NCBI RefSeq assembly: GCF_900537085.1 | Contig: NZ_UNRE01000002.1 | Location: 289-64,288, forward strand | Length of the DNA stretch: 64,000 bases | Direction: 5' to 3' | Source: Agarivorans sp. Alg241-V36 | Lineage (GTDB): Bacteria > Pseudomonadota > Gammaproteobacteria > Enterobacterales > Celerinatantimonadaceae | In this document: piece after piece, positions 1 through 64,000 of the stretch | Layout: every line of letters starts with the position of its first letter | How positions within the stretch are numbered: position 1 is the first letter of the stretch | Notes under the pieces: generated by a model | What the model was told of the DNA's origin: nothing | What the model saw: only the letters and a program-made list of their open reading frames with translations | The model's database searches: none | Position numbers and translations under genes: made by a program

Positions 1-1388
1 AATCTAAGCCTGATTGGTAATGGCACTCTCACCAACAATAACAATGGTACCTGGACGTATACGCCAGCCGAGAACGATGACGGCAGCGTGAGCTTTAGTT
101 ACGACATTAGTGATGGTGAAGCGACCATCAGCACCGGTACTGCCGACCTAGACATTACCCCAGTGAACGATGCACCTACCACCAGCAATGTGGTGTTAGA
201 CCCAGTGGCAGAAGATGCAGTGGGTGGTCGAGTGATCACCGAAGCCGAACTCCTGGCCAATGCCGCAGATATCGATAATGACTTAGCGGATTTATCGGTG
301 AGCAACCTAAGCCTGACTGGTAATGGCACTCTCACCAACAATAACAATGGTACCTGGACGTATACGCCCGCTGAAAACGATGACGGCAGCGTAAGCTTTA
401 GTTACGACATTAGTGATGGTGACGCGACCATCAGCACCGGTACTGCCGACCTAGACATTACCCCAGTGAACGATGCACCTACCACCAGCAATGTGGTGTT
501 AGATCCGGTGGCAGAAGATGCAGTGGGTGGTCGAGTGATCACCGAAGCCGAACTTCTGGCCAATGCCGCAGATATCGATAATGACTTAGCGGATTTATCG
601 GTGAGCAACCTAAGCCTGACTGGTAATGGCACTCTCACCAACAATAACAATGGTACCTGGACGTATACGCCAGCCGAGAACGATGACGGCAGCGTGAGCT
701 TTAGTTACGACATTAGTGATGGTGAAGCGACCATCAGCACCGGTACTGCCGACCTAGACATTACCCCAGTGAACGATGCACCTACCACCAGCAATGTGGT
801 GTTAGACCCGGTGGCAGAAGATGCAGTGGGTGGTCGAGTGATCACCGAAGCCGAACTTCTGGCCAATGCCGCAGATATCGATAATGACCTAGCGGATTTA
901 TCGGTGAGTAATCTAAGCCTGATTGGTAATGGCACTCTCACCAACAATAACAATGGTACCTGGACGTATACGCCAGCCGAGAACGATGACGGCAGCGTGA
1001 GCTTTAGTTACGACATTAGTGATGGTGAAGCGACCATCAGCACCGGTACTGCCGACCTAGACATTACCCCAGTGAACGATGCACCTACCACCAGCAATGT
1101 GGTGTTAGACCCAGTGGCAGAAGATGCAGTGGGTGGTCGAGTGATCACCGAAGCCGAACTCCTGGCCAATGCCGCAGATATCGATAATGACTTAGCGGAT
1201 TTATCGGTGAGCAACCTAAGCCTGACTGGTAATGGCACTCTCACCAACAATAACAATGGTACCTGGACGTATACGCCCGCTGAAAACGATGACGGCAGCG
1301 TAAGCTTTAGTTACGACATTAGTGATGGTGACGCGACCATCAGCACCGGTACTGCCGACCTAGACATTACCCCAGTGAACGATGCACC
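1..1388 (+). repeat. 303-bp tandem repeats of adhesin gene
   Basis: Four and a half near-identical 303-bp units, each coding a 101-residue Ig/cadherin-like module with the recurring phrases DITPVNDAP, GGRVITEAELLANAADID and NGTWTYTPAENDDGS. Units differ at a few marker positions (DGE/DGD, SLI/SLT and synonymous codons). Those markers recur every 909 bp: positions 1-479 are identical base for base with 910-1388. The array is therefore built of three-unit blocks that have been duplicated. It continues upstream beyond the window. Confidence 0.97.
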
Positions 1389-4380
1389 AGACGCACAAGA
1401 TGATGGCTTCGCAAACATAGCATCATCAGAGACTGTTTTGCTTGACTTAGTTGCCAACGATAGTGACTTGGATGGCGATGCAATCAGCGTAAAATCAATC
1501 CACGGTACGGATCTGACTCCTGGTATTACTCAAGTTATCTCAGTACCAAATGGAGTGGTGAACGTTACTGCTGCTGGAGTTGTCAGTTATACAGCCAGTG
1601 CAAATGGTAGTGGCTTAGTCGAGTTTTCGTACGTATTACAAGATGAACATGGCGCAGAAAGCACTGCTAATGTTAGTGGTAACGTCGTTAATTTAGCTAA
1701 TGATAGTGCTCAAGTTGCGGAGTCGGGTTTAGCTAGCGGTTCGGACCCTAGCGCTCTATCCACTTCTGCCACGGGTAACTTATTAGCAAATGATGATGGC
1801 TTAACTGATGGTCTAGAATTGAGCTCTGTGGTTTATCAAGGTGTTCCGCACACCGCTGACGCTAACGGTGTGATTTCAATTGATACCAATCAAGGGCAGC
1901 TAAGTGTTTATACCGAAGACTATAATGGCTTTAGTAAAGGTGATTATGAGTACCAGCTTGAAAGCTCTAGTTTGGCTGGCGATAACGTCAGTGAAAGCTT
2001 CAATTATGTAGTTGCCAACCCTGCATCTGGCTTTGTTACTCAAGCAACTCTAGATGTGAATATAGTTGATGATACTCCTGTAGGCAGCGATGTATCACAT
2101 AGCTTGGAATCAAGCCCCTTACTGGTAACGACCAATCTTGTATTGGTATTAGACACCTCTGCTAGTATGACCAATGGTGAGCATGGGGATGGTTTAAATT
2201 ACCTAGAAATCGCAGTTAATGCCTTGTCGAATTTAATAGAGCAAGCCGATGCAGCGGGTAACGTAAATGTGCAAATTGTCGGCTTTTCAGACTCTGTAAT
2301 AAGCAGTGGCTGGATCAGTGACAATGTTGAAGATGCCTTAAGTTACCTACAAGATTTAAGTTCAGGTGGTGGTACTCATTACGATATAGCGCTTAACGAA
2401 GTGATTTCAACTAGTACCAGTGCTCAGCAACCAGATGCAGATAATACCCTGCTGTACTTTATCTCTGATGGCGAACCAAACTTTGGCTATGGGATTGATG
2501 ATACCGTTGAATATAACGGCTCTAATGGTCTAGCTGCATGGGATGAGTTTGTTCAAGACAATATTGATACCAGTTATGGTATCGGTATTGGCCAGGCTGA
2601 TTTAGATGTATTGAAGGATGTTTCTTCAGAATCACCCACCGATGAGTTTGCCTTTATTGTTGATGATGTAACAGATCTATCAACCACTCTTGTTGAAAGC
2701 TACTTAGAAGCTGAAGTTGATGCTTCACTCGGTTTACTGCAAACAGCATCAACAGATGGCTTTATGGTGGGGGCTGATGATGGCTACGTAAGTGCCATTT
2801 CAATTGATGGGACTATTTATGAGTACGATCCCAATGCAGTTCCAGAGCAAGAGAAAAACCTTAGCATTACCACAGCATTAGGTGGTGTATTGTTATTCAA
2901 CTTTGCTACCGGCGCATATTCTTATGAGCTTGATGTAGGTGGTGATGGCTGGGGGCAACAAGAAAACATAGCGGTAACTGTTACTGATTTTGATGGTGAT
3001 AGCAGTTCTATTAACATCGAAATAAACACTGTTTTTGAAACGGTGGTTGATGCCAACCGTGATGTGATTATTACTAACCAAGACGGTAGCAGCACCATCA
3101 GCGTGCCCAGTTTAGCTCTGTTATGGAACGATACCGGTGAGGGAATTAGCTTTGATGGAGCAAGCAATGCGCTTGGCGGTTCTGTTAGTGGTAGCGATGA
3201 AGTGTTATTCGATTCTGATGATGGAGTCGGCTTAGGTATTCACGATAGCAACTTTGAAACCGAAGAATTATCGATTATCGCCACCGAAGCAGATGTAAGC
3301 TTTGTTGACGTTGACTTTAATAGCCATGACGCAGTGGACTTAAGTGACCGCTCTCTATTTAGTTTAAATGATGGGAATATTCCCCAGATTGTATCGGGAG
3401 GTTATTCATTTACCTACCAGAGTGAGTTGGTAAACGATAGTGATCCTGTAACCAGTGCCGATGAAGATTGGATTAAAGTAACTTTAGCTGAAGGTGAAGT
3501 TCTGTGGGCAAATATGGCCACTATTTCTGGTCAAGAAAGAGTGAAAGTAGATGCCTTCATATATGATTCACAGGGTAACCTTTTACTCACCGATAACGGG
3601 GAAAAGCAATTTCAAGAAGACTGGCAAGGCCCAAGAGGTAGTTTTACCGCTCTAGAAGAAGGTGATTACTACATACAAATTGTCGCCGATGATGACACCG
3701 ATAGCGGTTTTTATCAGATGCATCTAACCATCGATGCCAGCAGCGCTGTTTATCTAAAATCAGCGGCTACTGATACCCAAGAAGAATTTGAATACAGCAT
3801 TATTGGCGATGGAGCGCTGGATACAACCACCGCTGAGCTTATTGGAGTTCATGGAGACTCTGTGGATGGCGGTGATGGGGACGAAGTCCTAGTGGGCAAC
3901 GAGGTCGCCAATACTATCTCAGGTGATGCTGGAGATGATGCCTTAGTGGGCTATGCAGGTGATGACCAGCTTGATGGCGGTGCAGGTGAAGACTTGCTGA
4001 TTGGTGGTCAAGGTAATGATATTCTTACCGGTGGCGATGACAGCGATATGTTTGCCTGGTTAGACGGCGATGACCAATCTACCACCAACGACACCATTAC
4101 CGACTTCACGCTAAAAGATGATAGTGATCCAGATAATGCGCCTGATGTGCTTGATTTAAGTGATTTGCTGCAAGGCGAAACCGAGGCAAGTTTAGAGTCA
4201 TATTTGTCGTTTGAAACAGTCGGTGATGATACGATTATTTCAATTGATAAAGACGGCGCCAGCAATGGTGAAAGTATTCATCAAACTATTACCCTAAAAA
4301 ATGTCGATTTTAGTGGTATGAGTGAAAATGATATTTTGACCCAATTAATTGAAGAACAACAGCTTAATGTAGACAACTAG
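1..4380 (+). CDS. giant RTX-type adhesin, 3' part (LapA-like)
   Basis: The reading frame is open from the first base, so the N-terminus lies outside the window and only the last 1459 residues are visible. In order: tandem 101-residue modules (1-1388); further VCBS/cadherin-like modules; a von Willebrand A domain starting near 2130 with the MIDAS motif DTSAS at 2152-2166; a stretch resembling a PPC-type domain near 3400-3740; glycine- and aspartate-rich RTX nonapeptides such as GGQGNDILTGG near 3860-4060; and a C-terminal type I secretion target domain. The protein is acidic. Known family role: surface adhesin held in the outer membrane and released by LapG cleavage near the N-terminus. The transporter, LapG and LapD genes follow directly, which supports that role. 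The cleavage site itself cannot be seen here. Binding target unknown. Confidence 0.93.
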   Translation, partial: NLSLIGNGTLTNNNNGTWTYTPAENDDGSVSFSYDISDGEATISTGTADLDITPVNDAPTTSNVVLDPVAEDAVGGRVITEAELLANAADIDNDLADLSVSNLSLTGNGTLTNNNNGTWTYTPAENDDGSVSFSYDISDGDATISTGTADLDITPVNDAPTTSNVVLDPVAEDAVGGRVITEAELLANAADIDNDLADLSVSNLSLTGNGTLTNNNNGTWTYTPAENDDGSVSFSYDISDGEATISTGTADLDITPVNDAPTTSNVVLDPVAEDAVGGRVITEAELLANAADIDNDLADLSVSNLSLIGNGTLTNNNNGTWTYTPAENDDGSVSFSYDISDGEATISTGTADLDITPVNDAPTTSNVVLDPVAEDAVGGRVITEAELLANAADIDNDLADLSVSNLSLTGNGTLTNNNNGTWTYTPAENDDGSVSFSYDISDGDATISTGTADLDITPVNDAPDAQDDGFANIASSETVLLDLVANDSDLDGDAISVKSIHGTDLTPGITQVISVPNGVVNVTAAGVVSYTASANGSGLVEFSYVLQDEHGAESTANVSGNVVNLANDSAQVAESGLASGSDPSALSTSATGNLLANDDGLTDGLELSSVVYQGVPHTADANGVISIDTNQGQLSVYTEDYNGFSKGDYEYQLESSSLAGDNVSESFNYVVANPASGFVTQATLDVNIVDDTPVGSDVSHSLESSPLLVTTNLVLVLDTSASMTNGEHGDGLNYLEIAVNALSNLIEQADAAGNVNVQIVGFSDSVISSGWISDNVEDALSYLQDLSSGGGTHYDIALNEVISTSTSAQQPDADNTLLYFISDGEPNFGYGIDDTVEYNGSNGLAAWDEFVQDNIDTSYGIGIGQADLDVLKDVSSESPTDEFAFIVDDVTDLSTTLVESYLEAEVDASLGLLQTASTDGFMVGADDGYVSAISIDGTIYEYDPNAVPEQEKNLSITTALGGVLLFNFATGAYSYELDVGGDGWGQQENIAVTVTDFDGDSSSINIEINTVFETVVDANRDVIITNQDGSSTISVPSLALLWNDTGEGISFDGASNALGGSVSGSDEVLFDSDDGVGLGIHDSNFETEELSIIATEADVSFVDVDFNSHDAVDLSDRSLFSLNDGNIPQIVSGGYSFTYQSELVNDSDPVTSADEDWIKVTLAEGEVLWANMATISGQERVKVDAFIYDSQGNLLLTDNGEKQFQEDWQGPRGSFTALEEGDYYIQIVADDDTDSGFYQMHLTIDASSAVYLKSAATDTQEEFEYSIIGDGALDTTTAELIGVHGDSVDGGDGDEVLVGNEVANTISGDAGDDALVGYAGDDQLDGGAGEDLLIGGQGNDILTGGDDSDMFAWLDGDDQSTTNDTITDFTLKDDSDPDNAPDVLDLSDLLQGETEASLESYLSFETVGDDTIISIDKDGASNGESIHQTITLKNVDFSGMSENDILTQLIEEQQLNVDN

Positions 4381-4407
4381 CCGCTTAAGGTTTGGGAAAA
4401 TATGGAT

Positions 4408-4446
4408 TCAAGAGTAAGCTAAGGCTTACTCTTGATGTTTTTGTTT
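4408..4446 (+). terminator. rho-independent terminator after adhesin gene
   Basis: Perfect 12-bp stem (4408-4419 with 4424-4435) with loop TAAG, followed by TGTTTTTGTTT. It lies between the adhesin stop and the transporter start. It would separate the very long adhesin transcript from the secretion genes or reduce read-through into them. Confidence 0.85.
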
Positions 4447-4462
4447 ATGGAAAGGATGCTCG

Positions 4463-6622
4463 GTGCAGGACGCTAAACCACAGCAGCAATATCGCGATTT
4501 AGATTTAACCGCAGAAAGAACAGACCCTTTACTGAGTAGTTTAGTATTTTTATCTAAATATTACGGTAAGCCTTTCTCTGCGCGCGCGCTGTCTGCTGGC
4601 CTGCCCTTAGAGGATGGTTTACTCACTCCAGCCTTATTGCCTCGTGCAGCCTTGCGTGCCGGTATGGACGCCTCAATCGTTAAAAAACCAATTAACAAAA
4701 TACCTGAATTACTCTTACCTTGTATTTTGTTGCTAAAAGATGGTCGCTCTTGTGTGCTACTTTCGCGAAGTGATGAAGGCATCGAGGTAGCGTGGCCAGA
4801 ACTTCCCGATAGTCATGAACATATTTCTTTAGATAAGCTCGAACCGGATTACAGCGGCTTTTGTTGTTATGTTCGTAAACGCTATCGCTTTGACGCGCGT
4901 TCTCCTGAGTCGCTAAGCAACAAGCAAGGCCATTGGTTTTGGAATACACTGCGCCGCTCTGCTCCTATTTACCGAGATGCCTTAGTCGCTTCCTTATTTC
5001 TGAACTTGTTTGCTATCGCTTCTCCGCTGTTTGTTATGAACGTCTACGACCGGGTAGTGCCCAACTCCGCGATTGATACTTTATGGGTGCTCACCGCTGG
5101 TATGGCCTTAGTGCTAGTATTTGATTTTGCTCTCAAGCAAATGCGCGCATACACCCTAGATTTAGCCGCTAAGAAATCTGATATTTTACTCTCGGCGCGG
5201 ATCTTCGAAAAATTACTCAATATCAAGGCAGAAGTGCGGCCTCCTTCGGTGGGGGCTTTTGCAAAAAATGTACAAGAGTTTGATTCCATCAGAGAGTTTG
5301 TCACCTCCTCAACCATCGCTGCTTTGGTTGATGTACCGTTTTCCTTGTTGTTCTTGTTGGTCATCGCCATGGTGGCTGGGCCACTGGCTTTGGTGCCTGC
5401 TGGTGCGGCTTTGCTGATGCTACTTTATTCTTTTTACATCAAACGAAAAATGCATCAAGAAGTGGAACTAGGTAGTCGTTTTGCCAGCCAAAAAAATGCC
5501 CATTTAATTGAAAGCTTGAACGGTATCGAATCTTTGAAGCTAGCGGGGGCTGAGAGTCAGTTTCAGCATAAGTGGGAAGAATTAGTAGGCAACATTGCCA
5601 CTTGGAATATGGCTATTCGTAAATTAGCCACCTCGGTTGGTAATGTTAATGCCTTTGTCTCACAAAGTACCACGGTACTAATTGTAGTGGTTGGGGTATT
5701 CCAAATCTCTCAAGGTGAGCTATCTATGGGCGGCTTGGTAGCTGCTGTTATGCTTACTGGACGGGCCTTGGTGCCATTTTCTCAAGTATCACTATTGGCA
5801 ACGCGTTATAACCAAGCGCAATCCGCTCTGGAAAACCTAGAAGACATTATGAAATTGCCTGATGAGAATTTAGAGCGCTACATGCATCGTTCTCATTTTG
5901 ACGGAGCGATCAGTTTTACTGATGTGAGCTTTACCTATCCTGGTAGTGAACAGCAAGTGCTTAAGAATGTAAGCTTCTCACTTAAAGCCAAAGAAAAAGT
6001 CGCAATTATTGGCAAAATTGGCGCAGGGAAAACCAGCTTAGAGAAAGTTTTATTGGGGTTTTATGCACCTCAGCAAGGTGCTATTCGCTTAGATGGCGTG
6101 GATCTAAACCAAATTAGCCCGGCAGATATTCGACAAAAAATGGGCTGTTTACCGCAAGACATCAACCTGTTCTTTGGCTCTATTCGTGAAAATATCACCT
6201 TGGGTGTGCCGCATATTGAAGACGAGCTAATTTTCCGAGCCGCCGAGCTAGCCGGGGTTACTCAATTTACCGATGTTGACCCAGAAGGTTTAGACCGACA
6301 AGTGGGTGAGCGAGGACTTTATTTATCGGGCGGTCAGCGCCAAGCGGTTGCCTTAGCACGAGCCTTGCTTTTTAATCCGCCTGTATTGGTATTGGATGAG
6401 CCAACCAGCAGCATGGATGCCTACTCAGAAAATCTCGTCAAAAAACGTTTGAAGCAAGTGGCCGAAGATAAAACCTTTGTATTGATTACCCACAAAATGT
6501 CGATGTTGGATTTAGTGGACCGAATTATCGTTCTGGAACGAGGCCAAGTGGTTGCCGATGGCAGCAAAGCAGAAGTACTAGAGTTGTTGCGCAGTGGCAA
6601 AGTGAGAGCGCCAAATGAGTAA
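4463..6622 (+). CDS. lapB: type I secretion ABC transporter, LapB-like
   Basis: Inner-membrane permease/ATPase that would export the adjacent adhesin. The 719-residue protein has an N-terminal C39-peptidase-like domain (about 1-135) in which the catalytic cysteine region reads DPLLSSLVFLSKYYG, so there is no Cys and the domain is likely a non-proteolytic substrate-docking (CLD) domain. A six-helix ABC transmembrane domain follows (about 165-460), then a nucleotide-binding domain with Walker A near 517-524 (GKIGAGKT), signature LSGGQ at 621-625 and Walker B ending D645-E646. The start is GTG at 4463, chosen because AAAGGA stands 6-7 bases upstream and the reading frame begins with the expected family N-terminus. 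Its end overlaps the next gene by 8 bp, indicating coupled translation. Confidence 0.93.
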   Translation: MQDAKPQQQYRDLDLTAERTDPLLSSLVFLSKYYGKPFSARALSAGLPLEDGLLTPALLPRAALRAGMDASIVKKPINKIPELLLPCILLLKDGRSCVLLSRSDEGIEVAWPELPDSHEHISLDKLEPDYSGFCCYVRKRYRFDARSPESLSNKQGHWFWNTLRRSAPIYRDALVASLFLNLFAIASPLFVMNVYDRVVPNSAIDTLWVLTAGMALVLVFDFALKQMRAYTLDLAAKKSDILLSARIFEKLLNIKAEVRPPSVGAFAKNVQEFDSIREFVTSSTIAALVDVPFSLLFLLVIAMVAGPLALVPAGAALLMLLYSFYIKRKMHQEVELGSRFASQKNAHLIESLNGIESLKLAGAESQFQHKWEELVGNIATWNMAIRKLATSVGNVNAFVSQSTTVLIVVVGVFQISQGELSMGGLVAAVMLTGRALVPFSQVSLLATRYNQAQSALENLEDIMKLPDENLERYMHRSHFDGAISFTDVSFTYPGSEQQVLKNVSFSLKAKEKVAIIGKIGAGKTSLEKVLLGFYAPQQGAIRLDGVDLNQISPADIRQKMGCLPQDINLFFGSIRENITLGVPHIEDELIFRAAELAGVTQFTDVDPEGLDRQVGERGLYLSGGQRQAVALARALLFNPPVLVLDEPTSSMDAYSENLVKKRLKQVAEDKTFVLITHKMSMLDLVDRIIVLERGQVVADGSKAEVLELLRSGKVRAPNE

Positions 6623-8009
6623 GCGCACGCAAGATCTCTCGGAAGCTGAATTAAAGTTTGTAGACGATATTAACGCTGCTATTTTGATGAAAACGCCACG
6701 TCGCTCTAAGCGTTTATTGTGGCTTATCTTTGTATTACTCGCCTGTTCACTGTATTGGGCTCACTGGGCCAAAGTTGATGAAGTAACAGTAGGCAGTGGT
6801 AAGGTGATTCCTTCCCAACAAATTCAGACCATACAGAATCTAGAAGGCGGTATTCTCAAGCAGGTTTTGGTTAAAGAAGGTGAGCAAGTAGAGCCAGCTC
6901 AGCCTTTATTATTAATTGACGATACCCGCTTTCGTTCCGACTTTAGAGAGCAACAGCAAAGGGTGATCAACCTAGAAGGCGACGTGGCTCGCCTTAGAAG
7001 TGAAATCGCCAGTATTCAGCTAAGCCCTGAGTTACCAACCCAGCAATGGCGCGACCAAGTGCAAGTTGTTGAAGTTGATATCGCCTTTGATGATGAATTT
7101 AAACAGGCATACCCCTCAGAAGTTACCGGCCAGCAATTGCAAAAATCAGCACGTTTAAGTGCATTACAAAATCAGCTATCTATTACCGCCGGTCAAATAG
7201 AGCAAAAGCAGCAAGAGTTGCTCGAGCTTAAATCCAAAATTACCCATGTAAATACCAGTTATAATCTTGCCTTAGAAGAATTGCGTATTACCAAACCTTT
7301 AGCCGAAGAAGGCATTGTCTCGCAAGTTGAAATACTAAAATTGCGCCGCCAAGCTAACGACTTAAATGGTGAGTTGCAAAGTAGCAAGTTGCTAGAGCCG
7401 AAGATCAATAGCGCCATCGGCGAAACCATTTATAAACGTCGCGATATTGCACTCAATTTCCTTAGTGAAGCTCGCCGTGAACTCAACCAAATTGAAGCAG
7501 AGCTACAACCTTTAAGCGAAGGGCAGGTAGGCTTACGTGATAGGGTTGATAGAACCTCGGTGGTTTCGCCCGTAAAAGGTACGGTCAAAAAAATCTATAT
7601 TAATACCGTAGGCGGCGTAGTGCAGCCGGGTATGAGCATTATGGAAATTGTCCCTATAGAAGATAACCTTTTGGTTGAGGCGAAAATTCAGCCAAAAGAT
7701 ATTGCATTTCTTCGGCCAGGGCTTAAAACTGTTGTTAAATTCAGCGCTTACGATTTTTCTATTTATGGTGGATTAGATGGTCAACTTGAGCATATAAGTG
7801 CCGATACCATTTTAGATGAAGAAGGAAATAGTTATTATTTGGTGAGGGTACGAACCGATAAAAACTATCTAGGGAATGATGAATCGCCACTGCCCATAAT
7901 TCCCGGCATGTTATCTAGTGTAGATATCATCACTGGCAAAAAAAGTATTTTAGATTATTTGCTAAAACCAATAATTAAAGCGCAACAAACAGCGCTACGC
8001 GAACGATAA
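6615..8009 (+). CDS. lapC: HlyD-family type I secretion adaptor, LapC-like
   Basis: Periplasmic adaptor that links the inner-membrane ABC protein to the TolC-type channel. The 464-residue protein has a cytoplasmic head, one transmembrane helix at about residues 34-51, a first biotinyl-lipoyl half near residue 75 (LEGGILKQVLVKEGEQV), long glutamine-rich coiled-coil arms (about 105-290), the second lipoyl half with the SPVKGTVKKI motif near residue 318, and a beta-barrel C-terminal domain ending close to an IPGMLSSVDI motif typical of HlyD proteins. Start ATG at 6615 overlaps the upstream stop by 8 bp. Same operon as the transporter. Confidence 0.93.
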   Translation: MSKRTQDLSEAELKFVDDINAAILMKTPRRSKRLLWLIFVLLACSLYWAHWAKVDEVTVGSGKVIPSQQIQTIQNLEGGILKQVLVKEGEQVEPAQPLLLIDDTRFRSDFREQQQRVINLEGDVARLRSEIASIQLSPELPTQQWRDQVQVVEVDIAFDDEFKQAYPSEVTGQQLQKSARLSALQNQLSITAGQIEQKQQELLELKSKITHVNTSYNLALEELRITKPLAEEGIVSQVEILKLRRQANDLNGELQSSKLLEPKINSAIGETIYKRRDIALNFLSEARRELNQIEAELQPLSEGQVGLRDRVDRTSVVSPVKGTVKKIYINTVGGVVQPGMSIMEIVPIEDNLLVEAKIQPKDIAFLRPGLKTVVKFSAYDFSIYGGLDGQLEHISADTILDEEGNSYYLVRVRTDKNYLGNDESPLPIIPGMLSSVDIITGKKSILDYLLKPIIKAQQTALRER

Positions 8010-8057
8010 GAAAGTCTGTTTGCTAACCTTTTGGTTAGTCTACGACAAGGAGTGTTA

Positions 8058-9353
8058 ATGAATAAGCTGACCTTAACCCTAGTGTCTGGTCTATTGATGT
8101 CTTGTAACTTGGCTTCGGCACAGTCATTAGAACAAGCGGTAGCTAAAGTGCTTACCGAGCATCCTCAGCTGCAGTCATCTTTTAATCAATTTAAGGCCAG
8201 TAGCGAGCAATACCAAAGTGCTAAAGGCGGGTATTACCCAACTATCGATTTAACTGCTGGAGCTGGTTGGGCACAAACAGATACTGAGGACGAAATTACA
8301 GAAAGCGGCACGCCAACTGAAGTTGGCTTAAGTATTCGACAGCTACTGTTCAGTGGTTTTGCTACTTCGGGGGAAGTCTCACGTACCGAAAACGAAACCT
8401 TGGCCGATCAATGGCTGTTATACAATGACGCCGAAAATATCGCCTTGCGAGTTGTTGATGTTTACCTAGAAGTGATTAAGCAGCAACAATTGTCGGAGCT
8501 TGCCGAAAGCAATCTACAAACTCACTTAGCCATTCAAAAAGACATTAAAAAGCGCACCGATTCAGGGGTTGGTTCTAGTGCCGACTTGACCCAAGTGAAC
8601 GGTCGTGTTGCCCGAGCAACGACTAACTCTTTATCTGCTAAAAATAACCTAATGGATGCGCAAACTCAGTTTTTACGAGTGGTTAACGAGTTACCCAAAG
8701 ATTTGGTGCAACCCGGTGCCGATGTAGCTTTAATACCTGCTGATCTAGACTCAGCACTGGCGGCCGCCTTAGATGTGCACCCAACCCTTAAGTCTGCTCA
8801 ATTCGACGTTGCCGCCGCTAATGCACAAACTACTGTGGCTAAAGCTAACAACTATCCTGAAATCGCCTTGGAACTAGATGGTAACTGGGATAAAAATCGC
8901 AGAGGGTACGAAGACACCAAAGACTATGAGTTAGCCGCGATGCTTCGCCTGCGTTACAACCTGTTTAATGGTGGCAGTGACGCTGCTGAAATTCGCCGTA
9001 GCGCCTACGATGTTAATCGTGCCAAAGCTGTGGGTGAAGATGCTTATCGCCAAGTGAGTGAAGGGACCCGTTTAGCCTGGAATGCTTGGGATGTATTGGT
9101 TCGTCAAAAATCCTTTTTACAACAGCATGTTGAAGCGAGTTTTCAAACTGTTGAAGCTTACAAAAAGCAATTTAACTTAGGCAAACGTAGCCTGTTAGAT
9201 GTACTGAATACCGAAAATGAACTATTTGAAGCGCAAAATGAATTCATCAGTGCTGATATTGATGAACTTCGCGCTAAATACCGTTTACTCAATGCGACGG
9301 GCCTATTGCTCGAAGCATTACGTGTTAACCGACCAGAGGACTGGACTTTTTAA
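8058..9353 (+). CDS. lapE: TolC-family outer membrane channel, LapE-like
   Basis: Outer-membrane exit duct of the type I system. The 431-residue protein has a signal peptide ending near NLASA-Q, followed by two related halves of long helices of the outer membrane efflux protein family, including LRLRYNLFNGGSD and a typical LLDVLNTENELFEAQNE motif near the C-terminus. A TTG start at 8031 is open in frame, but ATG 8058 is chosen because AAGGAG sits 5 bases before it and it begins directly with the signal peptide. The stop TAA shares one base with the ATG of the OmpA-like gene, so the two are translationally coupled. Confidence 0.92.
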   Translation: MNKLTLTLVSGLLMSCNLASAQSLEQAVAKVLTEHPQLQSSFNQFKASSEQYQSAKGGYYPTIDLTAGAGWAQTDTEDEITESGTPTEVGLSIRQLLFSGFATSGEVSRTENETLADQWLLYNDAENIALRVVDVYLEVIKQQQLSELAESNLQTHLAIQKDIKKRTDSGVGSSADLTQVNGRVARATTNSLSAKNNLMDAQTQFLRVVNELPKDLVQPGADVALIPADLDSALAAALDVHPTLKSAQFDVAAANAQTTVAKANNYPEIALELDGNWDKNRRGYEDTKDYELAAMLRLRYNLFNGGSDAAEIRRSAYDVNRAKAVGEDAYRQVSEGTRLAWNAWDVLVRQKSFLQQHVEASFQTVEAYKKQFNLGKRSLLDVLNTENELFEAQNEFISADIDELRAKYRLLNATGLLLEALRVNRPEDWTF

Positions 9354-9955
9354 TGAAAAACAAGAGCTTAATTGTCGCGGCGGCTGTTTTGGCCTTAACT
9401 GCGTGTAGTCAAACTGCTGATACCTACCAGGCTGAGCCTGCTAACTATGACCGCCAAGACCAAGACGGTGATGGTGTGATTAATGAACGTGATCTTTGCC
9501 CTGATACCGAAGCCGGTGCAGCGGTTGATAATGATGGCTGTTCAGAATTTCAAAGCGTAGATGACGGATATGAGTTGATGGTCTTCTTTGGTCATGACTC
9601 AAGTAAATTGACCGACGAATATGCCCCTCAGCTGCAACAAGTTGCTGACTTTATGCAGAAGTACTCTGATGTGAAAATCAGTGTTGAAGGCTACGCTAGT
9701 GCCAGTGGTAGTAAGTCATACAACCTTAAGCTGTCTAAACGTCGTGCGGCAAGTGTGCGCCAGCAGCTCATTGATGACTATGCCGTAGCGGCAGAGCGCA
9801 TTGAACTAGAAGCGATTGGAGAAGAAGAGCTGTTAGCTGCTGGCGATACCGAGCAAGCAGAAGCGGCCAATCGCCGAGCTCGAATTTTTGTACAAGAGCA
9901 ATACCGTGAAGCTATTCCTCGTTGGTCAATTTACACGCCGCACTTAAAGCAGTAA
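9353..9955 (+). CDS. OmpA-like lipoprotein
   Basis: A 200-residue lipoprotein with lipobox LTAC (Cys18), a thrombospondin type 3-like calcium-binding segment (DQDGDGVINERDLCPDT, about 35-55) and a C-terminal OmpA domain (about 75-185) with the peptidoglycan-binding signature around YNLKLSKRRAASV. It would tether the outer membrane or the secretion machinery to the cell wall. It lies between the LapE-type channel and the LapG-type protease, overlapping the former by one base. Genes of this type accompany Lap-type secretion systems in several marine gammaproteobacteria (recalled from the family, not checked). A direct role in adhesin retention is inference. Confidence 0.88.
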   Translation: MKNKSLIVAAAVLALTACSQTADTYQAEPANYDRQDQDGDGVINERDLCPDTEAGAAVDNDGCSEFQSVDDGYELMVFFGHDSSKLTDEYAPQLQQVADFMQKYSDVKISVEGYASASGSKSYNLKLSKRRAASVRQQLIDDYAVAAERIELEAIGEEELLAAGDTEQAEAANRRARIFVQEQYREAIPRWSIYTPHLKQ

Positions 9956-9962
9956 TAGGCTA

Positions 9963-10634
9963 ATGCAAGGGCTTTTAGCTAGGTGGTGGATAGCATTGTT
10001 GGCTTGGCCAATATTGTTATTTGCTACCGCTTACCAGCTAGAAGAACTCGCTAGTACTGTTCGCAACTTCTATGGTGAAAAGGCTGAGCTTAGGGTTCGA
10101 GCCTGGCGTGGCTTGATTGAAGACAGCCATTCTATAGCAGAAGCTGACCAGCTTCGCGCCATCAACGATTTTTTCAACCAAATGCAGTTTGTTGATGACA
10201 TAGATGTGTGGGGACAAGAAGATTATTGGGCCACTCCCGTCGAGTTTTTAGGTGCCGCAGCCGGGGATTGTGACGACTTTAGCATTGCCAAATACTTCTC
10301 TTTAATAGAACTGGGCGTAAGCGACGAAAAGATGCGCTTAGTCTATGTAAAATCTCTTACTTACAATCAATTTCATATGGTGGTGGCGTATTATGAAACG
10401 CCTGCATCAGTACCGATTATTCTCGATAACATCAATCCAAATATATTGCCTGCCACCCAGCGCGGGGATCTGGTACCCATTTATAGCTTTAATGGTCAGC
10501 ACCTTTGGTTGATGAAAGAAAAAGGCCGTGGTCAGTTAGCCGGCAAATCTAGCCGCCTCAAGCTTTGGGCCGATCTCCAGCAGCGCTGGCGGCTAAATAA
10601 ACTTAAAAAACCAGTAAAGAATTTCGATGCTTAG
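9963..10634 (+). CDS. lapG: LapG-type periplasmic cysteine protease
   Basis: Bacterial transglutaminase-like cysteine proteinase (DUF920). Known role: cuts the N-terminal retention module of the giant adhesin when not sequestered by LapD, releasing the cell from the surface. The 223-residue protein has an N-terminal signal/anchor segment (about 7-24) and a catalytic triad visible as Cys103 (GDCDDF), His138 (QFHMVVAYY) and Asp155 (LDNINP). The spacings of 35 and 17 residues match those of characterised LapG proteins. It stands between the secretion genes and the LapD homologue, 8 bp after the OmpA-like gene and 9 bp before lapD, so it is in the same operon. Confidence 0.93.
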   Translation: MQGLLARWWIALLAWPILLFATAYQLEELASTVRNFYGEKAELRVRAWRGLIEDSHSIAEADQLRAINDFFNQMQFVDDIDVWGQEDYWATPVEFLGAAAGDCDDFSIAKYFSLIELGVSDEKMRLVYVKSLTYNQFHMVVAYYETPASVPIILDNINPNILPATQRGDLVPIYSFNGQHLWLMKEKGRGQLAGKSSRLKLWADLQQRWRLNKLKKPVKNFDA

Positions 10635-10643
10635 GGGAACACT

Positions 10644-12575
10644 ATGACCTTATATCGCCAGTTGTTAATTGTGGTACTGCTTATCTACGGCGGCCTGCTG
10701 GCTGTAGTATTTAGTATCGAAATTGGCAATACCCGTAGTTATTTGTCTGAGCAGCAACTATCGGATGTTAACAACACCACTACGTCCTTAGGCTTATCGC
10801 TAAGCCCTTATCTGGAAGACCAAGATGTAATTGGCGCTGAATCCGTCATTAACGCGATGTTTGATAGTGGTTATTACCAGCAAATTAGCCTTAAATTGTT
10901 TGCGGATGATAGTCACATTGACCGCCGAAACTCTCGCTCTATCGACGGCGTGCCCGAGTGGTTCACCTCACTAGAGCTATTCCAGCCAAGTGCTCAAGAG
11001 CAAGTGTTAACCAGTGGCTGGATGCAGCTGGGCGAGCTAAAAGTAGTGGGGCACCCAGGCTTTGCTTACTTGCAGCTATGGAACGCCATGGTTGATTTAG
11101 CCAAGCTATTTGTGGTGGGGTATTTAGCTACCGTTCTGCTGTTAATGCGCGCGCTACGTTATTTGTTAAAACCACTAGAGCAAATTCAACAGCAAGCAAA
11201 GCTAATTGAACAGCGCAATTTTGGCCAAACCATTCCTCTGCCACATACCCAAGAGTTACGCAGTGTGGTTGGGGCCATTAACCATATGTCGGATAATATT
11301 GCCCAGCAGTTTGAAAGCCAAGTTCAGGAAGCCAGCGCGTTGCGCCAGCAAGCTTTTCAAGACTCAGTGTCAGGTTTAGGTAATCGCGCTTATTTCATCA
11401 GTCAAAGCAAATCTTGGTTGGCTGAATCTGGTGTGGGTGGTGTTGCGCTGCTGTCGCTCGACATTATTGAGGCTATTCACCTGCGCGATGGTTTTAGTGC
11501 CCGAGATGAGTTTATTAATTCGGTTGGTGAGCTGTTTACCACTTATACCCAGCAACAGCAGCAACTAGTGTTTGCCCGCATTAGCAATTTAGAATTTGCT
11601 GTCTTAGCAGAGGGTTTCGATCAGCAGCAATTGTTGCAGCTCGCCGAGCAAATTAATAAAGACTTATTAGCCCGTTTAGCTACGTGGCAGCAGTATATGC
11701 CGCGACCATTGGTGATGGGCCTAGTATTGCGCCAAAAAGATGAAACCATTGGCGAGCTATTAACCGCAGCCGATACCGCTTTGCATAATGCACGTGAACT
11801 GCGCGAAGGCTTCTTTAGCTTAGCCGATGTTGAGCATACTCATATTCCTCGCAGCCAATGGAAGCAGCTATTAGAAAATACCATTAGTCGCCAAAGCTTG
11901 GCTTATAAGGCGCAGGTGGTTAACTTTATTCATAGCGACAAAGTACTGCACCACGAGCTATTTACCACCATAGAAGTGAATGCCCAACAATATGCTGCAG
12001 GCCAGTTTATGCCAGCGGTTGAGCAATTTAGTTTAGGCGCTCAGTTTGACCAAATGGTGGTAGAGCAAGCCGCGCGAGCCTTGCAAAGTGACCAGAACCT
12101 AAGTTTGGCGATTAACCTAACCTTATCGGCAATTAGCGAAGCGAGCTTCTTGTCTTGGTTAGTTGAGTTGGCTCAGCAATATCAAGCAGTAGCATCGCGT
12201 ATGGCTTTTGAAATCCCCGAGACCGCTTTTCTGCAAGAGAATACCGATTTAGAGGCCAGCTTAGATAGTTTAAGAGAGTTTGGTTTTCAGATAGGTATTG
12301 ATCAATATGGGCGTAACTTAAACTCACTAAACTACTTAAGTCGGGTTAAACCTAACTACGTTAAGATTGACTACGGTTATACCGCACAAGCCTTGGCCGA
12401 AGATGGCGATAGCCACTTCTTAAGTGCAATCTGTCGTGCCGCTAGGAATTTACAAATTGTAACCGTAGCGCAAAGGGTAGAGAATCAACAGCAAGTTGAG
12501 CTGCTATCGGCCTTGCCGGTAGACGCCTATCAAGGTTATGTTGCTCCTCCTCAGCGCTTTACGTTGAGCGAATAA
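10644..12575 (+). CDS. lapD: LapD-type degenerate GGDEF/EAL c-di-GMP receptor
   Basis: Inner-membrane receptor that binds c-di-GMP and sequesters LapG. The 643-residue protein has a transmembrane helix (about 5-25), a periplasmic LapD/MoxY-type output domain (about 26-145), a second helix (about 147-168), a HAMP segment, then degenerate catalytic domains. The GGDEF motif is replaced by ISNLEF near residue 313, and the EAL motif by KAQ at 422-424, so neither synthase nor phosphodiesterase activity is expected. Start ATG 10644 has GGGGAACACT directly upstream. Its position after lapG completes the Lap control circuit. Confidence 0.93.
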   Translation: MTLYRQLLIVVLLIYGGLLAVVFSIEIGNTRSYLSEQQLSDVNNTTTSLGLSLSPYLEDQDVIGAESVINAMFDSGYYQQISLKLFADDSHIDRRNSRSIDGVPEWFTSLELFQPSAQEQVLTSGWMQLGELKVVGHPGFAYLQLWNAMVDLAKLFVVGYLATVLLLMRALRYLLKPLEQIQQQAKLIEQRNFGQTIPLPHTQELRSVVGAINHMSDNIAQQFESQVQEASALRQQAFQDSVSGLGNRAYFISQSKSWLAESGVGGVALLSLDIIEAIHLRDGFSARDEFINSVGELFTTYTQQQQQLVFARISNLEFAVLAEGFDQQQLLQLAEQINKDLLARLATWQQYMPRPLVMGLVLRQKDETIGELLTAADTALHNARELREGFFSLADVEHTHIPRSQWKQLLENTISRQSLAYKAQVVNFIHSDKVLHHELFTTIEVNAQQYAAGQFMPAVEQFSLGAQFDQMVVEQAARALQSDQNLSLAINLTLSAISEASFLSWLVELAQQYQAVASRMAFEIPETAFLQENTDLEASLDSLREFGFQIGIDQYGRNLNSLNYLSRVKPNYVKIDYGYTAQALAEDGDSHFLSAICRAARNLQIVTVAQRVENQQQVELLSALPVDAYQGYVAPPQRFTLSE

Positions 12576-12601
12576 GCAATCTAGATTAGCAGAGGTAAGT
12601 A

Positions 12602-13291
12602 ATGAACAAGTTATTGTTAGCCGGCTTGGTTGCCTGCAGTGTTAGCATCTCTCCTGCATTTGCCGCTTTGCTGCATACTAGCGGTGAGGCGAAATTGGTG
12701 GTTATTGCTGATCAAGTGCAAGTGGATTTACATGCTACTAGCCTGGCAAAAACGGCCAGTGATGCCAAGCAACAAGTTGATAAAATAGTGAAGGTTACCC
12801 AATCAAACCTCGCCAATTTATTAACTGAGTCTGATCGCTTTGAAGCGAGTCAACTGCAAATTCAGGCCGAATATAAATACCAAGACCGCGAGCGCGTATT
12901 TGTTGGTTACCGGGCCCAGCGTAGCATTATTGTTGAGCTGGCTAACCTCGACGGCTTAACTCGAATTCTTGATGCTGCCATGTTAAGTGGGGTGAATGAA
13001 GTGCGCCAACTACAATACAAAAGCTCGCAAGAAGAGCAGTACAAGCAACAAGTGCGGGCAATGGCCGTAAGTGACTCTTATGTTAAAGCGAAGCAATTGG
13101 CCGAAGGCTATGACGGCCAGCTAGGCCCGGTGGTTGAAGTTAATTACCGTAATCAATCTGCCATTCCAATGATGAAGATAGAGCGCGCCACCCTTGCCGC
13201 AACCGATGCGAATGCTGGCTCTTATCAGGCTGCTCAACTTATTTATAAAGATAGTGTAGATGTGAGCTTTGAGCTACTGACCGAAGACTAG
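12602..13291 (+). CDS. SIMPL-domain (DUF541) periplasmic protein
   Basis: A 229-residue protein with a clear signal peptide (cleavage near PAFA-A) and a SIMPL/DUF541 domain over almost the whole mature part, including the conserved FVGYRAQRSIIVEL stretch and the AMAVSDSYVKAKQLAEGYDGQLG segment typical of YggE-like proteins. Function is poorly known in the family; some members affect oxidative stress or outer-membrane processes. It starts 26 bp after lapD with a good ribosome site (AGAGG) and is the last gene before a strong terminator, so it may be co-transcribed with the Lap genes. No functional link to adhesion is visible. Confidence 0.85.
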   Translation: MNKLLLAGLVACSVSISPAFAALLHTSGEAKLVVIADQVQVDLHATSLAKTASDAKQQVDKIVKVTQSNLANLLTESDRFEASQLQIQAEYKYQDRERVFVGYRAQRSIIVELANLDGLTRILDAAMLSGVNEVRQLQYKSSQEEQYKQQVRAMAVSDSYVKAKQLAEGYDGQLGPVVEVNYRNQSAIPMMKIERATLAATDANAGSYQAAQLIYKDSVDVSFELLTED

Positions 13292-13341
13292 TCTCTCGGC
13301 TTGTTCTCGCAGAAACAAAGCTTACTTAATGACTAAAAAAT

Positions 13342-13382
13342 AAAGCCCAAGCGCTGCTAAGTAATAAGCAGGCTTGGGCTTT
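13342..13382. terminator. bidirectional terminator between SIMPL gene and ABC operon
   Basis: Perfect 11-bp inverted repeat AAAGCCCAAGC (13342-13352) and GCTTGGGCTTT (13372-13382) with A-rich sequence on the left. It lies between two convergent genes and can serve both. Confidence 0.8.
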
Positions 13383-13398
13383 ATGGTCTCTCCTAAAA

Positions 13399-14373
13399 CT
13401 AATAAGCTGCGTCGGCCACTACAAACTCCGTGGCATTATTGGTGTCCACAAGCTCGGCCGCCAAAATAACTCGCGAAGGTGCACTGTGGTACATTTTGCC
13501 AAGCATTTCATGGCGAGCACCGGTAATCGCTAAGGCAATACCAGAGGCAACCATGCTTGGTGGGTAAGTAACCGTAGCGCGAACTACAGAGTTACCATCT
13601 ACCACCATTTTGATGATGTCTTGCGAGCCTGCTCCACCTAATACGGTTTTAATGTCGGTTCGGCCAGATTCTTTAATCGCCTGCATTACCCCTTTTAGCA
13701 TGTCATCATCTTGGCACCAAACCGCGTCAATTTCTGGGTGCTTCTGTAGATAATTCTCCATAACAGCCAAGGCTTTTTGGGTAGACCAATCGGCAGGTTG
13801 GCTGTCGAGAATGCTCATGCCTTTGTGCTGTGAAATGACCTCGTTAAACGCATCTACACGTTGCTTGTTAATCGGAATAGACATGCCTTCAATCACTACG
13901 ACCTTGCCTTTACCATCCATTTCTTTGGCTAGCCACTCGCCGCTTACACTGCCTAGGCCGGCGTTGTCGCCAGCGATAAACACGTTTTGCGCAGGCGTTT
14001 CTAACTCGCGGTCTACAACCACGGTGTAAATGCCACTGCCGTAGGCTTCCTCAATCACTTTTTGTAAGGTGGCGGGGTTATGCGGCAGAATCACCAAAGC
14101 ATCGATACCTTTGATCATTAAATCTTCCACATCGCCAACTTGTTTTGAACCCGAGCTAGCTGCCACTACGTAAAACTCTATATCGTCTTCACTTTTCTTA
14201 AAGTCGTCGGCGGCTTTTTCTGCCCACCACAACAAGCCTGCGGTCCAACCGTGGTCTGCTGAGGGAACGGATACACCCACTTTTAAGGTTTTAGCTACAG
14301 CGGCGTTCAATCCCAGTGAAGCAATAAAAGTGGCGGCAAGTAGTAGTTTTCCTATGTGTTGCAATAAACGCAT
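13399..14373 (-). CDS. sugar ABC transporter periplasmic binding protein
   Basis: A 324-residue protein of the ribose/galactose-binding class (periplasmic-binding protein family 4), with a signal peptide ending near AAVA-K. Visible family features are the N-terminal VGVSVPSADHGWTAG strand-loop, the ALVILPHNPATLQ segment, VVVDRELETP and the GKGKVVVIEGM hinge region. Ribosome site AAGGAG precedes the ATG. It is the last gene of a five-gene - strand operon: isomerase, oxidoreductase, ATPase, permease, binding protein. Substrate not readable from sequence; the attached catabolic genes suggest a cyclic sugar, polyol or glycoside. Confidence 0.9.
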   Translation of the reverse strand: MRLLQHIGKLLLAATFIASLGLNAAVAKTLKVGVSVPSADHGWTAGLLWWAEKAADDFKKSEDDIEFYVVAASSGSKQVGDVEDLMIKGIDALVILPHNPATLQKVIEEAYGSGIYTVVVDRELETPAQNVFIAGDNAGLGSVSGEWLAKEMDGKGKVVVIEGMSIPINKQRVDAFNEVISQHKGMSILDSQPADWSTQKALAVMENYLQKHPEIDAVWCQDDDMLKGVMQAIKESGRTDIKTVLGGAGSQDIIKMVVDGNSVVRATVTYPPSMVASGIALAITGARHEMLGKMYHSAPSRVILAAELVDTNNATEFVVADAAY

Positions 14374-14409
14374 GAGTTACTCTCCTTTGTATTAATGTAC
14401 GGTGTGGGT

Positions 14410-15414
14410 TTAGCGGTCACGTTTAAATTGCATGAGCACTGCAATCAAAATCACTAAGCCTTTTACCGTTCCTTGTAAGTAGGGGGACACCCCCATTAAA
14501 TTCAGCATGTTGTTAATAATGCCTAATATGATGGCGCCGATTACGGTGCCCCATAAGGTGCCTTTGCCGCCAGACAGCGAAGTGCCGCCTATTACCACAG
14601 CTGCAATGGCGTCGAGTTCGTAAAACAAGCCCGCATCGCCAGGGCTCACCGAATTTAATCGTGATGACAGCATCACCGCAGATAAACCCACGGTGAAACC
14701 TACAATCACAAAAGTTAAGAAGTACACCCGCTGTACGTTAATCGCTGAGTAGGTAGCCACTTTGGGGTTAGAGCCCACGGCACATACATGGCGACCAAAG
14801 GCGGTGTGGCGCAAAATCACATGGCCCACAAAGGCTAAACCAATAAATAGCCAAACCGGAATGGGAATGCCCATCCAGTAACCGCCGCCAATATCGGGGT
14901 AGTGGTTATTCTGCGATACCATTTCACCGGCATCACTGATGTAAAGGGTGAGCGAGCGGAAAATAGACATGGTGGCGAGAGTAGCGACAAAGGCGGTAAT
15001 TTTGCCCTTGGTGGTGAGTAAGCCGTTTACCGCGCCAAATGCGGCGCCCATGGCCATAGCTGCCGCGATAGATACAGTGACGGCCATCCAACCATCACCT
15101 AAATAATTGAGCAGCATAATCACCAGCACGCCAACCAAGGCCACCATCGATCCTACTGACAAGTCGATGCCGCCAGCGATAATCACGAAGGTCATACCTA
15201 GCGCAATAATGCCGGTGTATGAGACTTGTCTAAGCACATTGGTGAGGTTTCTTGGAATTAAAAAGTGGTCGCTAGCCATGGCCGATAACAGCACCAAAAT
15301 TAGCAAGGCCACTAATGGCGCCCAATTAGATAGGGTGAAGCGCGGCAGTTTGTTTAGCCAACTGGCCGAGGGATTACTTCCCGGTTTATGGTTCATTTTG
15401 GCTACCTCACTCAT
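14410..15414 (-). CDS. ABC sugar permease, RbsC type
   Basis: A 334-residue inner-membrane protein of the branched-chain/ribose permease family, with about nine hydrophobic segments. Typical motifs are GMTFVIIAGGIDLSVGSM near residues 77-94 and AAVVIGGTSLSGGKGTLWGT near 268-287, both characteristic of RbsC-type permeases. Its start codon overlaps the stop of the ATPase gene by 4 bp (ATGA), showing translational coupling. It forms the translocation channel of the sugar ABC transporter encoded by its neighbours. Confidence 0.92.
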   Translation of the reverse strand: MSEVAKMNHKPGSNPSASWLNKLPRFTLSNWAPLVALLILVLLSAMASDHFLIPRNLTNVLRQVSYTGIIALGMTFVIIAGGIDLSVGSMVALVGVLVIMLLNYLGDGWMAVTVSIAAAMAMGAAFGAVNGLLTTKGKITAFVATLATMSIFRSLTLYISDAGEMVSQNNHYPDIGGGYWMGIPIPVWLFIGLAFVGHVILRHTAFGRHVCAVGSNPKVATYSAINVQRVYFLTFVIVGFTVGLSAVMLSSRLNSVSPGDAGLFYELDAIAAVVIGGTSLSGGKGTLWGTVIGAIILGIINNMLNLMGVSPYLQGTVKGLVILIAVLMQFKRDR

Positions 15415-16946
15415 TGGGGGCTCTCCTGCATCGGCGCAGATACCGGCGCTGCCTGGCTTTGCAAACCTGCGGCCAAAAACATGATTTGTTGTTCGTTGAT
15501 CTCTTGCTCATGCAGCTCTCCTTGAATCTGGCCCTCGCGCATCACCAATACCCGGTGAGCCAGCCCTATCAGTTCTTCCATGTCTGAGGAAATCACCACC
15601 ACCGCTAGACCTTGTTCTGTCATGCTTTGCACAAAGTGGTAGATTTCTTTTTTTGTGTTTACGTCTACACCTCGAGTAGGTTCGTCGAGGATCAGGATTT
15701 GCGGCTGGGTATCCATCCACTTAGATAAATACACCTTTTGCTGATTCCCACCGCTTAGATACAACAGCTCGGTATCTAAAGACGCGGCCTTAATGTCAAA
15801 TTTAGCCACATACTGTTGTGCTTGTTGGCGGGCTTTACCGTGGTTAATCAGGCCCTTGCAATAGTTGCCCAGAGAAATAAGGCTAATGTTTTCCGGCAGG
15901 TTAAAACTCATGGTTAGCCCGCAGCCTTGGCGGTCTTCGCTGAGGTAGGCCAAGCCATGTTTTACTGCATCTTTAATGTTGTGGATGTTCACGGCTTGCT
16001 GATGAACAAAAATATCGCCGCTTTGGCGTCGACGCAAACCCATAATAGCTTCTGCGGTTTCGGTGCGGCCACTGCCGATTAAACCAGCAAAACCCAGTAC
16101 TTCACCTTGGCGTACTTCAAAACTAATATCGCTGAGTAGGTTTTTCACATTGAGGTTTTCTACCTTTAGCGCCACCTTACTTTGTACTTGCGAGCGAGCA
16201 GGGAATACTTGATTGAGCTCGCGCCCCACCATTTTTCTGGCCATGTCTTGTTCATCAATCTCACTTACTTGATCCACCGAAATGAGCTCGCCATCACGCA
16301 AAATAACTAAGCGGTCGCATAGCTGCTTAACTTCCTTAAGCTTGTGGGAAATAAACAAAATAGTTACGCCCTGCGCCTTAAGTTTGTCGATAAGCTTAAA
16401 CAGCACCGCCACTTCTTGGCTGGTTAATACCGTGGTGGGTTCATCCATAATTAGAATGCGCGCATCGTTGACCAGCGCTTTAGCAATTTCCACCATTTGC
16501 TTTTCGGCAACGCTAAGCGATTCAATCAGTGCGTCGGGCGATAGGCTGGTTTCCAGTAAGCTCAATAGTTGATGGGTGCGTTGGCGCATGGCTTTTTTGT
16601 TTAGCAGTACACTGTTCTTAAGCTCTTGACCTAGGAAGATATTCTCAAAAACACTTAGGCTGGCAATTAAATTGAATTCCTGTGGAATCATTGCAATGCC
16701 CAAAACTTTGGCGTCGGCCGGGCTGTTTATTTCTACTGCCTTGCCATTGACTAATACCCGTCCAGCACTGCGCTGATAAATCCCCGAGATAATCTTCAGC
16801 AAGGTGGATTTTCCAGCACCATTTTCACCCAAAATTCCCATCACTTCGCCAGGCAGTATCTGCACGCTAATCCCGTGTAATACGGTAACCCCAGAAAAGC
16901 TTTTGCTTATTTTTTCTAGGCTAAGAATAGGTTCAGGCAAGCTCAT
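15411..16946 (-). CDS. sugar ABC transporter ATPase, RbsA type
   Basis: A 511-residue protein with two fused ABC domains. Domain 1 has Walker A GENGAGKST and signature LSVAEKQMVEIAKAL; domain 2 has the degenerate P-loop GLIGSGRTE and signature LSGGNQQKVYLSKWM with Walker B LILDEPTRGVD. This is the layout of RbsA/MglA proteins. The frame extends to an ATG at 16976, but ATG 16946 ([10 protein letters not shown]) is preferred because GGAG lies 7 bases upstream. With this start it overlaps the oxidoreductase gene by 14 bp. It energises uptake of the unknown sugar. Confidence 0.92.
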   Translation of the reverse strand: MSLPEPILSLEKISKSFSGVTVLHGISVQILPGEVMGILGENGAGKSTLLKIISGIYQRSAGRVLVNGKAVEINSPADAKVLGIAMIPQEFNLIASLSVFENIFLGQELKNSVLLNKKAMRQRTHQLLSLLETSLSPDALIESLSVAEKQMVEIAKALVNDARILIMDEPTTVLTSQEVAVLFKLIDKLKAQGVTILFISHKLKEVKQLCDRLVILRDGELISVDQVSEIDEQDMARKMVGRELNQVFPARSQVQSKVALKVENLNVKNLLSDISFEVRQGEVLGFAGLIGSGRTETAEAIMGLRRRQSGDIFVHQQAVNIHNIKDAVKHGLAYLSEDRQGCGLTMSFNLPENISLISLGNYCKGLINHGKARQQAQQYVAKFDIKAASLDTELLYLSGGNQQKVYLSKWMDTQPQILILDEPTRGVDVNTKKEIYHFVQSMTEQGLAVVVISSDMEELIGLAHRVLVMREGQIQGELHEQEINEQQIMFLAAGLQSQAAPVSAPMQESPQ

Positions 16947-18102
16947 GAACGTTCTCCAAAGCAGTCCACTTACCATTGTTCTGCGATGAGTGGATCATGG
17001 CGTTAATAAATTGCAGCCCCTCTACACCTTGTTTCACCCCTGGCAACAAACTATCGGCAAGAATGTCGGTAGGCGAGGAGCCATTACGCGCAGCCCGTAT
17101 CGCGCTGGCGGTTTCGGTGTAGATATTGGCAAAGCCTTCTAAATAGCCTTCCGGGTGACCGGCAGGGGTTCTTACTAAGTGCTCTGCTTCAGCGTTATAG
17201 CCATAACCAGCGCGGCTAATAATGCGACTTGCTTGAGAGAAGGGGCTATAAAGCAGTTGGTTAGGGTGCTCTTGCGACCACTCAATCCCGCCGTCACTGC
17301 CGTAGATGCGAATGCGCAGGCCATTTTCGTTACCGGGCGCGACTTGCGAGCTCCACAACATGCCGCGAACACCTTGCTCAAAACGCAGCATGGCATGAAC
17401 GTTGTCGTCTAGCACTCGCCCCCCAACAAAGGTGGATAGCTCGGCGCTAACTTGTTCTAAGTGCAATCCACTAATAAATGCCGCAAGATTAAATGCGTGA
17501 GTGCCAATATCACCCAAGCAGCCGGCAGGGCCAGAACGTTTAGGATCGGTGCGCCATTCTGCTTGTTTATTGCCGGTGTTTTCTGCCGCAGTAGTGAGCC
17601 AGTCTTGGGCGTATTCCACTTGCACTAAGCGTAGTTTTCCCAGTAAGCCTTCGCTTACCATTTGCTGAGCTTGGCGCACCATGGGGTAGGCGCTGTAGTT
17701 GTGTGTGAGCACAAATAGCTTGCCGCTGTTATTCGCTAAGTCCTTCAGCTCCATGGCTTCGTGCAGTGAGCAAGTCATTGGTTTATCGCAAATTACGTGA
17801 ATGCCCGCGGCCAAAAATGCTTTAGCGATAGGGAAGTGTAGATGGTTGGGAGTAACAATGCTTACCGCTTCAATACCATCAGGACGGTTCGCTTCAGCTT
17901 CTGCCATATCTTGGTAACTCAAGTAGCAGCGATCCGCGGCTATGCCTAGCTCGTTTGCCGATTGTTGAGCTTTTATTGGGTCGGAACTTAGCGCACCCGA
18001 TACTAGCTCATACTGGTTATCCAAACGCGCCGCAATACGGTGAATGGCACCAATAAACGCACCGCTGCCACCACCTACCATACCTAGTTTAATTCTATCC
18101 AT
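16933..18102 (-). CDS. Gfo/Idh/MocA-family oxidoreductase
   Basis: A 389-residue NAD(P)-dependent dehydrogenase. The Rossmann motif [12 protein letters not shown] is at residues 7-18 and the family's conserved lysine motif appears as ICDKPMT (about 114-120). The C-terminal half carries the usual beta-sheet domain with [11 protein letters not shown]. Family members oxidise or reduce hydroxyls of sugars and inositols, often at C3 or C1. Ribosome site AGGAGAACCTC precedes the ATG. Together with the downstream-acting isomerase and the ABC transporter it suggests a 2-step attack on an imported cyclic sugar, as in inositol or 3-keto-glycoside catabolism; which of these applies is not decidable here. 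Confidence 0.9.
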
Positions 18103-18111
18103 GAGGTTCTC

Positions 18112-19164
18112 CTATAAACCCAAGATACGAAGGTTTGCAGCTTGGTCGATGGCGCTATCGGCAAAGTCGTCAAAGGCTTTGTCGGTGACTTCAATAATGT
18201 GTTGCTCTACAAAGGCTGCTCCTTCTAGCGCACCAGCTTCTGGGTGTTTAAGGCAGCATTCCCACTCAACCACTGCCCAACCGCTAAAGTTGTATTGCGC
18301 AAGTTTGGAAAAAATACCGACAAAATCTACTTGGCCATCGCCCAAAGAGCGGAATCGCCCAGCGCGCTCGGTCCAACTTTGGTAGCCGCCATACACCCCT
18401 TGTTGACCCGTGGGGTTAAACTCGGCGTCTTTAACATGGAACATTTTGATGCGAGCATGGTAGCGGTCGATAAAGTCTAAATAATCCAGCTGCTGCAACA
18501 CAAAATGACTAGGGTCATACAAGATATTGCAACGCGGATGCTGGTTAACTGCATCCAAGAACATTTCAAAACTAACGCCGTCATGTAAGTCTTCTCCGGG
18601 ATGAATTTCGTAACATACATCTACGCCTGCAGCTTCAAAGGCATCAAGAATGGGTAACCAGCGTTTAGCTAATTCAGCAAAGCCGGTCTCAACTAAACCT
18701 TGTGGGCGCTGAGGCCAAGGGTACATATACGGCCAAAGCAGCGCGCCCGAGAAGGTAGCGTGTGCAGTCAAACCGAGATTTTTAGAGGCCTTGGCTGCTA
18801 ACAATAATTGATTTACCGCCCATTCTTGGCGAGCGCTTGGGTTGCCTCTTACAGATTCAGGCGCAAAGCCGTCAAACATTTCGTCGTAGGCTGGGTGTAC
18901 CGCTACCAGTTGGCCTTGCAAGTGGGTAGATAGCTCGGTAAGTGTTAGGCCGTTATCTTTAAGCAGTGCTAGCACTTCTTGGCAGTAGCTAAGGTCTTCG
19001 GCGGCGCGCTCTAAATCAAATAAACGCTTATCCCAGCTGGGCATTTGCACCCCTTTGTAACCAACACTAGCAGCCCAAGCAGCAATCGAGCTTAGTGAGT
19101 TAAATGGTGCTTCGTCGCTAGCAAACTGAGCGAGGAACAGCGCGGGTCCTTGTAAGGTTTTCAT
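18112..19164 (-). CDS. TIM-barrel sugar isomerase/epimerase
   Basis: A 350-residue protein of the xylose-isomerase-like TIM-barrel family (AP endonuclease 2 fold). Metal-binding residues are visible in VCYEIHPGEDLHDG, NILYDPSHF and MFHVKDAEF, with a final Glu in AVVEWE. The frame also has a TTG at 19170, but ATG 19164 (MKTLQGPALF) is chosen because AAGGA lies 6 bases upstream. It is the first gene of the operon, 9 bp before the oxidoreductase. Such pairs of Gfo/Idh/MocA enzyme and TIM-barrel isomerase act together on inositols or 3-keto sugars in known pathways. Exact reaction unknown. Confidence 0.87.
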   Translation of the reverse strand: MKTLQGPALFLAQFASDEAPFNSLSSIAAWAASVGYKGVQMPSWDKRLFDLERAAEDLSYCQEVLALLKDNGLTLTELSTHLQGQLVAVHPAYDEMFDGFAPESVRGNPSARQEWAVNQLLLAAKASKNLGLTAHATFSGALLWPYMYPWPQRPQGLVETGFAELAKRWLPILDAFEAAGVDVCYEIHPGEDLHDGVSFEMFLDAVNQHPRCNILYDPSHFVLQQLDYLDFIDRYHARIKMFHVKDAEFNPTGQQGVYGGYQSWTERAGRFRSLGDGQVDFVGIFSKLAQYNFSGWAVVEWECCLKHPEAGALEGAAFVEQHIIEVTDKAFDDFADSAIDQAANLRILGL

Positions 19165-19216
19165 CGGCAATCCTTTTATCGAAGTTCAAACCAAATTGTC
19201 GTACTTTGTTGCCACT

Positions 19217-19236
19217 AAATGTAATCGATTACATTT
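19217..19236. promoter_or_regulatory. perfect LacI-type operator in front of the ABC/isomerase operon
   Basis: A 20-bp perfect palindrome centred on CG, containing TGTAATCGATTACA, 53 bp upstream of the isomerase start. A central CG in an even palindrome is usual for LacI-family operators. It lies in the 357-bp divergent gap (19165-19521) together with a second copy near the regulator. The rest of the gap is AT-rich and otherwise shows nothing definite. Confidence 0.8.
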
Positions 19237-19449
19237 GGTGGCATAAAAAAACCATGCGCTAATTAAAGCTGGAGGCATATAAAGCCGCACTGCATGGCAT
19301 TTATTTAGTAGTTGAATAAAACTTATACAATAAAATTGCGTTTATCTAGCGCATGTTGCGTAAATGTGATCAATTTAAAAGTTTATTTTTTGTACAAATT
19401 CTGGATTGAGTTCTTAAGTGATTTAAAATAAAGTACTTTATGAAAATTG

Positions 19450-19465
19450 ATGTAATCCGTTACAT
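19450..19465. promoter_or_regulatory. second LacI-type operator in front of the regulator gene
   Basis: TGTAATCCGTTACA with the same half-sites TGTAA-N4-TTACA as the perfect palindrome at 19217-19236, 57 bp before the lacI-type start codon. Centre-to-centre distance between the two is about 231 bp, close to 22 helical turns, which would permit looping and autoregulation (inference). Confidence 0.7.
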
Positions 19466-19521
19466 TTTAGCTAAGCTATAACTAAAGTTAGCCTCGCTTA
19501 TGAGCAAACTAAGGACAGTTG

Positions 19522-20511
19522 ATGCCTACCATTAAAGATGTTGCTAAATTGGCGGGCGTATCTACCGCAACGGTTTCTCGAGCCATGATGAGCCCAGAGA
19601 AGGTATCGGAAAAAACTCGCTTGAAAGTTGAGCTGGCAGTGGCTGAGTCGGGATTCTCTCCCAATGTGATTGCACGAAATTTAAGGCGTAGCGAATCAAA
19701 AACCATTGTGATTATTGTGCCCGATATCGCCAATATGTTTTTCGCTAGCATTGTGCGTGGGATTCAGCAGGTGGCCTTGCAAAACGGCTACAAGGTGTTG
19801 CTGGGGGACTCAATTCATACGGTAGAGCAGGCCAAGGTTTATATGGATTTGGTACGCAGCAAACAAGCCGATGGGATCATTTCGCTTACTGCAGAGCTGC
19901 CGATGGAAATTCGCCAAGGGACAGAAATCCCCATGGTGATGGCTTGTGAGTATTTCCCAGGCTTTCCCATTCCTACGGTGCGTATTGATAACCGAGGTTC
20001 GGCCAAGCGTGCAGTGGATTACTTGTTAGATATTGGCCATAGCCAAATAGGTTGTATTACTGGCCCCATGGAAAACCCCATTTGTGTAGACCGCAAAGCA
20101 GGCTATCAAGACAGCCTGCAGCAGTTAAACATTCCTTTGGATGAGGCAGCCTTTGAAGATGGCGATTTTAGTTTTCAGTCGGGTTATAGCGCCTTTATGC
20201 GTTTGCATGAACATTACAGCATGACAGCCTTGTTTTGCTTTAACGACATGATGGCGCTAGGAGCGATGAAAGCGGCCACTCAGCTAGGAATTAAGGTGCC
20301 GCAGCAATTATCAATAGTGGGCTTTGATGACTTATTGTTCGCCGAATATACCAACCCAGAACTTACTACCATTCGCCAGCCGCAAGAAGACATCGGCAAA
20401 ACCGCCGCCAATACGCTAATGAAGATATTACAGGGCAGTAAAGCCAGCCAAGACACCATTGTGCCAACTCAGTTATTGGTGCGATCCAGTTGCTGTGCAC
20501 CCAGTAAGTAA
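19522..20511 (+). CDS. LacI-family repressor
   Basis: A 329-residue regulator with the N-terminal LacI helix-turn-helix (MPTIKDVAKLAGVSTATVSRAM) and hinge, followed by a periplasmic-binding-protein-like effector domain with the typical SIVGFDDLLFAEYTNPELTTI segment. ATG 19522 is chosen over an in-frame TTG at 19519 because AAGGA stands 6 bases before it. It is transcribed away from the ABC/oxidoreductase/isomerase operon and very probably controls it through the TGTAATCG palindromes. The effector is likely the transported sugar or a product of it. Confidence 0.92.
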   Translation: MPTIKDVAKLAGVSTATVSRAMMSPEKVSEKTRLKVELAVAESGFSPNVIARNLRRSESKTIVIIVPDIANMFFASIVRGIQQVALQNGYKVLLGDSIHTVEQAKVYMDLVRSKQADGIISLTAELPMEIRQGTEIPMVMACEYFPGFPIPTVRIDNRGSAKRAVDYLLDIGHSQIGCITGPMENPICVDRKAGYQDSLQQLNIPLDEAAFEDGDFSFQSGYSAFMRLHEHYSMTALFCFNDMMALGAMKAATQLGIKVPQQLSIVGFDDLLFAEYTNPELTTIRQPQEDIGKTAANTLMKILQGSKASQDTIVPTQLLVRSSCCAPSK

Positions 20512-20544
20512 GCTGATGTATTAAGCCATAGCTATTTGGAATGT

Positions 20545-20575
20545 AAAAAAAGCCAGTGGCAAGGGAGCCACTGGC
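20545..20575 (-). terminator. terminator of the GH16 agarase gene
   Basis: Perfect 9-bp stem GCCAGTGGC / GCCACTGGC (20552-20560 with 20567-20575), followed in the - direction by seven T (A-run 20545-20551). It can also help end the convergent lacI transcript. Confidence 0.85.
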
Positions 20576-20598
20576 CGAAAGAAAGGAATTGCTAAAAG

Positions 20599-21960
20599 CT
20601 ACTGGAATTTAAAACGTTGGTTGGTACCTCCATCACATGACCATTGTCTAAGATCTGCGCCGTTAGCGCCCGAGTTGTTAGCTATTTCTAAACATTTTCC
20701 GCTTTGTTTATTGCGAATTTCAAAGGTGCTACTGCCTTTATCTATGGGGCTCCATACTTGGCTCGTATTGGCGTGGTTACAAACCCATTGTTGAACTTTA
20801 GCTCCGTCTGCTGAGCTGCCAGAAGCCAGTTCCATACATAGTTGGCTAACATTTGCACTAATGCTGTATTCGTTATTACCCAGAGCGGTAAACTGGAAGC
20901 GTTGGTTGTTATTACCGGTGTTGCATGACCATTGTTGATAGGTGCTACCGTTCCATACTGCGCCGCTTTTCACATCTATGCATAAGTTAGAGTGTGCAGC
21001 TTGAAGGTTGGTATAGCCACTTGGTGGGGTAATGTCGCCGGTTGGTGGGGTGGTGCTACCACCTGTAGGTTTGTAAACACGGATCCAGTCCACGTACATC
21101 TTGTTCTTATCGCCATCCGCTAGGTCTGCATCGGTGGCAATATGGCCAGCTTCTGAGCGCCAAGAGTGATCCTCTGTATCAAGAATAATGAACATCTCTT
21201 GATCCATGTTGTAACGGCTTTTATCTAATATTGCCCCGGTATAGTCTTTATCTTTCATTACCACTTGGCTCCACGCGCCTTTAGTGGTTTTTTGGCCATC
21301 AATGTAGAAGGTTACTTCTGTAGGGCTTTTCCAATAAACGCCGAATCGGTGGAAACCTTCACGCCAATAATTGCCCCAAGTAGGGGTAAAGTGGGTTTGG
21401 TCGTTAAAATCACTGCTAATGGAGTTGTCGTTATTGCGGAAAAATACGTGGAAGTTGGTAGACATGTTTTTGGCAAACCAGTCTTGGCGAGCACCGCCAT
21501 ACACTTCCAACACATCTATTTCACGTTGGTCATTTTCACTTAAAAGCCAAAAGTTAGAAGATAGCTCTAAGTTACTAACTTTAATATTGGCTTCTAAGAA
21601 TATCGGGTATTTTACTTTTGTTTTAGAAGTAACAACCCCAGCATTAACTTGGTTAGTACCTTGGCGGCGAGATGCGCTAATAATCAGATTACCGTCACCT
21701 ACCCACGATTCATCGCTTGACCAGTATGTGAGGCCTGGGCCTGTCCAGTTGTGAAAGTAAGCGTCTTTCCATTTGCTGGTAAAGGAGCTTGGCTTGCCAG
21801 AATAGTTAAAAGAGTCGGAATAACTATCTTGTAATTCCCAGCTTTGTCCAGCGTCCAGCTCGGCTGGAATTGGGATATTATCCCAGTCTGCTGCGTATGT
21901 ACTGAGTGATAAACCTAAACTGCAGGCTAATAGTAGTGGGTGCTTAGTGAATCCTTTCAT
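20599..21960 (-). CDS. secreted GH16 beta-agarase with CBM13
   Basis: Endo-acting enzyme expected to cut beta-1,4 bonds of agarose to neoagaro-oligosaccharides outside the cell. The 453-residue precursor has a signal peptide (cleavage near TYAA-D), a GH16 domain (about 25-300) with the catalytic signature EIDVLEVYG giving nucleophile Glu147 and acid/base Glu152, a Thr/Pro/Gly linker (about 300-318) and a C-terminal ricin-type CBM13 (319-453) with three QxW-type repeats (QQWSC, QQWVC, RQWSC). The beta-agarase call rests on the overall match to agarase GH16 sequences and the agar gene context. AGGGAG precedes the ATG. It has its own terminator. Confidence 0.93.
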   Translation of the reverse strand: MKGFTKHPLLLACSLGLSLSTYAADWDNIPIPAELDAGQSWELQDSYSDSFNYSGKPSSFTSKWKDAYFHNWTGPGLTYWSSDESWVGDGNLIISASRRQGTNQVNAGVVTSKTKVKYPIFLEANIKVSNLELSSNFWLLSENDQREIDVLEVYGGARQDWFAKNMSTNFHVFFRNNDNSISSDFNDQTHFTPTWGNYWREGFHRFGVYWKSPTEVTFYIDGQKTTKGAWSQVVMKDKDYTGAILDKSRYNMDQEMFIILDTEDHSWRSEAGHIATDADLADGDKNKMYVDWIRVYKPTGGSTTPPTGDITPPSGYTNLQAAHSNLCIDVKSGAVWNGSTYQQWSCNTGNNNQRFQFTALGNNEYSISANVSQLCMELASGSSADGAKVQQWVCNHANTSQVWSPIDKGSSTFEIRNKQSGKCLEIANNSGANGADLRQWSCDGGTNQRFKFQ

Positions 21961-22132
21961 TGTTATCTCCCTGTTTAGTGTGATAACAAATATCGCACAC
22001 TTATTAACCTATTTATGAGATCTGGTCGATCAATTTGTTGGTGTTGTTAACCTGTTGTGGGTCTTGTGATCAGCTTAGCGGTTTTTTGGCTTGTGGCGTG
22101 ATTTATAGTGAGCAGGGTCTCAGTAAGGAAGA

Positions 22133-22165
22133 GATAAAAAAAGGCCTTGGTATTACTACCAAGGC
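22133..22165 (-). terminator. terminator of the aldehyde dehydrogenase gene
   Basis: Perfect stem GCCTTGGTA / TACCAAGGC (22144-22152 with 22157-22165), loop of 4, followed in the - direction by a T-rich run (complement of 22133-22142). Confidence 0.85.
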
Positions 22166-22200
22166 AAAGTGCTAACAATTGTCAAAAGGAATAAAAAAGA

Positions 22201-23649
22201 TTACTGGTAGTTCAGGTAAATGGTTTTTTTCTGCAAGTAGCCCTCCAATCCGTGTTTGCCGTCTTCGCCGCCGATACCACTGCGTTTAAAGCCTGTATGG
22301 AAACCATTTAATAGTTCTCCATTGGGCCGGTTAACGTAGATTTCGCCGACTTCCAATTCGTTTACAACTTGCATAATCTTGCGCATGTCGTTGGTATATA
22401 CATAGCCTGACAAGCCTAAATCAATGTCGTTGGCGTACTGTAATGCTTGCTCTAGGCTATCAATTGGCATTGCTGCTACAACAGGGCCAAATACCTCTTG
22501 CTTCATGATGTCCATTTGGTTGTTTACATCGGTAACCACGGTAGGTTCAAACCAATAACCATTGGCAAACTCTTCACCACTAGGTTTACCGCCACCACAA
22601 GCGATGGTTGCGCCTTCGGCCTTGGCTTTGTTGATCATTTCAAGCAGTTTTTCTACTTCGCGAGCATTTACTTTGGGGCCAACGTTAGTGCTAGCTAGCA
22701 TTGGGTCACCCACTTTTAACTGCTTAACTTTGGCAATAAACTTATCCATGAACTCTGCGTAAATCGTTTTGTGGATATACATACGCTCGTTAGAAGTACA
22801 AATTTGGCCACAGTTGCCAAAGCCTGAGTTAACAGCGATTTCTACCACTTCGTCGATGTTGGCATCGTCTAACACAATAAAGGGTGCTTTGCCGCCAAGC
22901 TCTAGGTTTAGCGCTGTAATGTTCTCTGATGCAGAGCGGTATAAAATCGAACCTACTTCTGAGCTGCCGGTGAGAGTAACCAACTTGGTTATTGGGTTGC
23001 GAACGAGCTCATCACCCACTTCGCCGCCTAGACCTGAGACAATGTTTACTACCCCTTTTGGGAAGCCAACTTTGGCAATTAGCTTAGAGAACTCTAGAAC
23101 CGTTAATGGTGTATCTGCTGGTGGCATTATCACCATGGTATTACCGGTAACTAAGGCATTACCTAACTTACGAGCGGCTAAGGCTAGGGGGTAGTTCCAC
23201 GCCAATAGGCCTACAGTTACACCAAAAGGAACGCGTTGAACCCAAATTTGTTCGTCTTGATTTTCGCTGGTGACTATTTCGCCCTCTATGCGACGAGCCG
23301 ACTCGGCGGCATAGCGCAAAAAACCTACAGAACCAGCAACTTCGCCACGGGCATCGCTGAGCAATTTACCTTGTTCTTGGGTAATCATTTCTGCGTAGCG
23401 TTCGGTATTTTCTTCTAACTCGTCGGCAAGTGCAGCAACTAATTCAGCGCGCTTTTGCGCAGGCAGTTTGGCCCAGTCTTTTTGAGCTAATTCTGATGAG
23501 TGCAGGGCCGCAGCGGCTTCTTCACGGCTGGCTTGAGGGGCGTAGCCAACCAGCTTTTCGTTACTTGGATTAACAACTTCAATGGTATTGCCGGTTGAAG
23601 ATTCCAACCATTCACCATTGATAAACATTTTGTGAGTAACAGTGCTCAT
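22201..23649 (-). CDS. aldehyde dehydrogenase, probable 3,6-anhydro-L-galactose dehydrogenase
   Basis: A 482-residue AldA-like aldehyde dehydrogenase. Catalytic Cys284 (GQICTS) and general base Glu250 (LELGGK) are 34 residues apart as usual, and the C-terminal GFHTGFKRSGIGGEDGKHG motif is typical of the lactaldehyde/glycolaldehyde group. In agarolytic Vibrio and relatives an AldA-like enzyme oxidises 3,6-anhydro-L-galactose to 3,6-anhydrogalactonate, the substrate of the cycloisomerase encoded at 26674-27765. Position beside the agar regulator and a strong operator supports this role. Oddity: the usual KPSE cofactor motif reads MPPAD (175-179). Lactaldehyde dehydrogenase is the main alternative. 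Single gene with its own terminator. Confidence 0.85.
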   Translation of the reverse strand: MSTVTHKMFINGEWLESSTGNTIEVVNPSNEKLVGYAPQASREEAAAALHSSELAQKDWAKLPAQKRAELVAALADELEENTERYAEMITQEQGKLLSDARGEVAGSVGFLRYAAESARRIEGEIVTSENQDEQIWVQRVPFGVTVGLLAWNYPLALAARKLGNALVTGNTMVIMPPADTPLTVLEFSKLIAKVGFPKGVVNIVSGLGGEVGDELVRNPITKLVTLTGSSEVGSILYRSASENITALNLELGGKAPFIVLDDANIDEVVEIAVNSGFGNCGQICTSNERMYIHKTIYAEFMDKFIAKVKQLKVGDPMLASTNVGPKVNAREVEKLLEMINKAKAEGATIACGGGKPSGEEFANGYWFEPTVVTDVNNQMDIMKQEVFGPVVAAMPIDSLEQALQYANDIDLGLSGYVYTNDMRKIMQVVNELEVGEIYVNRPNGELLNGFHTGFKRSGIGGEDGKHGLEGYLQKKTIYLNYQ

Positions 23650-23684
23650 CTAACTTCCTTTAGATTCCCAGTGGATATTTAACT

Positions 23685-23731
23685 ATTTTGGTAAACCAAT
23701 TTGTGCATTCTACGATATAAAGGTTAACCAT
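23685..23731. promoter_or_regulatory. paired UxuR/ExuR-like operators, dehydrogenase/regulator control region
   Basis: Core TTGGTAAACCAA at 23688-23699 matches TTGGT-NN-ACCAA at all 10 defined bases, within ATTTTGGTAAACCAATTT. A second, weaker copy AAGGTTAACCAT is at 23720-23731, exactly 32 bp further. The first copy is 39 bp upstream of the aldehyde dehydrogenase start. They lie in the 342-bp divergent gap 23650-23991, which also holds a CRP-like site and a degenerate operator near the regulator gene. Confidence 0.8.
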
Positions 23732-23734
23732 TAA

Positions 23735-23750
23735 AGTGATAAGGCTCACA
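23735..23750. promoter_or_regulatory. CRP-like site
   Basis: AGTGA-N6-TCACA, one mismatch to the cAMP-CRP consensus TGTGA-N6-TCACA. It begins 4 bp beyond the weaker operator copy, in the gap between the aldehyde dehydrogenase and the GntR-type regulator. Consistent with catabolite control of agar use. Confidence 0.55.
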
Positions 23751-23936
23751 ACTTGCTATTGCTGACGAGGGAAATCAAGGTAGTAAATAAATATTTACTA
23801 AATTTCATATATTTATATTGTAAAATTCTATTAGTCCTACAATTTAGATCAAAATGAGACATCAGTAGTTATGGTTGACTACCGATAAGGCTTAAAAGGC
23901 GGTACTATTCTGGTTTCGGTCTAGAACTTACTTGAA

Positions 23937-23948
23937 TTGATTTACCAA
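23937..23948. promoter_or_regulatory. degenerate operator before the GntR-type gene
   Basis: TTGATTTACCAA differs from TTGGT-NN-ACCAA at one defined base. It lies 43 bp before the regulator start codon and suggests autoregulation. Confidence 0.6.
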
Positions 23949-23991
23949 AAGTTAGATAGTTTCTACATTTCCCCAAAGGTTGAATGACATT

Positions 23992-24771
23992 ATGGCTAAG
24001 ATGGATACCAAGCGACGCTACTATGATATTGGCGTGCAAATCGAGGAGTTGTTGTTTTCTGGCGTATTTAAAGCCGGAGAACGACTGCCATCAGAGCGAG
24101 AGCTAAGCGAGCGATTTGAAACTAGCCGAGCTACCATCCGTGAAGCCGTCATCATGTTGGAATTGAAAGGCTTGGTAGTTGTTCGCCAGGGCGCAGGAAT
24201 TTACTTCATTGATTCTCCTGAAAAAGTTAACAAACGCACCATTTTGCCTAAGAGTGATGTTGGGCCGTTTGAGCTATTACAGGCGCGCCAAATTATTGAA
24301 AGTAGTATTGCTGGCTTTGCCGCAACGCAAATTAAATTTAACGAGCTGCGAGAACTTAAAAAAGTACTGCAGCTGCAAGAAAGTGAAATAAACGGTGACA
24401 GTGAAAAATTTGAATCGCTAGATCAGCAATTTCACAGCTTGATTGCTGAATCGACGCAAAACCGTGTATTGATTAACCAGGCGGTTGATATGTGGAGTAC
24501 AGTGCGTACCACTAACCCGCTGTGGAATGAACTTAACCACCAGTTTCTGCATGAAGAGCGTTTACAGTCTATGTGGATTAATGACCACAAACGTATTTTA
24601 TTAGCCCTGCAAAAACGCTCTCCAGAAGATGCTAAGCAAGCGGTGTGGCAGCACATTGAAAATAGTAAGCAAGAGCTGTTAAAAATTGCTAGCTCCGATA
24701 ATAACGATACTGACTTAGACGACTACTTCTTTGCCATGGAATTTGACAGTAACTTTACCGAAAGCCATTAA
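23992..24771 (+). CDS. GntR/FadR-family regulator, UxuR/ExuR-like; candidate agar regulon repressor
   Basis: A 259-residue regulator with an N-terminal winged helix (about 10-75) bearing the GntR signature ERLPSERELSERFETSRATIREA and a C-terminal FCD-type effector domain of helices. UxuR and ExuR of this group bind AAATTGGTATACCAATTT-like palindromes and respond to hexuronate-pathway compounds. Very similar palindromes lie upstream of many agar-catabolism genes in this window, so this protein is the natural candidate to bind them; the effector could be KDG-like or anhydro-galactonate (inference). The frame also opens with TTG at 23980, but that is too near AAAGG (23975-23979); ATG 23992 is preferred. 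Confidence 0.88.
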   Translation: MAKMDTKRRYYDIGVQIEELLFSGVFKAGERLPSERELSERFETSRATIREAVIMLELKGLVVVRQGAGIYFIDSPEKVNKRTILPKSDVGPFELLQARQIIESSIAGFAATQIKFNELRELKKVLQLQESEINGDSEKFESLDQQFHSLIAESTQNRVLINQAVDMWSTVRTTNPLWNELNHQFLHEERLQSMWINDHKRILLALQKRSPEDAKQAVWQHIENSKQELLKIASSDNNDTDLDDYFFAMEFDSNFTESH

Positions 24772-24789
24772 GCATTAAGTCATTATTAG

Positions 24790-24822
24790 AAAGCCGCTAA
24801 ACCTGTATTTAGCGGCTTTTTT
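24790..24822. terminator. bidirectional terminator between regulator and MFS genes
   Basis: Perfect 12-bp stem AAAGCCGCTAAA / TTTAGCGGCTTT (24790-24801 with 24808-24819), loop of 6, with T-run on the right. It lies between convergent genes. Confidence 0.88.
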
Positions 24823-24837
24823 ATTAGCTGTTAATTG

Positions 24838-26454
24838 CTAAGCGTTAGGTGCATTGCCTTCAATCCCTGAATCGGTAGCTTCAGCTTTAGTCTTGCTGTT
24901 CGCTTTACCCACTAAGCTATCTTCTATCTCTTCAATGGTTTTATTTTTGGTCTCTGGCAATATTGGCCACAGTAGTAGCAGCCCTATTAAGCCAAACACA
25001 GAGTACATTAAGAAGGTATTTGCCGCCCCTAAGTTCGCCAGTTGCCATGGGAAAAACTGTTGAATCAGATAGCTAGCTATACTGGTTACCAAGGCAAACA
25101 TAGGAATAGCTACACTGCGCACCGAGTTTGGAAAAATTTCGGAAAACAGCACCCACATAATGGGTCCAATAGATATATGGAAAGCGGCAATAAAGGCTAG
25201 TATTCCTATTAATATGACGAGCGGGTTTACGCTGATGGAGGCTTCAATAATATGGCCTTCATTTAGCCTTAGCGTATCGGCATCATAGTTACTCGCTAGC
25301 ATTTCTTTAAAGCTTACATCGTCGGCGTATTGGCTGTTTAGCTGAGCCTTAAGTGGGGTTGTGTCAATGACGTCTTCTAGTTTTTCAATAGTCTGTTGGT
25401 TAATACTGTAGCTGGCATTGTTAAAGCCATACCAACAGGTTGCATGGCTTAATACCACGGCCATAAGCCCTAAAATAAGTAGCGGCTTTCTTCCCACCTT
25501 ATCAATAAAGAATACTGCCAGTACCGTGAACACCACACTGGTGATACCAATATAAATGGCCTGTTGAAAAGAGGCATTCAAGCCAAAACCGATCTGCTCA
25601 AATACTGTAGGGGCGTAGAACAAAATTGCGTTCATACCCGTTATGCCCTGTACAACCGCCATTAAAAAGCCAATGGCAAAAATGGTTTTCATCGGTGAGG
25701 AAAACAGCAGTTTAAGTTGGCTGGTTATGCTGCCGGCATTTTTATGCTCTTTGAGGTGTTGCTCTATTTCTATTTGTACTTCTTCCGCGCGTTGCTCGGG
25801 TAACAGTTTACGCAGTACTTGCTGGGCTTGATGTTGCTTATTCTTCATCAATAACCAACGGGGAGACTCTGGCACTCGGCATAGCAATATCACCCATAAT
25901 ACTGCGGGAATAAGCTCTGAGGCTAACATGGTGCGCCAGATAGTGTCCGGCGAAAACAACAACGAGCCTTCAGTGACTTGTAGCACTAGGTAATAGTTGA
26001 TGAAGTAAGCTGCCAACAAACCGATGACTATGTTGAATTGATTGGCCGATACCAACTTGCCACGTTGTTTAGCGGGCGCTATTTCACCGATATACATCGA
26101 CGCTAAAGACAAAGAACTAAAAGCTAGGCCTCCAATGAAGCGAGCAATGGTTAGCATCATAAAGCTCGTCGATAATGCAGATAATAGTGCCGAGAATACA
26201 TATAGGCTGGCAACAATAATCAGGGTGTTTTTACGGCCTAAGGCATCTGCTGTTTTCCCCGCCACTAATAACGCTAGAATTGCGCCTAAGCTTGGCGCAC
26301 CAACTACGGTGCCAATTTGTAGATCACTAAGTGAAAATTCTGCTGCTATAAATCGCACTGTACCGGAGATTATTGCTGCATCTAAGCCAAATACAAAGCC
26401 ACCAATAGCCACAATTAACGCATACTTGTAAGCATTCCATGTTTTTATGTCCAT
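24838..26454 (-). CDS. MFS sugar porter (sugar:proton symporter family)
   Basis: A 538-residue, 12-helix transporter of the sugar porter (XylE/GalP) family. Hallmarks are GFVFGLDAAIISG in helix 1, ADALGRKNTL after helix 2, the PESPRWLL motif after helix 6, GRKPLL after helix 8 and PETKNKTIEE after helix 12. A longer extracellular or periplasmic loop (about 345-405) before helix 9 or 10 is unusual. The operator triplet upstream (26500-26564) places it in the agar regulon, so galactose or 3,6-anhydro-L-galactose are plausible substrates (inference). AGAGGAACAAAG precedes the ATG. Confidence 0.9.
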   Translation of the reverse strand: MDIKTWNAYKYALIVAIGGFVFGLDAAIISGTVRFIAAEFSLSDLQIGTVVGAPSLGAILALLVAGKTADALGRKNTLIIVASLYVFSALLSALSTSFMMLTIARFIGGLAFSSLSLASMYIGEIAPAKQRGKLVSANQFNIVIGLLAAYFINYYLVLQVTEGSLLFSPDTIWRTMLASELIPAVLWVILLCRVPESPRWLLMKNKQHQAQQVLRKLLPEQRAEEVQIEIEQHLKEHKNAGSITSQLKLLFSSPMKTIFAIGFLMAVVQGITGMNAILFYAPTVFEQIGFGLNASFQQAIYIGITSVVFTVLAVFFIDKVGRKPLLILGLMAVVLSHATCWYGFNNASYSINQQTIEKLEDVIDTTPLKAQLNSQYADDVSFKEMLASNYDADTLRLNEGHIIEASISVNPLVILIGILAFIAAFHISIGPIMWVLFSEIFPNSVRSVAIPMFALVTSIASYLIQQFFPWQLANLGAANTFLMYSVFGLIGLLLLWPILPETKNKTIEEIEDSLVGKANSKTKAEATDSGIEGNAPNA

Positions 26455-26499
26455 CTTTGTTCCTCTAGAAGGTTATTTTCGCCTGCTATTTAAGCATGT

Positions 26500-26564
26500 C
26501 TGGATAACCAATTTGTCGATCAAGATCGATATTGGTTGATCTTTATTTTCTAAAGGTTAACAAA
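26500..26564. promoter_or_regulatory. three UxuR/ExuR-like operator copies before the MFS gene
   Basis: CTGGATAACCAA (26500-26511), TTGGTTGATCTT (26532-26543) and AAGGTTAACAAA (26553-26564), with start-to-start spacing 32 and 21 bp. Each copy is individually imperfect; the phasing and the repetition of the half-site support them as a group. They begin 46 bp upstream of the MFS start. Confidence 0.6.
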
Positions 26565-26628
26565 TATTGAGTTTTATTGATTTTTTTGTAGTTAGGTAGC
26601 AAATGCAAGCTAGCTGAGTTTTTAATGC

Positions 26629-26658
26629 AAAAAAAACACCGCGATAGTGCGGTGTTTT
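26629..26658 (-). terminator. terminator of the kinase-aldolase-cycloisomerase operon
   Basis: Perfect 10-bp stem AAAACACCGC / GCGGTGTTTT (26633-26642 with 26649-26658), loop of 6, followed in the - direction by T-run (complement of 26629-26636). It ends 15 bp after the cycloisomerase stop. Confidence 0.88.
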
Positions 26659-26673
26659 GGCTAAGAGTTACTT

Positions 26674-27765
26674 CTATACTTCGAAAGGCTTTATTTTTTC
26701 CCAGTCAAATTCTACACCTACACCTGGATTATCAGGCGCTACTGCTCGGTGATTTTTAACCACCAATGGGCGCTTAGTGTATTCATCAATAGGGAAGCTA
26801 TGTACTTCTAACCAACCTGAGTTAGGCTGAGAAGAAACTAAGCTTACATGCAGCTCTTGCATACCATGAGAACAGGCAGGAATGCCATGTTGGTCTGCCA
26901 ATCTAGCTGCCTTAAGCCAACCCGTAATACCGCCACAGTTAGACGCATCGGGCTGCACAAAAGACAGTTTTGCGCGTTCAAAAGCGTACTCAAACTCATG
27001 AATGGTATGTAGGTTTTCACCCATTGCTAAAGGAATAGAAGTGGCGTCGGCAATCTTTCCGTAGCCGAGGTAGTCATCTGGAATTGTGGGCTCTTCAAAC
27101 CAGGTAATATCGTATTGCTCAACCGCTTTAGATAGGGCGATAGCTTGCTCAACACTTAATGAGTAATTGGCATCGATCATAAATGTAACGTCTTTACCAA
27201 TTAGCTCGCGAACAGCTTTAATGCGCGCGATATCCTCATTGGCATCTTGGCGACCAATTTTGATTTTTACTGCGTTATAGCCTTTATCTAAGTAGCCTTG
27301 GATGTTAGCGAGCAGCTTTTCGGTGGTGAACTGTAAATCGATGCCGCCACAGTATGCTTTACAGCTAGAGTCTCCGCCGCCAGCCATTTCCCATAAAGGT
27401 TGATTTAAACGCTTACCTTTTAGATCCCAAAGGGCAATATCTACCGAAGAAATCGCAAACGAGGCAATGCCGCCACGACCTACATAGTGAATATGCCACT
27501 CCATAAAGTCGTAAATTTCGTCGATTTGGCTGGCATCTTTACCGATAAGAGCAGGCGCTAAGTCGTGCTCAACCATTGCTTTAATGGCATAGCCACCTTT
27601 ACCGCCTGTATAGGTATAACCGGTACCTTCACTGCCGTCTTCTAAAGTAATGGTGGTGGTCACTAATTCAAAGTGGTCGTGATCGCCGTGTTTGGCGTCT
27701 GATAAAATCTCCGCTAAAGGGATTTTAAATAAACGCGCCGTAACTGATTTAATTGCTGTATTCAT
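26674..27765 (-). CDS. enolase-superfamily sugar acid enzyme, probable 3,6-anhydro-L-galactonate cycloisomerase
   Basis: A 363-residue mandelate-racemase-group enzyme. Catalytic and metal-binding features are the KIKIG motif (KxK), MIDANYS (Asp), WFEEPT (Glu), MGENLHT (Glu) and the CSHGMQE histidine motif. In the known anhydro-galactose pathway a protein of this group opens 3,6-anhydro-L-galactonate to 2-keto-3-deoxy-L-galactonate. The adjacent kinase and aldolase genes and the agar context support that; a sugar acid dehydratase is the alternative. The frame extends to 27798 but ATG 27765 ([13 protein letters not shown]) fits the family start and leaves a 10-bp gap to the aldolase. Last gene of the operon. 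Confidence 0.86.
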
Positions 27766-27775
27766 GTTTGTTCTC

Positions 27776-28405
27776 TTACTCGGCAAGCTGCGCCACAATG
27801 TCTTTCACTAATTGACCAATGGTATCCCATTCACCTTTATTGATTAGTGATTTATCTACCATCCAAGTACCACCACAGGCTAAAACGCCAGGTAAGGCTA
27901 AATATTTTTCGATATTGTTTTGATTGATGCCACCAGTAGGCATTACTTGAATGTTGGTATATGGACCAAGTAAAGACTTAAGCATGGCAATGCCGCCCGA
28001 TGCTTCGGCTGGGAAGAACTTAACGGTATCTAAACCTAACTCTAAAGCCTGCTCAACAGTAGAAGGGTTGTTTACCCCAGGAATAATCGCAATGTTGTGC
28101 TTCTGACAGGCTTTTACCGTATTTGGATTTAGTCCTGGCGACACAATAAAGCTAGCACCGGCTTCTTTAGCAGCTATTACTTGTTGTTCGTTTAAGATAG
28201 TGCCTGCACCAATTAGCATCTCTGGTTGGGCTTGGCGAAGTATTCGAATTGCTTCAGCTGCAGCGTCTGAGCGAAAGGTGATTTCGGCTACCGGTAAGCC
28301 ATTTTTGCTTAGCTGTTCGCCCAGCGGCACGATGTCGCTGGCTTTATCGATAGCAATAACCGGAATCACTTTAAATTGCTTAAGCAGAGAGTTTAAATTT
28401 TCCAT
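27776..28405 (-). CDS. KDPG/KDPGal aldolase
   Basis: A 209-residue class I aldolase of the Eda family that splits 2-keto-3-deoxy-6-phospho-sugar acids into pyruvate and glyceraldehyde 3-phosphate. Schiff-base Lys129 ([12 protein letters not shown]) and catalytic Glu41 (AEITFR) are 88 residues apart, the same spacing as in E. coli Eda (Glu45 and Lys133). Other motifs are IGAGTI, SPGLNPN, IPGVNNP and MPTGGI. It lies between the kinase and the cycloisomerase, so 2-keto-3-deoxy-6-phosphogalactonate is the likely in vivo substrate; sequence alone does not separate it from the gluconate form. Confidence 0.92.
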
Positions 28406-28433
28406 GTGTTTGTCCGTAATATTAAAAGTAAGA

Positions 28434-29363
28434 TTAACTAAGGCCGATACGTTGCTCTACTTGAGCAAGGGTAGGTAGCGGCGCCACTGCGCCATAACCA
28501 GTAATGGTGATAGAAGCCGTAGCATTCGCGTATTTAAGACATTCTTGTAGTTCAGCTCCACGTACATAATGGGTACAGAAAGAACCGGCAAATGAGTCTC
28601 CCGCGGCTGTTGCGTCTACCGCGGTGACTTTATGTGGTTTAATACTGAAACGCTCATTGTGGTTTGCTACTGTTGCGCCTTCAGAACCTTGCTTTAACAC
28701 CACTATTTTTGCACCAAGCCTTAAGTAGTGATCGATGATTTCATCCGCATGTTTTAGGCCAGTGAGCAGCTGTGCTTCATCAATGCTAGGGAAGCAAATG
28801 TCTACCTGGCTAATGGTTTCGTTGATGATCGCTTTAGCGCGATTAAGTGACCAAAGCTTCAAGCGTAGATTGGTATCGTAAGACACTAAGGTATCGGTTT
28901 CTCGGGCCAGATCTATTGCTGCAAATACCGCGTCACAGCTAGAGTCGCTAATTGCCTGAGTGATCGCTGTGGTGTGAAGTAACTTAGCGTTAGCAATGGC
29001 TTCAACCGGAAGTTGCTGCTTACTAATCAGGCTAGCTGCAGAGCCCTTTCTTAAGAAAGAGAAATGATGGCCTTGTTCGTTATGAGTAATAAAATAAACA
29101 CCAGTGTGGGCATTGCTATTACTCAGCACCAAATCACTGGCTACCGACTCTTGCTGCCAAAGTGCTCTAAATTGCTCACCAAATTCGTCATCGCCTAGGT
29201 GGGTGATCATGCCTACGTTTGCACCTTGGCGTGCGGCTGCAATGGCGAAGTTAGAAACGTCGCCACCAAAGCCACTTAAAAAATCTGGCTCCATGGCTTT
29301 AGACTGCTTTATTTGACTGAATTCATACATCGGTTCGCCAAAACTTAATATCTCGCTAAACAT
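28434..29363 (-). CDS. PfkB-family 2-keto-3-deoxy sugar acid kinase
   Basis: A 309-residue ribokinase-family kinase. The N-terminal GGDVSNFAIAAARQGANVG segment matches the substrate-binding signature and DATAAGDSFAGSF (a variant of DTTGAGD) carries the catalytic base Asp. KDG kinases share the N-terminal SFGEPMYEF-type start. Expected reaction: phosphorylation of 2-keto-3-deoxy-galactonate or -gluconate at C6 for the aldolase encoded next. First gene of the - strand operon, with a near-perfect operator palindrome 74 bp upstream. AGGACAGGTC precedes the ATG. Confidence 0.9.
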   Translation of the reverse strand: MFSEILSFGEPMYEFSQIKQSKAMEPDFLSGFGGDVSNFAIAAARQGANVGMITHLGDDEFGEQFRALWQQESVASDLVLSNSNAHTGVYFITHNEQGHHFSFLRKGSAASLISKQQLPVEAIANAKLLHTTAITQAISDSSCDAVFAAIDLARETDTLVSYDTNLRLKLWSLNRAKAIINETISQVDICFPSIDEAQLLTGLKHADEIIDHYLRLGAKIVVLKQGSEGATVANHNERFSIKPHKVTAVDATAAGDSFAGSFCTHYVRGAELQECLKYANATASITITGYGAVAPLPTLAQVEQRIGLS

Positions 29364-29436
29364 GACCTGTCCTATTTGATTGCATTAATAAGAAGGGTTA
29401 ATCCCTTTAATAAAGTTGATGGTATGGGATGAATTT

Positions 29437-29454
29437 ATTTTGGTCAACCAAAAT
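29437..29454. promoter_or_regulatory. strong UxuR/ExuR-like operator before the kinase operon
   Basis: ATTTTGGTCAACCAAAAT: arms perfectly complementary, core TTGGTCAACCAA (29440-29451) fits TTGGT-NN-ACCAA at every defined base. It lies in the 342-bp divergent gap 29364-29705 between the kinase operon and the reductase operon. Confidence 0.82.
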
Positions 29455-29617
29455 GGATTTTCAGCTTGTTTCTGCAATAAATAGATTTTAGCTTGTGTTT
29501 TCTTTGCTTAAGTGTATGTTTTTATTGTATTTGTGGTAATTCTAACACGGTTTTTTATTGATCTAAGTCAGTATTGGACTATTGTTTATTGTATTCTTGT
29601 TAGCCATTTACGCTTAA

Positions 29618-29693
29618 TTGGTTTACCATTTTGTGATTGTAATCACGGCTATCGAACCGGTTTGTCGGTATAAATGCCGTATTGGTTGAACAA
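29618..29693. promoter_or_regulatory. two UxuR/ExuR-like operators before the reductase operon
   Basis: TTGGTTTACCAT (29618-29629) and TTGGTTGAACAA (29682-29693), each with one mismatch to TTGGT-NN-ACCAA, spaced 64 bp (about six turns). The second ends 12 bp before the start codon of the mannitol-dehydrogenase-family gene, a position suited to repression. Confidence 0.7.
29632..29647. promoter_or_regulatory. CRP-like site
   Basis: TGTGA-TTGTAA-TCACG, one mismatch to TGTGA-N6-TCACA, 2 bp after the first operator copy and 58 bp upstream of the start codon. Suggests cAMP-CRP control of the reductase operon. Confidence 0.58.
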
Positions 29694-29705
29694 TTGGATG
29701 GATGA

Positions 29706-31178
29706 ATGGCAGTAGGTAATCAAATAAGCCAGATTAAAGATCGGTTTAACGAAGTAACAAAGTACGACAGGGAACAGTTAAGCACTAAAATTGTTCACAT
29801 TGGGTTTGGCGCATTTCACCGTGGTCATCAAGCCGTATATAACGATTTAACCAACCAAGCTTCTGGCGAGTTGTGGGGTATTTGTGAAGTAAACATGTTT
29901 GGCAGCGAAGATCTGATTGCCAATTTGGTAAACCAAGACTGCTTGTTTTCGGTGGTTGAAAAGTCTAAAGACACCACCACTTCTCGCTTAGTGCGCACTG
30001 TTAGTGAAGCCATTCATACCCCTGCTACCGGTATTGCTGCTGCCATTGCCAAAATAGCAGAGCCGCAGGTGGCGATTGTTTCCTTAACTATTACAGAAAA
30101 AGGCTACTGTGTTGATCCTCAATCTGGTCAATTAGATGAAGCCAATGCGTTGATTCAACATGATTTAGCTAACCCTCAGCAGCCGCAATCAGCCTTAGGA
30201 TTAATTACCGAGGCCTTGCGAGTTCGTCGTGATAACGGCCTAGCTGCTATTAGCGTATTGTCTTGTGACAATATTCCCGAGAACGGCCACCTTACTAAAA
30301 ATGCACTACTGGCTTACGCAGCTAAGTTAGATAAAGAGCTAGCTGCTTGGATTAAGCAAAACGTTAGCTTCCCTAGCACTATGGTTGACCGCATTTGTCC
30401 TGCTATGACCCAAGAAGCATTTGCAGCCATTGAGGCAGAGGTTGGTTATGCCGACCCATGCGGCGTGGTTTGTGAAGACTTTCGGCAGTGGGTAATCGAA
30501 GACAACTTTGTCGCTGGTCGTCCAGACTGGGATTTAGCTGGTGCTATGTTTGTTGCCGACGTACTGCCCTATGAAGAAATGAAGTTGCGCATGCTAAATG
30601 GTAGCCACTCTTTCTTGGCTTATAACGGTGCGCTGGCTGGTTACGAATATATCTATCAGTGCATGCAAGACCCTACGTTTAAAGCCGCAACCCTAAAGCT
30701 TATGACGCAAGAGCAAGCTAAATCTTTAAGCCCTAGCCTTAATGTTGACTTGCCTGAGTACGCCAACTTACTGATAGCTCGCTTTAGCAACGCCAACGTT
30801 AAACATAAGACCGCTCAAATTGCGATGGACGGCTCGCAAAAGCTTCCTCAGCGTGCTGTAGATCCACTGCTTCATCTGCAAAAAGCAGGTTTAAAAGTGA
30901 CTTGTTTACCGGTTCTTATTGCCGGCTGGATGCACTCGGTGATTCGTGCGGTGAAACAGGGCGAGCAAATTGTTGACCCCTTAGCAGAGCAATTTAAACA
31001 GATAGTTGAAGGCAATGCAGAGCCGCTTGCTCAAGCCAAGCTGTTGCTTTCAATTAACAAAATTTTTGGAACATTAGGTAATGATAACGACAAGTTTAGC
31101 CAGCAGGTGCTATCTGCGTTTGTATCTATTGAAGAATATGGCATTGAGTCTGTGATTGACTCGATTGCAGTGAATTAG
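29706..31178 (+). CDS. mannitol dehydrogenase-family oxidoreductase (UxuB/UxaB-like)
   Basis: A 490-residue NAD-dependent polyol/aldonate dehydrogenase of the mannitol dehydrogenase family, close in length to E. coli UxuB (486). N-terminal VHIGFGAFHRGHQAVY holds the Rossmann motif; SCDNIPENG and MVDRICPAMT are family signatures, and KLRMLNGSHSFLAYNG carries the catalytic lysine region. The family interconverts fructuronate/mannonate, tagaturonate/altronate or ketoses/polyols. The next gene resembles L-galactonate 5-dehydrogenase, whose product is tagaturonate, so tagaturonate reduction is an attractive reading (inference). First gene of a + strand three-gene operon with 9- and 14-bp gaps. Confidence 0.87.
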   Translation: MAVGNQISQIKDRFNEVTKYDREQLSTKIVHIGFGAFHRGHQAVYNDLTNQASGELWGICEVNMFGSEDLIANLVNQDCLFSVVEKSKDTTTSRLVRTVSEAIHTPATGIAAAIAKIAEPQVAIVSLTITEKGYCVDPQSGQLDEANALIQHDLANPQQPQSALGLITEALRVRRDNGLAAISVLSCDNIPENGHLTKNALLAYAAKLDKELAAWIKQNVSFPSTMVDRICPAMTQEAFAAIEAEVGYADPCGVVCEDFRQWVIEDNFVAGRPDWDLAGAMFVADVLPYEEMKLRMLNGSHSFLAYNGALAGYEYIYQCMQDPTFKAATLKLMTQEQAKSLSPSLNVDLPEYANLLIARFSNANVKHKTAQIAMDGSQKLPQRAVDPLLHLQKAGLKVTCLPVLIAGWMHSVIRAVKQGEQIVDPLAEQFKQIVEGNAEPLAQAKLLLSINKIFGTLGNDNDKFSQQVLSAFVSIEEYGIESVIDSIAVN

Positions 31179-31187
31179 GAAATAATA

Positions 31188-32204
31188 ATGAAAACATTAG
31201 TTTGTAACGAACCTTTCTCGATTGAATATGTGGAACGTGAGAAGCCTTCATTTGCTGAAAACGAAGTATTACTTAAGGTAAAAGCAGTAGGGATCTGTGG
31301 CACCGACATTCACGCTTTTGCTGGTCGCCAGCCATTTTTTAGCTATCCGCGAGTACTTGGCCACGAAATTAGTGGTGTAGTTGAAGCCGTAGGCAGTGAG
31401 TGTGGCACTGCTAAAGTAGGCGAACGTTTCTCGGTGATTCCTTGTATTCCCTGTGGTGTTTGTTCTGCTTGTCAGGAAGGGAAAACCAACTGCTGTGAAA
31501 ATGTCTCTCTTTATGGTGTTCACCAAGATGGCGGCTTTACCGAGTATCTAAGTGTATTAGAAAGCAACTTAGTAAAATTGCCTGAAACCGTAAGTGATAG
31601 CCAAGGCGCGTTGATTGAGTGTTTTGCGATTAGTGCGCATGCAGTTCGCCGCGCCGAGGTTAAAGCTGGCCAACGTGTATTACAAGTAGGCGCTGGCCCA
31701 ATTGGTTTAGCAGCAGCTGCCATTGCAAAGGCAAATGGTGCAGAAGTGGTCGTAGCCGACGTAAGTGATGAGCGCCGTGCTCATGTAGAAAAAGCCTTAG
31801 GCATTAAAACCTTAAACCCTCTTGCGGAAAGCTATGTTGATGACCTAAAAGCAGCCTTTGGCGGCAACTTGGCATGCACCTTACTAGACGCCACTGGGAA
31901 CAAAGGCTCTATGAGCCGCAGCGTTGAGCTAATTCGCCATGGCGGCAAGATTGTATTCATCGGTTTGTACATCGGTGACCTGGTGCTAGACGACCCAACA
32001 TTCCATAAAAAAGAAACCACCTTATTAAGCAGTCGTAATGCAACTCGTGAAGATTTTGAGCGAGTGATCGAGTTGATGAGCAAAGGCGAAATCGACGAAA
32101 ACATCATGAAAAACCATGATTACGATTTTGACACCGTTGGTCTTTCATACCAACAAGATGTAGTAAACAACAAAACGCTTATTAAGGGCGTAATCAACTT
32201 TTAG
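31188..32204 (+). CDS. zinc alcohol dehydrogenase, LgoD-like (L-galactonate 5-dehydrogenase)
   Basis: A 338-residue medium-chain zinc dehydrogenase. Catalytic zinc ligands are Cys37, His59 and Glu60 (GICGTD, LGHE); structural zinc cysteines are 89, 92, 95 and 103; the Rossmann motif is VGAGPIGLAAAAIAKANGA. It strongly resembles, from memory, E. coli YjjN/LgoD, sharing AVGICGTDIHA, QPFFSYPRVLGHE, GVHQDGGFTEYLSV, FAISAHAVRRA and the KKETT-SRNAT stretch. LgoD oxidises L-galactonate to tagaturonate. Here it would serve L-galactose-derived acids from agar or porphyran (inference). AGGAAATAATA precedes the ATG. Confidence 0.85.
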   Translation: MKTLVCNEPFSIEYVEREKPSFAENEVLLKVKAVGICGTDIHAFAGRQPFFSYPRVLGHEISGVVEAVGSECGTAKVGERFSVIPCIPCGVCSACQEGKTNCCENVSLYGVHQDGGFTEYLSVLESNLVKLPETVSDSQGALIECFAISAHAVRRAEVKAGQRVLQVGAGPIGLAAAAIAKANGAEVVVADVSDERRAHVEKALGIKTLNPLAESYVDDLKAAFGGNLACTLLDATGNKGSMSRSVELIRHGGKIVFIGLYIGDLVLDDPTFHKKETTLLSSRNATREDFERVIELMSKGEIDENIMKNHDYDFDTVGLSYQQDVVNNKTLIKGVINF

Positions 32205-32218
32205 TCGCGCAGGTAAAT

Positions 32219-33226
32219 ATGACAACAGTACACGTAAAAGAAGCCGAGTTAAAAGCACTTGCGCTAAACAAATTAATTGCCGCTGGCCTAGATGAAGCGA
32301 CCGCCAACGAAGTAACCGAAGTATTGATTCATGCAGACGCGACTGGGGTTCATTCTCACGGCGTAATGCGAGTAGAGCACTATTGTGAGCGTCTTGCTAA
32401 AGGCGGCCTGAATGCCAAAGCAACTTTTTCAGTAGAGCAAGTATCACCATCAGTGGCGGTGTTGGACTCAGATGATGGCATGGGGCATTCCGCGCTAATT
32501 GCTGCTACCAAACACGGCATAAACCTAGCTTCTGATACCGGCTTAGGTTTTGTAAGTGTCAAGAATACTTCGCATTGTGGGGCGCTATCATACTTTATGG
32601 AGCAAGCCACAAATGCGGGTATGATTGCCATTGGTATGACTCAAACAGACACTTGTGTTGCCCCGCATGGCGGCGCTGCAAAGTTTTTGGGAACCAACCC
32701 AATTGCCTTTGGCTTCCCAGTTGAAGGTTCTACTCCTATGATCATCGACATGGCAACCAGTGCAACAGCTTACGGTAAGTTGCTGCATGCTAAAGAAACA
32801 GGTCAGTCGATTGGTAAAGGTTTAGCGATTGATGCAGAGGGCAATGAAACGACTGATCCGCATAAAGTGGCTAACTTGCTGCCGTTTGGTGGGCATAAAG
32901 GTTCGGGAATTGCACTAGCGATTGATGCTTTAACCGGCATGTTGATGGGCGCTAACTTTGGTAACCATATCGTAAAAATGTACGGTGATTACGAAAAAAT
33001 GCGCAAGCTAGCAAGCTTAGTGATAGTGATTGACCCGAAGAAGTTGGGTAATCCCATGTTTGCAGTAATGATGGCTGCAATGGTGAAAGAACTACACGAA
33101 GTTCCACCGGTACCGGGTGTTGATAAAGTGCTTGCGCCAAATGACCTTCAAGTGGCTTATCGAGCAGAGTGCGACCTTAATGGCATTCCAGTGGCGCAAG
33201 GTGTTTACGACTACCTAGTGAGTTAA
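32219..33226 (+). CDS. Ldh2-family malate/lactate-type dehydrogenase
   Basis: A 335-residue NAD(P)-dependent dehydrogenase of the malate/L-lactate/ureidoglycolate family, which has a fold distinct from classical Ldh. Conserved blocks are HADATGVHSHGVMRVEHY near residues 38-55, SVKNTSHCGALSYF, FLGTNPIAFGFP and LLPFGGHKGSGIALAID. Family substrates include L-malate, sulfolactate, ureidoglycolate and 2,3-diketo-L-gulonate. The role in this operon is unknown; oxidation or reduction of a 2-hydroxy or 2-keto acid from the sugar acid branch is likely. Last gene of the operon, 14 bp after the LgoD-like gene. Confidence 0.85.
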   Translation: MTTVHVKEAELKALALNKLIAAGLDEATANEVTEVLIHADATGVHSHGVMRVEHYCERLAKGGLNAKATFSVEQVSPSVAVLDSDDGMGHSALIAATKHGINLASDTGLGFVSVKNTSHCGALSYFMEQATNAGMIAIGMTQTDTCVAPHGGAAKFLGTNPIAFGFPVEGSTPMIIDMATSATAYGKLLHAKETGQSIGKGLAIDAEGNETTDPHKVANLLPFGGHKGSGIALAIDALTGMLMGANFGNHIVKMYGDYEKMRKLASLVIVIDPKKLGNPMFAVMMAAMVKELHEVPPVPGVDKVLAPNDLQVAYRAECDLNGIPVAQGVYDYLVS

Positions 33227-33469
33227 GTGTTTTAAAAAAGGTAGCAATATGGTGTCGCTCTGTGTTGCTACTAGCCTAGGTGCTCTCCTGCAATGGTTCC
33301 GCGGGCATCTAGGTTTCTCCTCTTTTTGACTGTGACTAGTCCCCTTAGTTACGGCGCCTTTCTTATTGGTATTACTTATTGTTTTTAATGACTTTTTTAT
33401 TGGCTTTGAGTTTTCCAAATATCGCTTTGGCTCACATTAGAACTTAAATTGGTGTGCTAATTTTGCAAT

Positions 33470-33523
33470 TTGGTTATCCAATATTGCTTAGTGGTTGTCC
33501 AAATATTGGTTTTGGTTATCCTT
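33470..33523. promoter_or_regulatory. triple operator array before the first GH50 gene
   Basis: Three copies of TGGTTRTCC in direct order: TTGGTTATCCAA (33470-33481), GTGGTTGTCCAA (33491-33502) and TTGGTTATCCTT (33512-33523), each exactly 21 bp after the last. They end 17 bp before the GH50 start codon. All differ from TTGGT-NN-ACCAA by T for A at position 8. The 314-bp gap 33227-33540 also has a weak stem GTAGCAA / TTGCTAC (33241-33247 with 33265-33271) and nothing else recognised. Confidence 0.7.
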
Positions 33524-33540
33524 TTAAGGGAGGAAATATT

Positions 33541-36474
33541 GTGTTGTTTAAAAAAAGCAACTTAGCAATCCTAGTATCAGTTGTATTAGCTGGGGTATCT
33601 ACATCAAACGTCATTGCAGATGACACTAAGCAGTCTAGTGAAAATGCAGCCACTTCGGGTGATATGACCAGCGCGGCAACGCCGCTTGATTTCACCGAAG
33701 CTGCAGTATTAGAAAAAATCACCCATAGTCATAGTCAGTTTTCGGTGCTTAAGAAAACTGCCCAGCAAAGTAAAGATGGCTTGAAGCTGAATTTTGATGC
33801 GATTTCAGAAGCTGAAGCGCAATCAAAATGGCCCAATGTGAAAATTCACTCTAAGGCAGGCCCTTGGGATTGGAATACTAAAGGCGGGCTAAAAGTCGCT
33901 TTAGAAAACCCAGGCAGCGAAGATGTTCGCATAGAAATGAAGGTAAGCGACAACATTGGCATTATGGGTTCTGCCGATAACCAAGTGGACTTACCCATCA
34001 TTTTGCCTGCCGGTAAAACCACTATTGTCGATTTTCTGTTTAACGGTACTCAAATGAATATTGAGGGTTACCGTGGTGGCAGTAAGTTAAATTTAAAAAG
34101 CATCGCCGAGATTCAGTTTTACTCTGTTGGGCCTATCGCTGCTCAAGAAGTGATTATTCGCGATCTTAACTTTATTGAACGCACTGGCGATTTTGTAAAA
34201 TCAGAAGCGCGTGAAGCGCAAGTGATTGCTGCACCCATTCCTACCATATTGTCTTTAGCTGATTTTAACGATGGTTCGAAAGGTATCGTGAGTAAAACTC
34301 ACGGTACAACTATTACTTCGGTAGACCGAGGTCAGGGCAAGGGCCTTAAAATTGACTACGCTGCCGACGCTTCCTATCCCAGTGTTACCTTTAGTGCAGA
34401 TAAACCTTGGAATTGGTCTGAGCATGGCGACTTCACTTTAGCCTTCGATGTTGAAAACACTAGCGAGGCTGGTGCTCAACTATTTATCCGCGTTGATGAT
34501 GACGTTAACGAAAAACAAGGTGGCAGTGCCAATGGTGTTATCCATAGTCGTACTGGTTATGTTCAGTTGCCAGCAGGCGAAGCGGGTACTTACTACTTTA
34601 CTTTAGAAGAGCTGGCTAAAACGCTTGATTCTGGGATGCGAGGCGAGCCGCCGAAGAAGTCTTATCAAGCGCAAGCGATTAACTTTGGCTGGGGTGAGCA
34701 GAAGCTAGATCTAAGCAATATTGTTAGCTTTCAGTTGTACATGCAGGATCTGCAAAGTGATGTGGGTCTAGTGATAGACAACATTCGTTTGGTGCCCAAT
34801 TTAAGTGCCGATACTAGCCGTTATGAAGGTTTGTTGGACGAATTTGGCCAGTTTGCCAATGAAGATTGGGCCGAGAAGGTTCATTCTGCCGAAGAGTTAC
34901 AATCACGTGCTAAAGCCGATGTGAAATTGATTGATGCTGCTAAGCAGATGGATGATAGAACCCCTTACGGTGGTTGGAAACAAGGGCCTAAATTAGAAGC
35001 CACTGGCTACTTTAGAACGGAGAAAGTAGACGGTAAATGGTCTTTAGTTGACCCAAGCGGTTATCTGTATTTTGCCACGGGTTTAGACAACATTCGGATG
35101 GACGATACCTACACCACCACCGGTGTTGGCTTTACTGATTTGGTATTGTCGGAAGATCTTAGCTTGCGTCCTAGCCAGATTTCTCAAGACAGCTATGTAG
35201 ATAATCAAGACTCTCGTTCGGTTGCTTCGGATCTGCGAAATAGCATGTTTACCTGGCTACCTAGCTATAAAGATGCACTCGCCCAGAATTACCAATACTC
35301 AACCATGATTCACACCGGTCCGCTTGAGCATGGTGAAGTGTATAGCTTCTACAGCGCTAACTTGCAGCGTAAATATGCGCCCGATTCTCGTGATGAAGCG
35401 ATTGCAGTTTGGCGCGACGTAACCTTAGCGCGAATGCTGGATTGGGGCTTTACCTCGTTAGGTAACTGGGCAGATCCAAGTTTCTATGGCAATCAAAAAG
35501 TAGCTTATGTGGCTAACGGCTGGATTGTGGGCGATCACCAACGGATTAACACCGGTAACGATTACTGGGGGCCAATGCACGACCCTTACGATCCAGAATT
35601 TGTTGAGTCGGTGAAAACTATGGCCATGCAAGTGGCTGCCGAGGTTGAACAAGACCCTTGGTGTATTGGCACCTTTGTAGATAACGAAATGAGCTGGGGT
35701 AATACCGAGTTTGACGCTAACCACTACGCCTTAGCCATTGCCGCTTTGCGTGCTGATGCAAAAGATAGCTTTGCTAAAGCTGCGTTTGTTGGCTTGTTAG
35801 AGGCGAAATATGCGCAAGATTTACAGGCACTAAACAAAGCCTGGGGCAGCGAGCTTAAATCTTGGGATGAACTGGCCAAGGGCTATGTTCACCAAGGTGA
35901 ACTCAACGAGGCGCTTAAAGCCGACTACAGTATGTTCTTGGCAGATCACTCAGACCGCTACTTTGCGATTGTTCAGCAACAGATGAAGCAGGTTATGCCT
36001 AATCATCTTTACTTGGGCGCTCGCTTTACCGAGTGGGGCATTACGCCGGAAGCCGCGAAAAGTGCTGCTCAGTATGTAGATGTAATGAGCTACAACCTGT
36101 ATGGCAATGATATGTCGAAAGGCGACTGGAGCCATTTAGCCGAGTTGGATATGCCAAGCATTATTGGTGAGTTTCACTTTGGGGCTACCGACAGCGGTAT
36201 GTTCCACCCGGGCTTAGTAGCGGCAGATACCCAACAAGGGCGCGCCGAGAAGTATGCCCATTACATGGACAGCGTTATTGCTAACCCATATTTCGTAGGT
36301 GCTCATTGGTTCCAATACCTAGACTCGCCAACTACTGGTCGAGCTTGGGATGGAGAAAACTATAACAATGGTTTTGTCACTGTGGCCGATTCACCCTACG
36401 AAAAACTGGTAGCCGGGGCCGCCGAAGTTAACCGTAAGTTGTACCCGCAACGCTACCCAGACCTAGTGAAATAA
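33541..36474 (+). CDS. exported GH50 beta-agarase (1)
   Basis: A 977-residue GH50 enzyme, expected to release neoagaro-oligosaccharides (typically neoagarobiose) from agarose. It has a signal peptide ending near NVIA-D, two related carbohydrate-binding-like jelly-roll segments (about 45-225 and 240-425), then a (beta/alpha)8 catalytic domain (about 460-970). Acid/base Glu716 (FVDNEMSWG) and nucleophile Glu877 (IIGEFHFG) are 161 residues apart, as in the structurally known Aga50D. The frame is open to 33454, but GTG 33541 is chosen because GGGAGG lies 7-12 bases before it and the signal peptide starts there. The operator triplet sits immediately upstream. Confidence 0.93.
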   Translation: MLFKKSNLAILVSVVLAGVSTSNVIADDTKQSSENAATSGDMTSAATPLDFTEAAVLEKITHSHSQFSVLKKTAQQSKDGLKLNFDAISEAEAQSKWPNVKIHSKAGPWDWNTKGGLKVALENPGSEDVRIEMKVSDNIGIMGSADNQVDLPIILPAGKTTIVDFLFNGTQMNIEGYRGGSKLNLKSIAEIQFYSVGPIAAQEVIIRDLNFIERTGDFVKSEAREAQVIAAPIPTILSLADFNDGSKGIVSKTHGTTITSVDRGQGKGLKIDYAADASYPSVTFSADKPWNWSEHGDFTLAFDVENTSEAGAQLFIRVDDDVNEKQGGSANGVIHSRTGYVQLPAGEAGTYYFTLEELAKTLDSGMRGEPPKKSYQAQAINFGWGEQKLDLSNIVSFQLYMQDLQSDVGLVIDNIRLVPNLSADTSRYEGLLDEFGQFANEDWAEKVHSAEELQSRAKADVKLIDAAKQMDDRTPYGGWKQGPKLEATGYFRTEKVDGKWSLVDPSGYLYFATGLDNIRMDDTYTTTGVGFTDLVLSEDLSLRPSQISQDSYVDNQDSRSVASDLRNSMFTWLPSYKDALAQNYQYSTMIHTGPLEHGEVYSFYSANLQRKYAPDSRDEAIAVWRDVTLARMLDWGFTSLGNWADPSFYGNQKVAYVANGWIVGDHQRINTGNDYWGPMHDPYDPEFVESVKTMAMQVAAEVEQDPWCIGTFVDNEMSWGNTEFDANHYALAIAALRADAKDSFAKAAFVGLLEAKYAQDLQALNKAWGSELKSWDELAKGYVHQGELNEALKADYSMFLADHSDRYFAIVQQQMKQVMPNHLYLGARFTEWGITPEAAKSAAQYVDVMSYNLYGNDMSKGDWSHLAELDMPSIIGEFHFGATDSGMFHPGLVAADTQQGRAEKYAHYMDSVIANPYFVGAHWFQYLDSPTTGRAWDGENYNNGFVTVADSPYEKLVAGAAEVNRKLYPQRYPDLVK

Positions 36475-36490
36475 GAGGTAAGTGCACTAA

Positions 36491-36515
36491 AAAAGACGAG
36501 CTTAGCTCGTCTTTT
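36491..36515. terminator. terminator after GH50 (1)
   Basis: Perfect stem AAAAGACGAGC / GCTCGTCTTTT with loop TTA (36491-36501 with 36505-36515), 16 bp after the GH50 stop. Confidence 0.88.
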
Positions 36516-36562
36516 GATTTATCTGAACTATCACAATAACTAAACGCGCAGTAAGGAAACAT

Positions 36563-37540
36563 ATGCCCACTATTATTGATGTCGCAAAAAAAGCTGGCGT
36601 GTCTGTGGCCACAGTATCGCGAATAATTAATCAAACTACTTTTGTTAGTGAGTCTAAAGTAGAAAAAGTACAACAAGCGATTAAGGCACTTAACTTTACG
36701 CCTAACTACCATGCGCAAAACCTAACTAACAATCCTAAGATTGGCCCTGCAATGATTGTGCAGTCGATCCAAGACCCCTTAACCGCGACCTTGCTCAAAG
36801 AACTGTCGGCACATGCCTCGGCTAATTCGATGCCGCTGCACTTAGTGTCGGGGGCCCACTCCGAACAACAAGAAATAGAGATGTTAGAGAACTACCTAAG
36901 CTTGGGGGTGCAATCTTTATATTTTGAAAGTGTGTATATGAAAGAGGAGCGTTTGGCCGAGTTTGTTCGTTTGCATCCTGGTTTATTGGTGGCGAAACGC
37001 TATTTGCCAGCATATCCCAAGCAGTGTTTGCATTTAGATCTCGTGGCAAGCCTTTGGCTAGCAGTAAAACTACTGGTAGAGCGAGGCCATAAGCAACTAA
37101 GTTTAATGTGCGAGGCGCAGCAGTTTCAAGCTATTGAGCAAAGCCTAAGCCACATTGATAGCCCTTTTAAGCAAGCCAATATTAGCCTGAGTCGCTTATC
37201 CCATGATCCTAACGATTGCTTGAACCGCGATATTGTATGTTCTAAAGCCTCGGCCTTTGTGTGTTTGTCGGCGCGGCTCAGTTGGCCGGTGTGGCAGCAG
37301 CTAAAAGATCAGCTAGGTGCGAGTAAGCAGTTTGAGTTTATTGGTGCCTCTAATAACGCTGCTGATAGTAAAGCTAGCTATAGCACGCTTTATTATCCGG
37401 TTCAGGCAATGGCTCAGCAAGCACTTGGCTTTTTAAGTGCTTCACAGCAAGATGTTAGCAAAGTATTTATTGCCCAATTACAAGAGCGCTATAGTGAGCA
37501 AGAACTCTGCTATTTACAGGACTTAGGCGCGGCAGGTTAA
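36563..37540 (+). CDS. LacI-family regulator
   Basis: A 325-residue regulator with the LacI helix-turn-helix (IIDVAKKAGVSVATVSRIIN, residues 4-23) and a periplasmic-binding-protein-like effector domain that is more diverged than usual, lacking the standard VGFDD segment (here FIGASNNAADS). AAGGAAACAT precedes the ATG. It lies between a GH50 gene and the convergent GH2 gene and is bracketed by terminators, so it forms a single-gene unit. It may tune the GH2 or GH50 genes, but no LacI-type palindrome comparable to TGTAATCG was found near them. Confidence 0.88.
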   Translation: MPTIIDVAKKAGVSVATVSRIINQTTFVSESKVEKVQQAIKALNFTPNYHAQNLTNNPKIGPAMIVQSIQDPLTATLLKELSAHASANSMPLHLVSGAHSEQQEIEMLENYLSLGVQSLYFESVYMKEERLAEFVRLHPGLLVAKRYLPAYPKQCLHLDLVASLWLAVKLLVERGHKQLSLMCEAQQFQAIEQSLSHIDSPFKQANISLSRLSHDPNDCLNRDIVCSKASAFVCLSARLSWPVWQQLKDQLGASKQFEFIGASNNAADSKASYSTLYYPVQAMAQQALGFLSASQQDVSKVFIAQLQERYSEQELCYLQDLGAAG

Positions 37541-37568
37541 GCTAAGTAGTAAGTGCTCGCTACTTAGC
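37541..37568. terminator. terminator between LacI-type and GH2 genes
   Basis: Perfect 9-bp stem GCTAAGTAG / CTACTTAGC (37541-37549 with 37560-37568), followed by CTTTTAAT on the + strand. It lies between convergent genes. Confidence 0.75.
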
Positions 37569-37588
37569 CTTTTAATAGAATAACGCTA

Positions 37589-40057
<2,469 letters not shown>

Positions 40058-40114
40058 GGATACTCAAAATAATATAACGAGGAGAAATAGCACTAGGCTA
40101 GTGGGTAAAATAAT

Positions 40115-40138
40115 TAGCCCACCGAGTGGTGGGCTAAG
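40115..40138 (-). terminator. terminator of the GH117 gene
   Basis: Stem TTAGCCCACC / GGTGGGCTAA (40115-40124 with 40129-40138), loop GAGT, followed in the - direction by a short T-rich stretch. Confidence 0.7.
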
Positions 40139-40141
40139 CGT

Positions 40142-41224
40142 TTAGTTTGAGTTTTGATACGTTGAGGCATCTAGTACTTGTTTCTTCACGCGGTAGCGAC
40201 AAATGAAGTTCCAATTCCAAGAGTCATCGTATTTATGACACAAGCCCCACTCTAAACCGGGAGACTCAATATCGGTTTCCTGGTTTGGGCGGAAAATACC
40301 TAGCGCTTCAGGCGCACCTTTAATATGTGACATAATTTCGAAGTTGATGCCGTCGGCAGCCCATTGCACTGTGTTCTTTTCTGGACCATCGGTGGTAATT
40401 AGCGAAGCAATGCCGCCACCTTTGTGCCAAACCGCAACTTCATGGCCGCTATTTGAAATGGGGTTGTATTCCGATTTCACATATGGGCCAAGAATGTCTT
40501 TAGCAATTGCCACACCGTGTTTAATTTCGCGACCGCCCATGTTCATCTCTTCACCCATGGTTTCACCTTTATAGTAAAGATAGAACTCACCCTTGAAGAA
40601 CATTAGGCAGGGATCGTGCACTTTATGGCTGTCAAAGCTGCCTTTAGCATTAACCAAGAAACGGTTGTCTTCCTCTGTGCGCCATTCGCCATCTTTAGCT
40701 GGGCTTAAAATAGGAGCAGGTGATTTAGTCCAAGGTCCAAATGGGCTATCGGCCCAAGCAATCGCTATTTCTTCAAACTGGCGGTTGGTATAAGGCGCTT
40801 GCACGGTTTGGTATACCAAGTAGTACTTGCCTTCGTGGGCTAATACTTCTGGTGTAAATACTGCGCGGTCATCGTAGGCTCCGGCGTCACCAGGAGCAAT
40901 GGCGCAACCGTGTTCTTTCCAGGTGATGCCATCTTCTGAGCTGGCATGCCAAACTTCGGTGAGATCCCAAGGAAAGACCTTGTCTTTAGGGTCGCCTGTA
41001 AAACCCAGAGTTTCGCCTTCGCCTTTGGTATACCAGCAGTGGTAAACACCCGCTACTTCTATTACTGCTGTTGGGTCTCGACGAATTACGCCTTCTTCAA
41101 AAGCAAAGTCACCTAGTAGCGGTTGCTCTGCAAATTCAACCATCCACTCTGGGCCTTTTGTATCGTAACCACGTTCAATTGCGCGTTTACTGGCCAAGCT
41201 TAGCTTGTTACCTGTCCCTGACAT
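40142..41224 (-). CDS. GH117 alpha-1,3-(3,6-anhydro-L-galactosidase)
   Basis: Exo-enzyme that splits neoagaro-oligosaccharides, chiefly neoagarobiose, into 3,6-anhydro-L-galactose and galactose. The 360-residue protein follows GH117 sequences closely along its length ([71 protein letters not shown]). Candidate catalytic residues are Asp50, Asp204 and His261 by analogy with characterised members. No signal peptide, so cytoplasmic. The frame extends to a TTG at 41260; ATG 41224 is chosen because GAGG lies 5-8 bases upstream and known members start there. It divides from the LacY-type permease gene across a 439-bp control region. Confidence 0.94.
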
Positions 41225-41275
41225 ATCTACCTCTATTTGTCGAAAAACTAAAGTGTTCAATAACTACTGGCTACA

Positions 41276-41308
41276 AAGGTAAACCAATTTGGCTTAATGG
41301 TACATTAA
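41276..41308. promoter_or_regulatory. UxuR/ExuR-like operators before GH117
   Basis: AAGGTAAACCAA (41276-41287; two mismatches, both at the left end) and a weak half-site ATGGTACATTAA (41297-41308) 21 bp further. A weak CRP-like sequence AGTGA-N6-ACACA lies at 41342-41357. The rest of the 439-bp gap up to 41481 shows nothing definite. Confidence 0.5.
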
Positions 41309-41481
41309 CTTGCGATTGAGCTGCGATTCAGATGAAAGAAAAGTGACCAAAGACACATTTTTGTAACTTAGATTTAAGCTTTCGTAATTCACTTATTGGA
41401 TACGGTAATGCTTTTGTATGACAAGCTTTTCAGCTTGGAACCCCCATAAATAAAGGCTTTGTTGATGTTAATGCTTATTAA

Positions 41482-41619
41482 CTCATCAACCAATTGCCTG
41501 GGTGGACTAGCATTTTGCCAACCAATAGCCGTATTTATGCCGAAATGTTAGCGGTGTCACTTTAAATTGGTTAATCATTATGTACGATAAAGCCTGTTAT
41601 TTAGATATTGGTTTACCAG
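41482..41619. promoter_or_regulatory. cluster of UxuR/ExuR-like operators before the LacY-type permease
   Basis: TTGGTTTACCAG (41608-41619, one mismatch) and TTGGTTAATCAT (41567-41578, two mismatches), plus weaker TTTGCCAACCAA (41514-41525) and CTCATCAACCAA (41482-41493). Start-to-start spacings are 32, 53 and 41 bp, near 3, 5 and 4 helical turns. Confidence 0.6.
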
Positions 41620-41663
41620 TGTGCTAGGCATTGAGTAGCTATCGCAAAATTAATGGAGTAATC

Positions 41664-42932
41664 ATGAAAACCGATTCTAACCGAGTCGCCATGGGCAAAG
41701 TTTGCCTTATGTACTTTTTTTACAACTTTTTCTGGTCGTTAAGCTCAGGTTCTTTATTTGCAGTATGGCTGAATGACAAAGTTGGCATCGATGGTTCTCA
41801 GATTGGCGTTTTGTTTGGCTTGCAAACCGGTATTGCGGTTTTGTTTAAACCAGCCTTTGGTTACATTCTTGATAAGTTAGGCCTTAAAAAACACCTCATT
41901 TACTTTATCTCCTTCCTAAGCCTGCTTATTGGTCCTTTCTACATCTACGTTTATGGCCCGCTGTTAGGCAATGATTCTACCTTTGTTCTCGGTATTGTTG
42001 CTGGCTCGGTTTACCTGGGCATGCTGTTCCAAGCGGGCAGTGGTGTTATCGCCTCTTATAGTGACCGTTTTGCGCGTTGTCATGATAACGATTTCGGATT
42101 GGTTAACGGCTTTGGTATCGCTGCCTGGGGTGTATCGGCAGTATTGGCGGGTTATCTGTATAACATCAACCCAGATTTCATTTTCTACGCCTGTAGTATT
42201 GCGGCCTTACTGATGTTGCTATGCGCTTGGACGCTTAAAGTAAGCCACTTAGAAGATGTTGATAACGAAGTTATCTCACAAGACAAGATTCAAAAGGAAG
42301 ACGTAATTCGCCTATTGAAGAACCCTAAGATGTGGGCCTTCATGACATACGCGGGCACTATTTCGGTGGTGTTCTGGACCTCAATGAGTCAGTTCACTCG
42401 CTACTTCATTAGTTTCTTCCCAACCCAAGAAGAGGGTATTTCATTTAGCTCAAACATGGACGGGCTTACCGCTATCTTTTTGTTCTTTGTTAGTGCTGGT
42501 GTTCCTTTTATTATTCGTAAAATTGGTGCCAAAGGCAGCCTTATTCTTACCGCTATTGGTATTACCTCATTCCTATTAATGATTGGTTTTGCTGGCTTAG
42601 GTGAGAAGAACCTTTACTTAGCCATTGTTGCTAAATTGCTGTTCGGCATTGTTAATCCGCTGTTGATTGTGTCGGTATTTGCTTACACCGCCGAGCAGTT
42701 TGATAAGAAAGTAAACTCCTTCACTTACATGTTTGGATTCCAAGTGGTCAATAACCTGATGACGGCGATTGCTGCGCCAGTGATGGGTGTGATGTACGAC
42801 CAACACGGATTCCCACATAGCTATATCTATTTTGGTGTGTTCGCTGCTGTTGCCACGGTATTGGCAATGTTCACGCTAAGTTCCAAGCAAAAGCTGACTA
42901 CAACAGATCAACAAGAAACCGTAGCAGCATAA
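41664..42932 (+). CDS. MFS oligosaccharide:proton symporter (LacY family)
   Basis: A 422-residue, 12-helix permease of the oligosaccharide:H+ symporter family. It begins with YFFYNFFWSLSSGSLFAVWL, close to the LacY/RafB helix 1, and contains GILFALQTG-type GVLFGLQTGIAVLFKP and the conserved GYILDKLGLKKHL loop. Likely imports neoagaro-oligosaccharides or galactosides after passage through the porin encoded next. ATG 41664 is chosen over an in-frame TTG at 41631 because GGAG lies 6 bases upstream. First gene of a probable operon with the porin and two GH50 genes, headed by a cluster of operators. Confidence 0.9.
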   Translation: MKTDSNRVAMGKVCLMYFFYNFFWSLSSGSLFAVWLNDKVGIDGSQIGVLFGLQTGIAVLFKPAFGYILDKLGLKKHLIYFISFLSLLIGPFYIYVYGPLLGNDSTFVLGIVAGSVYLGMLFQAGSGVIASYSDRFARCHDNDFGLVNGFGIAAWGVSAVLAGYLYNINPDFIFYACSIAALLMLLCAWTLKVSHLEDVDNEVISQDKIQKEDVIRLLKNPKMWAFMTYAGTISVVFWTSMSQFTRYFISFFPTQEEGISFSSNMDGLTAIFLFFVSAGVPFIIRKIGAKGSLILTAIGITSFLLMIGFAGLGEKNLYLAIVAKLLFGIVNPLLIVSVFAYTAEQFDKKVNSFTYMFGFQVVNNLMTAIAAPVMGVMYDQHGFPHSYIYFGVFAAVATVLAMFTLSSKQKLTTTDQQETVAA

Positions 42933-42975
42933 ATAATCGAAACACTATTTTTAAATAAGGATGTTAGGTAAACGT

Positions 42976-44379
42976 ATGAAAACACGTATTTTTGCACTAT
43001 CCGCTTTAGCGCTCTCTTGCAGTATGGCTAATGCGCAAGAAGCTGCTTTAGATTACTTAGGAGCACAAGTGGTTGAAGGTGCTCGCTTCTGGGGCTACGG
43101 CCGCGGTGGTACAGGTACTTCTACTGACAAAGTAATGGGCTTACGTTCAGATTTAGCCAACAACGGTTTTAATATTATCGAAACTGCTGGTAACCCACAT
43201 GCTCAAACGGGTCGTTTGGGTAACGAAGGTAACTTTGCAGAATTCCACATTGATTACGGTTTGGTTCTTAACGACATGAACTGGGTAATTAAAACCAACA
43301 TTGCTACCAATATGAAAGAATTCAATTTGGATGAATGGTGGGTTGCAGGCCAAGGCGTATTTAAGTCAAGCCCTGGTGCAGTAATTTGGGTGGGTAAACG
43401 TTATTACCAACGTTACAAAGCGGAAATTCTCGATTACCACATGCTACAAAATGATGGCGTAGGTGCAGGTATCGACGACTGGGACTTCGGTTTTGCCAAA
43501 TTCAACTTGGGCCTAACTAAAGAAGCTAATGGCGATGTATTCGGCGGTGACTTTTGTTCAAGTGACCCAAGTTATACCTGTGATACGAGTGGCCGTTCCG
43601 GATACCGTGGTACTTATCATTCTGTGAATACACGCTTACATGGAATGAAACTGACCGATAATATTGCAGCCGCAGTTTTCTTTAACTATGGCTTCTATGC
43701 TGGCTCAGACACGACTTTAAGTGATGGTGGTGCAACCGCAAAAGATCAGCAGCCTAACAGTTATCAAACTGGTTTCCAGATTAAACAAGGGGACTGGGCA
43801 GACTTTAACGAATTTGTTGTGCGTTACAGCAGTGACATCGGTAAGTCGATGACTCAAAGCTGGTTGGATACTCCATCAACTCAGATTGGTGCGTTCTTCC
43901 AAGGTATGCAAGAGCTAGGCGACTCGTTCCGAGTTCAATACGCTTTAGTGTATGAAGGCCAGAAATTTGATGAAGAAGCGCTGAACCGCAATACCGTTTC
44001 TATTGATAAGTCTGATTGGGGCAACATTACCATTCGTCCTACTTACATCTGGGATGACCGTTTTTCTACTGACTTAGAGCTGAGCTACGACCAAATCAAG
44101 CTAAATGCTCGTGAAGGTTACGGCGAAAGCGGAACTAACTCTTCATACAAAGTGACCTTATCGCAAAACGTACATATTGGTGGCACTTTCTGGGATCGCC
44201 CTGTACTGCGTTTCTTCGTGACTTACGGTCAGTCTGATACTCAAACTACGGTATACAACAACCGCCACGGTGAAGGTGTAGAGAACCCAAGTTATGAATG
44301 GCGTCACAACCCTTACGTAACAGAGAAAGGTAAAAACTCTGCTACTACAGTGGGCGCGCAGTTCGAAACTTGGTGGTAG
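42976..44379 (+). CDS. maltoporin-like (LamB family) outer membrane porin
   Basis: A 467-residue precursor with signal peptide (cleavage near ANA-Q) and a LamB-type beta-barrel. Shared features with maltoporin are RLGNEGNFAEFHIDYG, PGAVIWVGKRYYQRY, DDWDFGFAKFNLGLT and a C-terminal aromatic residue (TWW) as needed for outer-membrane assembly. In this operon it would pass agar oligosaccharides. ATG 42976 is preferred over ATG 42961 because TTAGG precedes it by 8 bases and the signal peptide starts there. A stem-loop follows it before the next GH50 gene. Confidence 0.9.
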   Translation: MKTRIFALSALALSCSMANAQEAALDYLGAQVVEGARFWGYGRGGTGTSTDKVMGLRSDLANNGFNIIETAGNPHAQTGRLGNEGNFAEFHIDYGLVLNDMNWVIKTNIATNMKEFNLDEWWVAGQGVFKSSPGAVIWVGKRYYQRYKAEILDYHMLQNDGVGAGIDDWDFGFAKFNLGLTKEANGDVFGGDFCSSDPSYTCDTSGRSGYRGTYHSVNTRLHGMKLTDNIAAAVFFNYGFYAGSDTTLSDGGATAKDQQPNSYQTGFQIKQGDWADFNEFVVRYSSDIGKSMTQSWLDTPSTQIGAFFQGMQELGDSFRVQYALVYEGQKFDEEALNRNTVSIDKSDWGNITIRPTYIWDDRFSTDLELSYDQIKLNAREGYGESGTNSSYKVTLSQNVHIGGTFWDRPVLRFFVTYGQSDTQTTVYNNRHGEGVENPSYEWRHNPYVTEKGKNSATTVGAQFETWW

Positions 44380-44411
44380 GCCACCCATAGTAATACCCAC
44401 TTAGCACTAGA

Positions 44412-44435
44412 GCCCGTAAGCCTTGGCTTACGGGC
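44412..44435. other. intercistronic stem-loop between porin and GH50 (2)
   Basis: Perfect 11-bp stem GCCCGTAAGCC / GGCTTACGGGC with a 2-base gap, ending 24 bp before the GH50 start. It is not followed by a T-run (CTCCCACTC), so it looks like an RNA-processing or stabilising hairpin, or weak attenuator, rather than a full terminator. Confidence 0.65.
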
Positions 44436-44459
44436 CTCCCACTCGTAATGGTAGAACTT

Positions 44460-47315
44460 ATGAAATTTACAAAAAATAAAATTGCCGCACTGTTATCGCT
44501 CACATTACTGGGTGTTTACGGATGTGGATCAACCCCTAGCTCTGGAGACGTCGAAGACGGCGTTGAAGATGTAGGTGGAACCGTTCCAGACTTTGAATCC
44601 GCTGCTTTTTTCAAAAAAGTTAAAAAAGACCATGCTAAAGCCGAAGTGGTTACCGACCAAGGCGTTACCAACGGTAGTAGTGCGCTTAAAGTAAGCTTCG
44701 ATTCTGTTTCAGAGGCCAACAAATTTAAGTACTGGCCAAATGTTAAAGTGCACCCAGATTCTGGATTTTGGAACTGGAATGCCAAAGGTAGCTTAAGCCT
44801 AGATATCAGTAACCCGACTGATAGCCCAGCAAACATCATTTTGAAGTTGGCTGACAACGTGGGCGTTATGGGCTCAGGTGACAACCAATTAAACTATGCG
44901 GTTAATGTACCCGCTGGCGAAACTGTGCCAGTTGAGATGTTATTTAACGGCACCAAACGTAAGTTAGATGGCTACTGGGGTGGCGAGAAAATTAACTTAC
45001 GTAACATCGTCGAATTCCAAATCTTTGTGCAAGGTCCAATGGATGCACAAACCGTTATTATTGATAACTTCGATTTAGTAGACGCTACCGGTGACTTCAT
45101 CGAAGCCTCTGGACAAGAAGTTAAAGTAAGTGGCCCAATTCCAACGGTTGCATCAATCACTAGCTTTGATGAAGGCCAACCCACCTTTGTTGCTTTTGAC
45201 CGCAGCGCAGCAGCAACTGTTACAGAGTTAAAAACCGACATGGGCGGTTTGTTGGCTGTTAAATTAGCTGCCAGCAATGCCTATCCAAATATCACCTTTA
45301 AAGCGCCTCAACCTTGGGATTGGAGCGAGCATGGTGATTTTAGTTTGGCTTTTGATCTAGAGAGCAAAACAGATGAGCCATTACAGTTATTTGTAAGGGT
45401 TGATGATGCCGAAAATGAAAACTGGGGTGGCACTGCCAACGGCGTAGTTGACAGCATGTCTAGCTATGTAACCTTAGCCCCTGGCGATGACGGTACTTTT
45501 TACTTACCGCTTGGCCAAACCGGCAGCCAAATTGTGTCTGGTATGCGTGCCGAGCCACCTAAAAAATCATACAACGCCCAGGCTATTAGTTATGGCTGGG
45601 GTGAGAAGAGCCTAGATGTTTCTAACATCGTATCTTTCCAGTTGTACTTACAAAACCCAACTAAAGATGCTGAGTTCAATATTAAGAGTGTTCGACTTAT
45701 TCCAAATATTGACGCCGACGCCACTCGCTACGAAGGCTTAATTGACCAATACGGTCAGTTCACAGGGTCTGATTGGCCGAAAAAAATCACTGAAGATGAA
45801 GAACTAGAGACCATGGGTAAGTTGGCCAAAATGTCTCTTAAATCAACCAGCCAAATGCCTGGTCGAAGCATCTACGGTGGCTGGGCTGACGGTCCTAAGT
45901 TAAAAGCGACTGGTTTTTTCCGCACCGAAAAAGTCGACGGTAAATGGGCCTTGGTTGATCCACAGGGTAATTTGTTCTTCGCCACTGGCGTAGACAACAT
46001 TCGTATGGACGACACAGTAACCATTACTGGCCATGACTTTGCTGATAAAGACAAGCGCAGTGGTAAAGAAGTCGCTTCAGAAGTGCGCCGTTCAATGTTT
46101 ACTTGGCTACCAGAAGATGACGACGTACTCGCTGAAAACTATGACTACGCAAACTGGGTGCATTCAGGGGCACTTAAGAAAGGCGAAGTATTTAGTTTCT
46201 ATGGCGCCAACTTACAACGTAAATATGGCGGTACTTTCTCAGAAGCTGAAAAAGTATGGAAAGACATCACTGTAGATCGAATGGTTGATTGGGGCTTTAC
46301 CACGCTAGGTAACTGGGCCGACCCAATGTTCTACGACAACCAGAAAGTAGCCTACGTGGCTAACGGTTGGATCTTTGGTGACCACGCACGTATTAGCACC
46401 GGCAATGACTACTGGGGTCCAATTCACGACCCGTTTGACCCAGAGTTTGTGAATAGCGTTAAAGCTATGACCAAGAAGTTAATGACCGAAGTAGACAAAA
46501 ATGATCCGTGGATGATGGGCGTATTTGTCGACAACGAGATTAGCTGGGGTAATACCAAAAATGACGCCAACCACTACGGTCTAGTTGTGAACGCGCTGAG
46601 CTACAACCTTAAGAAGAGCCCAGCTAAAAAGGCCTTTACCGAACACTTAAAAGAAAAGTATTGGGCAATTGAAGATCTAAACACTAGCTGGGGCGTAAAA
46701 GTTGCGTCTTGGGGAGAGTTTGAGAAATCATTTGATCACCGCTCTCGTTTAAGCAAAAACATGAAGAAAGATTATGCCGAAATGCTTGAAATGCTTTCTG
46801 CAAAATACTTCTCAACGGTTCGCGCTGAACTTAAGAAAGTACTGCCGAATCACCTATATCTAGGCGCACGCTTTGCTGACTGGGGGGTAACTCCTGAAAT
46901 TGCCAAAGGTGCAGCACCTTATGTAGATGTGATGAGTTACAACTTGTACGCCGAAGATCTTACCTCTAAAGGTGATTGGAGCAAGTTGGCCGAGTTAGAC
47001 AAGCCAAGCATTATTGGTGAGTTCCACTTCGGCGCAACAGACTCAGGTTTATTCCATGGCGGTATCGTGTCGGCAGCTAGCCAGCAAGATCGCGCTAAGA
47101 AATACACCAACTACATGAACAGTATTGCAGACAACCCTTACTTCGTAGGTGCTCACTGGTTCCAATACATCGATTCGCCAACAACGGGTCGTGCTTGGGA
47201 TGGTGAAAACTACAACGTAGGTTTTGTTTCAATCACTGATACACCATACGTTCCATTGGTTGAAGCCGCTAAAAAGTTCAACCAAGACGTTTACAAGCTT
47301 CGTTACAAAAAATAA
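44460..47315 (+). CDS. GH50 beta-agarase lipoprotein (2)
   Basis: A 951-residue GH50 enzyme with a lipoprotein signal (GVYGC, Cys22), Gly at +2, so outer-membrane retention is expected. A short acidic linker is followed by two carbohydrate-binding-like segments (about 45-225 and 240-420) and the GH50 catalytic domain (about 450-950). Acid/base Glu693 (VDNEISWG) and nucleophile Glu854 (IIGEFHFG) are 161 residues apart. It is highly similar in layout and wording to GH50 (1). ATG 44460 is chosen because the lipoprotein signal starts there; an in-frame ATG at 44448 adds four residues and neither has a strong ribosome site. Confidence 0.92.
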   Translation: MKFTKNKIAALLSLTLLGVYGCGSTPSSGDVEDGVEDVGGTVPDFESAAFFKKVKKDHAKAEVVTDQGVTNGSSALKVSFDSVSEANKFKYWPNVKVHPDSGFWNWNAKGSLSLDISNPTDSPANIILKLADNVGVMGSGDNQLNYAVNVPAGETVPVEMLFNGTKRKLDGYWGGEKINLRNIVEFQIFVQGPMDAQTVIIDNFDLVDATGDFIEASGQEVKVSGPIPTVASITSFDEGQPTFVAFDRSAAATVTELKTDMGGLLAVKLAASNAYPNITFKAPQPWDWSEHGDFSLAFDLESKTDEPLQLFVRVDDAENENWGGTANGVVDSMSSYVTLAPGDDGTFYLPLGQTGSQIVSGMRAEPPKKSYNAQAISYGWGEKSLDVSNIVSFQLYLQNPTKDAEFNIKSVRLIPNIDADATRYEGLIDQYGQFTGSDWPKKITEDEELETMGKLAKMSLKSTSQMPGRSIYGGWADGPKLKATGFFRTEKVDGKWALVDPQGNLFFATGVDNIRMDDTVTITGHDFADKDKRSGKEVASEVRRSMFTWLPEDDDVLAENYDYANWVHSGALKKGEVFSFYGANLQRKYGGTFSEAEKVWKDITVDRMVDWGFTTLGNWADPMFYDNQKVAYVANGWIFGDHARISTGNDYWGPIHDPFDPEFVNSVKAMTKKLMTEVDKNDPWMMGVFVDNEISWGNTKNDANHYGLVVNALSYNLKKSPAKKAFTEHLKEKYWAIEDLNTSWGVKVASWGEFEKSFDHRSRLSKNMKKDYAEMLEMLSAKYFSTVRAELKKVLPNHLYLGARFADWGVTPEIAKGAAPYVDVMSYNLYAEDLTSKGDWSKLAELDKPSIIGEFHFGATDSGLFHGGIVSAASQQDRAKKYTNYMNSIADNPYFVGAHWFQYIDSPTTGRAWDGENYNVGFVSITDTPYVPLVEAAKKFNQDVYKLRYKK

Positions 47316-47330
47316 TCGCAACAACGATTT

Positions 47331-47358
47331 AGCACTCCCCAGCGAGTTGGGGAGTGCT
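47331..47358. other. intercistronic stem-loop between GH50 (2) and GH50 (3)
   Basis: Perfect 10-bp stem AGCACTCCCC / GGGGAGTGCT (47331-47340 with 47349-47358), loop of 8, without a clear T-run (followed by ATCTGC). It may modulate read-through or mRNA stability between the two agarase genes. Confidence 0.6.
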
Positions 47359-47389
47359 ATCTGCTAGGTACAAGGAATGGGCAGGAAAT

Positions 47390-50338
47390 ATGAAGATTAA
47401 ATTACTAACCGCGGCGATAGCCGCTGGTTTAGCGCTACCGCTTAGCGCGGCAACGCTAATCACCTCGTTTGAGTATGATGATTACTCGGAATTGGAGAAT
47501 AACCCTGAGTTTCTACAAGTAACAAATCAAGGTGGCACTACTTATACGTTGTCTACTGAACACGCCACTGACGGTGTTCAGTCAATAAGCGCAGAATATA
47601 CGACATCTAACGAGCCTATATTAGTGTGGAACTGGGGAGCTTGGGATTGGTCTGCTGAATCGCTTATGTCGGTAGATGTCACTAACCCTTCAGATCAAGA
47701 TATCAATTTTTCAATTAAGTTAATTGATCAGGATGCCGCGAACGACTGGAATGATCAAACTCAAACCAGTATCGACTACTTTACTGTTCCAGCAAATACT
47801 ACAGAAACTTTCAACTTTAATCTTGATGGTGGCGGAGATTATCAAACTCACGGAGAAGCCTTCGACAAGAATAAAGTTTTATCAGTGCAATTTGCGTTGG
47901 CGAGTGATGAGTCTGCTCAACTGTTTTTCGATAATATCACTGTTGGTGAGAGAGTTGTTACGCCACCACCTTCGGGAGAGGCGACTAATGCTCCAACTGC
48001 ACCAGTGCAAACGCTGCAGCAGGTAGAGTCCTTTGAAACCATTCCTGATTACATGCAGAAGGAACCTGATGTTGTAACTACTTTAACCGAAAGCAGTGTG
48101 ACAGAAGGAGAAAAAGCACTAGATGTGATGTTTGGCGCTGCTTACACTTCGATACGTTTCCTTCCAGACCCTGGTTGGGATTGGTCTAACCTAGGAGCAG
48201 AAGTAGCTATAGCCATTGATGTAACCAACCCGAGTGCTGAAGGTCAATGGGTACATACACGAGTAAACTCCAACTTTGGTCAGCAAGACGTAAACCGAGG
48301 TGCTTGGATTGGACCTGGTGAAACTAAGACAATTTTTACCAGCTTAAACGATAATGCACCATTAAATACCCAGGACTTAAGAGTTAGCACTCTTGGTCTT
48401 CGTGATATTCCAGCTACAGCAAGCGCTAATGTTTGGGATAATGATTGGGTAGAGTTGGATAAAAGGGCAATAACGGCTGTTCGTTATTTTAGCGATAAAG
48501 CCAATGTTAATTTTATATTTGATAACATGCGAGTTATCAATGACCTAAGTCATGTTTCTGCCTATGCGGAAATTGCTGACGCGATGGGGCAAAATAACCA
48601 TATAAACTTCGCAGGTAAAATATCAAGTAAAGAAAAACTTAGCGCCTTAAGTGCTCCAGAAATGAGTGTATTAGGTGAACTTACCAACCGAAATGAATAT
48701 GGCGGTAATCCAGCCTCCTCTCCAAGCACTGCTTGTGTACTGGCTACTCCTGCATCATTTAACGCTTGTAAAGATGCAGAAGGCAACTGGCAATTAGTTG
48801 ACCCTGCTGGTAATGCCTTCTTCTCTACAGGCTTAGATAACATTCGTTTAGCCGATACTTACACCATGACTGGTGTATCTAATGTTGAGGAATCTGAAGT
48901 TCGTAAAGCAATGTTCACCGAAACACCTGCTGATTATGTGAAGCAGCAAGATGTTGTACACAGTGGTCCAGTTGCGAGTGGAGAAGCTGTAAGTTTTTAC
49001 GGAAGTAACTTAACCGCTCGCCACGGCGGTGAAGAAACTTGGCGCGATATTACAGTAAAGCGCATGAAAGACTGGGGTTTTAACACTTTAGGTAACTGGA
49101 CTGATCCTGCATTTTACGATAACGGCAGTGTACCTTACGTTGCAAATGGCTGGGTTAACAGTGGTGCTAATCGTTTGCCAGTTAAACAAATCGGCAACGG
49201 TTACTGGGGTCCACTTCCTGATCCGTGGGATGCAAACTTTGCTACCAACGCAGCTACTATGGCTGGAGAGATAAAAGCGCAAGTTTCAGGTAATGAAGGT
49301 TATTTACTGGGTATCTTTGTTGATAATGAAATGAGCTGGGGCTCGGTAGATGAAAACGTCGATGGTTCTAGATATGCTCAAACATTAGCAGTATTTAATA
49401 CCGATGGTACGGATGCCGGCACTAGCCCAGCTAAAAATAGCTTTATTTACTTCCTATCAAATGATCGCTACCCAGATGGTATTGCAGACTTAAACACAGC
49501 TTGGGGGACCAGCTACGCTTCATGGGATGCAATGCGCCCAGCTGAAGAGCTAGCTTATGTCGCCGGAATGGAAGAAGACTTGCAATATCTTGCTTGGCAA
49601 TTTGCTTTCCAATATTTCAATACGGTGAAAACGGCGGTGAAAGCTGAATTGCCAAATCATATGTATTTGGGGTCTCGTTTTGCTGATTGGGGACGCACCC
49701 CTGACGTGGTAAGCGCTGCTTCTGCTGTTGTAGACGTGTTGAGTTACAACGTCTACAAAGAAAGCATTGCCCCTGCGGACTGGGATGCTGATGCACTTAG
49801 CCAGATAGAAGCCATTGATAAGCCAGTGATTATTGGTGAATTCCATTTTGGCGCGCTAGACAGTGGCCTATATGGTAAAGGCATTGTAAGTGCTGATTCT
49901 CAAGAAGATCGTGCTGAAAAAATGGTGAATTTCTTTGAATCAGTAAATGCCCATAAAAACTTTGTTGGTGCGCATTGGTTCCAATACATCGATTCGCCAA
50001 TTACTGGTCGTACATGGGACGGTGAAAACTACAACGTAGGTTTTGTCTCTGTTACTGATACGCCATATACCCCTCTATCTGATGCAGCGCGTGTATTTAA
50101 CTGTGGCATTTATGGTGACGACTGTTCTGACCTTAGTAATAACACAGGAGCAGAAACAGCCGGTAGAGCCGATCCTCTATATACCGGAGCCAATATCGGC
50201 GTGGTTCACTCGGGTGAAGACATCGTAGATCCACCAACACCCCCAACGGGTAGCGTAACTGGCGGTGGCGGTAGCGCTGGCTGGTTGTCGTTATTGGGTT
50301 TAGTCGGCGTATTCATGCTAAGACGCCGTAAAGTGTAA
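47390..50338 (+). CDS. GH50 beta-agarase with GlyGly-CTERM tail (3)
   Basis: A 982-residue GH50 enzyme with signal peptide (cleavage near LSAA-T), two carbohydrate-binding-like segments (about 22-195 and 215-395), catalytic domain (about 430-920) and a C-terminal GlyGly-CTERM anchor: GGGGSAGW, a hydrophobic helix and the RRRKV end. Acid/base Glu647 (FVDNEMSWG) and nucleophile Glu817 (IIGEFHFG) are 170 residues apart. Such tails are known to be processed by rhombosortase on type II secretion substrates, so surface attachment or release is expected. ATG 47390 is chosen (AGGA upstream); an in-frame GTG at 47354 falls inside the stem-loop. It is more diverged than the other two exported GH50 proteins. 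Confidence 0.92.
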   Translation: MKIKLLTAAIAAGLALPLSAATLITSFEYDDYSELENNPEFLQVTNQGGTTYTLSTEHATDGVQSISAEYTTSNEPILVWNWGAWDWSAESLMSVDVTNPSDQDINFSIKLIDQDAANDWNDQTQTSIDYFTVPANTTETFNFNLDGGGDYQTHGEAFDKNKVLSVQFALASDESAQLFFDNITVGERVVTPPPSGEATNAPTAPVQTLQQVESFETIPDYMQKEPDVVTTLTESSVTEGEKALDVMFGAAYTSIRFLPDPGWDWSNLGAEVAIAIDVTNPSAEGQWVHTRVNSNFGQQDVNRGAWIGPGETKTIFTSLNDNAPLNTQDLRVSTLGLRDIPATASANVWDNDWVELDKRAITAVRYFSDKANVNFIFDNMRVINDLSHVSAYAEIADAMGQNNHINFAGKISSKEKLSALSAPEMSVLGELTNRNEYGGNPASSPSTACVLATPASFNACKDAEGNWQLVDPAGNAFFSTGLDNIRLADTYTMTGVSNVEESEVRKAMFTETPADYVKQQDVVHSGPVASGEAVSFYGSNLTARHGGEETWRDITVKRMKDWGFNTLGNWTDPAFYDNGSVPYVANGWVNSGANRLPVKQIGNGYWGPLPDPWDANFATNAATMAGEIKAQVSGNEGYLLGIFVDNEMSWGSVDENVDGSRYAQTLAVFNTDGTDAGTSPAKNSFIYFLSNDRYPDGIADLNTAWGTSYASWDAMRPAEELAYVAGMEEDLQYLAWQFAFQYFNTVKTAVKAELPNHMYLGSRFADWGRTPDVVSAASAVVDVLSYNVYKESIAPADWDADALSQIEAIDKPVIIGEFHFGALDSGLYGKGIVSADSQEDRAEKMVNFFESVNAHKNFVGAHWFQYIDSPITGRTWDGENYNVGFVSVTDTPYTPLSDAARVFNCGIYGDDCSDLSNNTGAETAGRADPLYTGANIGVVHSGEDIVDPPTPPTGSVTGGGGSAGWLSLLGLVGVFMLRRRKV

Positions 50339-50345
50339 GAACAGT

Positions 50346-50386
50346 GCCGCCTCGCAAATTAAGTTGTATTGCTTGGCGGCCTTTTT
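50346..50386 (+). terminator. terminator after GH50 (3)
   Basis: Stem GCCGCC / GGCGGC (50346-50351 with 50375-50380), extended by an inner GCAA / TTGC pairing and followed by CTTTTT. It would end the permease-porin-agarase operon. Confidence 0.75.
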
Positions 50387-50402
50387 ATTTTCAGGGAGAA
50401 AC

Positions 50403-50804
50403 ATGAAGTATCTATATATTGTCCGTGGTCCATTTGGCAGCGGTAAAACCGAGTTTGCAAAAACCATCACCAAAGATGTGGTGTCTTGCTGGGATTACTA
50501 CGCCCAATATGGTCAAAACAAATGGAATGAAGAGCTTAAGCCGCATGCCGATGAATATTGTCGAGCCTCAGTAGCTGAACTAATGGAGCAAGGCGCTAAT
50601 AGCATCGCCGTAACGAACTCCTTCTCTAAATCTAGTGACTTAGATTTTTACCTAGAAGCCGCCAACCTGCATCAATACAAAGTATTCACTCTGGTGATGG
50701 AAAACCAAAACAGTGAAGAATACAAACGAGATGCACCCGAAGATGTTGTACTCAAACAGATTATCAACTTAAAAAATAGCGTGGTATTCCACCAAGGTTT
50801 TTAA
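50403..50804 (+). CDS. small P-loop NTPase/kinase-like protein
   Basis: A 133-residue protein starting almost at once with a strand and Walker A (YIVRGPFGSGKTEFAK, residues 4-19). Similar small P-loop proteins (AAA_33/N4BP2-like) are thought to be kinases of nucleotides or small molecules, but no substrate can be read here. ATG 50403 is chosen because GGGAG stands 4-8 bases upstream; the frame is open to 50364. It follows the agarase operon terminator and precedes a binding protein and chemoreceptor. Function unknown. Confidence 0.75.
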   Translation: MKYLYIVRGPFGSGKTEFAKTITKDVVSCWDYYAQYGQNKWNEELKPHADEYCRASVAELMEQGANSIAVTNSFSKSSDLDFYLEAANLHQYKVFTLVMENQNSEEYKRDAPEDVVLKQIINLKNSVVFHQGF

Positions 50805-50838
50805 CAGCAATTGATAGCGTTTTGGTAAGAGAAAAAGT

Positions 50839-51690
50839 ATGAAAAAAATAACCATTGCCAGCTTCTTTTTGTTTTGCGGTTTAACCTTATCTAATAGCGT
50901 TCTAGCACAAGTAACAACGCCCATGGTTTTGGGTGAGCGCGACCGCTTAGTAATTGATTTGATTAAGCTAGCATTTGAAAAAAGTAACTATTCGCAAGAC
51001 ATTCAACCTATCGATACCTATTACAGCGAGGCTCGGTTAGTTGAAGAAGTAAAGCAAGACCAGGTGAGTGTCATTTGGGCTGGTGCATCTAACTCGATGC
51101 AGCAACAGCTTAAAGCCATTAAAATTCCAATTTTTAAAGGGCTACTCGGCCACCGTGTTTTTGTTATTGAGCAAAGTAATCAAGCTACCTTTGAAGGAGT
51201 ATCTAGCTTAGAAAGCCTAAAGCGCTTAAAGGCCGGATTAGGGCGTTTTTGGGGTGATACTGAGATCCTGGAGAATGCAGGACTTGAAGTGGTAAAGCCT
51301 GTTAAAGCTCAAAGTTTGTTTCACATGGTAGATGGTGGTCGATTTGACTACTTACCTCTAGCTGTTCATGAAGCCTGGGAAGTTGTTGCCACTCAAAATG
51401 AAGTAAACCTAGCAGTAGAAAACAACATTTTGTTAGTGTATCCCATGGCGATGTACCTATATGTGGATCCACAAAATCGCGAACTTTACGATGCGATTAA
51501 TGATGGTTTAGAAACAGCTATATCGGATGGCAGTTACGACCAACTTTTTTATCAATCACCTCTCATCTCTAATACCTTCAAAACCGCGCGTCTAAAAGAG
51601 CGTCAAATAATAAAAATAAATAATCCTTTGCTGCCTGACGACGCACCTTTGCACCGCAAAGAATTGTGGTTAGACATTCAAGAAAGATAG
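50839..51690 (+). CDS. periplasmic solute-binding-like protein
   Basis: A 283-residue protein with a signal peptide (cleavage near VLAQ) and a type 2 periplasmic-binding fold, resembling extracellular solute-binding family 3 proteins without a linked transporter. Visible segments are VIDLIKLAFEKSNY, VIWAGASNSMQQQLKAI and LKAGLGRFWGDTEILENAG. It ends 6 bp before the chemoreceptor gene, so the pair is coupled; the protein may present a ligand to that receptor or be a sensor on its own. Ligand unknown; an agar-derived compound is possible from context. Confidence 0.8.
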   Translation: MKKITIASFFLFCGLTLSNSVLAQVTTPMVLGERDRLVIDLIKLAFEKSNYSQDIQPIDTYYSEARLVEEVKQDQVSVIWAGASNSMQQQLKAIKIPIFKGLLGHRVFVIEQSNQATFEGVSSLESLKRLKAGLGRFWGDTEILENAGLEVVKPVKAQSLFHMVDGGRFDYLPLAVHEAWEVVATQNEVNLAVENNILLVYPMAMYLYVDPQNRELYDAINDGLETAISDGSYDQLFYQSPLISNTFKTARLKERQIIKINNPLLPDDAPLHRKELWLDIQER

Positions 51691-51696
51691 ACATAA

Positions 51697-53187
51697 GTGA
51701 GACTAAACGTGAAAGCAAGTTTAAGTAAATCCCTAATTATTATTTTACTGCTGTTTGGCTTGTTGGGCCTGTTACTCGGCGGTGGCGTGAGCTATATCAA
51801 TACCAAAAGTAAACTGGCCGATGCCTACTTAGTAGAGCAGCAAGCGATTACCGAAATGGCTAAAGCATCGCTAATTGAAGCGGTATTTGTTTACGATTTT
51901 GAGCAAGCGCAAGCGATTGTAGATGCTCTGGTGCAATCACCGATTCTTAATGCCGTTGAAGTAGTGGATCAGCGTGGGAAGGCTATTTCTCAGGCAAGCA
52001 TGGCTAAACAAAAACAGAGTTTCAATCAAGTTGAGTTGCAGCGCGGTGAAGACTTTATCGGCACTCTCAAATTGCAGTTTGATGAAAGCAGCGTAATTGC
52101 CACTCTTAATAGTGAAATTACCAACGTAATGCTCAACATTATTTTAGTATTAGCGGTGGTGGTTGCTGCGGTGTTTTTCTATGTGCGTAAATTGGTGGTT
52201 ATTCCAATTAACGATGTGGCCAACTCACTCCATCAAATTGCCACCGGTGATGGGGACCTAACTCGCCGAATTCCGGTGCACAATAGCAACGAGATTGGAG
52301 TGCTAAGCAGCAACTTTAATCTGCTTATGGATAACTTATCTAACTTGTTGGTAAGCATTCGCTCGGTAAGCGAGCAGGTGAGTTCGGTGTCGCATTCTTT
52401 GAGCTCTTCTTCTAGCGAATCTCAGCGAGACTCTTTATCGCAGCAAGATCAAATGGAGCAAGCAGCGACCTCATTACAAGAAATGAGCGCCTCGGCGGAA
52501 GAGGTGTTTGTTAACGCAGAGCAAACTGCTGATAAATCTCAAACGGCACGAGAACAAACCTTACGCGGCGTAGAGTTGGTACGCGAGAATAGCCAGCTAA
52601 TTAGCCGTTTGTCGCAAAGCATTACCGATACTTCATCACGCATCGACAAGTTAATTGATTCCAGCTCGGCCATTGGTTCGGTGGTTGAAGTTATTCGCAA
52701 CATTGCCGAGCAAACTAATCTGCTTGCTTTAAACGCGGCCATTGAAGCCGCCCGAGCAGGTGAGCAAGGCCGAGGTTTTGCAGTGGTAGCCGATGAAGTA
52801 AGAGCTCTGGCACAAAAAACTCAAGAGTCGACTCAAGAAATTGAATCGATAGTGGCAGCTTTACAAGACAATGCTTCAAATGCCGCTAGCTCTATGGGGG
52901 CGAGTTTGCAATCCAGTAAAGAAGTAGATAACGCAGCGGGTTCTATTTCTCAAGCCTTACAAGATATCTGTGAGCACATTGAGAACATTAACCAAATGAA
53001 TACCCATGTGGCTGTGGCAGCTAAGCAGCAAAATAGTGTTACTCAAACCATCGCTGAAAATGTTACCACCCTTAATACTTTGGCTAGCTCTATTGCAAAT
53101 AATGCCAAAAATGTGAACGGGCAAGTGATCTCACTCGAAGAACACAACAATGAGCTTGTAGTAAATATCAAACGTTTTAAAGTATGA
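51697..53187 (+). CDS. methyl-accepting chemotaxis protein
   Basis: A 496-residue chemoreceptor. Transmembrane helix 1 is at about residues 12-34, followed by a small periplasmic sensor region (about 35-145), helix 2 (about 147-167), HAMP (about 168-222) and a signalling domain with the highly conserved hairpin tip [21 protein letters not shown]. Start GTG at 51697; a second GTG at 51709 is possible. Because the periplasmic region is short and a solute-binding-like protein is encoded 6 bp upstream, indirect sensing through that protein is plausible. Confidence 0.9.
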
Positions 53188-53206
53188 CAAATAAACTTAA
53201 CGATAG

Positions 53207-53677
<471 letters not shown>

Positions 53678-53691
53678 CATGTATAGCTTGC

Positions 53692-53735
53692 CCACCAAGC
53701 CTAAGCTTAGGTTTGGTGGTTTGCTTTCCTTCTTT
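53692..53735 (+). terminator. terminator after the YhcH gene
   Basis: Stem CCACCAA-g-CCTAAG / CTTAGG-t-TTGGTGG (53692-53705 with 53706-53719), followed by T-rich sequence (TTTGCTTTCCTTCTTTT). Confidence 0.75.
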
Positions 53736-53874
53736 TCACTGCTCTCTTTACCCTCTAAATTTTCTATTCCCTTAGTGTTTTAGCGCTGTTTGACTACTTA
53801 TTTGGGCGATGTTTATTGCTGCCGGCTTTAAGCTTGCTGTGCAACACGAGGCATGGTTCACAAGTTTTGTAAAA

Positions 53875-53907
53875 TTGGTTGTCCAATTAGTCGCATTGGT
53901 TGACATT
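53875..53907. promoter_or_regulatory. paired UxuR/ExuR-like operators before GH50 (4)
   Basis: TTGGTTGTCCAA (53875-53886, inside AAATTGGTTGTCCAATTA) and TTGGTTGACATT (53896-53907), 21 bp apart. The first carries the same T-for-A change at position 8 as the sites before GH50 (1). They lie in the 402-bp gap 53678-54079, which otherwise holds only the terminator at its left end. Confidence 0.65.
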
Positions 53908-54079
53908 TAGTTGGCGCAAGTCATTATTAGCCTTAGTTATATTTCTGTTTTATAGCGCAACTTGGCTGCCTGCAAATTTAAAACTTAAGGCTTGTTACTT
54001 AAGTTTTCTTTAAGGCTTGGTTATATTGCCTAGGCTTGACGCCGTGGCTAAGCGGACGCTAATCATTTGAGGACACGTA

Positions 54080-56353
54080 ATGGAAACGCGCTTAAGGGCT
54101 GACTCTGCTAAAACTATCTCTGAGCATGAGCAATCAATACTGATTTATGATTTTGCTGAAGGCATACCTAGTGCTTTTAGCTTTAGTAAAGTAATCGCCG
54201 AGCTAGTTAACAAGGGTAATGGTATTACTGCAGGCTCTCAGGCCTTAAAGCTAAAAACGCAGAGTAAAGAAAACTTCTATACTTCTATTTTTATTGAGCC
54301 CGAACAACCCTTCGATTGGAGTGCCTTACCTAACTTTTGCTTTGCCTTTGATGCCACTAACCTAGGACGTCGTTCTACTCAGATATTCATCAACATCTTC
54401 GATAAACAGGGCCAAATGCACAGCCGCAGTATTAACGTGGCGGGTGGTTCAACTAAAACGTATTTAAACGAGTTAAAGGGTGACTACTTAAAGGGCGGGC
54501 TTAACTATGAGTCCGGCTTTCGTTCAAACCCTGCGGCTTGGCATACGCCGTTTCACTACGCTACTTGGATGTGGGGTGAAATGAATATCGACCTAAGCGC
54601 AGTCGCTAAAATTGAGCTTAGTATTCACGGAACTTTAATTGATCATCAATTAGTATTAGACAACTTCAGGGTGATATTAACGCCTGATTGTAACCCAGAT
54701 TTTTTAAGAGGCTGCTTAGATAAATTTGGCCAGAACGCCTTGGTTGAGACGGCCGAAAAAGTTCATTCAGAAGAAGAGTTGCTGGCAGTTACCGCTAAAG
54801 AACTTAAAGCGTTGGAGCAGGGCGCTATGCCGCAACGCTCAAGATTTGGCGGTTATACCGGGGGGCCTAAACTAGCGGCCACCGGCTATTTCCGCGCCGA
54901 AAAAATTGATGGTAAATGGTCTTTGGTCGATCCAGAAGGGCACCCTTATTTCGCCACTGGTTTAGACATTATTCGCTTGGCTAATTCGTTTACGATCACT
55001 GGGATGGATTACGACCACGATAAAGTGGCGGCCCGCAGTGACGATGATGTAACGCCAGAAGATTCAAAAGAAAAGCTAGAGATTAGCCAAGACGCTTTTG
55101 ACTCAGCATTTGTTGCTAACCAAAAACGCCGCGACTTTTTTGAATGGCTGCCTAGCTACGATGACCCATTAGCCGAGCACTACAGTTACATGCGAGAGCT
55201 GTTTGAAGGCCCAGTGGAACGTGGTGAGATCTTTAGTTTTTACTCGGCTAACTTACAACGAAAATACGGTCAAAACGGCGCTGATTACATGGGCAAGTGG
55301 CGTGAAGTTACCATGGACCGCATGCTTAATTGGGGCTTTTCTTGCCTAGGTAACTGGACAGCGCCTGAGTTTTACTCCAATGAGAAAATTCCTTACTTTG
55401 CTAACGGTTGGATTATTGGCGATTTTAAAACGGTCACCAGTGGCGATGACTTTTGGGCACCACTACCAGACCCATTTGATCCAGTATTTAGAGAGCGGGC
55501 CGAAGCAACGGTAAGCCAAGTAAAAGCAGAGATGCAAGGTTCACCTTGGTGTGTAGGCATTTTCATTGATAATGAAAAAAGCTGGGGCCGCATGGGCACG
55601 GTTAATGGCCATTACGGCATTGCCATCCATACACTGGGGCGCAACGATAATGAAAGCCCGACTAAGGCGGTATTCACTCAAGCCCTCAAAGATAAATACG
55701 GCGATATTGATAAGCTAAACCAAACTTGGGGAAGCAATCTTGCCTCTTGGCAAGCAGTATCAGAAGGACTGAGTGAGCTGGAGCATAACGACGCACAGAT
55801 AAGTGATTACGCGATGTTACTTGAGCTTTATGCTAGCGAATACTTCAAAGTGGTGAATGAGTCACTAAAAGCTCAGCTACCTAACCATCTCTATTTAGGC
55901 GCGCGCTTTGCTGATTGGGGGTGTAACCCAGAGGTCGTAAGAGCTGCCGCTAAACACGTAGATGTGGTGAGCTATAACTACTACAAAGAAGGCCTGCATC
56001 CAGAACCTTGGAAGTTTTTGGCTGAAGTAGACATGCCTAGCATTATTGGTGAATTTCATATTGGCGTTAAAGAGGGCTTTTACCATGCAGGCCTGGTGAC
56101 AGCTAATGATCAAACTGAACGCGGAGAGATGTTTGAAGACTACCTAAATTCAGTTATCGATAACCCTTACTTTGTAGGCGCTCACTGGTTCCAATACATC
56201 GACTCACCCATTACTGGTCGCTCTTTTGATGGCGAGAACTATAACGTTGGCTTTGTGGGCATTACCGATGTGCCTTATCAGCCAATGGTTGACGCCGCTA
56301 AACGGGTGAACGGTGGTATGTATCAACGCCGCTTTAATAACGACAAGCAATAA
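54080..56353 (+). CDS. GH50 agarase without signal peptide (4), probably cytoplasmic
   Basis: A 757-residue GH50 enzyme with no signal peptide (METRLRADSAKTISE start, GAGGACACGTA upstream). It has a single carbohydrate-binding-like segment (about 20-205) instead of two, then the catalytic domain (about 235-750) with acid/base Glu499 (FIDNEKSWG) and nucleophile Glu658 (IIGEFHIG), 159 residues apart. The absence of an export signal suggests it trims imported neoagaro-oligosaccharides to neoagarobiose for GH117 (inference). Transcribed alone between a terminator and its own operator pair. Confidence 0.9.
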   Translation: METRLRADSAKTISEHEQSILIYDFAEGIPSAFSFSKVIAELVNKGNGITAGSQALKLKTQSKENFYTSIFIEPEQPFDWSALPNFCFAFDATNLGRRSTQIFINIFDKQGQMHSRSINVAGGSTKTYLNELKGDYLKGGLNYESGFRSNPAAWHTPFHYATWMWGEMNIDLSAVAKIELSIHGTLIDHQLVLDNFRVILTPDCNPDFLRGCLDKFGQNALVETAEKVHSEEELLAVTAKELKALEQGAMPQRSRFGGYTGGPKLAATGYFRAEKIDGKWSLVDPEGHPYFATGLDIIRLANSFTITGMDYDHDKVAARSDDDVTPEDSKEKLEISQDAFDSAFVANQKRRDFFEWLPSYDDPLAEHYSYMRELFEGPVERGEIFSFYSANLQRKYGQNGADYMGKWREVTMDRMLNWGFSCLGNWTAPEFYSNEKIPYFANGWIIGDFKTVTSGDDFWAPLPDPFDPVFRERAEATVSQVKAEMQGSPWCVGIFIDNEKSWGRMGTVNGHYGIAIHTLGRNDNESPTKAVFTQALKDKYGDIDKLNQTWGSNLASWQAVSEGLSELEHNDAQISDYAMLLELYASEYFKVVNESLKAQLPNHLYLGARFADWGCNPEVVRAAAKHVDVVSYNYYKEGLHPEPWKFLAEVDMPSIIGEFHIGVKEGFYHAGLVTANDQTERGEMFEDYLNSVIDNPYFVGAHWFQYIDSPITGRSFDGENYNVGFVGITDVPYQPMVDAAKRVNGGMYQRRFNNDKQ

Positions 56354-56373
56354 GTTCAGCCTAAACAATGACT

Positions 56374-56400
56374 AAAAAGGAGGCTTAAGCCTCCTTTTTT
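56374..56400. terminator. terminator after GH50 (4)
   Basis: Perfect palindrome AAAAAGGAGGCTT / AAGCCTCCTTTTT ending in a T-run, 21 bp after the stop codon; lies between convergent genes. Confidence 0.85.
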
Positions 56401-56476
56401 AATGCTCACTAAGCCTTGGGTGGAATGGTTGCTTTGAGGCTACCACCAATAGCGTTGCTAGCGAGTTGCTGCTGAA

Positions 56477-57343
56477 CTAGTTTTGCTCTGGCGTTTGAAC
56501 CTCAGGAGCTTGCCAGTGTTTTACCCGTTCCTGTTTAACACCCGATTGCCGCATTGCCTTCTCAATCAAACCTAAACGCGCCATCTTAGTTAAGCCTTGG
56601 TCAATAGCTTGGGCAATCTCCGCACCATAGGGATGCTTTTTAGACACCATAAAATGGCGACTTTGTTGAAACTTAATCTTGTAATTAGGTATGGGATAAA
56701 AGCTACCGTAGCTGTCGTGAATGGCAAGGTCAGGGTTATTAGGGAACTCTAAGAAAGCGATTTGTATTCGCTCCTTGCTTAGCATGCCAAGCAAGGACTG
56801 ATTGCGGTTAAGTGTATTGATGTTAGTAAACCCGCTTTGCTCCAATTGGGCAATGTCTTGATGCCAAGTTTTACCCACACTAATAGGCAATTCTTTAAGT
56901 TGCTCTAGGCTTAGCGGCTGAGTTAGTAAGGGAGAATTGCTGCTAACATAAAAGCCCTTCTCAAAGGTATTTGGGGCAATAATGGCTACCGACTTATAGG
57001 TACTGTCGTCAAAGTCGCTTTCCCAAATATCGGCTTGGTAAACGGCAACGTCACCTTGTTTCACTTCTCGTAGACTGCGCCCAGTATTGGGGGAGGCTTT
57101 AAATTCAATCGTAAAGTTTAAATCGCTGAAGCTGATCGCTTGCACTAACAGCAGCAGGCTAACTGTTGCTCGGTCGGAATATGGGGAGTGATAATCGTCA
57201 ATTGTGCCTAGGTTATTGCCTTTTAATTCAAGCAGTTGCTGGTAGTTTGAAATGGTACCTTGGTCGCCAATAATCGATACTTCAATGCTAGCCAGAGAAG
57301 AGAAACTAAATAAACACAAAATGCTGATTATCCACGCCTTCAC
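56477..57343 (-). CDS. periplasmic solute-binding family 3-like protein
   Basis: A 288-residue protein with a signal peptide (cleavage near LASI) and a type 2 periplasmic-binding fold: GKTWHQDIAQLEQSGF, NRNQSLLGMLSKERIQIAFLEF and the HPYGAEIAQAIDQGLTKM ending are typical of orphan SBP3-like proteins in gammaproteobacteria. No transporter genes adjoin it. It is of the same broad class as the protein at 50839-51690 but clearly different in sequence. Function and ligand unknown. Confidence 0.8.
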   Translation of the reverse strand: MKAWIISILCLFSFSSLASIEVSIIGDQGTISNYQQLLELKGNNLGTIDDYHSPYSDRATVSLLLLVQAISFSDLNFTIEFKASPNTGRSLREVKQGDVAVYQADIWESDFDDSTYKSVAIIAPNTFEKGFYVSSNSPLLTQPLSLEQLKELPISVGKTWHQDIAQLEQSGFTNINTLNRNQSLLGMLSKERIQIAFLEFPNNPDLAIHDSYGSFYPIPNYKIKFQQSRHFMVSKKHPYGAEIAQAIDQGLTKMARLGLIEKAMRQSGVKQERVKHWQAPEVQTPEQN

Positions 57344-57468
57344 TGCTGCTCCTTGTTCTGAATTTGCGACCTTGGTCTGCTTGGTTGCTACTTACTGTAG
57401 CGTAAGACCACAAACTAAAGTGTAGACCGCTTCACAATCGCTTGGTGGAGCAGCAAGTAGCTTTCATT

Positions 57469-57747
57469 TTAAGCTTTGTTTTTGTTTGATTTAAGTCGCT
57501 GATGAATAGTTAAAATTAACACCCATGAGGCTAGGATGAAGGTAATGACGTTGGCCAAAAATACTGAAAGGTCACGGATTAGAAAGCCATACACCATCCA
57601 CAGGCCCACCCCGGTGGTTAAAATGGAGTACATGCTTAAAGAAATACCGGCCACATTTTTAGTTTTAATAATGTGGATCACCTGTGGCACAAATGACAAA
57701 GTGGTGCAGCTTGCTGCAATTAATCCTAAAACCGTAAGGGCTGTCAT
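57469..57747 (-). CDS. SemiSWEET sugar transporter
   Basis: A 92-residue protein with three hydrophobic helices (about 3-25, 36-57, 60-82) and the SWEET/PQ-loop signature SFVPQVIHIIKTKN (Pro21-Gln22), the layout of bacterial SemiSWEETs, which dimerise to form a sugar facilitator. ATG 57747 is preferred to ATG 57759 because GGAAG lies 6-10 bases upstream of it. A full-match operator of the agar regulon stands 18 bp upstream, so it probably carries an agar-derived sugar (galactose, 3,6-anhydro-L-galactose or a disaccharide); that is inference. Confidence 0.9.
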   Translation of the reverse strand: MTALTVLGLIAASCTTLSFVPQVIHIIKTKNVAGISLSMYSILTTGVGLWMVYGFLIRDLSVFLANVITFILASWVLILTIHQRLKSNKNKA

Positions 57748-57764
57748 ATAATCTTCCATTCTTA

Positions 57765-57808
57765 TTGGTAAACCAATTTTGAAGAATTATACATTTTTGG
57801 TTAACAGT
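57765..57808. promoter_or_regulatory. paired UxuR/ExuR-like operators before SemiSWEET
   Basis: TTGGTAAACCAA (57765-57776) matches TTGGT-NN-ACCAA fully, inside ATTGGTAAACCAATTTT. A weaker TTGGTTAACAGT (57797-57808) lies 32 bp further, the same arrangement as at 23688/23720. Confidence 0.8.
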
Positions 57809-57845
57809 GTAAATGATTGTGCAGGGGAAACTAAGACCCCGTCAC

Positions 57846-58781
57846 TTAAGATAAGACCTTGGCCGACAAGATGTTTTTGGACACCAGTTGTTGCAGTAGG
57901 TCTTGAGTCTGTTCTCGTAAGTTGTCACGTAACAAGCGCATTGCTGGAGTAATGGATTGGCGACTGGGGCAAATAAGCCATAGCTCGGTACCAGTAGGCT
58001 GATAGTTGCTCATCACACTCACTAACTTACCGGATAAGAGATCTTCGGCCATATCTAAACTAGATTTTACCGCCAGCCCGTGGCCAGCCACACACCAACG
58101 TCTGACTAAGTCACCATCGTTGGCTGCACGATTGCTCGGCATTTTTATTTTGTATTCTTGTTGCTGGTGGCTAAAGCGCCATACGTCATGAACAATGTCG
58201 CGTAGTTGGTAGAGCAAGCCATTGTGTTCCCTCAAGTCTTCAGGTTGCTGTGGGCTACCGTGTTTTAATAAATACTCTGGGCTAGCACACAATAACCGCG
58301 GCACCTTACATATCTTAAAACCGTAGACACTGGCATCACTGGGTGAGCCATAACGCAAAGCCATATCTACCGAGTCTCGATAAAAATCTATGTTGCTGTC
58401 ACTGATGCTGCTGCGCAGGCTTAGGGCGGGGTAGCTGGCCATAAACTCGTCGAGCCATGGGCTAATCACGTTTCTTCCTAGATCCGAGGAAAGTGCAATG
58501 CGTAATTCACCATCAATCACGTCTAGGTCATGCTTCATATTTTGCTTAGCTTGTTCAAGCATCAACAGTGCTTGTTCACATTGCGGGATATAACGTTCGC
58601 CGGCACTAGATAATCGCAGGTGCCGGGTGGTGCGAACAAATATTTCAGCACCTAGGTGAGCCTCAACGCGTTTAACTGCTGCGCTAGCGGTAGCTGCGCG
58701 CATATCTAATTTGGCGGCTGCAGCACTAATGCTGCGGCATTCTGCTACCTTTAATATCACCTGTAAGTCTTCGAGTAGCAT
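57846..58781 (-). CDS. LysR-family regulator
   Basis: A 311-residue regulator with an N-terminal LysR winged helix (SISAAAAKLDMRAATASAAVKRVEAHLG region, residues about 15-45) and a substrate-binding effector domain. The CrgA-like C-terminal pattern and the MALRYGSPSD segment fit the large group that controls oxidoreductase or quinone-related genes. Divergent from the small monooxygenase-fold gene at 58914, which is its likely target. Confidence 0.9.
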   Translation of the reverse strand: MLLEDLQVILKVAECRSISAAAAKLDMRAATASAAVKRVEAHLGAEIFVRTTRHLRLSSAGERYIPQCEQALLMLEQAKQNMKHDLDVIDGELRIALSSDLGRNVISPWLDEFMASYPALSLRSSISDSNIDFYRDSVDMALRYGSPSDASVYGFKICKVPRLLCASPEYLLKHGSPQQPEDLREHNGLLYQLRDIVHDVWRFSHQQQEYKIKMPSNRAANDGDLVRRWCVAGHGLAVKSSLDMAEDLLSGKLVSVMSNYQPTGTELWLICPSRQSITPAMRLLRDNLREQTQDLLQQLVSKNILSAKVLS

Positions 58782-58913
58782 AAAGTTGCGCCTATATTTT
58801 CAAATATTATTAGCTAATGTTTCAAATATTACCCTGTTTATCGCGTTGAGTACAAAAGCTACTATTAATCACGTTAAAGCGAACCAGCAAATTATTAATT
58901 AGAGGATAGCCAC

Positions 58914-59204
58914 ATGGCCAAGTTAACTATCGTTGCAAACATTAAAGCCAATGCAGACAAAGTTGAATTAGTAAAAGCAGAACTGCTTAAGTTGATTGAC
59001 ATCACGCGAGCCGAAGAAGGCTGCATTAATTACGACCTACATCAGGACAACGAAAACCCAGCGCATTTTGTGTTTTATGAAAACTGGGAGTCACGTGAAC
59101 TTTGGCAAACTCACATGGGCAATACGCATTTGGCTGAATACATGGCGGCGACCGAAGGTGCGGTAGAAGAGTTCACCTTGAATGAAATGACGCAGATTGC
59201 TTAG
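58914..59204 (+). CDS. antibiotic biosynthesis monooxygenase-fold protein (YgiN-like)
   Basis: A 96-residue dimeric alpha/beta-barrel (ABM) protein with the typical EEGCINYDLHQDNENP and FVFYENWESRELWQTHMGNTHL motifs, as in quinol monooxygenase YgiN and many uncharacterised relatives. AGAGG precedes the ATG. It is transcribed divergently from the LysR gene and ends at a strong terminator. Role likely in quinone or aldehyde detoxification; substrate unknown. Confidence 0.88.
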   Translation: MAKLTIVANIKANADKVELVKAELLKLIDITRAEEGCINYDLHQDNENPAHFVFYENWESRELWQTHMGNTHLAEYMAATEGAVEEFTLNEMTQIA

Positions 59205-59241
59205 CACTCAAAAGTGAGATTAAGCCTCTTTAGCGGCAATA

Positions 59242-59271
59242 AAAAAAGCCAGTCAATTGACTGGCTTTTTT
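59242..59271. terminator. bidirectional terminator between ABM gene and serA
   Basis: Perfect palindrome with stem GCCAGTCAA / TTGACTGGC flanked by six A and six T; lies between convergent genes. Confidence 0.92.
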
Positions 59272-59294
59272 GCATCACAAGTATGGCTTAAGGC

Positions 59295-60524
59295 TTAGTG
59301 AAGAATACGGGCGCGAATAGTGCCTTCAATTTCTTTAAGCTTGCTAATGGCTTGTTCTGCTTGAGCGGTTTCTACGTCAATTACAACGTAACCAATGCTG
59401 TCGTTAGTTTGCAGGTACTGTGCTGCAATGTTGATAGAGTCTTCAGCAAAGGCCAAGTTAATCTTGGTTAGTACGCCCGGTTGGTTGTGGTGAATGTGCA
59501 GCAAGCGGCTAGTGCCAGTGTGCTCAGGTAATGCAACCTCTGGGAAGTTAACTGCTGATAAGGTTGAACCGTTATCAGAGTATTTAGCCAACTTAGAGGC
59601 TACTTCAATACCAATGTTTTCTTGGGCTTCTTGAGTTGAGCCACCCACGTGTGGGCTAAGAATTACGTTGTCAAAGCCACGTAAAGCCGAGACAAACTCT
59701 TCTTTGTTTGATTTTGGCTCAGTTGGGAATACGTCAATCGCCGCACCCGCAAGTTTTTTGCTTTCAAGTACCGAAACCAGTGAATCAATCTCAACCACGG
59801 TGCCGCGTGAAGCATTGATAAGGATTGAACCTTGCTTCATGGCAGCCAGTTGCGCTTCGCCAAACATGTATTTGGTTTGAGCGGTTTCTGGTACGTGCAG
59901 GCTTACTACGTCGCTCATGGCTAATAGCTGTTCTAAGTCAGCTACTTGCGTGGCATTACCTAAAGACAGTTTGTTTTCAATGTCGTAGTAGTAAACTTGC
60001 ATGCCTAAGGTTTCGGCAAGAATACCTAGCTGAGTACCAATGTGGCCGTAACCAATAATACCTAGCTTTTTGCCACGCGCTTCGTATGAGTTGTCGGCAG
60101 ACTTAATCCACTCACCACGGTGTGCTTTGGCATTTTTCTCTGGGATGCCGCGCAGTAGCAAAATGATTTCACCCAGCACTAGCTCTGCAACACTTCGTGT
60201 ATTTGAGAACGGTGCATTAAATACCGGAATACCTTTTTGCTGGGCCGCTTTAAGGTCTACTTGGTTGGTACCAATACAGAAACAACCAATTGCAACTAGC
60301 TTGTTCGCTGCTGCTAGCACACGTTCGTTTAGGTCTGTACGGGAACGAATACCAATGAAGTGAACGTCTTTGATTTTCTCAATCAGTTCTTCTTCTGCTA
60401 GCGAGGTTTTGATCATTTCTACATTCTCATAACCCGCAGATTGGAAAGATTGCAGTGAGCTAGGGTGTAAACCCTCTAACAACAATACTTTGATTTTTTC
60501 CTTGCCTAACGAATACTTTGCCAT
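59295..60524 (-). CDS. serA: D-3-phosphoglycerate dehydrogenase
   Basis: First enzyme of serine synthesis, oxidising 3-phosphoglycerate with NAD. The 409-residue protein has the substrate domain (FIGIRSRTDLNERVL), a Rossmann domain with LGIIGYGHIGTQLG, the catalytic Arg/Glu/His blocks (NASRGTVVEID, SPHVGGST) and a C-terminal ACT domain (about 335-409, RLLHIHHNQPGVLTKIN) for serine feedback, as in the E. coli enzyme of about 410 residues. AGGAAG precedes the ATG. A HexR-like palindrome lies 69 bp upstream. Confidence 0.97.
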   Translation of the reverse strand: MAKYSLGKEKIKVLLLEGLHPSSLQSFQSAGYENVEMIKTSLAEEELIEKIKDVHFIGIRSRTDLNERVLAAANKLVAIGCFCIGTNQVDLKAAQQKGIPVFNAPFSNTRSVAELVLGEIILLLRGIPEKNAKAHRGEWIKSADNSYEARGKKLGIIGYGHIGTQLGILAETLGMQVYYYDIENKLSLGNATQVADLEQLLAMSDVVSLHVPETAQTKYMFGEAQLAAMKQGSILINASRGTVVEIDSLVSVLESKKLAGAAIDVFPTEPKSNKEEFVSALRGFDNVILSPHVGGSTQEAQENIGIEVASKLAKYSDNGSTLSAVNFPEVALPEHTGTSRLLHIHHNQPGVLTKINLAFAEDSINIAAQYLQTNDSIGYVVIDVETAQAEQAISKLKEIEGTIRARILH

Positions 60525-60592
60525 GTTTGCTTCCTAATACCCATGTTACCGCTCGAGCGGCTAAATTTAGCAAAAAAGCAGCACTTAGGGAA

Positions 60593-60607
60593 TGTAATTT
60601 TATTACA
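60593..60607. promoter_or_regulatory. HexR-like palindrome upstream of serA
   Basis: TGTAATTTTATTACA, a perfect 6-3-6 palindrome that fits the HexR consensus TGTAATWWWATTACA known in Shewanella and other gammaproteobacteria. It lies in the 255-bp gap 60525-60779 between serA and rpiA, 69 bp before the serA start. Confidence 0.5.
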
Positions 60608-60731
60608 TCAAATTATATTCATCTTGTGATTTTTGTTCGGTGAAGGTGGGGTTATGAAGTTTTTACTGCTGGAAAAGGTGTGTTGGTTGGAGCTTGATCG
60701 AGATTATTTTTGGTGTGTTGGAATATTTCAC

Positions 60732-60769
60732 AAAAAAAAGAGCGCGCTATGCACTCTTTTTTTTTAAGG
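60732..60769 (-). terminator. terminator of rpiA
   Basis: Imperfect stem AGAGCGC / GCACTCT around 60738-60756 (one wobble pair) between runs of eight A and nine T, just after the rpiA stop on the - strand. Confidence 0.7.
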
Positions 60770-60779
60770 ACTTACTTGA

Positions 60780-61433
60780 TTAGCGTTTTTTAGCGCCTTC
60801 TGGGGTGCCAATAATCACTTGATTTGCACCGCGCGCCGCAAATAAACCATTGGTTACCACGCCAACAATGGCATTGATGTCGCGCTCCATTGTTACTGGG
60901 TCAACGATCTTCATGTTGTGAACATCTAAGATCACATTGCCGTTATCGGTAACTACACCTTCGCGGTAAACTGGGTCACCACCAAGTTTCACTAGCTCAC
61001 GTGCTACGTAGCTGCGCGCCATTGGAATCACTTCAACTGGCAGCGGGAAGGTGCCTAATACTGGCACTTCTTTGGTATTGTCTACGATGCAAATAAACTG
61101 GTCGGCCACCGCGGCAATAATCTTCTCGCGAGTTAGGGCTGCACCGCCACCTTTAATCATGTGGTTTTGCGCGTTAATTTCGTCGGCGCCATCTACGTAA
61201 ACCGACAACTCACTTACACTGTTTAAATCAAACACTTCAATACCGTAGCCCAGTAGCTTTTCGGTTGAAGCCTCAGAGCTTGAAACTGCCCCTTTAATGC
61301 TGTCTTTCATGGTCGCTAAGGCGTCAATGAAATGGTTCACGGTAGAGCCGGTACCTACACCAACAATGGTGTCTTCTTGAACATATTCCAAGGCGGCCCA
61401 GCCAGCGGCTTTTTTCATTTCATCTTGTGTCAT
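60780..61433 (-). CDS. rpiA: ribose-5-phosphate isomerase A
   Basis: Interconverts ribose 5-phosphate and ribulose 5-phosphate in the pentose phosphate pathway. The 217-residue protein has the usual length and the conserved blocks [48 protein letters not shown] and VDNTKEV, with the catalytic Asp/Glu/Lys region intact. CGGAG precedes the ATG. The order serA-rpiA-cyclo-ligase is common in gammaproteobacteria. Confidence 0.97.
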
Positions 61434-61571
61434 TACTGTGCTCCGAGCAAAGTGAAGGGGAGGGCAGCAGTTCGCCCACTATTGTGGCGCGGATTATAAC
61501 CAAGCACTGGCGCGAACGCTATGCCCGTTTGGCGCTTTTTTCAGCGTATTTTAGGGGAGAAGTAGCGGTGC

Positions 61572-62156
61572 TTACCAACACCAATATCTGCTGGGAGTAA
61601 TAATCCGTTTAAGTGGTTGATCCCAAGCTTGAATAGGCACTTCGTTTATTTGCTGGCAGTCGTGAGCCAAGCCAATAACCAAGGGTTTATCATCGCTAAT
61701 TTTTGCCAGTAGGCGGTCATAATAACCGCCGCCCATCCCAAGGCGATTTCCTTTTGAGTCAAAGGCTACTAAAGGCGCTAGGATCAAATCTAGCTGCTGG
61801 CTATCAATCACTTGTTCTGAATCAAATACCGGTTCGCCAATGCCAAACCGGTTCGCCTGCAAAGGGCTGCTTGCTTGGTAGCGGTGAAAACACATTTCGC
61901 CATTTTTAGTGGGGTCAACCAAGGGCACATAAACTTGTTTACCTTGCTGCCACAGCCAATTGATTAACAGGCTTAAATCCAGTTCACCGTCAAACGCCAA
62001 ATAAAGGGCCACACGCTGCATAGCAATCAGATCGGGATCATCTTGCAAGTATTCTAGAATGGCTTGGCTAGCCTCTATTTGCTGCAAAGGGCTTAACGCA
62101 CTGCGCTGTTGGCGAATTTGTTTACGTAATTGCTGGCGAGGGTCGAGCTGTGTCAT
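61572..62156 (-). CDS. 5-formyltetrahydrofolate cyclo-ligase
   Basis: ATP-dependent conversion of 5-formyl-THF to 5,10-methenyl-THF. The 194-residue protein has the basic N-terminus (RQQLRKQIRQQRSAL), ALYLAFDGELDL, VYVPLVDP, FGIGEP and the ATP-binding signature LAPLVAFDSKGNRLGMGGGYYDRLLAK. Start ATG 62156 is used; a TTG at 62162 adds two residues. In many gammaproteobacteria 6S RNA lies just upstream, but no convincing 6S RNA was recognised in the 160-bp gap here. Confidence 0.93.
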   Translation of the reverse strand: MTQLDPRQQLRKQIRQQRSALSPLQQIEASQAILEYLQDDPDLIAMQRVALYLAFDGELDLSLLINWLWQQGKQVYVPLVDPTKNGEMCFHRYQASSPLQANRFGIGEPVFDSEQVIDSQQLDLILAPLVAFDSKGNRLGMGGGYYDRLLAKISDDKPLVIGLAHDCQQINEVPIQAWDQPLKRIITPSRYWCW

Positions 62157-62275
62157 AAACAAGCTTTAATGGATAAATAAGACTTTAAGTGTGTATCGAT
62201 ATTGGCTATCAAGCAAGGTGCTGAGGATTCTAAAGCGCAAATCAATTGATACAAGCTGAGGGAGGTCGAAAGGCC

Positions 62276-62300
62276 ACCAAGCCTGGAATACAGGCTTGGT
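62276..62300 (-). terminator. hairpin after the YebC-family gene
   Basis: Perfect 10-bp stem ACCAAGCCTG / CAGGCTTGGT (62276-62285 with 62291-62300), loop of 5, 17 bp after the stop. The T-run on the - strand is weak, so termination efficiency is uncertain. Confidence 0.55.
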
Positions 62301-62316
62301 AAAACGCCTAAGGCTA

Positions 62317-63033
62317 TTATTGCTCTACGTTGTGGTAAACGTTTTGCACGTCGTCACAGTCATCAAGCATAGCTTGGAACTTTTCAAACATCGCCACGTC
62401 ATCACCGCTAATAGTGGTGTAAGTTTGTGGAATGAAGCTAATTTCTTCCAGTTCAAACTCTAACTCTGGCAAAGCTTGCGTTAATGAAGTTTTAACTTTG
62501 AAGTATTCAGTGTGAGGAGCCAATACGGTGATCATACCGTCTTCGCTTTCTACGTCGGTAACTTCCACGTCGTCCATTAGTAGGATTTCTAGAATCGCGT
62601 CTTCGTCGTCACCTTTAAAAGCAAAAATGGCTTGGTGGTCGAACATATGCGCCACGCTGCCTTGGTTACCAATTTTAGATTTGGTTTTTACAAAAGCTTG
62701 GCGAACGTCGGTAAAGGTACGGCTGTTGTTATCGGTTAAGCAGTCAACAATTACCATACAGCCACCTGGGCCGTAACCTTCGTATCGTGCTGGAACGTAA
62801 TCTTCGCCAGCGCCGCCTTTGGCTTTGTCGATAGCTTTGTCGATTACGTGGCTAGGTACTTGGTCTTTTTTGGCGCGGTCTACCACACTGCGTAGTTGCA
62901 GGTTTGCGTCTAAATCGGCACCGCCGTTCTTAGCGATAACGTAGATTTCTTTACTGTATTTAGAATAAACCTTGGTTTTTGCACCAGCGGTTTTGGCCAT
63001 TGAGGCCTTGCGTACTTCAAAACTTCTGCCCAT
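62317..63033 (-). CDS. YebC/PmpR-family protein (YeeN-like)
   Basis: A 238-residue member of the YebC/TACO1 family, described as transcriptional regulators or translation factors easing polyproline stalls. It is the YeeN type: start [47 protein letters not shown] and a C-terminal [11 protein letters not shown]. The frame is open to 63126, but ATG 63033 matches the family start. Monocistronic by appearance. Confidence 0.92.
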
Positions 63034-63256
63034 GGGGATGCTCTTTTCTTCGATGCTTAAAATTCTGGGAAAGGATTTTACCAGCTGAAATGCAAGGAAC
63101 AAGGGCTGGCGCGGGTTCTCGATCAATAATGCGGTTAATTTAGTTAAATCGTGAGGTATTTAACTGTTAAAACCTCACGATTGTCTAAGTAGCTGATTCG
63201 CTAATGCTATTAATTGCTAATAAGCATTAGCTTTAATGCGTTGATTGATAAATGCT

Positions 63257-64000
63257 TTAAAGCTGCTCTAAAGACTGCTTACTTAAATAAGCAGGGTTGT
63301 AGTATTTGTCGGCTAGGCTATGCGCCTGCACCGACTGATAATCAATCACCGTGCTTTTATTGGTTTGAATGCTGTCTACCAAGGTCATGGTTGTCACTAC
63401 CGTTCGCCCGTCTCGCTGGCCTTGCTCAAAGTAGGCTTGTTTTGCCAACTTCCCTGACTTTAAGTAAAGGTCCGCTTTAAGTGGAAAATTATTGTTTTGG
63501 TCTACCCATAAGTCGATTTTTTGGTAGCTGGCACCACTGGTTTTGGCTTGTAGTTGCAAGTGTTGGGCGCTTACCCCGTCTATCTCACTTACCTCTCCTA
63601 GCTTGCCTTGGTAATCTTCGCTCCAGGTAAGGGTAGAAATATCGCCTACCGAGGCTTCCCCCAATAGCTTTTGCATGGGAGTAATGCGAATCGGCCTGCG
63701 ACTGTTTGGCATAAGCAGCCAGTAGTTATCGCCTAACATCAGCATTTTTTGCCCTAGCTCCGATTGCGCTTTAAATACCACTAGTGATTCTCGCTCTGGG
63801 CGAATATACACGTTGTAGCGGTGTTGCTTTTTAAGTTGCTGCTTCTCAAATTGACTCACTTCGGTCACCACTTTGGCAGACGCGCTTTGCAAGCGATAGC
63901 TGTCGGCTTCGAGTAAACGCAGGCTTACTTCTTCGTTGGCTTGGGCTAAACCTATGCTAAACAAGCCGCCTAATACCCACAGTTTAAATAGACTAAACAT
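63257..64000 (-). CDS. outer membrane lipoprotein-sorting (LolA-like) protein
   Basis: A 247-residue protein with a signal peptide (cleavage near AQA-N) and a LolA-like fold of the group that accompanies MMPL/RND exporters, with SLVVFKAQSELGQKMLMLGDNYWLLMPNSRR and KIDLWVDQNNNFPLKADLY as typical segments. The ATG is the last three bases of the window (63998-64000), so the coding region appears complete but its promoter and upstream neighbours, probably the exporter, are not visible. The 130-bp gap to the YebC gene shows nothing specific. Confidence 0.85.
   Translation of the reverse strand: MFSLFKLWVLGGLFSIGLAQANEEVSLRLLEADSYRLQSASAKVVTEVSQFEKQQLKKQHRYNVYIRPERESLVVFKAQSELGQKMLMLGDNYWLLMPNSRRPIRITPMQKLLGEASVGDISTLTWSEDYQGKLGEVSEIDGVSAQHLQLQAKTSGASYQKIDLWVDQNNNFPLKADLYLKSGKLAKQAYFEQGQRDGRTVVTTMTLVDSIQTNKSTVIDYQSVQAHSLADKYYNPAYLSKQSLEQL

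Follow-up and report, generated by a model that had tools for sequence, protein, structure and literature searches.

Helically phased UxuR-type operators and a GntR/FCD protein as the probable basis of an agar-use regulon in Agarivorans sp. Alg241-V36

The genes for agar use in Agarivorans sp. Alg241-V36 are accompanied by repeated copies of the palindrome TTGGT-NN-ACCAA. Are these the operators of one regulator, and what do their regular spacings mean? The window, that is, the whole stretch of 64,000 nt analyzed here, contains 17 matches with at most one mismatch, compared to a mean of 2.75 and a maximum of 9 in 100 shuffles. The nine full or one-mismatch sites listed in an initial annotation were all found where it had placed them. 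Its three perfect palindromes are present, but the total is five, as copies at 29925 and 40808 had been left out. Both are located within coding frames, and so are the one-mismatch palindromes at 13778, 26292, 26890, 41025, 58206 and 63497. An 18-bp matrix (PWM) seeded from eight sites chosen by that annotation produced 11 sites scoring at least 13 in 7,603 noncoding bp and one in 56,380 coding bp; 11 of the 12 strong copies are therefore intergenic. The coding copy at 29925 (score 16.3) was rejected as an operator, with no coding site of at least 13 listed in that gene in the sister loci L064-L066, and the one at 40808 was rejected at a score of 9.7. Both were treated as chance occurrences. 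The weaker companions proposed earlier fared unequally: those at 23720, 26500, 26532, 26553, 33491, 33512, 41567 and 29682 rank 8th to 27th in the window, while those at 41482, 41514, 53896 and 57797 rank 45th, 36th, 124th and 147th and were discarded on matrix score. The retained features, all operators being putative, are the following.

23980..24771, + strand: gene of the GntR/FCD regulator (Pfam GntR and FCD), likely start 23992; proposed repressor
23685..23702: operator in the divergent promoter of the aldehyde dehydrogenase and regulator genes; PWM 23.5, rank 1 in the window, genome-scan match
23717..23734: companion operator 32 bp from 23685; PWM 12.8
23735..23750: CRP-like site, its centre at 17 bp from operator 23717 and 49 bp from operator 23685; 1 mismatch to TGTGA-N6-TCACA
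23934..23951: operator near the regulator start; PWM 13.0, present too in L021 and L064-L066
26497..26567: three operators at 26497, 26529 and 26550, separated by 32 and 21 bp, preceding the MFS transporter gene 24838-26454; PWM 13.5, 11.4, 9.8
29437..29454: operator upstream of the KDG kinase operon, overlapping a -35-like hexamer; PWM 21.7, genome-scan match
29615..29632: operator upstream of the UxuB-like reductase operon 29706-33226; PWM 20.2, genome-scan match
29632..29647: CRP-like site flanked by operators 29615 and 29679 at offsets of 16 and 48; 1 mismatch
29679..29696: operator 64 bp from 29615, adjoining the start codon; PWM 15.8
33446..33526: four-site array at 33446, 33467, 33488 and 33509, in 21-bp steps, upstream of a GH50-type agarase gene, likely start 33541; PWM 11.1, 22.1, 12.7, 9.5
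41273..41290: operator upstream of the GH43/GH117-like gene 40142-41260; PWM 14.7
41546..41561: CRP-like site with operators 41564 and 41605 at distances of 19 and 60 bp; 2 mismatches
41564..41622: two operators at 41564 and 41605, 41 bp apart, upstream of the LacY-LamB-agarase operon; PWM 17.7, 19.7, genome-scan matches
53872..53889: operator upstream of the agarase gene 54080-56353; PWM 20.8, genome-scan match
57762..57779: operator of the SemiSWEET gene 57469-57759 (minus strand); PWM 23.3, top match of the genome scan

The sites in 33446-33526 overlap in part the mechanically called ORF 33454-36474. Comparison with locus L021, where the array is conserved, points to GTG 33541 as the likely start of the agarase, which places the array upstream of it. 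The operator at 57762..57779 is directly downstream of an 11/12 sigma-70 match; in the seven promoter regions scanned, sigma-70-like matches were overall no commoner than in shuffles, with one each in four regions and none in three.

The regulator named in the initial annotation, the GntR/FadR protein encoded at 23992-24771, is the best candidate. Its domains (PF00392, 67 bits; PF07729, 76 bits; both above cut-off) assign it to the FadR/FCD subfamily of the GntR family. It scores 212.6 bits against NCBIfam UxuR and 191 bits against ExuR, below the respective cut-offs of 442 (equivalog) and 396, and in the tree it lies outside UxuR and ExuR, separated by a branch of length 1.55 with 100/100 support. 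It is therefore a sister clade of UxuR/ExuR and an orthologue of neither. A search of solved structures returned distant GntR relatives only (best E 3.5e-17), and a single-sequence structure prediction was set aside (mean pLDDT 49.6). The other UxuR-like proteins in the genome share 30% identity, or 36% over 73 residues, leaving this protein as the sole close UxuR relative. In several species operators precede its gene, and profile matches are few in a genome of the same genus that lacks the regulator. The ExuR-like part of the earlier label did not hold: the 2-nt spacer of the motif is that of UxuR operators, whereas ExuR operators have 3 nt, as given in the sections of a survey of FadR-type regulators on these sites (PMC4494728). 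The window-seeded matrix matches the E. coli uxuA sites. The E. coli uxaC-exuT interval has no matrix site of at least 7, although one of 12.6 is located upstream of E. coli exuR.

The plain 12-mer was discarded as a definer of the regulon (454 matches per strand in the genome, 346 for the reversed control). Since it is too short for that purpose, a 22-position profile built from 38 of the 51 listed relative sites of at least 13 was used instead. The genome scan, which used a matrix with window sites as its seeds and scored 150 of 1,410 candidates, identified at least 19 profile sites. Rather than being equally common at unrelated genes, they were concentrated: the window, 1.4% of the genome, accounts for eight of them, and several more are at algal-polysaccharide genes, some beside porphyranase-type and GH16 enzymes. 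Genomes lacking a regulator orthologue (G006 and G011) gave 13 and 12 profile rows, compared to 26-46 in five that have one. The operators are conserved alongside regulator orthologues in Vibrio, Aliagarivorans and further genera; at the orthologue loci L027/L075, L022 and L080 the nearby sites are weak only. The enrichment of operators, their concentration in the window and the algal-polysaccharide targets elsewhere support the idea of one agar-wide regulon. The same operator rule finds further candidate agar genes, encoding a SemiSWEET transporter, an MCP and an ASPIC/FG-GAP protein.

Spacings close to multiples of 10.5 bp had been noticed before. Under a fixed rule (intergenic sites of at least 9, one partner of at least 13, 15-110 bp apart) the window spacings are 21, 21, 32, 32, 41, 53 and 64 bp, with R=0.94 at 10.5 bp and p=0.00015. 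Because the seed sites had been picked by the initial annotation, phasing is judged fairly in relatives and not in the window. There it was borne out: 15 other-species loci gave 30 spacings, mostly near 21, 32, 42, 53 and 64 bp (R=0.60, p=5e-5), the off-phase values being 26, 76 and 82. This set omits near-identical or same-species loci (L023, L026, L029, L032, L075, L076 and L081), the Agarivorans loci that resemble the window (L021 and L064-L066), the loci of UxuR/ExuR type (L069-L072), L033, whose frames are broken, and L034, whose match is short; it retains both L024 and L030, which are related Vibrio loci. Phasing persisted after orthologous promoters were collapsed (n=25, p=8e-5) and at four threshold settings (p from <5e-5 to 0.00045). 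Another candidate source of the spacings, additional half-boxes lying 7-12 nt from the centre of a site as treated in the survey sections mentioned above (PMC4494728), was rejected, as centres 20-22 bp apart do not fit it. The spacings are whole helical turns, as in AraR-like in-phase operators. This geometry supports the placement of paired operators on one helical face, where binding may be cooperative.

Could the weak companions be relics of site turnover, only strong single sites being functional and the phasing having no mechanical meaning? The four discarded companions, outscored or equalled by dozens of window positions, agree with this explanation, which is nevertheless improbable: 44 close operator pairs were found, compared to at most two with 200 permuted matrices, and phase is kept across species while distance varies, as at the MFS promoter, where the spacing is 32 in the window and L021 and 53 in L065. 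That the operators belong to a different regulator, such as the LacI-type protein 36563-37540, whose gene sits within the agar region, or a distant GntR protein elsewhere, is very unlikely given that the motif is of the known FadR/UxuR type (PMC4494728, sections on these sites), that the genome has no second close UxuR relative and that the operators accompany orthologues of the window GntR protein in other genera.

CRP-like sites at fixed distances from the operators, absent from the initial annotation, were a separate observation. The genome encodes a CRP 89% identical to that of E. coli. In several genera, operators are accompanied by CRP-like sites at 16-19 and 48-61 bp. The offsets of 23735..23750 are the same in L021, L067 and L076 and mirrored in L073, and the adjoining 31-33 bp operator pair 23685/23717 recurs in L021, L067, L073, L025 and L076; those of 29632..29647 are the same in L021 and L064-L066, and in L074 at 2 mismatches; offsets of 19/61, comparable to those of 41546..41561, are seen in L073 and L076. 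Fixed CRP-operator distances offer an alternative reason for the operator spacings. In CytR-like repression the repressor contacts or blocks CRP; if the agar regulator acted in this way from composite elements, each operator would have a set position with respect to a CRP site, and operator-operator spacing would be a by-product. Besides the recurrence across genera, this explanation is favored by 17 operator-CRP pairs in the 15-19 bp band, compared to no more than 7 with any of 29 permuted palindromes, and by the phasing of the CRP-operator offsets themselves (n=51, R=0.41, p=0.00018). Sites at 15-19 bp occur at 16 of 55 operator promoters, above permuted controls, but the other 39 have none at this distance with two or fewer mismatches, and the 21-bp array 33446-33526 has none among those listed. 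We regard it as possible, though not the account to be preferred.

Instead, we consider it probable that the palindromes are the operators of one agar/3,6-anhydro-L-galactose (AHG) regulon run by the GntR/FCD protein 23992-24771, which is probably a repressor. The operators, their phasing and conservation, their concentration at agar genes, the CRP-like spacing and the phylogeny are features of the sequences themselves. In the absence of inducer, dimers of the regulator would occupy operators that coincide with promoters or flank them and that adjoin CRP sites, and dimers bound to neighbouring operators on the same helical face could reinforce each other. A sugar acid of AHG breakdown (AHGA, L-KDGal or KDG) may be the effector that releases the regulator, after which CRP would activate. 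E. coli UxuR is described as a repressor in the relevant part of PMC10016265. More tentatively, the UxuR-like repressor, the UxuB-like reductase and the CRP/phased-operator grammar might together be a control module that originated in hexuronate utilization and was then extended to dispersed algal-galactan genes; repressor dimers and CRP would form a single composite complex, its geometry being kept in different genera. This suggests that regulator and reductase perhaps moved together between sugar-acid pathways.

No agar-use regulator or regulon of marine gammaproteobacteria was among the matches listed in the open-access literature, subscription papers lying largely outside this scope; a candidate for both can now be named. 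The claim that multi-site phased operators are new is weakened by what is known of UxuR loci and of AraR. E. coli UxuR/ExuR had been said to bind single sites; at the sequence level, however, there is a pair of operators separated by 106 bp at gntP-uxuA, and at uxuR a strong site is accompanied by a weak one at a distance of 20 bp. UxuR loci of E. coli and relatives share with the window the motif and its 2-nt spacer (PMC4494728, same sections), paired operators, CRP-like sites (there 17-21 bp away) and a UxuB-like reductase as a member. They differ in that the window regulator is a separate clade (42% identity) with agar/AHG genes as targets, and in that UxuR relatives have mostly 102-106 and 34 bp pairs while the agar region has short arrays of 2-6 turns. 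Interleaved repressor and CRP sites at fixed spacing are also found in the CytR-CRP promoters of E. coli, but CytR is of LacI type and depends on CRP contact, whereas many agar operators are strong alone. AraR of Bacillus subtilis, with a GntR-type DNA-binding domain and an effector domain different from that of the window regulator, likewise uses two in-phase, properly spaced operators; host and operator differ, and cooperativity is only predicted for the agar regulator. Cooperative repression from the AraR operators is described in the pertinent part of PMC4218819. NanR of E. coli, the GntR regulator for sialic acid, binds closely spaced boxes cooperatively as several dimers; its boxes are direct repeats of GGTATA and its N-terminus is extended by 32 residues (PMC8012715, in the relevant passages), while the agar regulator has palindromes and a short N-terminus. 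In FadR-type divergons paired sites were interpreted as cooperative or operon-specific, and the survey's sections on these sites contain neither a helical-phase statement nor an agar regulon (PMC4494728). The novelty is thus a new regulon together with a variant of a known operator logic, and the agar operators are natural material on the helical-phase action of an FCD-type GntR repressor.

The predicted operator, the palindrome TTGGT-NN-ACCAA, occurs with at most one mismatch 17 times in the window against 2.75 copies expected. This enrichment upholds the core of the set listed in the initial annotation, but two perfect intragenic copies had been omitted from it and four of its weak companions were unconvincing. 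When an 18-bp matrix was seeded from eight of those sites, 11 of the 12 sites scoring at least 13 were found in noncoding DNA, which makes up 7,603 of the approximately 64,000 bp.

Spacings were taken between sites scoring at least 9, one partner scoring at least 13, located 15-110 bp apart. The window spacings, 21, 21, 32, 32, 41, 53 and 64 bp, were strongly concentrated in phase at 10.5 bp (R=0.94, p=0.00015). The proposal that copies lie near multiples of a helical turn was also borne out in relatives (Agarivorans G003, Aliagarivorans, Vibrio and other genera), where 15 loci supplied 30 spacings (R=0.60, p=5e-5), of which 26, 76 and 82 were off phase. Stretches of the same genome outside the window gave 20, 21, 32, 32, 44, 64 and 76 bp (n=7, R=0.80, p=0.006). 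Pooling the three sources, using neighboring sites only and collapsing orthologous promoters, left 25 spacings (R=0.62, p=8e-5); the 21 not exceeding 70 bp had R=0.77 and a best period of 10.65 bp. Within the same noncoding DNA the real matrix yielded 44 pairs, and none of 200 permuted matrices yielded more than 2.

A profile was trained on 38 sites from relatives in both orientations. With 150 of 1,410 first-look candidates scored, it returned 19 sites (E<=10) genome-wide, eight of them inside the window (1.4% of the genome). The training sites had been chosen with the window-seeded matrix. Among the candidates scored, the top operator belongs to a SemiSWEET gene, and the 11 sites outside the window are spread over six loci:
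57469-57759, minus strand, small SemiSWEET sugar transporter gene in the window (NF037968, 98.7 bits over a cut-off of 80)
outside, CBM6/porphyranase-type enzyme (four adjoining sites)
outside, GH16-lectin enzyme and, after it, an aldehyde dehydrogenase
outside, MCP
outside, SMP-30 protein
outside, ASPIC/FG-GAP protein
outside, beta-helix protein near a chondroitinase-B-like gene

The SemiSWEET gene and its operator are kept in three other genomes of the family (G001, G004 and G005), and operators at the porphyranase-type enzyme are also found in G001 and G004. In this genome operators stand upstream of the gene for a large ASPIC/UnbV FG-GAP protein (L098:6671-9874), as they do in G003 for a 35% identical counterpart (L114:1655-3018).

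Among 12 genomes of the family, G006 and G011 offered a natural control. Five regulator-bearing genomes had 26 to 46 profile rows; G006, of the same genus, had 13, and G011, whose regulator homologue groups with ExuR in the tree, had 12. G006 showed no regulator match at E<=1e-40 and no match to the agarase at 54080. For all four of the G006 and G011 loci that were read, the profile match fell within a coding frame.

The regulator has GntR and FCD domains, shares 42% identity with E. coli UxuR and 36% with ExuR, and misses the curated cut-offs of both. The metal-binding Asp and His positions of FCD proteins are retained. In a 31-row tree, a 100/100 branch separates its clade from UxuR plus ExuR, with L068 as the sole intermediate row. 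The closest named relative found was from Agarivorans sp. Toyoura001 (97% identity). Among 394 genomes from the order, matches at E<=1e-70 were present in 18, this one included. Two copies, about 7 to 30 kb apart, occur in some Vibrio, Aliagarivorans and another genus (loci L022/L031; L025/L029; L078:6310-7077 and 13399-14172). Enterobacterial relatives (L033, L079, L080) adjoin AHG-pathway-like genes, with no agarases in the stretch; in L079 and L080 the neighbors are UxuB-like, LgoD-like and Ldh_2 genes, no agarase relatives were seen within either stretch, and the operator is strong in L079 and only weak in L080. The Leclercia record has interrupted frames.

The SemiSWEET operator lies directly downstream of an 11/12 sigma-70 match and the operator at 29437 overlaps a -35-like hexamer; these positions would suit a repressor. 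Across seven scanned regions, sigma-70-like matches were not above chance, and three regions had none. CRP-like palindromes accompany the operators at three promoters, with offsets identical in other species:
23735-23750, aldehyde dehydrogenase promoter, 17 and 49 bp from operators
29632-29647, UxuB-like operon, 16 and 48 bp from operators
41546-41561, LacY operon, 19 and 60 bp from operators

Allowing up to two mismatches, a CRP-like site lay 15-19 bp from the operator at 16 of 55 operator promoters (8 classes), compared to 6 (4 classes) for the best of 29 permuted palindromes; with one mismatch the figures were 5 promoters (2 classes) and 0. The genome has a CRP gene, the product of which is 89% identical to E. 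coli CRP. UxuR loci, including E. coli uxuA, carry CRP-like sites 17-21 bp from operators, and offsets at these loci were unphased overall (n=17, p=0.48).

The genome comprises 4.7 Mb in 14 contigs. At about 20-58 kb the window holds four agarases with an Agarase_CBM domain, which we take to be GH50 enzymes, a GH43/GH117-like enzyme, a GH2 enzyme, a LacY-like symporter and a LamB porin. A LacI-type regulator gene (36563-37540) also lies among the agar genes; Pfam reports the HTH alone, and GalR-type models cover its first two thirds. Genes compatible with breakdown of 3,6-anhydro-L-galactose (AHG) encode an aldehyde dehydrogenase, a mandelate-racemase-family enzyme, KDG kinase, KDPG aldolase, an Ldh_2 dehydrogenase, a reductase nearest fructuronate reductase (532 bits, below the subfamily cut-off of 603) and a zinc dehydrogenase closest to PRK10083 (LgoD). 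Positions 29706-33226 code for the UxuB-like and LgoD-like enzymes. In the published pathway, AHG is oxidized to AHGA, which is cycloisomerized to L-KDGal (PMC9147760). The UxuB-like and LgoD-like pair could epimerize C5 of L-KDGal by oxidation then reduction, giving KDG; thus, enzyme and regulator may both derive from hexuronate use.

The multi-site phased arrangement had been considered new. The open-access literature searched yielded no description of the regulator clade, of its agar/AHG regulon or of the short multi-turn arrays, but the principle of paired or phased operators is already known, since published FadR-type regulons include double operators and extra half-boxes (PMC4494728), NanR binds repeated boxes cooperatively (PMC8012715), and AraR and UxuR offer further cases. 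E. coli UxuR loci have operator pairs at 106 and 20 bp, and pair spacings in E. coli and relatives, many of them orthologous, gave R=0.54 (n=15, p=0.012). The 32-residue extension of NanR has no counterpart in the regulator, because the stretch ahead of its DNA-binding domain is short. Like the candidate agar operators, those of AraR are in phase, and in the published account AraR binds them cooperatively (PMC4218819).
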